Notes under the pieces: model-generated | What the model saw: the letters and a program-made list of their open reading frames with translations, nothing else | What the model was told of the DNA's origin: nothing | Databases searched by the model: none | Source of the DNA: a virus | Reading direction: 5' to 3' (one strand) | Length of the DNA stretch: 35,081 bases | Virus record (IMG/VR): IMGVR_UViG_3300010354_000273 | Span: 1 to 35,081 of that record | Shown here: in pieces, positions 1 through 35,081 of the stretch | How the letters are laid out: every line of letters starts with the position of its first letter | How positions within the stretch are numbered: position 1 is the first letter of the stretch | Program-made: the position numbers and the translations under genes

Positions 1-231
1 AACATTATGAACTATGGCTCCAGGATATTCTCCTTGTATTTGTTCTGCGAGTTCATTTTTAGAAAGCATTTTGCCTTCTACTTCTAAACGATAAAGTTTA
101 CCTTCCCACATAACATCGGCAAAGAAAGACTCTTGTGCCTGCTCTGGTTGAGAAGTACCTACATTTAGGGTTCCGTTGAAATCACCATTGATGGTGATAC
201 TTTCTGATAGAAATTGTTGAAAACTTTTCAT
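1..231 (-). CDS. Conserved-type phage protein, 3' end outside window
   Basis: Partial gene; I translated 77 residues by hand before the window edge. It begins MKSFQQFLSESITINGDF and continues with a W-E-G-K-L-Y-R-L-E-V strand and E-Y-P-G-A-I-V. The start ATG (231-229) overlaps the TAA stop of the upstream gene as TAATG, so it is probably translationally coupled. The N-terminal M-K-S-F-x-x-F-L-S-E pattern is a common opening of small proteins in T4-like marine phages, and I recall similar proteins near gp16/gp17 in cyanophages, but I assign no function. It sits where the large terminase gp17 would be expected and does not look like an ATPase. No Walker A motif is visible in the part present. 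Confidence 0.75.
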   Translation of the reverse strand, partial: MKSFQQFLSESITINGDFNGTLNVGTSQPEQAQESFFADVMWEGKLYRLEVEGKMLSKNELAEQIQGEYPGAIVHNV

Positions 232-1616
232 TAGCATTTCCAGCGGCGACGTGCTTTACAAATTGCTTTGTCAGGGGTTTTGGAACAATCAATGTTGTGC
301 ATATCTTGCTGCCCCTTAGAGCGTGAGCAGAAGGATTTTCTGCGCTTGGCATCCTTACTACCTGGTTTTGGATCACCAGTTACAGCAGTCTTAAGTTTGG
401 AACCCGGGTTCTCACGGCGATATGCCTTAACTGCTGCAGGGCTCATTCCATCAGTTTTGTCTGACTTATTAACCTTTTGCCAGTCTTCCATAAACTGACT
501 AAAAGATTTATTTCCCTCTTTCACACAACGATTATAAGTTTTACCAAAGAGTTTTTGAGTTCCTGTTTTTTTATAACCTTTCCAACATTTTTTACCTTCT
601 TCATCAATATATTCACCATTTAATTCATACGATGCTGAAAGATCATTTGCAGGTTTTAAATCCTGTTTTGGAATAATAACCTTTCCACCAAGTCCTTGAC
701 GATCAATCATTTGTTGAAGAGTTTTATGGGGTTTATTCGTTTTAACTCCAATACTTTGCTCTGTTACTTCTCTCCAATCAGAACAAACGTTTCCTTTTGA
801 TGGCTTTAGTGGTTCTGGTTTAATAATATCAATAAACTGAACATAATCGTTTCCATTCGCATCTTGGACCACAACAGATTCATCAACATTGTGCTCACCA
901 CTTTCTACATAATCTGCTGCAGTATCAATATAATCTGCTGCCTTTGTGATTTTTGATTGAACCCAAGCTTCAATATTACCCTCACCCTTCATTTTTTTCT
1001 TCAATCTTCTTGCAGCAGAAATAATTGTAGAAAGTTCAGAACGAGCCATTGAGTACTCGTGATCTTTTTCTTCGTTCGTGCTATTTCCCCAATTTGCCGC
1101 ACCAACTTTACGACATTTAACAAGTGCTCCTGATGCATATGCACTTGGCCAAACATCATATCTTGACTTTACCTTATGATAGCAGGCATCCTTTTTACCA
1201 CTACCTTTACCTGGTTTATCCTTTGCTTCTTCCAGTTCAAATTCTTCTTTTTTCATTTTAGGTTTATCCGTAGAAACATAAGTTGGTTTTGCAGCCCCAG
1301 ATTTTTCTTGCTGACCAGGATCCTTTCTTTTTTTTCTTCTGGCAGCAGCAATTCTTTCTGCTTTTGACATACTTGCTCTTTTTGCTGAAGATACGCATTT
1401 GGGTACACCCTCACCAGGTTTATCACTAGCACAAGTTCCACCAGTAACTACATTTACCCAACCACTTTTACCATCTTTTGATTTGGATTTACCAAACCAA
1501 TCACGAAGACCCTCTTCAGAAAGTTTCTTCTTTTTTCCTTGGCAATGGGCTCTCTGCGAAAATCCCTTAGGATTATCACAATTAATTGACTTTTTATATT
1601 TGTCGGACCAGCCCAT
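231..1616 (-). CDS. Cysteine-rich mosaic phage protein with DUF5872-like segment
   Basis: 461 residues from ATG at 1616; a TTG three bases upstream is also possible. The protein is lysine-rich and built of short modules, most with paired cysteines (C13/C25, C62/C74, C145/C168, C344/C364, C430/C444/C453/C461). In order: an N-C-D-N-P-K-G-F-S-Q-R-A-H-C segment; a DUF5872-like segment (D-W-F-G-K...G-W-V-N...G-E-G-x-P-K-C, about 39-74); a low-complexity basic linker; D-A-C-Y...V-W-P-S-A-Y-A-S-G-A-L-V-K-C (144-168); a helical A-W-V-Q-S-K-I-T-K-A-A-D-Y-I-D-T-A-A-D-Y segment (about 187-237); C-W-K-G-Y-K-K...Y-N-R-C (344-364); and a C-terminal R-R-E-N-P-G-S-K-L-K-T-A-V-T...R-R-W-K-C block. I recognise several modules from marine phage proteins, where they occur in varied combinations. 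Function unknown; a virion or DNA-associated role is inference. It follows gp16 by 12 bases with no clear Shine-Dalgarno. Confidence 0.85.
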   Translation of the reverse strand: MGWSDKYKKSINCDNPKGFSQRAHCQGKKKKLSEEGLRDWFGKSKSKDGKSGWVNVVTGGTCASDKPGEGVPKCVSSAKRASMSKAERIAAARRKKRKDPGQQEKSGAAKPTYVSTDKPKMKKEEFELEEAKDKPGKGSGKKDACYHKVKSRYDVWPSAYASGALVKCRKVGAANWGNSTNEEKDHEYSMARSELSTIISAARRLKKKMKGEGNIEAWVQSKITKAADYIDTAADYVESGEHNVDESVVVQDANGNDYVQFIDIIKPEPLKPSKGNVCSDWREVTEQSIGVKTNKPHKTLQQMIDRQGLGGKVIIPKQDLKPANDLSASYELNGEYIDEEGKKCWKGYKKTGTQKLFGKTYNRCVKEGNKSFSQFMEDWQKVNKSDKTDGMSPAAVKAYRRENPGSKLKTAVTGDPKPGSKDAKRRKSFCSRSKGQQDMHNIDCSKTPDKAICKARRRWKC

Positions 1617-1628
1617 CAAAATATTATG

Positions 1629-2054
1629 TTATTCTTTATTATTTAGAAAACCTTGTTTGAGTAGTTTTGAAAGTTCTGCTGTAGAACCAACAAACAGTGC
1701 ATTATTTGTGACATTGTTTGTTGTTGTTTTTTCAGATTGATCTTCAATATCTTTCATTTTTTTCTGAAGATCAATTAACTTGTCGGTTGTATCAGCAACA
1801 CTTTTAATTAGTTGACCAGCAACCTCATATGCTCTTGGACTTGCACCTTCACCAGCAACTTCTAAAATTCCATTAATTGCTTCTTGACCTTTTTCAATTA
1901 ATGAATATAATTGTCCTCTACTGTATTCATAATCTTTTTTAATGTCATTCCTTTCATTTGGAATTTTTTCTATCTCTACAGTTTTCTTTTCAACTTCAAC
2001 TATTTCAGTCTCGGTATTTAAAACTCTACTGATGCTTTCAAATTCTTCTGACAT
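1629..2054 (-). CDS. gp16: gp16 small terminase subunit
   Basis: 141 residues, close to T4 gp16 (164). In T4-type phages this subunit forms a ring that recognises DNA and stimulates the gp17 packaging motor at the portal. The central block D-Y-E-Y-S-R-G-Q-L-Y-S-L-I-E-K-G-Q-E-A-I (about 41-60) followed by P-R-A-Y-E-V-A-G-Q-L-I-K and D-K-L-I-D-L-Q-K-K-M-K is the helical core I associate with marine T4-like gp16, and the downstream K-K-M-K-D-I-E looks coiled-coil. The C-terminal tail (T-T-T-N-N-V-T-N-N-A-L-F-V-G-S) resembles the peptide expected to contact the large subunit. It sits directly after gp15, the canonical T4 order. The odd point is that gp17 does not follow immediately. Confidence 0.87.
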   Translation of the reverse strand: MSEEFESISRVLNTETEIVEVEKKTVEIEKIPNERNDIKKDYEYSRGQLYSLIEKGQEAINGILEVAGEGASPRAYEVAGQLIKSVADTTDKLIDLQKKMKDIEDQSEKTTTNNVTNNALFVGSTAELSKLLKQGFLNNKE

Positions 2055-2062
2055 AATACTTA

Positions 2063-3109
2063 CTATAAATCAATTTGTCTTGTTGGACTAAAATCTTGTC
2101 CGTTGTCAAAGAAGTCCAATGACTCATTAAATCCAAAATCATCGCCTGGAGCAATTAGTCTATCATCTGCGGCACTCAATACCTTAAGTTGATTTCCAGA
2201 ATTATGTGTTTGGGCAATAGTTCCACTATATGCTCTTTTCACAGTAATACTATTACTTGTAAGTGAAGTAATCTTCATTATTTCACTATTAAGAATGATG
2301 CGATCTCCAGTTGAAAGTGTAGAAGTATCATTAACACTTATATTAGTTTCTGTAGTAGTTACATCTTCAGTGATGATGGATCCAGTATCATTGTCATAAT
2401 CTTTCTTTGCTGTTGGAGTAGCAACATAACGCATTTCCCTTGTCGCTCTAACAGTGTCTGTACTACTGTAGTAATCAACTTGAACCTTACGAATAAGACC
2501 TTCTGTGCTGTCAGCAATTGGACCAAATAGATATGTTTTGGCAGTAAATTGTAATGTGTAAATTAGTGCTCTTCTAGTAGAGAAATCTCCCTCATAATCA
2601 TCTTGAAATCTTATTGTTTCAAGAACAATTGGAATATCCCTTTTTTCTCCAATTGAATCTATCAACTCAACTGTTATATTAAAAGAAGGTTGAAAATATG
2701 GAAGAATCTGCTCAATGATTTGTAGGGCATCATCATTTAATTTTGTCAAAATATTGAGTTCAAATCCAATATTATATGGAACCGGCATATAAACTTTTTT
2801 GACTCTATTATTGTCGTCTACTGCCTTAAAAGTTTGAGTTACTGATGCTTTTCTTGTCGGATCATATTCAATACTATTCATTTCAAATGACATTCTAGGC
2901 AGAGTAATTTGTGTTGCCTTGTTTAAATCTGCCTGCTGCTCAATCCTTGCTAAAAACTTTTGCATAGGACCATATGCAAGAGGAACTCTCATCTCGCTAA
3001 TGGTATTATCCGTCGAATCTTTGTGCTTAATGTAAATTTGATTAAATACAGTTCCGAAAGATATGACAGTCTTGCGAAGTATTTCGTGATAAAAATAAGT
3101 TCCTAACAT
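2063..3109 (-). CDS. gp15: gp15 tail sheath stabilizer / tail completion protein
   Basis: 348 residues from the ATG at 3109-3107, which overlaps the gp14 stop as TGATG. A TTG one codon upstream is less likely. gp15 caps the tail tube and sheath and joins the tail to the head. The N-terminus (L-G-T-Y-F-Y-H-E-I-L-R-K-T...F-G-T-V-F-N-Q-I-Y-I-K-H) and the M-R-V-P-L-A-Y-G-P...K-F-L-A-R segment are diagnostic of the T4-like family. It is longer than T4 gp15 (272). The extra length is partly explained by an inserted beta module at about residues 251-306 (T-x-I-S-V...S-E-I-M-K-I...V-K-R-A-Y-S-G-T...H-N-S-G), which also occurs in two other large virion proteins here. The family C-terminus resumes after the insert. 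The call is firm; the insert boundaries are inferred. Confidence 0.91.
   Translation of the reverse strand: MLGTYFYHEILRKTVISFGTVFNQIYIKHKDSTDNTISEMRVPLAYGPMQKFLARIEQQADLNKATQITLPRMSFEMNSIEYDPTRKASVTQTFKAVDDNNRVKKVYMPVPYNIGFELNILTKLNDDALQIIEQILPYFQPSFNITVELIDSIGEKRDIPIVLETIRFQDDYEGDFSTRRALIYTLQFTAKTYLFGPIADSTEGLIRKVQVDYYSSTDTVRATREMRYVATPTAKKDYDNDTGSIITEDVTTTETNISVNDTSTLSTGDRIILNSEIMKITSLTSNSITVKRAYSGTIAQTHNSGNQLKVLSAADDRLIAPGDDFGFNESLDFFDNGQDFSPTRQIDL
2190..2360 (-). repeat. RG-GT-H module inserted in gp15
   Basis: Encodes a roughly 55-residue unit with pattern T-x-I-x-V-x-x-T-x-x-L...G-D-x-I...E-I-M-K-I-T...V-x-R-A-x-x-G-T...H-x-x-G-x-x-L. The same pattern appears in the 4305-residue protein (around 30160-30350 and, in weaker form, elsewhere) and in the DUF4815 protein (around 10040-10210). 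It is a protein-level repeat; I did not see obvious long nucleotide identity. Confidence 0.6.
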
Positions 3110-4764
3110 CAATAACTACCAAATGGATTTGATTGACTAAAATCTAGAATCAGATCTGCCTCTTCTTCTATCTCGTCGTTTTGATCATATTTATCGTAGA
3201 TGTCTCTTTGGTCATATGACTTAATAGAGAATATTGCCGAAGATGCTGCACCAACAAGACTTTCTCCTAAAGTAAATGGTCCATTTACATTAGAAACTTT
3301 CAGAATATTAGTTTGGTCATTCCACTCCTTAACCCTTGCTCTAGTTCCAGAAGATGATGCAACAACTTCTTCATTAAATTGATATGTTCCTATACCAGTG
3401 ATAATTGGTGGATCTGCGATAGTAATTGTTGGTGTAGAACTATATCCAATACCAGGATTTGTGATTCTGATGGCAGTCACTACACCACCAGAAGAAATAA
3501 CAGAAATTGCTGTAGCAGTTGTGAGACCGACATTATTATAGTTTTTATTTGCAGCACTATTGCCAATACTTACTGTTGGTGCAGAAGAGTAACCAGAACC
3601 TGGATCAGTTATACTAATGCCAGTAACAATACCAACAGAATTTGTATGTGCAACACCTTTTGCGGTTGTTCCAACACCAACTGGTGAGGAGAATATTACA
3701 CTGACAGTTGTTGATGGTAAGTAGAAGTTTCCTCCACTAAATACGGTTGCTCCAGTAACTGATCCAATACCATTAATAGTTGCATCAGCTGTTGCTCCTG
3801 CTCCAACTGGAGGCGTGATAGTCACTGTTGGGGCAACTGCATATCCAGAACCAGCAGAGTCGACAGATAGTGAAATAACCCCACTTTGAGTTGGTTCAAT
3901 AGAGCAAGTTGCTGCAGCACCTGTTCCACCACCACCTTCAATATACATTGTTGGTGCAACAGTGTATCCAAAACCAGCATTAGTCAATAAAATTTGCTGT
4001 ATAGATCTAACCCCGGCACGAGTTGTTGTTATTGCTACAGCGGTAGCCGTACTACCTGTAATTGGAGGTGCTTCTGTAAATCTAATAGTTGGTGTCGATG
4101 TATATCCACTACCATCATTATTTAAGAATATCTCTCTCACATATCCACTATTAATTGTGGCAACTGCTTGTGCAGTAACTCCAATTCCAGAGAGAGAAAG
4201 TGAAGTAATAAATCCTTCTTTTTGTATCTGAGTATCAATTTCATTGATGGAAGTATCAATAACTTCGTCTTCATATTCAAAGAGTTCACATTTTAATTGA
4301 TAAACATAATTTTTACCTAATTGATAGAATGGATCTTCGTGTTCAACAAACTTAACTTCAAATAGTCTTTGTCCTAATGGGAAATAAACTAAGTCTCCTT
4401 CTCTTGGTCGAGTAGATAAACTTATTTCAGCGTCATCTTCCGCATCAAGAAACGGTGAAATAAAATCTTCAAATCTTTCTTTTGAGATTGTAATTGTTAA
4501 TTCATCTCTAAGAGACATTCCAAATTTTGTTAGAATATCACCAGACCCAGAATATCCCTCATACGTATTCACATAGGCTTCTATAATATAACTATCATCA
4601 AATTTAGATGATTGTATTTCTCTAAGTATAGTATCTTTTCTTACGATTTTTCTTGGAATGTAAGTTACATCGACGCCATATATTCTCAGTTGCTCGTTAA
4701 TCAACTCCTGAACAAGTCTTTGCTCAGTCTGCGATCCTTGAAGAAAGAAGGGATTAAGTGCCAT
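3109..4764 (-). CDS. gp14: gp14 neck protein with large GSGY-repeat insertion
   Basis: 551 residues, about twice T4 gp14 (256). gp14 and gp13 form the neck that closes the head after packaging and accepts the tail. Residues 1 to about 195 are the family core (M-A-L-N-P-F-F-L-Q-G-S, G-V-D-V-T-Y-I-P-R-K, S-K-F-D-D, Y-V-N-T-Y-E-G-Y-S-G-S-G-D, L-R-D-E-L-T-I-T-I-S-K-E-R-F-E-D-F). The end (D-Q-R-D-I-Y-D...S-N-P-F-G-S-Y) is also family-like. Between about 205 and 455 lie six degenerate repeats of the type G-S-G-Y-x-S-x-P-T-x-x-I. Then comes a F-N-E-E-V-V-A-S-S-S-G-T-R-A...F-T-L-G-E-S-L-V-G-A-A-S-S-A unit, a second kind of module also found in the DUF4815 protein. Two bases separate the gp13 stop from this ATG. 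Confidence 0.9.
   Translation of the reverse strand: MALNPFFLQGSQTEQRLVQELINEQLRIYGVDVTYIPRKIVRKDTILREIQSSKFDDSYIIEAYVNTYEGYSGSGDILTKFGMSLRDELTITISKERFEDFISPFLDAEDDAEISLSTRPREGDLVYFPLGQRLFEVKFVEHEDPFYQLGKNYVYQLKCELFEYEDEVIDTSINEIDTQIQKEGFITSLSLSGIGVTAQAVATINSGYVREIFLNNDGSGYTSTPTIRFTEAPPITGSTATAVAITTTRAGVRSIQQILLTNAGFGYTVAPTMYIEGGGGTGAAATCSIEPTQSGVISLSVDSAGSGYAVAPTVTITPPVGAGATADATINGIGSVTGATVFSGGNFYLPSTTVSVIFSSPVGVGTTAKGVAHTNSVGIVTGISITDPGSGYSSAPTVSIGNSAANKNYNNVGLTTATAISVISSGGVVTAIRITNPGIGYSSTPTITIADPPIITGIGTYQFNEEVVASSSGTRARVKEWNDQTNILKVSNVNGPFTLGESLVGAASSAIFSIKSYDQRDIYDKYDQNDEIEEEADLILDFSQSNPFGSY
3400..4150 (-). repeat. Six degenerate GSGY beta repeats inside gp14
   Basis: The units read D-G-S-G-Y-T-S-T-P-T, A-G-F-G-Y-T-V-A-P-T, A-G-S-G-Y-A-V-A-P-T, G-G-N-F-Y-L-P-S-T-T, P-G-S-G-Y-S-S-A-P-T and P-G-I-G-Y-S-S-T-P-T, each followed by a hydrophobic strand. 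At the DNA level the plus strand shows recurring GTTGGTG-like words near 3428, 3575, 3826, 3949 and 4088, at about 120-150 base spacing, with a diverged copy near 3710. The spacing is irregular and the copies are diverged, consistent with old tandem duplication. Confidence 0.8.
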
Positions 4765-4766
4765 TA

Positions 4767-5612
4767 TTATCCAATCATATCCAGAGGTGGTAATTCATGC
4801 TCAAGCATCATAGTTTCCTTGAGTTGTTCTAATTCTCTTTCAGCATCCTCATATAACTCTCTTCCATTCAATTCAATTCCACCAGGAAGTTTTACCCCCC
4901 TAAACTTAATTAAATTCTGACCCCATTGTCTTTTAATCAATGCAGTCAAATATTTTTTCACAAAACTATCATTATATACTCCAGCATAATCGCTTGGATC
5001 TAAAATTCTATAACAATCAATAACCAAATAATTTCCTACTGATTGTTGATTCCAGTCAATATCTAAATATAATCTATCTTGTCTCTTATTATATCTAATT
5101 TGCTTGTCCGTGGTTAATAGAAAATCAATATCTTCCAAATAACTCTTTGTCATTGAGTATTGGAGTAATTCTACAGAATTAAAATAATAAAGATCGTTTA
5201 AAAATAGTTGATACTTAATACTAAACATTCCACCTGATATAGTGCTAGTATCAAATTTAAATACTTTTTCAATACCAATTACAGAATCTGGAATTTGTAT
5301 AAAATTCGAGTTTTCATAAAAATTCGAAGTAACAGATCCGTAACCACTAACTGAAGTAGAAGTTGCGGTTGTAGTTACAATGCCAACCCCACTGGTTCCA
5401 GATGCTCTTCCCCTATCAATATCATTTTGACTAATTTGATATTTTAAATATGTCCTCTCTACTCCATCAAAATGACGCTCTTGAAAATATTGAAAAGCAT
5501 CATCAACAAGGTCATCAATTTGATCATCATCGACGTTGATTTCTAAAACAGGAGCACCAAGTCTCCTTAAGCAATAATCAATAAGTTCTTGTCTTGTTGA
5601 TGGTTTTGCCAT
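4767..5612 (-). CDS. gp13: gp13 neck protein
   Basis: 281 residues; T4 gp13 is 309. This is the head-completion (neck) protein that binds the portal side after DNA packaging. The N-terminus (R-Q-E-L-I-D-Y-C-L-R-R-L-G-A-P-V-L-E-I-N, then V-D-D-D-Q-I-D-D-L-V-D-D-A and Q-Y-F-Q-E-R-H-F-D-G) is the signature of marine T4-like gp13. The middle has the Y-F-N-S-V-E-L-L-Q-Y-S-M...E-D-I-D-F-L-L block and the end K-K-Y-L-T-A-L-I-K-R-Q-W-G-Q-N-L...G-G-I-E-L-N-G-R-E-L-Y-E-D-A. The start codon overlaps the upstream stop as TAATG. GAGGT, about seven bases upstream, is a good ribosome binding site. It has no obvious insertion, unlike its neighbours gp14 and gp15. Confidence 0.92.
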   Translation of the reverse strand: MAKPSTRQELIDYCLRRLGAPVLEINVDDDQIDDLVDDAFQYFQERHFDGVERTYLKYQISQNDIDRGRASGTSGVGIVTTTATSTSVSGYGSVTSNFYENSNFIQIPDSVIGIEKVFKFDTSTISGGMFSIKYQLFLNDLYYFNSVELLQYSMTKSYLEDIDFLLTTDKQIRYNKRQDRLYLDIDWNQQSVGNYLVIDCYRILDPSDYAGVYNDSFVKKYLTALIKRQWGQNLIKFRGVKLPGGIELNGRELYEDAERELEQLKETMMLEHELPPLDMIG

Positions 5613-5848
5613 TATTCAACCTCTGAGTTCTGATAATCATCAGATTTTTTAGATGATTTTTGTTTTGGGAGGGAACCCTGTTCCCTCCTTGCATCGAGCA
5701 ATTGTGCCAGCAAATTTTCCTTTTCAGATTCAAAATCTTTAGTTAAAGATTGCAATTTTGCTTCTAGTAAAATGTTTTGGTTTGTCAGTGCTGCTATTTT
5801 TTGATTATAAAGACCAACTAAAACATTAATATCAACTTCACTATTCAT
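5612..5848 (-). CDS. Small coiled-coil protein upstream of gp13
   Basis: 78 residues from ATG at 5848, which I prefer to an upstream in-frame ATG at 5929 because the latter lies well inside the fibre gene and its extra residues (M-F-L-P-M-S-L-L) look like shadow sequence. The chosen start lies four bases after the fibre stop. It reads M-N-S-E-V-D-I-N-V-L-V-G-L-Y-N-Q-K-I-A-A-L-T-N-Q-N, then a heptad-like region (E-A-K-L-Q-S-L-T-K-D-F) and a charged lysine/serine tail. A GGAGGA sits about 13 bases upstream, inside the last codons of the fibre gene. Similar short coiled-coil ORFs occur before gp13 in cyanophages as I recall them; the function is unknown. A structural accessory or trimerisation role is only a guess. 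Confidence 0.75.
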   Translation of the reverse strand: MNSEVDINVLVGLYNQKIAALTNQNILLEAKLQSLTKDFESEKENLLAQLLDARREQGSLPKQKSSKKSDDYQNSEVE

Positions 5849-5852
5849 AACT

Positions 5853-8318
5853 TTAGAATGTTCCTCCGTCAATCGTTGTTGTCCAAACAGGTCTGTCAGT
5901 ATATGTAGTAGAGACATTGGTAGGAACAATTGAGATATTAGTTCCTTCCTTCAGAAGATCATTTGTAGTATCAAATGTTCCCTGAACTCCAATTAGAGTA
6001 ACAGTATTGCTGCTCGAAGTGCTGGTTTTTACCATACCATAAGCAGCGGCATTATTTGCCTGAGTAATTTGTTGCCCAGCAGAGAAACTATGAGTTGAAT
6101 CGAGAGTAAGAACAACTTCAGTTACAGCTGTCATAATCTGCGTCGATGTAAACGTCGCAGATGATGGTGCTGTTGTGGATCTTTGTAAACCAGTACTATC
6201 AAAGTAAACAATACCGTGGGTTGAGAAATCTCCAGATTGGTAGTAAATACCTCTAATATCTAAGAATCCTTTAGTTCCAGATACTACACTATTGGTAATG
6301 GATGCATCTGGAATAAATGTCCATCTTCTGCTGTCATCTGCATGAGATTCAAAAACACCACTGGTTGCAATTGAGTTGTCATCAAAACCAAAGAAACCAG
6401 TTTTATTATTGCTAGTTCCACTGCTTGTGTTATAATTGAACGAAACACCTCTGTCAGTGTTTGTATCAAATGCGTGGGTAATTGTTAGTTGAGTTGAAAT
6501 TCCAATCTGGGCAGTTGTATTTGCTGCAATAGATACAATCTTTGTTCCAGAATTGTAATAAAGAATAGTTCTATCTGCAGCAAGTGCAGGAAGACCAGTA
6601 ACACCAGCATTATCAATAACATCACCAGTGTTAATGCCAACAACCGAATCTAAAGTAATTTCTGTAGTTCCAGAACCAACAACTGCCATTACGGTTCTGA
6701 CACTTGTTACATCACCAAGATTCAGAATTGGTTCGTTGACTGTAACAGAACTTGAGTTTACCGTTGTAGTTGTACCATCAACCTGAAGGTCACCCTTAAT
6801 AATAACGGTTCCCTCATTGCTTAATCCATCTGGATATGGGTCGATATAAAGTGTATTTCCATGACCAGATTTGGTTGAGATGATATTGGAACTAATTCCA
6901 ACAGCATCAAACTGGGCACTTCCAACATTTACAAAAGAACCAGTATGATTTATTGTTCCGGTAATTGTGACAGTATCACTATCAGCATTACCGAGTGTAG
7001 TATCACCATCTACTGTTAGATTTTGCTGAATTACTAAATTACCAGCAAAAGTTGTATCTCCACTAACAATAAAATCTGCACCAACATATAAATCACTTGC
7101 AATACCAACACCACCAGCAACTCTTAAAGCACCTGTAGTGGGGCTAGAAGCATCTGTAGTTGCTGCAATAGATACAAATGATGTATTGGTAGTACTTTCA
7201 AAAGTAACGGATGTTGGTGAAGACTGAGCACCAATTGTAACCGTCGTTGCATTTGGTACATCAAAAGTTGCATTGTTAATTGTTGCAATTCCTGTATTTG
7301 CACCAATATCAATTGCAACTCCAGAACCAAATGCATTAATATGGGTTACAGTAGAATCAAAAAGATTTAATGATGTATTATTACTTGTAACATCTCCACC
7401 ATCAATATTTAAATCTCCATCTAAATCAACAGTGGCATTATGAATAGTTGTAATGCCAGTAGTAGTACCAATATCAATGAACTCACCTGCACCTAGAATA
7501 TTTGCGTGAGTTACTGTTGAATCAAAGAGGTTCAGGGTAGAAGTGTTTGATGTTACATCCCCACCATCAATATTTAAATCTCCAGTAATATCAGTATTTC
7601 CACCGACGTTGAGATTTTCTTCAATACCTACACCACCTTCAACTACAAGAGCACCAGTGTCTTTATCGGTTGAAGAAGTTGTATCACTAATTGTAATTTG
7701 AACGCCAGAAGCAAAATTCCAATCAGCACCTTCTACCTGAATCTTATCAGAAGTAGTCTCATCATAATACATTCTGGCATCATTATCTGTGCCAAATTGA
7801 AACTCAATATTATCTGCGACTCTAATGTCCGCAGTTGTTCCAGCGCCACCTCTTTCAAAGAATATTGCATCTTTAGCAGTATCATATGATAGTCTTATAT
7901 CATCACTAGTACCAAATTGCAATTCGTCATCGTCTAAGAACTGAACTCTACCAGTTCCATTCGGAGTAATAGTGATATGACCATCAGTATCTGTAGAGGT
8001 AAGTGCATTACCATCCAATCTTAAATTATCTACGTTCCACTGATCGACTTTTCGGTTCTGATCGACAATCGCTACGAAACCATTTGCCGCAGTCGTTGCG
8101 TTTGCAGCAGATGCAACAGAACCTGGAGTGTTGCTTAAAAGATCTGTGTAGTACTGACCACCAATCAATTGAGGGTTACTGGAACTATCACCAATAAAGA
8201 ATCTTTGTCCTCTATTTGCTTGAGTACCTCCACCAATAGTATACGCTAATTCACCATAATTTAATGTTGATGGTGCAGAAGTACCAGTAGATCTTTTGAC
8301 CCTAATGATACTTGCCAT
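5853..8318 (-). CDS. Repeat-rich tail fibre / virion structural protein
   Basis: 821 residues. The N-terminus (M-A-S-I-I-R-V-K-R-S-T-G-T-S-A-P-S-T-L-N-Y-G-E-L-A-Y) is the attachment-type opening of many phage fibres. The body is beta-rich and repetitive: two F-G-T-x-D-D/N-x-R-x-x-Y-D units (about 135-190), two T-G-A-L-x-V-x-G-G-V-G-I-x...L-x-V-G units (about 223-240 and 400-420), and two 55-residue tandem units starting D-L-N-I-D-G-G-D-V-T-S-N. It has no recognisable enzyme or chaperone domain. It ends T-I-D-G-G-T-F. It occupies the gp10-to-wac region of the T4 map, so it is probably a host-recognition or whisker-like fibre, by position and composition. It follows the 75-residue protein with a strong GGAGGT ribosome binding site embedded in that gene's last codons; the junction is TAATG. 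Confidence 0.82.
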   Translation of the reverse strand: MASIIRVKRSTGTSAPSTLNYGELAYTIGGGTQANRGQRFFIGDSSSNPQLIGGQYYTDLLSNTPGSVASAANATTAANGFVAIVDQNRKVDQWNVDNLRLDGNALTSTDTDGHITITPNGTGRVQFLDDDELQFGTSDDIRLSYDTAKDAIFFERGGAGTTADIRVADNIEFQFGTDNDARMYYDETTSDKIQVEGADWNFASGVQITISDTTSSTDKDTGALVVEGGVGIEENLNVGGNTDITGDLNIDGGDVTSNTSTLNLFDSTVTHANILGAGEFIDIGTTTGITTIHNATVDLDGDLNIDGGDVTSNNTSLNLFDSTVTHINAFGSGVAIDIGANTGIATINNATFDVPNATTVTIGAQSSPTSVTFESTTNTSFVSIAATTDASSPTTGALRVAGGVGIASDLYVGADFIVSGDTTFAGNLVIQQNLTVDGDTTLGNADSDTVTITGTINHTGSFVNVGSAQFDAVGISSNIISTKSGHGNTLYIDPYPDGLSNEGTVIIKGDLQVDGTTTTVNSSSVTVNEPILNLGDVTSVRTVMAVVGSGTTEITLDSVVGINTGDVIDNAGVTGLPALAADRTILYYNSGTKIVSIAANTTAQIGISTQLTITHAFDTNTDRGVSFNYNTSSGTSNNKTGFFGFDDNSIATSGVFESHADDSRRWTFIPDASITNSVVSGTKGFLDIRGIYYQSGDFSTHGIVYFDSTGLQRSTTAPSSATFTSTQIMTAVTEVVLTLDSTHSFSAGQQITQANNAAAYGMVKTSTSSSNTVTLIGVQGTFDTTNDLLKEGTNISIVPTNVSTTYTDRPVWTTTIDGGTF
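7258..7588 (-). repeat. Two 55-residue (165-base) tandem repeats in the fibre
   Basis: Two adjacent units share D-L-N-I-D-G-G-D-V-T-S-N, L-N-L-F-D-S-T-V-T-H, I-D-I-G-x-x-T-G-I and T-I-x-N-A-T in the same register. On the plus strand the word CCACCATCAATATTTAAATC occurs at 7396 and again at 7561, exactly 165 bases apart. The nucleotide similarity indicates a fairly recent duplication, or homogenisation, within the fibre shaft. Confidence 0.88.
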
Positions 8319-8545
8319 TAAAAGCTACCTCCGTTAATGTCTAAATTCTGCGTAGTTCCTGGTGTTAATTCTAAAGTCGCATCCCATTTATTTGTTGTAG
8401 AATTATATACTAAGACCATACCATTAGATAAATTTGTGGCATTAATGTCACTCAAACCAGACAAAGTTCCTGAGGTGTCTCCAGTGATAGATGAAACAAC
8501 TTTTATTGAATTTTTTTGTCCTACTCTTACTTTAATGTCTGCCAT
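8318..8545 (-). CDS. Small fibre-associated structural protein (MADIKVRVGQ type)
   Basis: 75 residues. It opens M-A-D-I-K-V-R-V-G-Q-K-N-S-I-K-V, a motif I recognise at the start of several cyanophage tail-fibre-like proteins. It continues with L-S-D-I-N-A-T-N-L-S-N-G-M-V-L-V-Y-N-S-T-T-N-K-W, a common fibre-shaft segment. It ends D-I-N-G-G-S-F, matching the D-G-G-T-F end of the following fibre. It therefore looks like a miniature fibre or a fibre base piece, perhaps detached from a longer ancestor. It is first after a consensus late promoter (8621-8628), with a leader of about 70 bases, and has no visible Shine-Dalgarno. The stop overlaps the next start as TAATG. Confidence 0.8.
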   Translation of the reverse strand: MADIKVRVGQKNSIKVVSSITGDTSGTLSGLSDINATNLSNGMVLVYNSTTNKWDATLELTPGTTQNLDINGGSF

Positions 8546-8620
8546 TAGAGTTTTTTCACTGTTTTTGGGGTTTTCACAAGGAACATATAAAATTCCGTTT
8601 AATGGTCAGGATCTAAAATA

Positions 8621-8628
8621 TATTTATA
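8621..8628 (-). promoter_or_regulatory. T4-type late promoter (TATAAATA)
   Basis: Exact TATAAATA on the minus strand in the 94-base gap before the 75-residue fibre protein gene. T4 late promoters have only this -10-like box, read by the gp55/gp33-modified polymerase. Location in a rare intergenic gap supports function. Confidence 0.75.
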
Positions 8629-8639
8629 CTAGCAGTTTT

Positions 8640-8822
8640 CTATGAGTTCAATGCCCAAGAAGTAACGACTTCTTGTTGCTTTAAATATAATTTTACATAA
8701 GATTTTGCTATAGTCCTCAAAGTTTCTATAGAATCGCATTGATCAATTTCAGATGCATATTTAAAATATTCAAAACTTTTGCTTAAGTTTTCTAGTTCAA
8801 TCTTGTCTGGATCGATGTTCAT
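8640..8822 (-). CDS. Small conserved-type phage protein
   Basis: 60 residues, acidic N-terminus (M-N-I-D-P-D-K-I-E-L-E-N-L-S-K-S-F-E-Y-F-K-Y), then D-Q-C-D-S-I-E-T-L-R-T-I-A-K-S-Y-V-K-L-Y-L-K-Q-Q-E-V. It is mostly helical by composition. I recall near-identical patterns (E-N-L-S-K-x-F-E-Y...Y-L-K-L-Y-x-K-Q-Q-E) in T4-like cyanophages, so it is a real gene, but no function is known to me. The start has a good GGAG ribosome binding site seven bases upstream and overlaps the preceding ORF by 26 bases. It ends just before the late promoter. Confidence 0.8.
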   Translation of the reverse strand: MNIDPDKIELENLSKSFEYFKYASEIDQCDSIETLRTIAKSYVKLYLKQQEVVTSWALNS

Positions 8823-9009
8823 TGATTAACTCCATAAGTAAGTTTTTGATCTGCTGAACGTCGGTTTTTAATTCATTAATTTCATCTTTTTGTTTTTGAC
8901 GCTCTTTCTTCATTCTAATATATTGATTATATTCAAATGTATCTGAGTTTACAATTGCCCCAGACTTTTCATCTCTAAAAAGATTTTTATGCCCTTCAAT
9001 TGGTATCAT
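8797..9009 (-). CDS. Small coiled-coil phage protein
   Basis: 70 residues: M-I-P-I-E-G-H-K-N-L-F-R-D-E-K-S-G-A-I-V-N-S-D (a motif recurrent in T4-like phages just downstream of tail genes), followed by a clear coiled coil from about residue 35 (K-Q-K-D-E-I-N-E-L-K-T-D-V-Q-Q-I-K-N-L-L-M-E-L-I). Its ATG overlaps the stop of the 2354-residue gene as TAATG, so it is coupled. It has no enzymatic signature. A role as a small virion or assembly factor is plausible from context only. Confidence 0.82.
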   Translation of the reverse strand: MIPIEGHKNLFRDEKSGAIVNSDTFEYNQYIRMKKERQKQKDEINELKTDVQQIKNLLMELINEHRSRQD

Positions 9010-12000
9010 TATGCTAGTGCAATTGCCCTTAAATCACGGAATCTTGGAGTATAAGATTCATTTGTTCCACTCATAACAATCTTAATTATAAATCCATTAA
9101 ATTGCTCTAGATCATCAGCAGTATACTGATATTCTAAAAATTCATTATCATTACTGGATCTTACAAAAGCATCTGAAGATCCATCATTTAAGTTAGAATT
9201 TATTACAGTATCACCAAAACCATCGCCGTCAATATCAGTTAGGTTATTATAACCAGGGAATAATTCGTAAGTTTGATTAATTTCACTTGAATCGGATCTA
9301 AACAACTTATAAAGAACCCTAAAGTCACTTGAAGCGTCTCTATATGCTGTAAGGAGAACCTTCAAAGAAGTTGCTGGTTTTGCCAGATCAATTCTATTTG
9401 AAATATAAACAGAAGAATGTGGATCATCTGTCAATTGATTAGATCTAGGATCAGTGACATAATTTAAAATTGGTTTATTCAATCTATTTCTGCTAAACAC
9501 AAATGTTGCTGCTTCTGATAAATCAATTACAGGGGAAACATTAGAGTTAGTAGTTTCCATTCTAATACCTAATGTCAACGATTTGTTTCTTGGTAAAGAA
9601 GACAAACGATTAGATTCATTAACTCGTGAGCAAACAATTCTTGGGGTAGAAAATTCGTTTACTTGATTTAAGGAAACATCTTCATAACCCTGATCAATAA
9701 AAGATACTTCAGATCCACCAGCACTTGTTCCAGAAACTGTTCTAATTAATGAGTTTATAGAGGTATTTTCTGGAGAAATAATATTGAACTGTGGGATAAT
9801 TTCACTAAACTGAATATTTTGTGTTGCTCTACAGTTTGGTCCACCAAGAGTACTCTCATTCGTAAACGAAAGCATAGTATCTCCACTTGATTTATCAGAT
9901 CTATCAAATTCTAAATGATATCTATCAATACCTCTTTCAGATCTTAATTTGGAATTAGTTGGCATTGTATGTGAATTATTAATTCTGGTTAATGAAACCC
10001 CATTAATTTCATATTTGTAAATTAGGTCTCCTGTAGAATGATTTCTTATTGTGGTTTCATTTACACCTCTTTCAGAAATGGATAAAGTATTTGAACCAAC
10101 AGAAGTATATTCAATAACCTCCTCATTTACAAGAATATATCCTGGATTTGATGCACTTACTGTAGATCCTTCAAAAGATGTAAAGTTTGAGGTATTTGCA
10201 ATTGATATTGTAGTGTTAGTTGATGTAATATTTGCAGTTAATGCTTCCCCAGAAGTATTTGGAAGAACCCCTCTGATATTTACAATATTACTATTAGAGT
10301 GCATTCCGTGATTATAATGTAAAACTTCAAAAACTTTTCCAGTGTAAAGATCACTTGGAACTACCGATTGACCAAGAGTAACTGTTCCTGCAAGAGAAAC
10401 CTGAGTGCTGCCCTGATAGTATGATAGTACTTGATTATCAGTAAATTCTTCTCCAGAGACATTTGTTAAGAACAATTTGTCTATATTTGGAACTGATTGA
10501 ACACTAATAGTTGCATCACGTCCCTGAGAAACACTACTTGTTGTTATGCCAAGAAGATCTCCAACTCTATATCCAGACCCAGTATTTGCAATAGAAACAG
10601 TAGCTACTCTATTTGATGCGATAGTTACTGTTGCGGTTGCACCACTTCCAGATCCAGTTATTGAGTATAGAGGAACTCCAGAATATGTTCCGTTTGAATA
10701 TCCAACACCAACATTTGTGGTTGAAACGACACCAATGTTTCCACCTACAAACTCTACATATCCAAAAGCATTTCCTTCACCAATCTTGGCACCAGGTTGT
10801 AAAATCGTTCCAAGAGCATATGTCGTAACAATACCAACATTAAGTTTTCTTGGTAATGTTTTGATTGGATTGTTAATCAAAACTGGAACATTTACATCTA
10901 TCTCAGCAAAAGTACTTCCAATAGATAAAGATGGGTTATGGAAGTACGCTGTTCCACTTGTTGAAGTGAAGTTTGCTTTATAAAATTTAAATTTCAGATC
11001 TTCATATACACTTGGAGACCAAATAGATCCGTTTTGAGACTTAAATAGATTTCCACCAACATATTGATTGGAATAAATTGTTTGTTGTGCGTCTGGAAGA
11101 TTTTGAGTTGCTACTGTTGCTTGATTGGATTCCGCAATCCAAACCTTATAATCATCGGAAGATGGGCAAGAAAGTGAAATTGCATATTGCTTATTTGGTT
11201 GTAAATAAATCGGAGATGGGAAAGTAACTTTTGTTGCTGTTGCACCATTAGATGATGTTGTAATACCCGATGGTTCAACTCCAACTCTTGCAAAGTCTTG
11301 AATTATTTTGTCTTTTGGAGTTCCACCAATATCAGTTTCTCTAATTTCAACAAAGACCTTTTCCGTAGAATCTTTTCCACTGAAATAAAGATCAACAGCA
11401 GTCAAGAATCCACCATCATTATCAGTTCTAAATGTTTGTGATAGTGGATCTTTTCTAAGTGCATTTAATGGAAGAGCTGGTGGTGATTTACGAACAACCA
11501 GACTCTCACTATAAACAGAAGCGTTTACAATACCAGATCCATAGAATGTTGTCTCTGTTGATGTGACAGTAGATGAAGTCGAATTTGTTGAACTTGATGA
11601 TAATTTAAATGTTTTAGCACCAACTCTAAAAGTGGTTGATGGTGCTGGATTTTGAAGTGGATTTCTAATGAAGAAACATCCAACTAGATCACCTACAGAA
11701 TCTGTAGTAAGTGATTGTGTTCCAACAGTTGCTTGTGCAGAACTTGTTGCACCAACCAGTTTCATACCAGATGGAGTATATCCATAGAATCTGCCATCAG
11801 CATCATCTGCTAAAGAATAAGTATCAATATTCAATACTGAAGATGATGATGAATAAGCTGATAATGTAGCATTTGCCGAATATGGATTTGTAGAATATGT
11901 TGTTGTTGGATTTGAGTATGATCCAGTTTTGTGATTGTAATTGGCGATTCTAAAAGCTGCTACTTTTATGCCACCAACATATCCATAAACAGTTTCTCCT

Positions 12001-15000
12001 GATTGGAATGTACCAGAAGACATCGTAATTTTCAAAAGTTTGGGAATAATATCAATATTTGAATTTCCTGCAAAGAATGAATAATAATTGGTAGAAGGAG
12101 TTAATCCACTTGCTCTAAATTCAACATTTCTTGATCTAAACTTATCACTAGAAATGGAACTCGGACTTAGATTTGAAACATATGAATTTTCCCAATTACT
12201 CTGAGTTCTAGAAATAACGCCATTTTCACTATTGATTGTCCTTACCCAAGTATCTGAAGATGGGGTAAGTTTCACAAATCCATTATAATTGGATGAACCA
12301 AATGGATTAATTGTTTCTTCTTTTGTTGCAAATGATTGCTCAAGATTTGTCCAAGACACTTCTTCATAATTTAAGGTAATAAGATCTCCGGTCTTTTTAA
12401 TATTACTATCTTGAAGAGTAAGATTTGTGGAAAAATCTGCAGTGTTTATATTGATTGAAGATTCTGGAGAAATTTGAGATTTTAGAGAGTAGAAACTTAC
12501 ATCAGATCTCAGTTCATTATCTTCATTATTAGTATCGATACAAACTTTTGCATCTGAATTTTCTATATCAATAAAATTAGTATTATCAAAGTTGTCAACA
12601 AAAAATCCAGATTTAAATCTACTCAATCCATCAGCATCTTGAATCTGTAAAGTCTTTGTATTAAGTTCAAGTAAAGTTAGTGATGCCAATTTTTCAACAT
12701 TATTGATTCTAGTCTCCAGATTACCAATATCTCTCATTGTATATCTCTTATTATCATAGAGATATACTTCAACATCATCCGAATTATAAAGATAAGCTGG
12801 CAACTTAATTGTTGCAAGATCCATTGCCTCTTCAATAGATGATGGTTCTTTAGGATTGTTGGCAGAAACTCCCTTTGTAATTACGATTTCTCCATTTTTA
12901 TTGAGTGAAACTTTATCAATTCTTGGGAGGTAATATGAATATGAAACTGTGGAAGTTTCATTTGGAGAAACAACTAAAGTTGGATTTGAACCAGCAGCTG
13001 CAAAATTTCTACTTGAGAATGCAAATGGCGATACACTAGTGTTAGTAAAATCAGAAACTCTTGGTCTAAAATCTAAAACATCGGATGCTCTTGTTCCAGA
13101 TCTCAATTTTGGTATGTCATTTTTATATCTTTGCCCATCATAACTCTTAACGGTGTAAACATCACCAGCATCATTTGTTGGGACCCTATAATGATCAAAA
13201 ATAACTAATAGTCTTCTAAATGGTACAACAGCTCCTGTTTTTCTAACTATTCTTGAATAATCATAATATTGTTCCTTTTGACCTTTATCTAGAACAAAAT
13301 CTTGTGTCTTATTAATATAGGTTCCCTCAGAAATTGCTGCAATTCCTCCAGATATTCCAGATTCTTCAAACCTTACAGTTTCTCCGAAAACAAATTTATT
13401 TGAATTTAAATAAACAAACTCAATTTCTGTAGAAGATTTTCTAGTTACAATTTGTGCAATTGCACCACTGGTTGCGCCAGTAATTTTTTCTCCAAGAATA
13501 GATTCAGTATCTAAACCTAGTCCAGAAGCAAAGGTTAGTTTATCTAGTAAAATTTCACCATTATTTACAGATTCGTATACTGAAAGAACCTTTACAACAT
13601 CTGGAACATTCAAAGATATTTCCTCATCCTCAACTCTCAGTCCATAAGTTGTGCTTGAAGATAAACCTGCAATTGAAGTTGATATACCAGAGGAAGATTT
13701 ATTAACCTCTAATTTTGTACTTCTAACATATAATTTTTGCTTATTGGTTACTGAATTTTTCTTTACAGTAGCATTAACAACAACATTAGTTTGATTAGGA
13801 GTGAGTCCAGTAAAAGTAACAACAGTTGAATTGCTACTTAAAGATACTTTATCACTAGAAAGTTGGTCAATAGTTCCATTTTTGTAGAAAATTCCATATC
13901 TCTCAGAATTATATGGTTCAAAATATGCACTAGTAATACCAACGTCTGCAAGAGTTAATGATAATGTTCCCGTAGATGTAGTTGATTTGCCAGTTACTTG
14001 TCTTCTTACAGTTAAATCTGAAGTAGATAGATTTACATCTGAAACATTATTAGAATTTAACTTTGCATAGAGGAAAGAATTTTCTTCATTCTGAATACTT
14101 GGTACACCTAGAGAAAATGTTGTAGTAACAGTTGATGATGGTAATGTTCCCGTACAAACTCCTGTGACGTTAGAAACAGACGCAAGAGTTAGAGTAAGAC
14201 CATCTGCAGAAACATTTTGAACTCGGTTAAATGTTTCAAGAGAATTTCCAGAAAGTTGATATCTAATTATAGTATCACTCTTTATTCCAACGAAATTTTT
14301 TCCAGCACAAGTTGCAATACCAGTAGCACTAATTACAAGTGAATCTGTTGCTGCAAAGTTTTTAGCAATTTTACTTTGAAGGAAGGAATCTGCAACAAAT
14401 GATGTTGAAAGACCGACTTCAGCAGCATCTTGAAAAACTGATTTTATATCCTGTACACCAAATACCTTTATTTCTGATATTGTTACTGAATTTGCTGTTG
14501 ATCCATTGATTAAAATTTGTTCTCCAACACTAAATGAACCAGAAGTCTGTTGAACGTTAATCACATTTCCAGATGGATTTCCTACAACATATCCAGATGC
14601 ACCACTGTTTAAACCTTTAATGTAAGAAGTTTCTGGACATTGCCCAGATGTTAATTGGACATTTAGAGTTAGTTTAGTGTATGTTTGTACATCATAAAGA
14701 TAAAGATCCCAAGATGAAGATGCATTTTGATATGTGCTAGGTGTAGAATATGAATAAACTCTTGCTTTACCAATTGTATCTCCAGCACCTACTGTGGTAG
14801 AATTTTTTCTCTTGCTATTTAAGTATATAATATGATTATTATCAATACCAACTATTGGAGTTCCAGAAACATTATTAACTTTTAATAAACTGCCCATCTC
14901 AAATGAAATGGATGAATTTGATACACTAGCAGTATCTCTTGGTTTATCCAAATCAAGAATTGTTGTAGCAGTTTTTTCTACATCAAATCCCCTAACATAT

Positions 15001-16073
15001 GCTTTTCCAGGAGATACTTTTACTGCTAAAAGATTTTCGGATGGTGTATTCCCTTGGTCAGTTCTTTGGGAAGATGAAAATACTCCATCAGAATTCAATC
15101 CATCACTCAAAGAATCTGAAACATCAATGTCAAAAGAATCTACGGAATAATTACCAGATTCTTCATATGTTCTCTTTGCAAAATATTCTTTTACTAAAGA
15201 ATATGTGTTTGAATCTTGAATTTTTTTAACTACACCATTCGTGATTCTTAAAATCTCAATAAAGTTTTTATCATCAGTATCTGATATTCTTTTCTTTGTT
15301 AGAGATGCACTTATTTTTAATCTATCTGCTCCTGGTGCTGCATAGTTGGAGAATCCTCTAGCATTATCATATAGACTATTATCTTCTTTAGCATCAACTA
15401 GAGATTCTGAAACAAATAGACCAACTCTATATGATGGAGTATTGGTATATTGATCTAAAATTAAAGTATCATCACTTACATTAACAAAGTGTCCTCTAAT
15501 AAAATAAATTCCTTTAGATATTGAAACGGAAGATGCCGTAGAAGTTGCATCTTGACTGATTAAACTTGCAAAAGTATCACCGCTAGAAATGGTTGTGTTT
15601 CCATAGGTTAAATTTTCTTGAAGAATCAGTGTTTCCCCATCTGTAAACTGACCCTCTTCAAAGGATGAATTTGATGAGGTATATCTTACATATAAAGTGT
15701 ATGTATTATCTTCGGATTCAGAATCAGTTATAACATTTTGAACAACAGCATTTAATTCTGATGTCTGTCCTTTTATTCTTTTGCCAACCAGTTGCTTAAG
15801 ATATAAACCAACACTCAAACCTACATGTGTTGGATTTATTTTAACTGCATAGTATTGTGGATTATATGTTACATTTCCTGGAACTACTACAGAACCATCT
15901 TTAAAAATATGGCTTCCAAAGGATTCAATCTGATTTTGTAAAATTGACTGAAGAGTTGTGAGTTCTCTAGACTGAACTGGAAATCCTGGTTTAAAAAGAA
16001 CCCTGTAAAAATTTTTATTGGGATCAAAATCGTCATAATATGGGGATACATTAAGATTGGTTTTTTGTGACAT
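9009..16073 (-). CDS. DUF4815-family giant baseplate/tail structural protein
   Basis: 2354 residues. The N-terminus (N-V-S-P-Y-Y-D-D-F-D-P-N-K-N-F-Y-R-V-L-F, then Q-S-R-E-L-T-T-L-Q-S-I-L-Q-N-Q-I-E-S-F-G-S-H-I-F) is the DUF4815 signature, a phage tail family. Other recognisable parts: D-P-L-S-Q-T-F near 1547, opening a beta domain (F-L-T-A-V-D-L-Y-F-S-G-K-D); two glycine-tyrosine repeats near 1790 and 1838; a R-G-V-N-E-T-T...H-S-T-G-D module near 1955-2012; several G-E-x-x-x-G-x-x-S-G/S-A modules; S-P-V-I-D-L-S-E-A; and a C-terminus ending R-F-R-D-L-R-A-I-A-L-A, typical of phage baseplate/tail proteins. It lies directly after gp8, where T4 has gp9-gp12, so a peripheral baseplate or fibre-anchoring role is inferred. 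TAAAGATG junction with gp8; no strong ribosome binding site. Confidence 0.85.
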   Translation of the reverse strand: MSQKTNLNVSPYYDDFDPNKNFYRVLFKPGFPVQSRELTTLQSILQNQIESFGSHIFKDGSVVVPGNVTYNPQYYAVKINPTHVGLSVGLYLKQLVGKRIKGQTSELNAVVQNVITDSESEDNTYTLYVRYTSSNSSFEEGQFTDGETLILQENLTYGNTTISSGDTFASLISQDATSTASSVSISKGIYFIRGHFVNVSDDTLILDQYTNTPSYRVGLFVSESLVDAKEDNSLYDNARGFSNYAAPGADRLKISASLTKKRISDTDDKNFIEILRITNGVVKKIQDSNTYSLVKEYFAKRTYEESGNYSVDSFDIDVSDSLSDGLNSDGVFSSSQRTDQGNTPSENLLAVKVSPGKAYVRGFDVEKTATTILDLDKPRDTASVSNSSISFEMGSLLKVNNVSGTPIVGIDNNHIIYLNSKRKNSTTVGAGDTIGKARVYSYSTPSTYQNASSSWDLYLYDVQTYTKLTLNVQLTSGQCPETSYIKGLNSGASGYVVGNPSGNVINVQQTSGSFSVGEQILINGSTANSVTISEIKVFGVQDIKSVFQDAAEVGLSTSFVADSFLQSKIAKNFAATDSLVISATGIATCAGKNFVGIKSDTIIRYQLSGNSLETFNRVQNVSADGLTLTLASVSNVTGVCTGTLPSSTVTTTFSLGVPSIQNEENSFLYAKLNSNNVSDVNLSTSDLTVRRQVTGKSTTSTGTLSLTLADVGITSAYFEPYNSERYGIFYKNGTIDQLSSDKVSLSSNSTVVTFTGLTPNQTNVVVNATVKKNSVTNKQKLYVRSTKLEVNKSSSGISTSIAGLSSSTTYGLRVEDEEISLNVPDVVKVLSVYESVNNGEILLDKLTFASGLGLDTESILGEKITGATSGAIAQIVTRKSSTEIEFVYLNSNKFVFGETVRFEESGISGGIAAISEGTYINKTQDFVLDKGQKEQYYDYSRIVRKTGAVVPFRRLLVIFDHYRVPTNDAGDVYTVKSYDGQRYKNDIPKLRSGTRASDVLDFRPRVSDFTNTSVSPFAFSSRNFAAAGSNPTLVVSPNETSTVSYSYYLPRIDKVSLNKNGEIVITKGVSANNPKEPSSIEEAMDLATIKLPAYLYNSDDVEVYLYDNKRYTMRDIGNLETRINNVEKLASLTLLELNTKTLQIQDADGLSRFKSGFFVDNFDNTNFIDIENSDAKVCIDTNNEDNELRSDVSFYSLKSQISPESSININTADFSTNLTLQDSNIKKTGDLITLNYEEVSWTNLEQSFATKEETINPFGSSNYNGFVKLTPSSDTWVRTINSENGVISRTQSNWENSYVSNLSPSSISSDKFRSRNVEFRASGLTPSTNYYSFFAGNSNIDIIPKLLKITMSSGTFQSGETVYGYVGGIKVAAFRIANYNHKTGSYSNPTTTYSTNPYSANATLSAYSSSSSVLNIDTYSLADDADGRFYGYTPSGMKLVGATSSAQATVGTQSLTTDSVGDLVGCFFIRNPLQNPAPSTTFRVGAKTFKLSSSSTNSTSSTVTSTETTFYGSGIVNASVYSESLVVRKSPPALPLNALRKDPLSQTFRTDNDGGFLTAVDLYFSGKDSTEKVFVEIRETDIGGTPKDKIIQDFARVGVEPSGITTSSNGATATKVTFPSPIYLQPNKQYAISLSCPSSDDYKVWIAESNQATVATQNLPDAQQTIYSNQYVGGNLFKSQNGSIWSPSVYEDLKFKFYKANFTSTSGTAYFHNPSLSIGSTFAEIDVNVPVLINNPIKTLPRKLNVGIVTTYALGTILQPGAKIGEGNAFGYVEFVGGNIGVVSTTNVGVGYSNGTYSGVPLYSITGSGSGATATVTIASNRVATVSIANTGSGYRVGDLLGITTSSVSQGRDATISVQSVPNIDKLFLTNVSGEEFTDNQVLSYYQGSTQVSLAGTVTLGQSVVPSDLYTGKVFEVLHYNHGMHSNSNIVNIRGVLPNTSGEALTANITSTNTTISIANTSNFTSFEGSTVSASNPGYILVNEEVIEYTSVGSNTLSISERGVNETTIRNHSTGDLIYKYEINGVSLTRINNSHTMPTNSKLRSERGIDRYHLEFDRSDKSSGDTMLSFTNESTLGGPNCRATQNIQFSEIIPQFNIISPENTSINSLIRTVSGTSAGGSEVSFIDQGYEDVSLNQVNEFSTPRIVCSRVNESNRLSSLPRNKSLTLGIRMETTNSNVSPVIDLSEAATFVFSRNRLNKPILNYVTDPRSNQLTDDPHSSVYISNRIDLAKPATSLKVLLTAYRDASSDFRVLYKLFRSDSSEINQTYELFPGYNNLTDIDGDGFGDTVINSNLNDGSSDAFVRSSNDNEFLEYQYTADDLEQFNGFIIKIVMSGTNESYTPRFRDLRAIALA

Positions 16074-16075
16074 CT

Positions 16076-17632
16076 TTAGAATTCCAGTATGATTTTAATA
16101 TCTTCTTTTTGACGAGGGTTTCTAGAAACACGAGGTCTATTATCAAGATAGATAATTTCCCCTGATCCTTTATTTATTTCAGGAAGAGATATACCATTAG
16201 TAAATTCTGTTGCAAGATTAACTCTCTTTGTTTCTGTAACAGTTGTGGTTATACCAGTGAATGTTGAATCAATAGATGCACTAAAACTATTTGAAGAAGT
16301 AATTGTACCGCCACTTATACTAAAATTAACTTTTGTCGCCTCAGAAAGAATAGATCTAGAATCTCTCTGATCATATGAACTTTGATTATAATATAAAGAA
16401 CGATCTGTAAAATACTTTAATACTTTTGTCTCAGTATCATATGATGCAATGTATCCAGTTGCAGTTCCAACACCAGTGATAGTTTGATAAATCCTATTAC
16501 CTGGAGTTGCATCTGATGGGTTTGAGACTGATGTTAGTTTCAAACCACCTAGATTTGAGAATTGATTTTCTGTAAAAATTGAAGTTGCCGATCCAATTCT
16601 TGTTGGATTTTTTACAATTCCAATCTGAGAAAATCTAGTATCAAGAGGAAAATCCTTAGTTGAATCATCAAAACGAGAATAAATTAAAACTCTGTCAGTT
16701 CCTAACTCTTCATATAGATTAAATCCATGACCTTTTGATGGTGGAATAATTGGAATCAGGTGTGCAAATTCTGTTGCTCCAGAGTTAATAGTTGATAAAT
16801 CTACCCTACCGTAGGAGTAATTTTTCCCACCTGATGAAACTGTAACATCTGTAATCTTTCCACCGGTGACATCAACAACAACTCTACCACCTTCACCATC
16901 TCCAAGAATATCTAGTTCAGCGTCTGTTGTATTATATCCAGAACCTTGATTTTCAATATAAACTTTTTTGATTTGATTCTCGTTTACTGTAGAGTCTCCA
17001 TTTTCTCTAACAGATTGAATTTGAGCATCGGTTGTTGTTGACCAGTTATTTGGAACTGGAATATATTCAATAGAATCAAATTTAATAATGTCGCTAGGAG
17101 AAACTGTAAATAGGTATTTCCAAATATATCCGTCACCACTTTCACCAGCTCTTGATGGTTCTAGATCAATAAATGATGGTTCGTCTTGAGAAAAATTTCC
17201 AGCAGGATTCGCTACTGAAGATCCATTATCAATACAGATATAAACTCTGTAATCACTATTCATTACATAATAATTTGCATCATATAATCTAGTTGAATTA
17301 GTTTGGGGAGAAGTATTGGATATGCTATAATCATGGCGATACATTTCATAAACTGTACCTTGTCTCCAATCTACTCTTCTTACTAATCTACGAATATCAT
17401 TAGATGTAATTTTTTTACCAAAAATTATAGTATCTTTTACATGATTTAAGTAATTAAAATTGTCAATAGGATTTGGTGTATTTTCATCCCATGATGTTGA
17501 TCTACCAAAACCAACTGCATTTGGATTTGGTAAACTTAAAAATACATAATAAGAATTACTTGGATCACTGACAGATTCTACAAAATTATTCGCATTTAAT
17601 ATCCTAAATTGATCTGTTACAATTGCTGCCAT
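16076..17632 (-). CDS. gp8: gp8 baseplate wedge subunit
   Basis: 518 residues, longer than T4 gp8 (334). gp8 is a dimeric wedge component linking gp7 and gp10 in T4. The N-terminal half carries the family pattern: D-Q-F-R-I-L-N-A, Y-Y-V-F-L-S-L-P, V-D-W-R-Q-G-T-V-Y-E-M-Y-R-H-D-Y, Y-V-M-N-S-D-Y-R-V-Y-I-C-I-D-N, E-S-G-D-G-Y-I-W-K-Y-L-F-T-V-S-P-S-D-I-I-K-F and Y-I-P-V-P. Two glycine-tyrosine repeat units (Q-G-S-G-Y-N-T near 232; G-G-K-N-Y-S-Y-G near 270) lie in the middle, possibly part of an insertion. A consensus late promoter lies 18 bases upstream of the start. No Shine-Dalgarno is visible in the short leader. Confidence 0.9.
   Translation of the reverse strand: MAAIVTDQFRILNANNFVESVSDPSNSYYVFLSLPNPNAVGFGRSTSWDENTPNPIDNFNYLNHVKDTIIFGKKITSNDIRRLVRRVDWRQGTVYEMYRHDYSISNTSPQTNSTRLYDANYYVMNSDYRVYICIDNGSSVANPAGNFSQDEPSFIDLEPSRAGESGDGYIWKYLFTVSPSDIIKFDSIEYIPVPNNWSTTTDAQIQSVRENGDSTVNENQIKKVYIENQGSGYNTTDAELDILGDGEGGRVVVDVTGGKITDVTVSSGGKNYSYGRVDLSTINSGATEFAHLIPIIPPSKGHGFNLYEELGTDRVLIYSRFDDSTKDFPLDTRFSQIGIVKNPTRIGSATSIFTENQFSNLGGLKLTSVSNPSDATPGNRIYQTITGVGTATGYIASYDTETKVLKYFTDRSLYYNQSSYDQRDSRSILSEATKVNFSISGGTITSSNSFSASIDSTFTGITTTVTETKRVNLATEFTNGISLPEINKGSGEIIYLDNRPRVSRNPRQKEDIKIILEF
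16171..16178 (-). promoter_or_regulatory. Candidate late promoter (AATAAATA) within gp8
   Basis: Minus strand AATAAATA about 100 bases upstream of the DUF4815 gene, inside gp8 coding sequence. It fits the NATAAATA form described for cyanophage late promoters. This word is frequent by chance in AT-rich DNA, so support is weak. Confidence 0.3.
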
Positions 17633-17650
17633 CGTGAGAGCTTTTTTCTA

Positions 17651-17658
17651 TATTTATA
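17651..17658 (-). promoter_or_regulatory. T4-type late promoter (TATAAATA) before gp8
   Basis: Exact TATAAATA on the minus strand in the 31-base gap between the giant gene and gp8. Expected transcription start leaves a leader of only about 10-13 bases. Confidence 0.8.
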
Positions 17659-17663
17659 AATGA

Positions 17664-20600
17664 TTATCCAAGGTCTTTTCTTAGTGATCCAGTATCTCTG
17701 AGTCCAAATCCACGTCTCTGTAGTGTTGGGAATGTTGTTAAACCAGAATTTACAGTATATCCAGAAACTGCAACTCCAATAGAAGATGTGGTTCTTTCAA
17801 ATCCAGAGAGTCTTCCCCAAGAGAATCTTCCTGAAATCAAGTTCGGCATTGTGTGAACACCACTAATGTTTGTAGTTGATAATACATTACTTGTTATAAT
17901 TCCTGTCAAATTATCTCTAGTGATTGAGTGAATCTTGTAGATATTATCAGCAAATGTTGATCCTATACCAACCAAAGTAGAATCACTACTATCAATTGAT
18001 GTTACTCCGTGGCCAACTGTAGTATCGAAAACATATATTGGATAATTTTCAACCAAAGAATCAATATCAGAAGTTGAATCATAAAGAACATGGAATGTTA
18101 GAGCAAGAGGATTTCCACCAGTTCCTGTGCTAGTTGTAATTCCTGTAATAATTCCACTAAACCCTTGTACGAACTCAATTTCAGTAATAATTTCGCTAGA
18201 AAGATTTGGTGTTGAAATCGTAATATCTGGTGGATGAGTTGAGGTATAACCAGAACCTGGATTGGAAATACTGGTTAAAGTGACAATGCCTGCAGAAGAA
18301 ACAAACGCCGATCCAATCGCAATAGACTGATTTTGATATTTACCAAAATCAAATGACCTTACAAGAGCAACAGAATTTGATGCATTCTTACTTAATTCAA
18401 TCTTACCATTTGATCCGCTAGAAATTCCAATGACAGTTGTTGAAGTGTCAATAACATTTGGAATGGATTTTAAAGTCTGACCAATCTTAACTAATGATGT
18501 GTCAATGCCAACAATTACATCTGAACCTATTCCCAAATATCCACCTCTTTTCTTAATATCAAATTTGAACACTGTACCAATACCACCAATTGGATTTCCA
18601 ATTTTCAAATCAAGAATTGATCCTGGAACATATCCACTTCCACCATCAAGAACTGAAACCGATGTAATATTTCCTGCAGCAGAAACATTTGCTGTAAACG
18701 CTGCTGAAACTGGATCATTTCCACCTTGAACTAGTAAGGCAGAAAAATCTCTAATACTAATTGCAGATTCATTCTCTTCATAATTAAAGAATTGTGCATT
18801 ATCCAAGAAAATTTCAATGTCTGAGGATGAGAAATCTCTAATAACTTTTGATGTTGGGAATACTAATCCTTCAAGAGAATCTCTCACTTTGGATTGCTCA
18901 TTGTCATTCAATAATAAATCTCTTTTTTGTTTCAACCAATCAACTGGTTTGTAGTTTACACTATCAATACCATCTCCAAGATAAATTCCAGTTTGAACAA
19001 GATCTGATGAAAGAATATCAGAAACAATTCTATTGTCTTGACCAATTGTCTGTGGAATAAAGTCATTATTATTAATTTGTAAAGTATCTCCACGTTTGAT
19101 GGTTTCATTAACATCAACTTCAATACTATCTTGATTTCTTGTTCCTCTATAGAAGAAAATATCTACCTTGTCATTTGATTTTGGTGCTTCTTTGAATGAT
19201 AGTGTTGTTCCTCCAAAGAATTCGTAAGAAACTCCAGGTTCTTGCATTACACCATTTACATAGATCAATAGAATTGAATCAAGATCAATTAAAGATGAAT
19301 CTATATCTGAATTATCTTTTTGGAAACTTAATAATTGATTATTCTTATAAAGAGGGAATCTTGTTCTTGTGCCATTTTGTAGTGAACTAATACTATCAAT
19401 AAAATCAAATTCACCCAATTGCCACGATGCAAATGAATCGACAAATACATCTGTTACTGTGAATTGTAATTCTTCAGCTGGTGAAGGTAATTTTCCATCA
19501 GTTACAAGACCTACAACTTTAAATACATCGCCAACTCTGAAAGAATATCCTGGTTTTGTTATTTCATATGACCTAACTTCAAAGAGTGTAGATCCTATTC
19601 CAGTTGCAGCATAACTTGGTCCAATATCAATTGTCATTGATAATCCAATTCCAGTTTGAGTAGTATTTCCAATTCCTAGTCTAGAAACACCAATCACTGA
19701 AAGATTTTCATATGATGGATCATTTATTTCAAATACAGGATCTGTATATCCAGAACCACCATTGTTAATTGTTAGTGCTAAAGATCCACCAGCTCCAACT
19801 ACAGCCGATATATTAGCGCCAGAACCAGTTGAATCAGAAACTCCAATTGAAACTGCAGTATTGTATCCAGAACCAAAACTTAATTTGCTGTAGTATGGAT
19901 ATGCAGTTCCCTGTCCAACATAAGTATGTGGAATTGTACTAACTCCAATATTAACATTAAATGTAGTTGCAGAAATAATCCCAACAACTGGGAAAACATT
20001 TCCTAATGTTCCATCTGGGAATATTGTGGTTGTTACGCCAATGTGAGCTGATGCACAAGAGAATTCTAAATTTTCAAGATAAACTTCATCCTCAGAAGCA
20101 TCAAATGGATGATTAGTAGAAGTTGTAACTTCAAGTATTCCTGTATTATTATTATAAGTTGAGGTACTAATTTGATATGCCTGACCATAAGTTGGAATAC
20201 CAACAATATTTGTAATTGCACCTCCAGTAACTTCTGCTCTTAGTTTTGCACCAATTAAAGGTGCATACCCTAATCCACCTGTTTGAGCAACAGAAAGAAC
20301 AACACCACCTCTAGGAAGTTGATTTTGGTTGACATCAGAATCTATGATGATAATATCATCAGTATTTGGTCTTCTAACTCCAGTAAATGTTACACTAGAA
20401 ATACCAGTTAAAGGTGTTTCTGCAAAGGCATAGTTATTTCCAATATTATTTGTGGTGTCTGGAGTTTGGAATACGTCATTTATGAAAACTAAATTACTTC
20501 CTGCCTCTAGACCAATAGTGTTTTGTCCTTCTCTATAAACAGTGAACGTTTGTCCAATACCATTAAATTCTAAGGAAATATCATCATAAATTTTATTATT

Positions 20601-23600
20601 TGTATAATCTTTGCGTAGGTAAACTCTACCATTAAATGATGATTTTGGTAATGCAAGATTGCTAGAATTCAATCTATCATTATTGCCTTTACCATCTGGT
20701 GCCTCAGTAAAATGAATCTTATTTCCAACAATATTGTATGCACCCTTATATATTCTTGCGACACTTCCATCAGTGTGAGTAGTTGCTGATGATCCAACAA
20801 ATCCTCTAGAGACCTCAATAATTGGAATAGTACCGATTCCAGTGATTGGTCCTGAAGAAGTTGTACCTAAACCAACATTTTTAATATTTAAGTATTCATT
20901 ATCTATTTTTAGAATATCTTTTGGTCTAATTGAAGAAATTCCGCTCAATCCTAAGAACGTTACTCCAACTCCAATCGTTGGTTGGTTATATTGTAACGTG
21001 TAAGTCAGTGGAGTGTACATTAATGGATATTGTGTTACACCATCAACTGTAATTAATGATTTCTCAAGTTTTTTCTTCATTTCAAGTTTATGGCGATTGC
21101 CACCACCAACTGAAGTAAATGTAAACCCAACTCCACTTCCACCAGCAGTTCCAGTAATCTTAAATTGATCCTTAGAAATTCTTATTGCATAAACTGTAGA
21201 TGGGCATATATCTGTAGTAATTCCAGTTGAATAGGTCTTTCTAAAAGTAGATCCGATAGAAACACCATCAAGAGTCAGTGCAAATGATTGATCTGTCGAA
21301 TAATAAATTCTATTTGATCCCTCTGGTATTGTTTCTGTTGAGGTAATGGAATTAATTCCAATAGATGTAATTGTTCCTAATCCAGTATTATCACCAGAGA
21401 ATATCCCAGCACCTACAGTTAAAATTGTGGTGTTTCCAACTCCTGTAATAACTGTTGATCCACCAGATACAACATTACCAACAAAGAACGTATAATCAGT
21501 ACTAATTCCAGTGATTTTTGTTGTGCTAGAAGGAACTGACTGACCAAAAATAAGAGTATCTGTAGATATTCCAGTTGTTGCTGCAATACCAGTAACTGTT
21601 GAGAATCCAGCAATAAAATCCGCAGTAAAAAATAATCCTGCGACGATTGTCTCACCGATTCCCATTGGTTGTGGATTAATACCAATCAATGTTGAATCTG
21701 GAGTATAGATTAATTCTTCACCAGTTTCAAAGAAATGGTTGTCAATTGAAAATACTCCAGTTTCGCGGTTTAAGGTAGAAGTAGTATTTGGATTAAAAGT
21801 CTTCTCAAAAATTGGAATTCTATTATAGTTAAGATCAAAATCTAATTTATCTTTTCCAAAGTCATTTATTGAACCATAGAAAGCATTTGTTATATTTTCT
21901 ATCGCATTCCCATAAACAAGAGAATCTGGAATATTAAATTCGTCAATATCTGAGTAAATGAATTGATTAAATGATTGAACAACAATATTATCTGAAGAAT
22001 ATTCAGAATCTGGATAGAATTTAATAATAACATTCGTTCCATCCATTTCTGATCCAAATGTACCTATTCCAGTTTCAGACCCAATAGTTATAAATGGAGC
22101 TTGTTGTATACTTGTTCTAAGTTGATCGGCAACAACAAACAAGTTATGAACGGCAACGGTTGATCCTGCAGAAACTTTTATAATAGACTTTAGAGAAGAA
22201 TCAATAACACTATCAAAGGATAAAACTGTAGAAATGCCAGAAGTAATCTCATATTGAGAATCCATTCTTGCAGTTCTTTCTGTTCCAGGAATTTGTCCAT
22301 CGACAAGATATCTAAATGTTCCAACACCAACACTAGTGCTTCCAATACCAACAGTTTTTGTCTTAATTCTTAAATTATTATTGCTATTTTCATTACTAAA
22401 TGTTAATGAAATAACTCCACCACTAACGTTTAATCCAAAAGTTCCTAAGTAACCACCAGAAACATTAGTATTCTTAGTGTCAAAGTAAAACTCTGCTAAA
22501 TGTGTATCCTGCCCATCATAGTGTCCAGCAACTTCAAAATAGTTTGCCTCATTAGTTGTTGTATCAAGAATGTGTGCAGAAACATAAACTGTATCATATT
22601 GTGATGAAAGTGCTTGGAATATGGTTGTACTTATTCCAAGTAATCCAGATCCAGATGCTGGTCCAACATTTTCAGTCCTAGATGAAAGTCTGGTGAATCC
22701 AATCTCAGTAAATCCAATTCCAATGCTAGTTGTTTCAGTGCTAAATGATTCTCTATAAATTTTCAAATTATAATTGAAGTCATTTGGATTTGCTGGAGTA
22801 AATCTTAGAACAGGATCTCCAACATCACCAAATTCTCCAGAAAAATCTCCAAGTTTTTGATCAGTGAATAGATCAACCTTATTTAATGTATATGTATTAT
22901 CAAAATTATTTAAAACAACTAATTCACTAAGTTGAGAACTTTGCTTATCTTCATCAATGATTTGAATAAGGAATTTTGAATAAAAATCAGTAATTGGATA
23001 CTCTACAGTATCTGTAAATATATTTTTATTAAATTCAGAACTAGAGAATCGTCCACTAATATCATCAATTTGCAATACTCTATTTGTTCTACACTCGATA
23101 TAGTCAGATAATTTTTTATTTTTAAAGGTAATAAATCTGGACGAATTTGATGATGGATCATAATCCAATACTAGATCAAAATTACTAATAGTATCAACTC
23201 TTCTTTCAGAAATAAAATCTAGGACTGGTAGTAAAGAAATTGAGGATCCAATAGAAACACTAGATGTTGATACAATTTCAGTATCTGCAAAATTCTTCAT
23301 CCCGGAAGGGTGTACAAGGTTATTAACCTTGTCAATCATCTTCACGAATTCAATGGGGCTTTTTATTGTATATGAAAGATTTTGATAGTAATCATTATCG
23401 GGTATTACTTGGAAATCAAAATTCAGTTTTCCAATGTCATCTTTCCAATCAAATTCTCTTCTATTGGAATAGTTTATATTAAATCTATTTTCAAACTTAT
23501 ATACATTATTGATAGTTGCATAATTGCCAGAATTATTACCTTTGATAATATCACCGATTTTTATTTCAGAATCTCCATTTACTTTAATAAAGTTACTTCT

Positions 23601-26600
23601 AACTACAGATGTTACTAAGTCTGAGGATGAATTATTAATTAATAATCCTTCACCCTCAAAGAAAAGACTTGGTACTCTATTGATAGAAAATACTGGATAG
23701 TTTTGATCCTTAACAATTGAATTAAAGGTAGTTTGAATAGTTACTGGAGTTCCAGCATTTTCTGTAAACTCTCCAATATTATACTTTAAAATTGCTGGAT
23801 TTGAGTTTGTAAATTCAACAACTTCAAAGAATTTGTATCCATTATCAGCAGAATTAAATCCTGTTCCTGGAGATGTTATAACTCCAAGAGCATCTGTAAA
23901 ACTTTGTTTTTGTATTCCCTCTACAAAAATTCTATCTCCAACCTCAAATGGTGGGATGATAAATCCATCAATAGGAGGAGTACTAAGTTCACACTCAACT
24001 ATACCGCCAGTATAAGATAAAACTCGTCCAACTTGAACGCCATTGCTATTATTAATTGCAAAAATTCTATGAGAAACATCATCTAGACCTTTTGGTTCTT
24101 CAATAACATCAACGGAAATAATAGTATTTCCTTTAAAGTTGGCAACCAACAATCCACTGTTTACAATAGTATTGGTATATTGATTTACCACAACCAATGA
24201 AGGTGCTGAGATGTAATTTTTACCACCATCAATAACATTTACTCTATTAATTTTTTGTGACCCTTCTAAGGTCAATAGTGTGGGAATATCTGCTTGAGGT
24301 CTTAAAGTCTTATCTGATGGATATTCAAAACCTTCATTTATAATTCTATATTCATTTAATTTTCCAATATTTGATGTATTTGCCATTAAGATTGCATCAG
24401 TACCAACACTCGTTGATGAACCTGTTGATAATCCAACAATTCTTGGAACAATATTGTAATTAAATCCGCCAGAAATAATATTAACATCTTCAATTGGACC
24501 AGATGCTGAAAGTGATGATGTAGAATATTCTAAAGCATCACAATCTTCAAAACTATACACAGTTTTTTCTGGAACTTCTTGAAGAGAAATATTAAATGAT
24601 GTTGAACCTATACCAAAAACTTTATAAGATCCATTGTATAAACTGTCAGTATATAAAATTTCTGAATAATTTTTTACATCAGTATCAGGTTCTAATACAT
24701 CTCCATTCTTTTCAAAAGAATAGTACAACTTAATAGGAGTAGAACTATCATAATTAACGGTAATTGCCGTCGTAACACCAGAAACTATAGTTTTTTGAAT
24801 ATTAAATGTATCCGTAGATCCTGTTGATACATATTCGTTGGTCAAAGAATTGTCATAGTAAAGTTTGAATTCATAATCCAACAGTGAAGAATCTGATACA
24901 TCAATTACAAGTTTATTATTCTTAATAACACTTAATTGTGGGTTAATTGAACTTATTTCTTGATTTGCTCCACCAGAACTTCCAATACTGACAACTATTG
25001 GTGGATTTGCAAATACATCCGAATAAGTTTCTGATAGTTTTATATTATCATCATCAATTCTATAAACATAATATCCGCCAGTTGAAAGACCACTAGAAAT
25101 TAGATCGTATGCGGTATAAAATACCTTTTGACCAGAAACATATCCATGATTTGGAATACTGATTTGATTTGTTGATGTATTAACTCTATCTGAAGTAAAT
25201 CCAACTGGATTTACTAAAAGTTTTTTGTTATATGAATCATACTTTACTCTAATTTTTTCTGAGGACCCTACCCCAACAGAAAGTTTTGGTTTAATTGTTA
25301 ATTCAACAACATCATTATCACTCAAATTATGAACTGTTGATATTGCAACGGTAGATTTAATTCTCTTTGCAGTAGCACTTATCTGATTATAAGTTGTTTC
25401 AAATGAATATTCATAATTATTGGATGCATTAGCAGTAAAGAAAAGTCCATTTGTTGTGGATGTTAATCCAACCTGAGTTGTTAGACCAATGAAATCTTTA
25501 GATTTGTTAATTACATAAACATATTGACTCAATCCAGAGAATGGGACATTAAATGTTGATCCGCCAGAAGTATCTGATGCTGTTAATGCACTCGATGCTA
25601 CGGGAATTGTAAGTAATATTCTCTGATTATTTTTGAATGGATGATTTGGCAAATAGATGCTCTGAGTTGGTACAGAGACTGTTTTTGGAGAATTTCCAAT
25701 GTAGTAATTTACAGAAGTCTCTACACCAGTATTAATACCAACACCAACGGACTCAACTGGATTGAAATAAACTTTAATATTTTTTCTAGAATCAAAATAT
25801 TCACTAGTTAGTGGAATTGTGAAAGAATCTGAGAAATAATCGACAATAGCACCAGAAGTATGCGCTGTTCCGGTAAGACCTCTTTTTACTCTTAAAATAT
25901 TATCAGAATCAAACTTATTAAGAACAGAGAACATTTCTGTCCCAATACCAATTGTTGTGCCAGATCCAACTAGAGAACTAATAGTAGAAACGTATATATC
26001 TGTTACTAAACCAACATTAGATGGAATGTCCTGAACTAATGAGGTTCTATCTGAAGAAACTCCTATTACGTGAGATTTGGAAAGATTTTCTACAAATGTG
26101 GACAAACCAGTAATGGTTATATTGTCTCCAGACAATAAGGAGTGATATCCTGCAGTATGAACTCTTACAGTATTTTTATCTTGCCACTCTATAATAGAAT
26201 TTTCGAAAATATTGTAAGTGGTTTCTATATTATTAATAGAATATCCTTTTATTTTTGCTACTTCTGCAGAAGCACCACCGCCTCCAGTATTTTCATTTTC
26301 AAATGTTAGTAGATTTCCAACCTTATAGTTAGATCCTGGATTTATAATAGATATTGAATTAATTTCTCCATCGGATACAGACTCTACTGTAGTAACCTGA
26401 TTTAAAAACTTATTAGATTCAAATATAAAATCATTGCTAGAATCATCTTCATTTATTCTATATGGGAAAGTATTTCTAACTAATTTTGATCCATTAAAAT
26501 CAAATGATTGATCTAAACTATTTGGTAGTGGTTCTGATTTAAAAGTATCACCAACAAAGTATGGAAAAACTGGTAAAAGTTTTCCACTTGGGAAAGCAGT

Positions 26601-29600
26601 TGCTACTCCAACATAATATGCGTAAGTTCCATTTGGATATTCTGGAGTTTTGGCAAATCTACCATTGTGTTCATCAAGATGTCCTGAATTAGTATACTTA
26701 TAGTCCTCTATAAAGAATCCAGTATCAAATTCATTTATTGGAGGTCTATTATAAACATTAGATGTTGAAGACTCATATCCAGATTCTAAACTTACAATCG
26801 TCGAATTATTATCTTCTGGATCTGAGTATCCAAATGGTCCATATATTGGGTTTCCATCGATGGCCCACCCAATAACTCTAGAATGTCCAGTATCTGATTT
26901 TGGATCTAAAAATTGAACTCCCTCTCTATCTGTAGAATAACCAACCACTCCATATGATAGATTGTCCTCATATTCGGTCAGTATTTCGTCTGAGAATCTA
27001 GAAAAATTATTGACATTTAGATATCTGACAGAAGATTGTAATACTGCGTTTTTCCCAGCAGATATCACAGAAATTGATGTATTTTTATCTTCATAATTAA
27101 CACCTTGGTTGATTATGATTACATCCTTTATAACTCCATTTTGAACTACTGCTCTTAGTTGAGCACCAGATCCAGTTCCATTTACTTTTAGGTTCGGGGC
27201 AGCAGTATAATATTTTCCACCACTCTGAACTTCTACTGCAATTATTCTTCCTGCTTTTAAAATCGGTTTTAATTCGGCACCAACACCATTTCTGATCGTT
27301 ATTGACGGATCTTTATGGAAGTTTATAATTGTAGATCCATAATTAGTCCCCTTTTCATAAAGGTATGCATCAACAATCTCCCCTCTAACTTGAGGAGTTG
27401 CAACAATTGTTCCAATTCCAGTATATTCTGCATTAACAACAATTTCTATAGGAGGGTATTCAAAAATTTGATATCCTTGTCCAGTCGATTCAAATTTTAC
27501 AAATTTTCTTCTATTAAAGTCAGTTGTTGCAGCACCAATTGCATCTGCCAATTGGAAATTGGAATTATCTAATTTAATAATGCGATATTGGTTGGAAGAT
27601 GAGAGACCAACAATGTTTGAAGTTTCATAAGAATAATTAATTAGATCACCATCTTTAAATCCATGGTTTTCAAAAGTAACTTTATCAAGTTGAGTAGATA
27701 TTCCAGTTGGTTTTACACGTAATTTTCTATTTTCATATCCACTTCCAGAATTGAGAACTTTTATTTCGGAAATTACGTTTTTTGGTTCATATAATCTAAA
27801 TTTATGAGTTCCTCCAGTGTTAATTGTTGTGAAACCAACAGTATTAATACCTGCTAGATAATCTTGCTCAGTCTCATATAGGTAAATTGATCTTGTGTTT
27901 ATAATTTGTGGATAATAAACTGATCCATTAACAAGATATCTTTCTTGGTCAGTATTTGAGAATTTAAATGATCCTATCCCTAAAGGTAAATTACCTGCTG
28001 GATTATATACAATTCTTTCGCCGTCTTGTAAGTTATGTGGACCATTAAATGTAATGGTTTCATTAGAAATATCTACACCACCAGTTGCACCAATTCCTGC
28101 TTGATTGCCATTGAATTCAATTTCTCTATATTGCTTTGACAATAAAGCTTCTAATTCTGCACCAACACCATTTCCACCAGAAAGAGTTACAGAGAGAACT
28201 CTATTAATGTTAAAGTCTTGAGGGTCCACAATAACACTTTTTAAAGATCCTCTAACGACAGGTTGTGCTAGTGCCGTTGTTCCAAAACCAACTGGATCTG
28301 ATATGACAATTGTTGGAGGATTAATTACATCATAATCTTCCCCACCATTGTAAATTTTTAGAGAATCAAGTGGTCCATAGTAGATTCTATCATTTGATTT
28401 ATAGTTTATAATATCAACACCATTGATCAGTTTTCCAATTGCTCCAACTTCAGTCGGAACGTTAGAATCTGCTTTTGTATTTGGTTCTAATGGGAATTTT
28501 AGTAATGATTTTTTAGGATATATTGATTTATTGTAATGCTGTAATAAAGTAAAACTATGATTTGAAGATTCTCCATATCTACCAAACTCAACAAAACTTT
28601 GTGTTGCAATAAATGATCTTGCATTATAAAGTCTTATCTTATTCTTTCTTCCAGAATCCTCCAGAACTTCAACATAATATGTTTGTCCAAAGACAAGATT
28701 TGGAAATACCTGATCATCTCCATGATAAACTACAGCATCACCAGTGATAAAAGGAACGTCATCATTGAATGATAGAACTGAATATAAATCTGTTAATGGA
28801 TTATAATTTTGGAAAATATCATCAAGTACTGAGGTTGGTGAGACGCTAATATTTGCTGTAGATAATTTTTTAGTTATTTGATAACTTGGAAGAGAGTTTG
28901 ATGCGACATACATATACGCATCATTTTCAATATAAGTGTTTTGTACGTTTGCAAGAATGCTAGAATTGCTTAATGTAGTGTTTAATGAAGAAGCGTAATT
29001 ATATCTTCTTCTAATGCTTAATCTTCTATCAGAATTGACACCAGTAATATTTTTATTTAAAAATACAACTCTTGGTAGTGTTTGTTCTGGTCTATTTGTT
29101 ATTGAAGTTACAATCGCATTTTCTAATACAATATTCTCAGAATTTCTATCTAAAATATCTACAATATCACCGACTTTTAAACTAGACTTATCTGGTACTT
29201 CAAAAAGAATTAATTGATTGTTGGTAAAGGATTCAATTTCATATCTAGATCTAGTATTATAGATCCAAGTATTAAATGAAAACTGCTTTTTGTCTTTATT
29301 ATCATTTACAATTTTTTGACCAAGATTTTTTACAGAAAAATTATCACCCTCTAAAAGACGAGTAAAATTATCAACATCCTCAATACCAGACAAAACTCCA
29401 GTAATCCTTAATTCAACTTTTTTACTCAGATTTCCATCTTCATATCCATAAATGATGTCATTAGATCTAATATCTGATGATGTAGATATTGCAGTTGTTA
29501 CGCCTTCACATCCAAAAAACTGATTAATACTTTTATCAGTATATGTAATTGTATTTGATCCAGAAATCAAAGTTCCAGATTCTGCAAATCCTATTGTACT

Positions 29601-30581
29601 ATCTACTGTAATTACAGATGATCCAATAGGTACATTATCAGAAACAATAGTTTTAGGAGTAATTTTAAAGGTTCCTTCGACTAAACTCTTTTCATCATAT
29701 CCAGAAAAGAGTTGTATTTTATAAAAAGTTTTATTAGATCTTGTTATAATTTCAACTTCAGAGACTGGTCCAGAAGCAGTGTTATCAATACTTCTAATTA
29801 CTTGCCCGACTAATTTATTAGGATCTCCAGAAATTACTTCTGTTACTAATACCTCTCTACGAATAAACTCTGCATCAGAAGGTTTTAGAAGAAAATCTTC
29901 AAGATTTACAACCTTTGGTGTAATACCATAAAGAACATTAAATAAGATTCTGAAAGATTCATCTGTTCCTTTGGAAAGATAAAAACTACGAGCGTTCTTT
30001 ATAAAATTATTTACATCAAGAGTTGGTACAAAATCAACATCTTCAAATCCTGGTGCAAGAAGATATTTTAGTTTCTTATAAAATTCTTTTAGAAATAGAG
30101 CACTTAAATTATGAACTCTTGTCTCATTTGAATGTGAGGACGCTAGAGTTGATTCAAAAATAAGTTCTTCTGGATTCGTCTGGTTTCTATAACTTGATAT
30201 TCCACTAAAACCACGTACACAACCAGTGAAACTATTGGTTGTAATACCAGTGTATGTGATTATTTCATTATTAATTTTGAATAGACCATACTGACTTGGA
30301 AATCCTTTTGTCGACTCAACATAAATTGTGGAATCGTTAGTGGAAACCGAGTTAGTTAAAGTAGTGATCCCTACAATAACTTCTGGTGTTAGATTGTTTA
30401 AATTTAGGTATTGATCTAAATTTTCAGCAACATCAATTGGTCCTCCCTGGAATTCCTGGGAGATATAATATTGTTTTAGAAAATCTACAGTTTTTGGTGA
30501 CTCGCTAAGTAAAAATTCTGGTAACTGATTCTCAATAATTTGCTGTACTTTTACTCTAGCGTCAAAACCAGTTGTAATCAT
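17664..30581 (-). CDS. 4305-residue virion structural protein in gp7 position, with YHYH-like domain
   Basis: One uninterrupted 12.9 kb frame. Its start has a GAGGAG ribosome binding site and lies 9 bases after gp6. The first ~280 residues (E-N-Q-L-P-E-F-L-L-S-E-S-P-K-T-V-D-F-L-K-Q-Y-Y; A-R-S-F-Y-L-S-K-G-T-D-E-S-F-R-I-L-F) look like a conserved anchor. I infer this is the functional counterpart of T4 gp7 (1032 residues, baseplate wedge) from position only. Residues about 1220-1345 form a YHYH-like domain: G-W-A-I-D-G-N-P-I-Y-G-P-F-G-Y, L-D-E-H-N-G-R-F, T-P-E-Y-P-N-G-T-Y-A-Y-Y, F-P-Y-F-V-G. Glycine-tyrosine beta repeats occur near 747, 945, 1075, 1120, 1420, 2042, 2120, 3437, 3572, 3610, 3980 and 4112. 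RG-GT-H modules occur near 80-140, 330, 1500 and 3220. It shows no transmembrane segment or protease/lysozyme motif. Confidence 0.85.
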   Translation of the reverse strand: MITTGFDARVKVQQIIENQLPEFLLSESPKTVDFLKQYYISQEFQGGPIDVAENLDQYLNLNNLTPEVIVGITTLTNSVSTNDSTIYVESTKGFPSQYGLFKINNEIITYTGITTNSFTGCVRGFSGISSYRNQTNPEELIFESTLASSHSNETRVHNLSALFLKEFYKKLKYLLAPGFEDVDFVPTLDVNNFIKNARSFYLSKGTDESFRILFNVLYGITPKVVNLEDFLLKPSDAEFIRREVLVTEVISGDPNKLVGQVIRSIDNTASGPVSEVEIITRSNKTFYKIQLFSGYDEKSLVEGTFKITPKTIVSDNVPIGSSVITVDSTIGFAESGTLISGSNTITYTDKSINQFFGCEGVTTAISTSSDIRSNDIIYGYEDGNLSKKVELRITGVLSGIEDVDNFTRLLEGDNFSVKNLGQKIVNDNKDKKQFSFNTWIYNTRSRYEIESFTNNQLILFEVPDKSSLKVGDIVDILDRNSENIVLENAIVTSITNRPEQTLPRVVFLNKNITGVNSDRRLSIRRRYNYASSLNTTLSNSSILANVQNTYIENDAYMYVASNSLPSYQITKKLSTANISVSPTSVLDDIFQNYNPLTDLYSVLSFNDDVPFITGDAVVYHGDDQVFPNLVFGQTYYVEVLEDSGRKNKIRLYNARSFIATQSFVEFGRYGESSNHSFTLLQHYNKSIYPKKSLLKFPLEPNTKADSNVPTEVGAIGKLINGVDIINYKSNDRIYYGPLDSLKIYNGGEDYDVINPPTIVISDPVGFGTTALAQPVVRGSLKSVIVDPQDFNINRVLSVTLSGGNGVGAELEALLSKQYREIEFNGNQAGIGATGGVDISNETITFNGPHNLQDGERIVYNPAGNLPLGIGSFKFSNTDQERYLVNGSVYYPQIINTRSIYLYETEQDYLAGINTVGFTTINTGGTHKFRLYEPKNVISEIKVLNSGSGYENRKLRVKPTGISTQLDKVTFENHGFKDGDLINYSYETSNIVGLSSSNQYRIIKLDNSNFQLADAIGAATTDFNRRKFVKFESTGQGYQIFEYPPIEIVVNAEYTGIGTIVATPQVRGEIVDAYLYEKGTNYGSTIINFHKDPSITIRNGVGAELKPILKAGRIIAVEVQSGGKYYTAAPNLKVNGTGSGAQLRAVVQNGVIKDVIIINQGVNYEDKNTSISVISAGKNAVLQSSVRYLNVNNFSRFSDEILTEYEDNLSYGVVGYSTDREGVQFLDPKSDTGHSRVIGWAIDGNPIYGPFGYSDPEDNNSTIVSLESGYESSTSNVYNRPPINEFDTGFFIEDYKYTNSGHLDEHNGRFAKTPEYPNGTYAYYVGVATAFPSGKLLPVFPYFVGDTFKSEPLPNSLDQSFDFNGSKLVRNTFPYRINEDDSSNDFIFESNKFLNQVTTVESVSDGEINSISIINPGSNYKVGNLLTFENENTGGGGASAEVAKIKGYSINNIETTYNIFENSIIEWQDKNTVRVHTAGYHSLLSGDNITITGLSTFVENLSKSHVIGVSSDRTSLVQDIPSNVGLVTDIYVSTISSLVGSGTTIGIGTEMFSVLNKFDSDNILRVKRGLTGTAHTSGAIVDYFSDSFTIPLTSEYFDSRKNIKVYFNPVESVGVGINTGVETSVNYYIGNSPKTVSVPTQSIYLPNHPFKNNQRILLTIPVASSALTASDTSGGSTFNVPFSGLSQYVYVINKSKDFIGLTTQVGLTSTTNGLFFTANASNNYEYSFETTYNQISATAKRIKSTVAISTVHNLSDNDVVELTIKPKLSVGVGSSEKIRVKYDSYNKKLLVNPVGFTSDRVNTSTNQISIPNHGYVSGQKVFYTAYDLISSGLSTGGYYVYRIDDDNIKLSETYSDVFANPPIVVSIGSSGGANQEISSINPQLSVIKNNKLVIDVSDSSLLDYEFKLYYDNSLTNEYVSTGSTDTFNIQKTIVSGVTTAITVNYDSSTPIKLYYSFEKNGDVLEPDTDVKNYSEILYTDSLYNGSYKVFGIGSTSFNISLQEVPEKTVYSFEDCDALEYSTSSLSASGPIEDVNIISGGFNYNIVPRIVGLSTGSSTSVGTDAILMANTSNIGKLNEYRIINEGFEYPSDKTLRPQADIPTLLTLEGSQKINRVNVIDGGKNYISAPSLVVVNQYTNTIVNSGLLVANFKGNTIISVDVIEEPKGLDDVSHRIFAINNSNGVQVGRVLSYTGGIVECELSTPPIDGFIIPPFEVGDRIFVEGIQKQSFTDALGVITSPGTGFNSADNGYKFFEVVEFTNSNPAILKYNIGEFTENAGTPVTIQTTFNSIVKDQNYPVFSINRVPSLFFEGEGLLINNSSSDLVTSVVRSNFIKVNGDSEIKIGDIIKGNNSGNYATINNVYKFENRFNINYSNRREFDWKDDIGKLNFDFQVIPDNDYYQNLSYTIKSPIEFVKMIDKVNNLVHPSGMKNFADTEIVSTSSVSIGSSISLLPVLDFISERRVDTISNFDLVLDYDPSSNSSRFITFKNKKLSDYIECRTNRVLQIDDISGRFSSSEFNKNIFTDTVEYPITDFYSKFLIQIIDEDKQSSQLSELVVLNNFDNTYTLNKVDLFTDQKLGDFSGEFGDVGDPVLRFTPANPNDFNYNLKIYRESFSTETTSIGIGFTEIGFTRLSSRTENVGPASGSGLLGISTTIFQALSSQYDTVYVSAHILDTTTNEANYFEVAGHYDGQDTHLAEFYFDTKNTNVSGGYLGTFGLNVSGGVISLTFSNENSNNNLRIKTKTVGIGSTSVGVGTFRYLVDGQIPGTERTARMDSQYEITSGISTVLSFDSVIDSSLKSIIKVSAGSTVAVHNLFVVADQLRTSIQQAPFITIGSETGIGTFGSEMDGTNVIIKFYPDSEYSSDNIVVQSFNQFIYSDIDEFNIPDSLVYGNAIENITNAFYGSINDFGKDKLDFDLNYNRIPIFEKTFNPNTTSTLNRETGVFSIDNHFFETGEELIYTPDSTLIGINPQPMGIGETIVAGLFFTADFIAGFSTVTGIAATTGISTDTLIFGQSVPSSTTKITGISTDYTFFVGNVVSGGSTVITGVGNTTILTVGAGIFSGDNTGLGTITSIGINSITSTETIPEGSNRIYYSTDQSFALTLDGVSIGSTFRKTYSTGITTDICPSTVYAIRISKDQFKITGTAGGSGVGFTFTSVGGGNRHKLEMKKKLEKSLITVDGVTQYPLMYTPLTYTLQYNQPTIGVGVTFLGLSGISSIRPKDILKIDNEYLNIKNVGLGTTSSGPITGIGTIPIIEVSRGFVGSSATTHTDGSVARIYKGAYNIVGNKIHFTEAPDGKGNNDRLNSSNLALPKSSFNGRVYLRKDYTNNKIYDDISLEFNGIGQTFTVYREGQNTIGLEAGSNLVFINDVFQTPDTTNNIGNNYAFAETPLTGISSVTFTGVRRPNTDDIIIIDSDVNQNQLPRGGVVLSVAQTGGLGYAPLIGAKLRAEVTGGAITNIVGIPTYGQAYQISTSTYNNNTGILEVTTSTNHPFDASEDEVYLENLEFSCASAHIGVTTTIFPDGTLGNVFPVVGIISATTFNVNIGVSTIPHTYVGQGTAYPYYSKLSFGSGYNTAVSIGVSDSTGSGANISAVVGAGGSLALTINNGGSGYTDPVFEINDPSYENLSVIGVSRLGIGNTTQTGIGLSMTIDIGPSYAATGIGSTLFEVRSYEITKPGYSFRVGDVFKVVGLVTDGKLPSPAEELQFTVTDVFVDSFASWQLGEFDFIDSISSLQNGTRTRFPLYKNNQLLSFQKDNSDIDSSLIDLDSILLIYVNGVMQEPGVSYEFFGGTTLSFKEAPKSNDKVDIFFYRGTRNQDSIEVDVNETIKRGDTLQINNNDFIPQTIGQDNRIVSDILSSDLVQTGIYLGDGIDSVNYKPVDWLKQKRDLLLNDNEQSKVRDSLEGLVFPTSKVIRDFSSSDIEIFLDNAQFFNYEENESAISIRDFSALLVQGGNDPVSAAFTANVSAAGNITSVSVLDGGSGYVPGSILDLKIGNPIGGIGTVFKFDIKKRGGYLGIGSDVIVGIDTSLVKIGQTLKSIPNVIDTSTTVIGISSGSNGKIELSKNASNSVALVRSFDFGKYQNQSIAIGSAFVSSAGIVTLTSISNPGSGYTSTHPPDITISTPNLSSEIITEIEFVQGFSGIITGITTSTGTGGNPLALTFHVLYDSTSDIDSLVENYPIYVFDTTVGHGVTSIDSSDSTLVGIGSTFADNIYKIHSITRDNLTGIITSNVLSTTNISGVHTMPNLISGRFSWGRLSGFERTTSSIGVAVSGYTVNSGLTTFPTLQRRGFGLRDTGSLRKDLG

Positions 30582-30590
30582 ATCTCCTCG

Positions 30591-32453
30591 TTACCTTGTT
30601 AACTTACCGTTTGAATAACTTGATCTTACAGGGAAACCAACACCGGAAATTTGCTCTCCAGATGATATAGTATCTTTAACCATATTTATAGTGCTTTTAG
30701 AAACATCAAAGACCAAATATAAATCTTTGAGTCCAATAACATCATTTGATTCTGGATATGCCTGTATTTCAATAACATCATTTGGAAGAGAAGTTGAAAT
30801 GATGTTAATGGTATTAATGATTATTTCACCTTTTGTGTAATCAATAGTCCCTATGGACTTTTTAACAATCTCATAGGTGTTTGGATCTATTGTTGGTTTT
30901 ACAATAGAAAGAACGCCAATATCACTGTCTTCTGTTGGAACATCGGAGAAATAAACAATATCAGGTTCTCCCGCAACTCTAAATCCAGAACTCTTAATAT
31001 TATATCCAGTAATATTTTTATGGAATTGATTTCCAAAACAAATCTCATACTGTGCAAAAGTATTCAAAACGCAGTTCAGATTTCTTCTCATCTTCACTTT
31101 AGTAATGTTTGAAGTAATCGAAGTGTCTACATTATCAATTACTTGAAGTAATTTACTATACTTAAATCTTCCACCAAATTTATTAAGATCGACAGACTCT
31201 GAATATTTACTTAATGAAGAGACAATTTTGGAATTCAAATCTTGTATATTGCTGACTCTCGATGAATTGTAATAGACATCACTGTCAATTTCCACATATA
31301 GTAGTTTAAGATCAATAATTTCTTGATTAATACCAGATATTGAGTATTGCTTCAAGTCATTTAAGATTTGATTTTTTGTAAAGTCTGAAATTGATGTTCC
31401 ATTCTTAGGTTTAATACTCAATAAAACCTTTCCATATTGTGGTGGGTCAAGTTCCTCACCACCTACAACAGAAACAGATTCTGTATTTGGATAAATGGTC
31501 TGAATAATTGCCTCATAGTCTTTTGCAGTAACTGCACGATACTGTGAAGAATATACTCTTGGAGCAAAGTATTTTACTGATTCGACCGATTCAATGCTAC
31601 TGCCGCCACCAGCGCGAGAAACAGTCGTAATATTTACTGTTCCTGATGGTGTAACAAGAAAATCATTACTATCTACTGTAGTACCGGAATATGAGAACAA
31701 TGATGGTCCATTTCCATCTTCACCATCGGTTGTAATGTAACTAACTCTAACTGTAGTTCCAGTTTCTAACTTTTTACCAATAATTCCATCACCAAAGAGT
31801 AATTCATACTTCTCGTCGGCAATTTCTTGTAAGAGATAAATCTCAGAATTTGAATTAACTGTAAAAATATTGTCTACTTTCTTATATTCACGAGTTCCAA
31901 CCTTGACTACGATTGTACTAGTATCAATATTTGGGTTGTTTAGGATAAAACGTTGATTTGTTGAATTATCTACTACAAATTCTTTGGTTAAATATATTCC
32001 CTGATAAACTTCTATATTATCAAATGTTGCCGTTCCACCGACATTATTTCTTGTAATGTCTTCTGGAATTGAAAATGTATAGGAGGTGTTGTCAACCGCT
32101 CCTATACACACCAAACCAGCTTTGAGTATAGTTTGTGCCGAACTACTAGAAGAGGTTATATTGAAGGACACAGATGCCTTTGCGGCACTTCTAGAACGAG
32201 GAACATAACCAACATTCCTTGCAAGAGAAACAACATTCTCTCTTAATGTTGCCGAATCCAAAAAGGATTCATTGACAATCATATTTGAGTTGAATGCTGT
32301 AATATATGTGTTATATGCAAGAGTATCAATCAGAACGGAGAAGTTCGATCCTTCAAAGTCAAAATCCGTGAACGTTGAGTTCGCACGGAGATAATCCTTG
32401 ATGGATGTTCTTATCTGATCAAAATCTAGGTTTGTAAACTTTGTGAAAGGCAT
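30591..32453 (-). CDS. gp6: gp6 baseplate wedge subunit
   Basis: 620 residues (T4 gp6 is 660). gp6 dimers form the inner ring joining the baseplate wedges and belong to the Mu gpJ-like family. Visible signatures: L-D-F-D-Q-I-R-T-S-I-K-D-Y-L-R and F-E-G-S-N-F-S-V-L-I-D-T-L-A-Y-N-T-Y at the N-terminus; N-E-S-F-L-D-S-A-T-L-R-E-N-V; Y-V-P-R-S-R-S-A-A-K-A; L-L-F-G-D-G-I-I-G-K-K near 217; Y-R-A-V-T-A-K-D-Y-E-A-I-I near 305; and P-P-Q-Y-G-K-V-L-L-S-I-K-P. The start follows the gp25 stop with one base between (TAATATG). The end of the gene contains a TATAAATA box that may drive the giant downstream gene. No insertion is evident, so the inner wedge appears conserved in size while outer components have grown. 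Confidence 0.94.
   Translation of the reverse strand: MPFTKFTNLDFDQIRTSIKDYLRANSTFTDFDFEGSNFSVLIDTLAYNTYITAFNSNMIVNESFLDSATLRENVVSLARNVGYVPRSRSAAKASVSFNITSSSSSAQTILKAGLVCIGAVDNTSYTFSIPEDITRNNVGGTATFDNIEVYQGIYLTKEFVVDNSTNQRFILNNPNIDTSTIVVKVGTREYKKVDNIFTVNSNSEIYLLQEIADEKYELLFGDGIIGKKLETGTTVRVSYITTDGEDGNGPSLFSYSGTTVDSNDFLVTPSGTVNITTVSRAGGGSSIESVESVKYFAPRVYSSQYRAVTAKDYEAIIQTIYPNTESVSVVGGEELDPPQYGKVLLSIKPKNGTSISDFTKNQILNDLKQYSISGINQEIIDLKLLYVEIDSDVYYNSSRVSNIQDLNSKIVSSLSKYSESVDLNKFGGRFKYSKLLQVIDNVDTSITSNITKVKMRRNLNCVLNTFAQYEICFGNQFHKNITGYNIKSSGFRVAGEPDIVYFSDVPTEDSDIGVLSIVKPTIDPNTYEIVKKSIGTIDYTKGEIIINTINIISTSLPNDVIEIQAYPESNDVIGLKDLYLVFDVSKSTINMVKDTISSGEQISGVGFPVRSSYSNGKLTR
30683..30690 (-). promoter_or_regulatory. 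Candidate late promoter (TATAAATA) inside gp6
   Basis: Exact TATAAATA on the minus strand about 100 bases upstream of the 4305-residue gene, within gp6 codons. Plausible as a dedicated promoter for the giant gene, but a match inside AT-rich coding DNA may be chance. Confidence 0.45.
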
Positions 32454-32454
32454 A

Positions 32455-32856
32455 TTATCTTGTTGCCTCTAGGATATATGTAAACTGTTGACGAGGAACT
32501 TCTAATCCCACGATCGTAAATGTTATATTAATCTCAAAAGCATTCAAATCTGGTCTTGGATCTACGACAATTCGTGGATTTTCGACTCTTGGTTCGTAAT
32601 TTTCAATTGCAATCTTAATCTGTTGCTCTAAAACCGATGCAGTACCGAAATCAACAAAATCGAACAGACTTGTTTTTACATCTGCACCAATTGTGGGATT
32701 AAAAAATCGCTCACTTGGGATGGTTTGAACAAGATTTCGAATTGATCTCCTAATTGCATCCTCATTTTTAAGTACAAGAATATCCTTGGTTACGGGATGC
32801 ATATCAAATGATAGGCTAATATCCTTAAATCCTCTGGATATTCGTTGTACCGACAT
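32455..32856 (-). CDS. gp25: gp25 baseplate wedge subunit
   Basis: 133 residues, almost the same as T4 gp25 (132). It belongs to the GPW/gp25 family related to contractile-injection sheath-initiator proteins: it binds gp6/gp53 and the first sheath ring. Visible family features: G-F-K-D-I-S-L-S-F near the start, D-I-L-V-L-K-N-E-D-A-I-R-R-S-I-R-N-L-V-Q-T-I-P-S-E-R-F-F-N-P (about 25-54), which contains the conserved E-R and N-P residues, G-A-D-V-K-T-S-L-F-D, and I-A-I-E-N-Y-E-P-R-V at the C-terminal half. It is preceded by a consensus late promoter, with a leader of about 20 bases and no Shine-Dalgarno, and heads the gp25-gp6-giant gene unit. Confidence 0.96.
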   Translation of the reverse strand: MSVQRISRGFKDISLSFDMHPVTKDILVLKNEDAIRRSIRNLVQTIPSERFFNPTIGADVKTSLFDFVDFGTASVLEQQIKIAIENYEPRVENPRIVVDPRPDLNAFEINITFTIVGLEVPRQQFTYILEATR

Positions 32857-32880
32857 CTATAACGTAGTTTTAGGTACTAA

Positions 32881-32888
32881 TATTTATA
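32881..32888 (-). promoter_or_regulatory. T4-type late promoter (TATAAATA) before gp25
   Basis: Exact TATAAATA on the minus strand that overlaps the stop codon of the upstream 84-residue gene, 25 bases before the gp25 start. Strong position and sequence support. Confidence 0.8.
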
Positions 32889-33138
32889 GACCTATCCCAT
32901 AATTTGGTTCTGTTCCATATTCCCAGTCATCATAGTCTTCATCATTGCGAATTTTTGCATGTAATTCGCTCTGTTCCTTTAAATGGTGCTTTTTGGAAGG
33001 TATTTCATCGTGCATAATCTCTTGAATCACCTTTTTTTCTTCAATTTGAGTCAGACTTCCATAATCAGAGATCAATTTTGTGGTTCCCCACATCTGATAC
33101 ATGTAGTTTGAGTCTCTGTCAACGGGTGAATTTGCCAT
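32884..33138 (-). CDS. Small acidic phage protein of unknown function
   Basis: 84 residues: M-A-N-S-P-V-D-R-D-S-N-Y-M-Y-Q-M-W-G-T-T-K-L-I, a charged middle (E-E-K-K-V-I-Q-E-I-M-H-D-E-I-P), and an acidic aromatic tail (D-E-D-Y-D-D-W-E-Y-G-T-E-P-N-Y-G). I do not recognise a characterised family. Its place directly in front of gp25 suggests a late, virion-related small protein. It has a good AGGAG ribosome binding site, part of which can be included in a 7-bp hairpin (33147-33164). A NATAAATA-type box (33196-33203) lies upstream. Confidence 0.75.
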   Translation of the reverse strand: MANSPVDRDSNYMYQMWGTTKLISDYGSLTQIEEKKVIQEIMHDEIPSKKHHLKEQSELHAKIRNDEDYDDWEYGTEPNYGIGL

Positions 33139-33146
33139 TTTTGCTC

Positions 33147-33164
33147 CTGTTTTTGATAAAACAG
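33147..33164 (-). promoter_or_regulatory. Hairpin touching the ribosome binding site
   Basis: Minus strand CTGTTTT-ATCA-AAAACAG forms a 7-bp stem with a 4-base loop; its 3' arm ends in CAG, the first bases of the CAGGAG ribosome binding site of the 84-residue gene. It is AT-rich and has no U-tract, so it does not look like a terminator. It could modulate translation. Confidence 0.4.
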
Positions 33165-33195
33165 AACTTTTTAAGGGGTTTCTATCCCTTGATGC

Positions 33196-33203
33196 TATTT
33201 ATT
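33196..33203 (-). promoter_or_regulatory. Candidate late promoter (AATAAATA)
   Basis: Minus strand AATAAATA overlapping the end of the 198-residue gene, about 60 bases before the 84-residue gene. It matches the NATAAATA form and borders one of the few intergenic gaps. Confidence 0.5.
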
Positions 33204-33795
33204 TTACCCAAAAACCTTCTCTAAGGTAATCTGGGTCGCTTATATAACGATAATTTTCTTTCATTTCCATGGATTGACCTTTCCAAACTGGTATAGCAAC
33301 TTCATTTTCGTATCTAAAGTCAGGATTTCGACGAAAATGAACCTCTATTATGTGATTTCCTATAAATTCACAGTTAATCCACTCATAATCACCCTTTAGT
33401 TTCTTTAAAATCTCAGGAAACTCTATCTGAATATTAATCTTTTTCCATATATCCCACTTATACAGTGGATTATCATCATCACGAATACCCAAAACGGACA
33501 ATTTCTGTTTCCCATTCTGATAGTCAACACTAATATGATCTCCCTCAAAGATTTCACACCAAAATTCTGAAGGATGAAACTTTTCAGTGTACTTATGAAT
33601 AAATTCTTTGCGAGCAAAACGCCCCATTCCAAGTAAATTCATACAAGGACGAATAATATAAAAGTCGGGTTTAGGAACACTTGTACCAACAGGACCACAA
33701 GTATAACCCAAAACCCGACTTAGAATCAGTTTATTGTATGCCCAAAGGTCTTCAGAATGTATTCTATTCCATTCTTCATTACCTTCTAAGTACAT
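33199..33795 (-). CDS. Phage protein of unknown function (possible ATP-grasp-like relic)
   Basis: 198 residues. It is rich in tryptophan and other aromatics, a soluble protein with no membrane segment. It begins M-Y-L-E-G-N-E-E-W-N-R-I, contains P-K-P-D-F-Y-I-I-R-P-C-M-N-L-L-G-M-G (about 41-58), S-E-F-W-C-E-I-F-E-G-D-H-I-S-V-D-Y, and C-E-F-I-G-N-H-I-I-E-V-H-F-R-R-N-P-D-F near 142-160. The spacing of the R-P...G-M-G and E-F-I-G...E-V-H-x-R elements vaguely resembles an ATP-grasp fold, but the classical glycine-rich and metal-binding residues are not convincing, so I leave the function open. The start overlaps the stop of the small basic gene as TGATG. The gene belongs to the non-virion cluster at the right of the window. 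Confidence 0.75.
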   Translation of the reverse strand: MYLEGNEEWNRIHSEDLWAYNKLILSRVLGYTCGPVGTSVPKPDFYIIRPCMNLLGMGRFARKEFIHKYTEKFHPSEFWCEIFEGDHISVDYQNGKQKLSVLGIRDDDNPLYKWDIWKKINIQIEFPEILKKLKGDYEWINCEFIGNHIIEVHFRRNPDFRYENEVAIPVWKGQSMEMKENYRYISDPDYLREGFWVK

Positions 33796-33932
33796 CAGCC
33801 CTTACCTTGACCCCTGTACTTCTTTCCCGCTTTATTGCGAGACGACGCTGCGTACTTAGTATTCATACCTTTTCCTTGACGAGTTTTCTTGGGCGCACCC
33901 TCAACATAACCGCCACCTTTACGAGCTGCCAT
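33795..33932 (-). CDS. Very basic 45-residue phage protein
   Basis: Found by hand translation: M-A-A-R-K-G-G-G-Y-V-E-G-A-P-K-K-T-R-Q-G, then K-G-M-N-T-K-Y-A-A-S-S-R-N-K-A-G-K-K-Y-R-G-Q-G-K-G, then TGA. About a third of residues are lysine or arginine and there are many glycines. I recall closely similar small proteins (K-K-T-R-Q-G...T-K-x-A-A-x-S-R-N-K) in many T4-like marine phages. The reading is supported by a textbook AAGGAGAAAG ribosome binding site just before the ATG and by a TGATG junction with the next gene. Nucleic-acid binding (DNA, RNA or ribosome) is an inference from composition, which resembles a ribosomal-protein tail. It is not a pseudogene fragment. Confidence 0.85.
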   Translation of the reverse strand: MAARKGGGYVEGAPKKTRQGKGMNTKYAASSRNKAGKKYRGQGKG

Positions 33933-33955
33933 AATACTTTCTCCTTAATAAAAAA

Positions 33956-34714
33956 TCAAATAACACGTGTTTTTTCGTGACCAACGCGAATACGAGGATC
34001 ACACCAAATTTCAAATCCTGCTTCTTTCGCATCAAGACAGAAAGAAACATCCTCACCGCACATATCTTGCACTTCTCCTGATTCAAAGACTTGCATCTTC
34101 GGTGCGAACCAGGGATACTTCATTTCAGGATGCTCGAAGACTCCTTTCTTGATCAGAAGCCATCCAAAACCAGTGTAATCCACAGTGAAGGGTTTACGAC
34201 GCTTCTGAATGCTTTCAAGAGTTTCGTGATTCATCACACCACCATTACCACGAAAATCTTCTTCGTCTAACCAGTGTGCAACCGATGTGGTATGACCATC
34301 TTCAGTGCAGTACCAACCAGCAGAAATGTCCTGATCCATCAGAACCAATTGCCAGAACTTCTCAGAGTTGAATACAATATCACTATCAATCCATAGTTGA
34401 TAATCATATTGCAACTTACCATCCCAGGGAAGTTGATCTGGTCCACGGAGAACATTTGCACCAAGACATTTGCATCGTGCAAAGTTTACCATTGAAGAAT
34501 AATCTTGCGAGATTTGGATACTTGCTCCTGCTTGTACCAAATCAAAGCATAATTGAACAAAGTTCTTTAAGTACGTATATGAGACTCCTCTTCCAGGTAG
34601 ACAAAACACAATGGACTTTCCTTGTACCATTTGTTTTGCAAGATTATAGTCCCATTCTTCTGTACTTTTATTGGCAACGGGTGCCTTTGCTTTAACAGTG
34701 AATCCTTTTGACAT
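33956..34714 (-). CDS. GT-A-type glycosyltransferase-like protein
   Basis: 252 residues. Features consistent with a GT-A (GT2-like) glycosyltransferase: an N-terminal beta strand S-I-V-F-C-L-P-G-R-G (34-43), a D-x-D-type metal/nucleotide-sugar motif in Y-Q-L-W-I-D-S-D-I-V-F (D110, D112), an acceptor-side T-G-F-G-W-L-L-I-K-K strand (181-190), and the late E-D motif C-G-E-D-V-S-F-C-L-D-A-K-E-A-G-F (219-234) followed by W-C-D-P...V-G-H (245-246). The likely role is sugar transfer to a virion component, phage DNA or host surface; the donor and acceptor are unknown. It has its own sigma70-type promoter and no clear Shine-Dalgarno, so it may be expressed earlier than the structural genes. Downstream, 23 bases separate it from the basic 45-residue gene. 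Confidence 0.78.
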   Translation of the reverse strand: MSKGFTVKAKAPVANKSTEEWDYNLAKQMVQGKSIVFCLPGRGVSYTYLKNFVQLCFDLVQAGASIQISQDYSSMVNFARCKCLGANVLRGPDQLPWDGKLQYDYQLWIDSDIVFNSEKFWQLVLMDQDISAGWYCTEDGHTTSVAHWLDEEDFRGNGGVMNHETLESIQKRRKPFTVDYTGFGWLLIKKGVFEHPEMKYPWFAPKMQVFESGEVQDMCGEDVSFCLDAKEAGFEIWCDPRIRVGHEKTRVI

Positions 34715-34736
34715 GAGATAAAGTCGTTACATCAGT

Positions 34737-34765
34737 ATCATACAATATTATCTAGGTGAAGTCAA
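34737..34765 (-). promoter_or_regulatory. Sigma70-type promoter before glycosyltransferase-like gene
   Basis: Minus strand TTGACT (34765-34760), exactly 17-base spacer, TATGAT (34742-34737): each hexamer is 5/6 to consensus at optimal spacing. It lies entirely in the 60-base gap before the start at 34714, predicting a leader of about 16 bases. It suggests recognition by unmodified host RNA polymerase. Confidence 0.75.
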
Positions 34766-34774
34766 GAGAGGCAA

Positions 34775-34969
34775 TTATTCCTTTTCGACTTCCGTGATTA
34801 CAATACAATTTCCCTCAACTTCCATGTTTACTTCTGTGCCTTCGTACCATCCAAAATCATTCAGAATCCATTCGGGAATCGTTACATAATATTCACCAGT
34901 AATTGGATCGACTTCTATGGTCGTAATATTTTCTCCGGGATTTTTTTGCATTTCCTCAATCTTTTCCAT
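34775..34969 (-). CDS. AbrB/MazE-like small DNA-binding-fold protein
   Basis: 64 residues from ATG at 34969. An in-frame GTG at 35032 would add 21 residues, but that extension (K-F-T-K-H-Y-K-I-F-F-R-Y) shows no family similarity and has no ribosome binding site. A later ATG at 34951 has GAGGAA immediately before it. The core I-T-T-I-E-V-D-P...E-Y-Y-V-T-I-P-E-W-I-L-N-D-F-G-W-Y-E-G-T-E-V-N-M-E-V-E-G-N-C-I-V-I is the swapped-hairpin pattern of SpoVT/AbrB and MazE antitoxins: strand, I-P, helix, small G-T/D turn, strand. Such proteins bind DNA as dimers. No toxin partner is next to it in this window; the gene upstream lies outside. It is probably a phage transcriptional regulator, with lower certainty. 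Confidence 0.72.
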   Translation of the reverse strand: MEKIEEMQKNPGENITTIEVDPITGEYYVTIPEWILNDFGWYEGTEVNMEVEGNCIVITEVEKE

Positions 34970-35081
34970 TGTTTTTATATAGCGAAAAAAAATTTTATAG
35001 TGCTTTGTAAATTTAGATGCCTTCCGTAACACTTTATAGCTTATGGGAGGTAGGGGGTTTTATATACGGGGGGGCATCACG

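Follow-up and report, generated by a model that had tools for sequence, protein, structure and literature searches.

In gp18, the tail sheath protein of phage T4, domain I is a six-stranded barrel with a helix that is inserted in domain II (PMC3004832), and it forms the outermost part of the sheath (PMC8570332). PMC9230969 suggests that inserted sheath domains aid adhesion or stability and are non-essential for sheath formation, and it carries the proposal that the Ig-like domains of phages bind weakly to the host surface. Marine T4-like phages are abundant, and their neck and baseplate proteins are far larger than those of T4 (about four times for the protein in the gp7 slot), with the extra mass unnamed. 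Here we describe a repeated glycine-tyrosine unit, GxGY, in four such proteins. A literature search for this unit found no description, most subscription journals being outside its reach.

The DNA analyzed, referred to as the window, is the whole 35,081-base stretch of IMGVR_UViG_3300010354_000273, a Kyanoviridae-like T4 relative (myovirus). Its minus-strand genes encode gp25, gp6, a giant protein in the gp7 slot, gp8, a DUF4815 ("VrlC") protein, a fibre-like protein, gp13, gp14, gp15, and gp16, in an order that matches P-SSM2 and S-SRM01. The closest named relatives of its gp14 are those of S-SRM01 (55%) and P-SSM2 (51%). The genes that concern us are as follows:

3109-4764, minus strand, gp14
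5853-8318, minus strand, fibre-like ORF
9009-16073, minus strand, DUF4815 protein
16076-17632, minus strand, gp8
17664-30581, minus strand, giant protein in the gp7 slot, 4305 residues

A relative of the DUF4815 protein has been solved: ORF65 (DUF4815), in entry 9euf of the Staphylococcus phage phi812 baseplate (E 3.1e-38). Within the giant lies a YHYH domain (Pfam PF14240, E 7.8e-26; residues 1229-1330, window 26592-26897), and the fibre-like ORF contains two 165-nt tandem copies at window 7257-7586 that are 70% identical.

Our main reading, to which we give a probability of roughly 0.68 and which draws on structure models, is that the units act in pairs, each pair making a surface barrel like gp18 domain I in these virion proteins.

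One unit family in four virion proteins

The initial annotation had placed six units in gp14, two in gp8, two in the DUF4815 protein, and at least twelve in the giant, and these placements proved correct. In gp14, the six units occupy residues 209-457 and are preceded by a half unit; the pairs in gp8 and the DUF4815 protein lie at residues 221-298 and about 1780-1857, respectively. A one-genome search of the giant returned ten units at E<0.002, and profile-profile tiles together with reading give about twelve or more, some of them single or degenerate. The units and the evidence for each are:

3394..4185, minus strand, gp14 array, a leading strand and six GxGY units, residues 194-457, taken as three two-unit domains (HMM; AF2 model; even unit numbers in orthologs)
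4012..4140, minus strand, gp14 unit 1, residues 209-251 (HMM)
3886..4002, minus strand, gp14 unit 2, residues 255-293 (HMM; units 1-2 align to T4 gp18 99-188)
3763..3879, minus strand, gp14 unit 3, residues 296-334 (HMM)
3631..3759, minus strand, gp14 unit 4, residues 336-378 (HMM)
3484..3627, minus strand, gp14 unit 5, residues 380-427 (HMM)
3394..3480, minus strand, gp14 unit 6, residues 429-457, without the last strand (HMM and AF2 model)
10617..10736, minus strand, DUF4815 unit 1, residues 1780-1819 (profile-profile 37.6 over 1781-1854)
10503..10616, minus strand, DUF4815 unit 2, residues 1820-1857 (profile-profile; link to T4 gp18 100-122, probability 80)
16856..16972, minus strand, gp8 unit 1, residues 221-259 (profile-profile 28.2 over 221-273; model strands)
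16739..16855, minus strand, gp8 unit 2, residues 260-298 (profile-profile; pair 222-298 aligns to T4 gp18 99-188)
28152..28367, minus strand, giant units, residues 739-810, the second degenerate (HMM and profile-profile)
27702..27773, minus strand, giant unit, partial, residues 937-960 (weak HMM match)
27003..27494, minus strand, four giant units in a row, residues 1030-1193 (profile-profile 31-43)
26247..26363, minus strand, giant unit, residues 1407-1445 (HMM)
24177..24494, minus strand, giant units, residues 2030-2135 (profile-profile 34-39)
19713..19874, minus strand, giant units, residues 3570-3623 (HMM and profile-profile)
18558..18704, minus strand, giant unit, residues 3960-4008 (profile-profile 44)
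18183..18326, minus strand, giant unit, residues 4086-4133 (HMM and profile-profile)

Scanning the proteome with a profile of the gp14 units had been put forward as the way to link these copies. The six window units alone were too weak for this and gave hints only, whereas a profile enlarged with orthologs (444 gp14 units, drawn from the window and from 95 orthologs, both environmental and named) picked out four domains in the giant and one in gp8 that exceed the best background from 50 local shuffles of the window proteome (7.7 bits for the gp8 domain, against a shuffle maximum of 5.8). Profile-profile comparison of tiles with the gp14-only profile joined all of the proteins to one family (gp8 221-273, 28.2; DUF4815 1781-1854, 37.6; giant, up to 44.3), while reversed tiles reached at most 18.1. 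As had been claimed, units are missing from gp13, gp6, and gp25; these three, gp15, gp16, and two other window proteins scored 12.5 or less. In ortholog rows, the gp14-trained profile matched 76/76 giant proteins, 35/88 gp8, and 5/119 DUF4815 proteins, and none of 98 gp13, 84 gp15, 6 gp6, or 5 gp25 rows, the last two absences resting on few orthologs. The DUF4815 protein and gp8 are tied securely to the family only through profile-profile comparison and structure.

Glycine- and tyrosine-rich sequence might also arise by convergence or low complexity, with no common origin; the units are rich in G, T, and S, and many are just 25-40% identical to the first gp14 unit. We regard this as highly improbable: shuffled and reversed controls were clean (the converged unit profile had no match in reversed sequences), other G/T/S-rich proteins of the window, such as that at 5853-8318, do not score, and the strand order is the same in the models of gp14 and gp8. 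We conclude that the units in the four proteins are one homologous module of common ancestry.

The scaffolds that carry the module are unrelated, as the initial annotation had held. T4 gp14 aligns to residues 3-174 only of its window counterpart, and T4 gp8 to residues 3-194 and 485-518 only; because these alignments flank the units and do not cross them, the units sit in added parts of both proteins. They are thus inserted in, or added to, another domain, with T4 aligning on one or both sides. A search of the T4 genome with the unit profile found no unit at E≤0.01, and whole-genome searches at the same threshold gave 8-13 matches in each of six cyanophages and three in Pelagibacter phage HTVC008M. 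Further virion genes of these relatives bear the unit: a P-SSM2 tail fibre, an S-SRM01 gp5-like hub protein and another baseplate protein, a B23 fibre, and two virion proteins of S-SCSM1. Pfam models had no match to the unit, and several unrelated structural families (PHROG 460, 708, 701, and 2885) have profiles that match the repeat part of gp14. In public annotation, the gp7-slot protein of HTVC008M (L166, 33435-36485) is named head closure Hc2, and the DUF4815 protein of P-TIM68 (L168, 21840-29714) is named a putative neck protein. Both names probably stem from shared units.

Two other modules were observed. One, of about 65 residues, is found in gp15 (245-314, window 2171-2380), in the DUF4815 protein (about 1952-2018), and in the giant (77-127, 1535-1583, and 3204-3277); among gp15 orthologs, it is present in 48 and missing from 34, and the tree shows at least four changes. 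The other, of "GE.v.G..Sga" type, lies at the gp14 C-terminus (457-520, window 3205-3396); the DUF4815 protein matches it twice (484-524 and 860-913, approximately) and gp8 weakly (381-408), with a reversed control that reaches 21.6. With several small modules common to virion proteins, marine virion proteins look like mosaics.

Pairing of units and a probable fold like that of T4 gp18 domain I

Unit numbers in gp14 are 4, 6, 8, or 12 and change in steps of two. By HMM, 48 of 85 full-length gp14 proteins have four units, 31 have six, and six have seven; in each of these six, one further divergent unit (GGYDF-like or GGNYL) was read by eye, giving eight. One gp14 (L041) scored six and has eight on reading, and the 956-residue gp14 of IMGVR_UViG_3300025102_002390 (L209) has 11 units by HMM and one divergent unit, about twelve in all; the latter protein carries an extra module between its fifth and sixth pairs. 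Counts are even in 79/85 proteins without any reading by eye, which is the soft spot of this comparison, and the 85 rows are related rather than 85 independent trials. On the gp14 tree, the unit number changes at least eight times, with one row probably mis-scored. Two tandem units within about 80-90 residues are found in gp8 (221-298) and in the DUF4815 protein (1780-1857), and the even gp14 numbers agree with this; in the giant, some units are single or degenerate, as listed above.

The AF2 model of gp14 shows three strands per unit, with pLDDT mostly 82-94 over the array (10-residue block means). In the gp8 model, the strands follow the same order with lower confidence, and the pair has six of them (223-228, 237-244, 247-256, 259-270, 275-277, and 291-295). 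Whole-chain mean pLDDT is modest (69 and 58 for the two models). Using VIA-align, gp14 210-291 superposed on T4 gp18 99-188 (3foa) with Z 6.4, rmsd 3.0, and 19% identity over 75 residues; gp8 222-298 superposed on the same segment (3foa/3j2m) with Z 5.5-5.6, and gp8 221-297 on residues 98-187 of a Klebsiella phage sheath (9ev2) with Z 5.5. All of these Z values are below 8, and 5.5-6.4 is a range that unrelated models reach, so each is weak alone; they count only because the same segment recurs from two separately made models (overall rmsd 2.7-3.1 over 74-75 residues). Other structural searches were set aside: Foldseek of the whole gp14 model against the PDB was dominated by the core and by large low-scoring proteins, and the eIF2-gamma and F1-ATPase barrels matched by VIA draw on widely separated stretches of gp14 (183-519) and were not counted as unit matches. 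Solved structures searched by sequence with gp14, alone or as an alignment, returned T4 gp14 for the core and nothing for the repeats.

Sequence profiles point to the same part of gp18, whose domain I contains two turns, PGSNY and TGKNY. When gp18 tiles were compared profile-to-profile, the peaks of all four unit templates fell within residues 100-122; the DUF4815 template scores 31.7 there with probability 80 (reversed, 11.7 or less), and the probabilities of the others are 22 (gp8) and 5-9 (gp14 and pooled). A single-profile search with gp18 domain I found nothing significant in the window, and a profile search of one Kyanoviridae sheath detected no unit. Neither the models nor the profiles decide the matter by themselves; taken together, they suggest that a pair of units probably shares its fold with gp18 domain I, and we infer homology between the two.

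In the structure that we propose, the unit would make up one half of a small beta-barrel, inserted as a domain. Three strands would come from each unit, in the order strand 1, GxGY turn, short strand at the P-T-x-hydrophobic motif, and strand 3, and two units would close into one six-stranded barrel of the gp18 domain I kind, closure being predicted. Three such barrels would be inserted in gp14, one in gp8, one in the DUF4815 protein, and some at several places in the giant. The units could instead stack, in any number, as a continuous beta-solenoid or beta-meander array, with the likeness to gp18 domain I a matter of chance. Tandem units of near-constant length and regular strands would suit such an array, as would gp18 Z-scores that fall short of what unrelated models often attain, but an array of this kind does not account for gp14 unit numbers of 4, 6, 8, or 12 in steps of two, for exactly two units in gp8 and the DUF4815 protein, or for two separate models that match the same 90-residue gp18 segment where sequence profiles also peak. 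We consider it unlikely and favour paired barrels.

The barrels may serve as a non-essential outer decoration of the neck and baseplate, and the surface they add would make weak contacts with the host envelope or pack against neighbours. We favour this putative function because of the analogy with inserted sheath domains (PMC9230969).

Possible movement between genes and exchange between gp14 alleles

The initial annotation had taken the spread of the units as the mark of a mobile module moved by recombination between virion genes. A homologous module in inserts on unrelated scaffolds bears out the first part of this claim; the second part, transfer between virion genes as an ongoing process, was not supported because copies cluster by protein. 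In a nearest-neighbour comparison of 136 units from 13 phages, the closest unit came from the same protein of another phage for 70/78 giant units and 40/52 gp14 units, and similarity between gp14 and giant units within one phage was not above the between-phage level (permutation p 0.94). Copies therefore group by protein across phages and not by phage, the question that a repeat phylogeny had been meant to settle. No long stretch of DNA is shared between genes of the window. From the clustering, the permutation result, and this lack of shared DNA in the window, we conclude that gene-to-gene movement was not recent. The presence of one family in four and more genes, and best matches in the other protein of another phage for 10/52 gp14 and 6/78 giant units, could be taken to mean that units are still moving between different virion genes of one genome. 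This is very unlikely given that sharing a phage does not make gp14 and giant units more similar and that the sole recent transfer found is from gp14 to gp14. As the simplest reading of the distribution, the spread between virion genes looks old.

Among gp14 alleles, a two-unit cassette is exchanged. One gp14 (L035) has an extra pair that is missing from L027, a close sister (the two cores are 88-98% identical in protein windows as far as residue 180). The cassette is 88.7% identical in DNA over 282 nt to that of a third allele, L033, and outside it the identity between L035 and L033 is 67.5% in units 1-4, 69.9% in the C-terminus, and 79.3% in the core. We found nine cassette loci, all of them in gp14; several lie on contigs that had already supplied loci. 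Horizontal transfer of whole units was thus found among gp14 alleles only.

Comparison with known systems

On balance, we lean toward an undescribed superfamily of two-unit barrels that would link the outer sheath domain of T4 to the neck, baseplate, and fibre proteins of marine T4-like phages, which are giant and swollen with repeats. Gain, loss, and exchange would go by pairs, making the number of pairs an evolving trait of the phage surface. If much of the extra mass of these proteins is a paired barrel already solved in T4, modelling and annotation become possible and doubtful protein names could be corrected, and the number of gp14 pairs would be a testable trait.

Several described systems resemble this one in part. 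The PHROG families 460, 708, 701, and 2885 are whole-protein families in which the GxGY unit is not defined as a module. The tandem BACON repeats of crAssphage likewise form a tandem domain array in a phage protein, described as a hotspot of evolution (PMC6949934); BACON is a different domain. Like the Ig-like domains of phage virions, to which the initial annotation had compared them, the units would be optional small beta domains that occur on many unrelated scaffolds and are horizontally exchanged (PMC9230969). Unlike Ig-like domains, the strand pattern of a GxGY pair is two repeats of three strands, and Ig-like Pfam families had no match in gp14, gp8, the DUF4815 protein, or the giant. The nearest likeness is to T4 gp18 domain I (PDB 3foa, 3j2m; residues 98-188), which also has about 90 residues, two GxNY-type turns, and six strands, is inserted in another domain, aligns without interruption to unit pairs in both models, and has its profile match at 100-122. 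It differs in being a single copy in the sheath, and its helix is mostly missing from the gp14 and gp8 units. Where T4 has this domain in its sheath, the marine phages carry the unit in neck, baseplate, and fibre genes.

Follow-up and report, generated by a model that had tools for sequence, protein, structure and literature searches.

The 12.9 kb gene in the gp7 slot of the window (a 35 kb IMG/VR virus fragment of 35,081 nucleotides, carrying T4-like phage genes for baseplate and neck) probably encodes the gp7 of a T4-like phage of cyanobacteria (Kyanoviridae type), with a split core, huge beta-rich insertions and peripheral decoration. The slot protein is a gp7 homologue, and not merely an occupant of the gp7 slot: it holds a conserved two-segment gp7 core, with the T4 domain V fold in the first segment and insertions between and after the two. 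It is probably a wedge protein with a very large peripheral decoration for host contact. Giants in this slot are known; a published analysis had denied them any kinship to T4 gp7.

The gene is real, a single uninterrupted frame of 4305 codons whose ATG is preceded by AACGAGGAGAT, and whose length at 32% G+C is too great for a chance origin (Table 1). Its neighbours in the baseplate operon are gp6, separated from it by 9 bp on the upstream side, and gp8, by 31 bp on the downstream side; gp6 is predicted to be its direct partner. A frame open from 30581 to 17664 between these two genes, as the original prediction had it, is borne out by the open reading frames and by Pfam and PHROG profiles, and the size, put at about four times that of T4 gp7 (1032 aa), measures 4.2 times. 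The nearest annotated relatives of the window are cyanobacterial phages. No RNA families or tRNAs were found in the window.

Table 1. Features of the window, with residues numbered along the giant chain or the protein named
Feature	Position	Strand	Size or residues	Remarks
gp25	32455-32856	-	133 aa	Pfam
gp6	30591-32453	-	620 aa	Pfam PF21379, E=2.9e-17; PHROG profile agrees
Giant gp7 gene	17664..30581	-	4305 aa	ATG start, no internal stop; PHROG 2885 'baseplate wedge subunit', E=0, residues 3-2983
N-terminal helices	30384..30563	-	residues 7-66	conserved in all marine homologues
Inserted beta-barrel module 1	30159..30365	-	residues 73-141	model, module search
gp7 core segment 1	29664..30131	-	residues 151-306	homologous to T4 gp7 ~729-812
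Inserted beta-barrel module 2	29451..29663	-	residues 307-377	interrupts the domain V equivalent
Large insertion	23442..29366	-	residues ~406-2380, ~1975 aa	at the equivalent of T4 gp7 ~851-862
YHYH (PF14240) partial block	26592..26897	-	residues 1229-1330	E=8e-26, C-terminal half only
gp7 core segment 2	23232..23441	-	residues 2381-2450	homologous to T4 gp7 ~865-892
C-terminal extension	17667..23231	-	residues 2451-4305, ~1855 aa	most variable part
gp8	16076-17632	-	518 aa	Pfam PF09215, E=7e-12; PHROG profile agrees
VrlC-like virion protein	9009-16073	-	2354 aa	after gp8
gp14-type neck protein	3109-4764	-	551 aa	PF11649 at residues 3-178
gp15 tail-sheath stabiliser	2063-3112	-		PF16724; extra C-terminal beta-barrel module, residues 246-310
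Small ORF	34775-35032	-		weak MazE/AbrB-type antitoxin likeness (PF04014, E=0.004, below cut-off)

A gp7 core in two segments

Two conserved segments of the chain (residues ~150-400 and ~2381-2450) match T4 gene 7 in the correct order. Profile A1, an alignment of 101 marine N-termini, finds in the whole T4 genome, searched in six frames, a sole match at E<=1, which is gene 7 (~730-758, E=4.6e-4); profile A3, the second single-copy segment (window residues 2381-2450), has gene 7 as its sole match in the T4 genome at E<=10 (~865-892, E=3.2e-4). Reciprocally, a T4-type gp7 core profile gives a single match in six of ten marine genomes, and each time that match is the slot gene (best E=1.5e-5); all ten retain both core segments. 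HHalign pairs window residues 195-290 with T4 gp7 ~729-812 (probability 88%, E=3e-6, as a single comparison). The individual T4 matches are short (28-30 columns) with modest E-values, and the P-SSM4 and Mosig profiles alone align weakly to T4 by HHalign; the strength of the gp7 identity comes from the way in which independent segments, their order, the reciprocal searches and the fold agree, each piece being modest. Stronger T4 E-values obtained by iterative search were set aside, because T4 sequences enter that profile.

Profiles are needed for this link, since a single-sequence phmmer search of T4 gp7 against the marine frames found nothing. Profiles A1 and A2 have no match to PDB sequences up to E=10, a profile of residues 7-66 has none to T4-type frames, and the Pfam models of T4-specific gp7 domains have none on the giant chain. 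No counterpart of T4 gp7 residues 1-640 was detected in it by Pfam, HHalign or profile searches; this T4-specific N-terminal part is also absent from short marine gp7, and was not treated as defining.

Structure models, which the original prediction had proposed for the N-terminus, point the same way. The AlphaFold model of residues 1-431 is of moderate quality (pLDDT 72, pTM 0.38), and Foldseek ranks T4 gp7 (5iv5_BJ) first of 350,542 chains against it (E=1.7e-3), while VIA superposes residues 240-399 on T4 gp7 765-845, skipping the beta-barrel at 307-375, with Z 8.9, a value of about 9 being only slightly above common background. For the 875-aa compact homologue of a pelagiphage, whose model is poor overall (pLDDT 54), KP1-type gp7 is at Foldseek rank 1 and T4 gp7 at rank 3, and the two types occupy VIA ranks 1, 2 and 4. 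The fold recovered at top rank from these models is that of domain V (trifurcation-type).

By Pfam, T4 gp7 has a helical domain (643-689), domain V (766-861) and domain VI (920-1012). In the giant chain, helices are predicted by the model at residues 5-64 and 159-218; residues 7-66 are without significant T4 match, and are probably the equivalent of the T4 helical domain (643-689). Core segment 1 spans the end of the T4 helical part and the start of domain V, whose equivalent in the window comprises residues ~237-306 and ~378-405. Core segment 2 reads DYYQNLSYTIKS...HPSGMKNF. The spacing between the core segments is ~50 residues in T4, ~300-460 in compact marine forms and ~1500-2700 in cyanophages. 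Within the C-terminal extension, the last ~60 residues are conserved.

The modular, beta-rich make-up described earlier is supported, and so is the N-terminal conservation; the anchor, put at ~280 residues, runs in fact to ~400, and a second one at ~2381-2450 had been missed. Nor does the giant 'replace' gp7, as had been proposed, because profiles, HHalign and structure models all place a gp7 core inside the chain. An unrelated fibre N-terminus with a separate gp7 elsewhere, which would have overturned the assignment, did not materialise: in ten complete marine genomes the core profile matches in the slot only, besides short copies of the beta-barrel module, and a gp7 located elsewhere was rejected on the lack of a second full core there. 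The slot protein is also unlikely to be gp53, because Mosig has a separate gene annotated Gp53.

Giants in cyanophages and compact forms

Cyanophages rank with the ocean's most abundant viruses, and a giant gene in the gp7 slot is an already known kind in cyanobacterial T4-like phages, to which the window's gene belongs by its slot and by its full-length PHROG profile match. With its first 1000 residues as query, 462 phage records were matched, all of them Synechococcus, Prochlorococcus, 'Cyanophage' or unlabelled marine. The slot protein has 5195 aa in the Prochlorococcus phage P-SSM2 (annotated gp7, baseplate wedge), 3895 aa in the Synechococcus phage S-SRM01, 7312 aa in P-SSM4 (larger than the window's), 6076 aa in Syn9, 4458 aa in MED4-213, 3533 aa in ACG-2014h, and 3048 aa in S-PM2, where a separate 175-aa gene follows in the slot; several cyanophage giants carry the annotation 'gp7/baseplate wedge initiator'. 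Compact slot homologues of 874, 896 and 1016 aa are found in SAR11 phages (HTVC008M, Mosig) and in the Methylophilales phage Melnitz. Giant size (3048-7312 aa, against 874-1016 aa) therefore tracks cyanobacterial hosts in this sample: it is a cyanophage family trait, and no peculiarity of the window's phage.

The order gp25-gp6-slot gene-gp8 is seen in complete relatives, with extra genes before gp8 in some. For example, Mosig and Melnitz have tail fibre, tail assembly chaperone and unknown genes separating the compact gp7 from gp8 (loci L167, 18078-20654, and L447, 9718-12443), a stretch that in most cyanophages is filled by the giant chain only. In KF156338 (15992-26593 and 28567 onward), the gp7 and VrlC annotations appear swapped, the slot gene with the gp7 core being named VrlC and the gene after gp8 being named gp7. 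In S-SKS1, the large stretches that hold the giant gp7 and VrlC homologues (9824-16821 and 23771-31131) have no annotated genes, and the giant gp7 frame is annotated only as C-terminal fragments.

According to a published analysis, cyano- and pelagimyophages have no T4 gp7, and VrlC appears to take its place (PMC7029224). By the present data, gp7 is found in the slot gene, with its core split by giant insertions, and VrlC is a separate protein encoded after gp8, distinct from the slot gp7.

Decoration and proposed role of the giant chain

The large insertion is made of GGxGY-type modules and the YHYH-derived block. The GGxGY-type module is a virion-wide decoration: gp8 of the window has one such module, and the VrlC-like protein carries the same family, common to giant gp7 and gp8. 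Five modules of this family (residues 195-459) are also seen in the gp14-type neck protein, and the beta-barrel module of gp15 resembles those in giant gp7. In a compact pelagiphage gp7 (locus L185, 4227-6851), a GGxGY-rich stretch at model residues 373-492 matches a domain of the T4 tail-sheath protein gp18 (3fo8; Z 8.2, 22% identity), and Pfam Gp18_dom_I has a weak match in HTVC008M; the decorating module may be related to the sheath domain.

The T4 virion has six copies of gp7, by which the outer pins of the baseplate are held (PMC3004832), and the (gp6)2-gp7 complex is similar to the (TssF)2-TssG complex of type VI secretion systems (PMC6300606). By analogy with both systems, each virion would carry six giant gp7 copies, and their core would associate with a pair of gp6 subunits, giving the (gp6)2-gp7 wedge together with the trifurcation carrying the outer baseplate. 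As the large insertion is placed just after domain V, its modules would be expected to project from each wedge at the outer platform, and might radiate from the outer domain as a peripheral skirt or arms that would hold or replace the outer proteins gp10 and gp12, make the baseplate more stable before contraction, and contact the surface of the cyanobacterium. Genes for gp7, gp10 and gp12 have been listed among the non-cyanophage core genes (PMC3037559); since recognisable gp10 and gp12 are missing from cyanophages, the decoration may stand in for them. The decorated outer wedge suggested in the original prediction is supported as an idea, and its role would be peripheral.

Could the slot protein serve chiefly as a tail fibre or for receptor binding, attached through a gp7-type anchor, with a wedge function that is secondary or belongs to another protein? 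In Syn9 the homologue bears the annotation 'putative fiber', variability is highest in the C-terminal part, and in the Mosig slot a short gp7 is followed by separate tail-fibre and chaperone genes, so that fibre functions could be fused into the giant. This reading is nevertheless unlikely, as Pfam and PHROG searches revealed no family of trimeric fibres or receptor-binding proteins, the conservation of both core segments extends to 10/10 marine genomes, and complete genomes are without a second gp7. Less likely still is a polyprotein-like chain, translated whole and then cut into several structural proteins: the separate 175-aa gene after the 3048-aa gene of S-PM2, and the several genes in the Mosig slot, indicate that parts can work as separate chains, but the core is spread across ~2000 residues, and cutting within the insertion would therefore separate its halves.

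The embedded YHYH-like domain noted earlier is confirmed, although as a C-terminal half only, by a PF14240 match of 91.7 bits against a curated cut-off of 25. In cellular YHYH relatives (Bacteroidota, Planctomycetes), the YHYH/HHH signature sits in an N-terminal half; this half is deleted in the gp7 copies, which share the C-terminal half with the family and keep one conserved His and the DG aspartate. YHYH domains have been predicted as tail-associated metal-dependent hydrolases (PMC7824862), and with its strong profile match and these two remaining residues the block could make giant gp7 a cell-wall-degrading enzyme of that type. This is very improbable: the signature half is gone, and an HxH-type motif occurs in 0/185 distinct gp7 blocks, the block and the 140 residues upstream being examined. 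Hydrolase activity is unlikely because the domain is partial and the signature absent in 185/185, and the best explanation, judging from the sequence, is a structural or binding module with no working hydrolase.

Among phage records, the block is almost confined to cyanophages: it occurs in 463 of 50,697, namely 457 labelled Synechococcus, Prochlorococcus or 'Cyanophage', five unlabelled marine and one other; the complete genomes of T4, HTVC008M, Melnitz and Mosig do not contain it. Returning to the decorated wedge, a more tentative extension is that the host-contact periphery is built into gp7 itself, six chains of ~350-800 kDa forming a skirt round a T4-type wedge, with the dead YHYH enzyme possibly recruited as a cyanobacterium-specific envelope binder. 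Such recruitment would explain the distribution of the block (462/463 positive phage records being cyanophage or unlabelled marine, with none in the SAR11/Methylophilales relatives tested).

Finally, an assembly artefact joining several genes, which the original prediction had named as a refuting outcome and which is conceivable for a frame standing on a single metagenomic contig, was rejected and is effectively refuted by complete open homologous frames in four independent IMG/VR contigs (4301, 4401, 4403 and 5567 aa), by the tiled coverage of the whole chain, each 150-residue stretch being spanned by homologues in independent records (fewer for the C-terminal 400 residues), and by complete isolate genomes of the same layout.

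Comparison with known baseplate proteins

The literature searched yielded no structure of the T4-type baseplate of a cyanophage. The location of the gp7 core fixes where the giant insertions must emerge from the wedge, the 874-1016-aa pelagiphage forms become the correct reference for this core, and the role of the decoration becomes a question answerable by a cryo-EM map.

The giant gp7 proteins of S-SRM01 and P-SSM2 occupy the same slot and are colinear with the window's over its residues 1-2978 (46% and 41% identity, respectively), sharing the core segments and the YHYH block; they differ from it by insertions and deletions within the C-terminal extension, at window residues ~2978-3456 and ~3946-4130. 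The compact gp7 of HTVC008M, Mosig and Melnitz has both core segments and the same slot, but far smaller insertions, and these genomes lack the YHYH block; in Mosig and Melnitz, unlike in the window, separate genes stand before gp8. T4 gp7 (1032 aa, 5IV5/5HX2) shares with the window's protein the domain V fold, the two ordered segments and the position between gp6 and gp8; its extra outer domains lie N-terminal to the core, whereas those of the cyanophage giants lie within the core and C-terminal to it.
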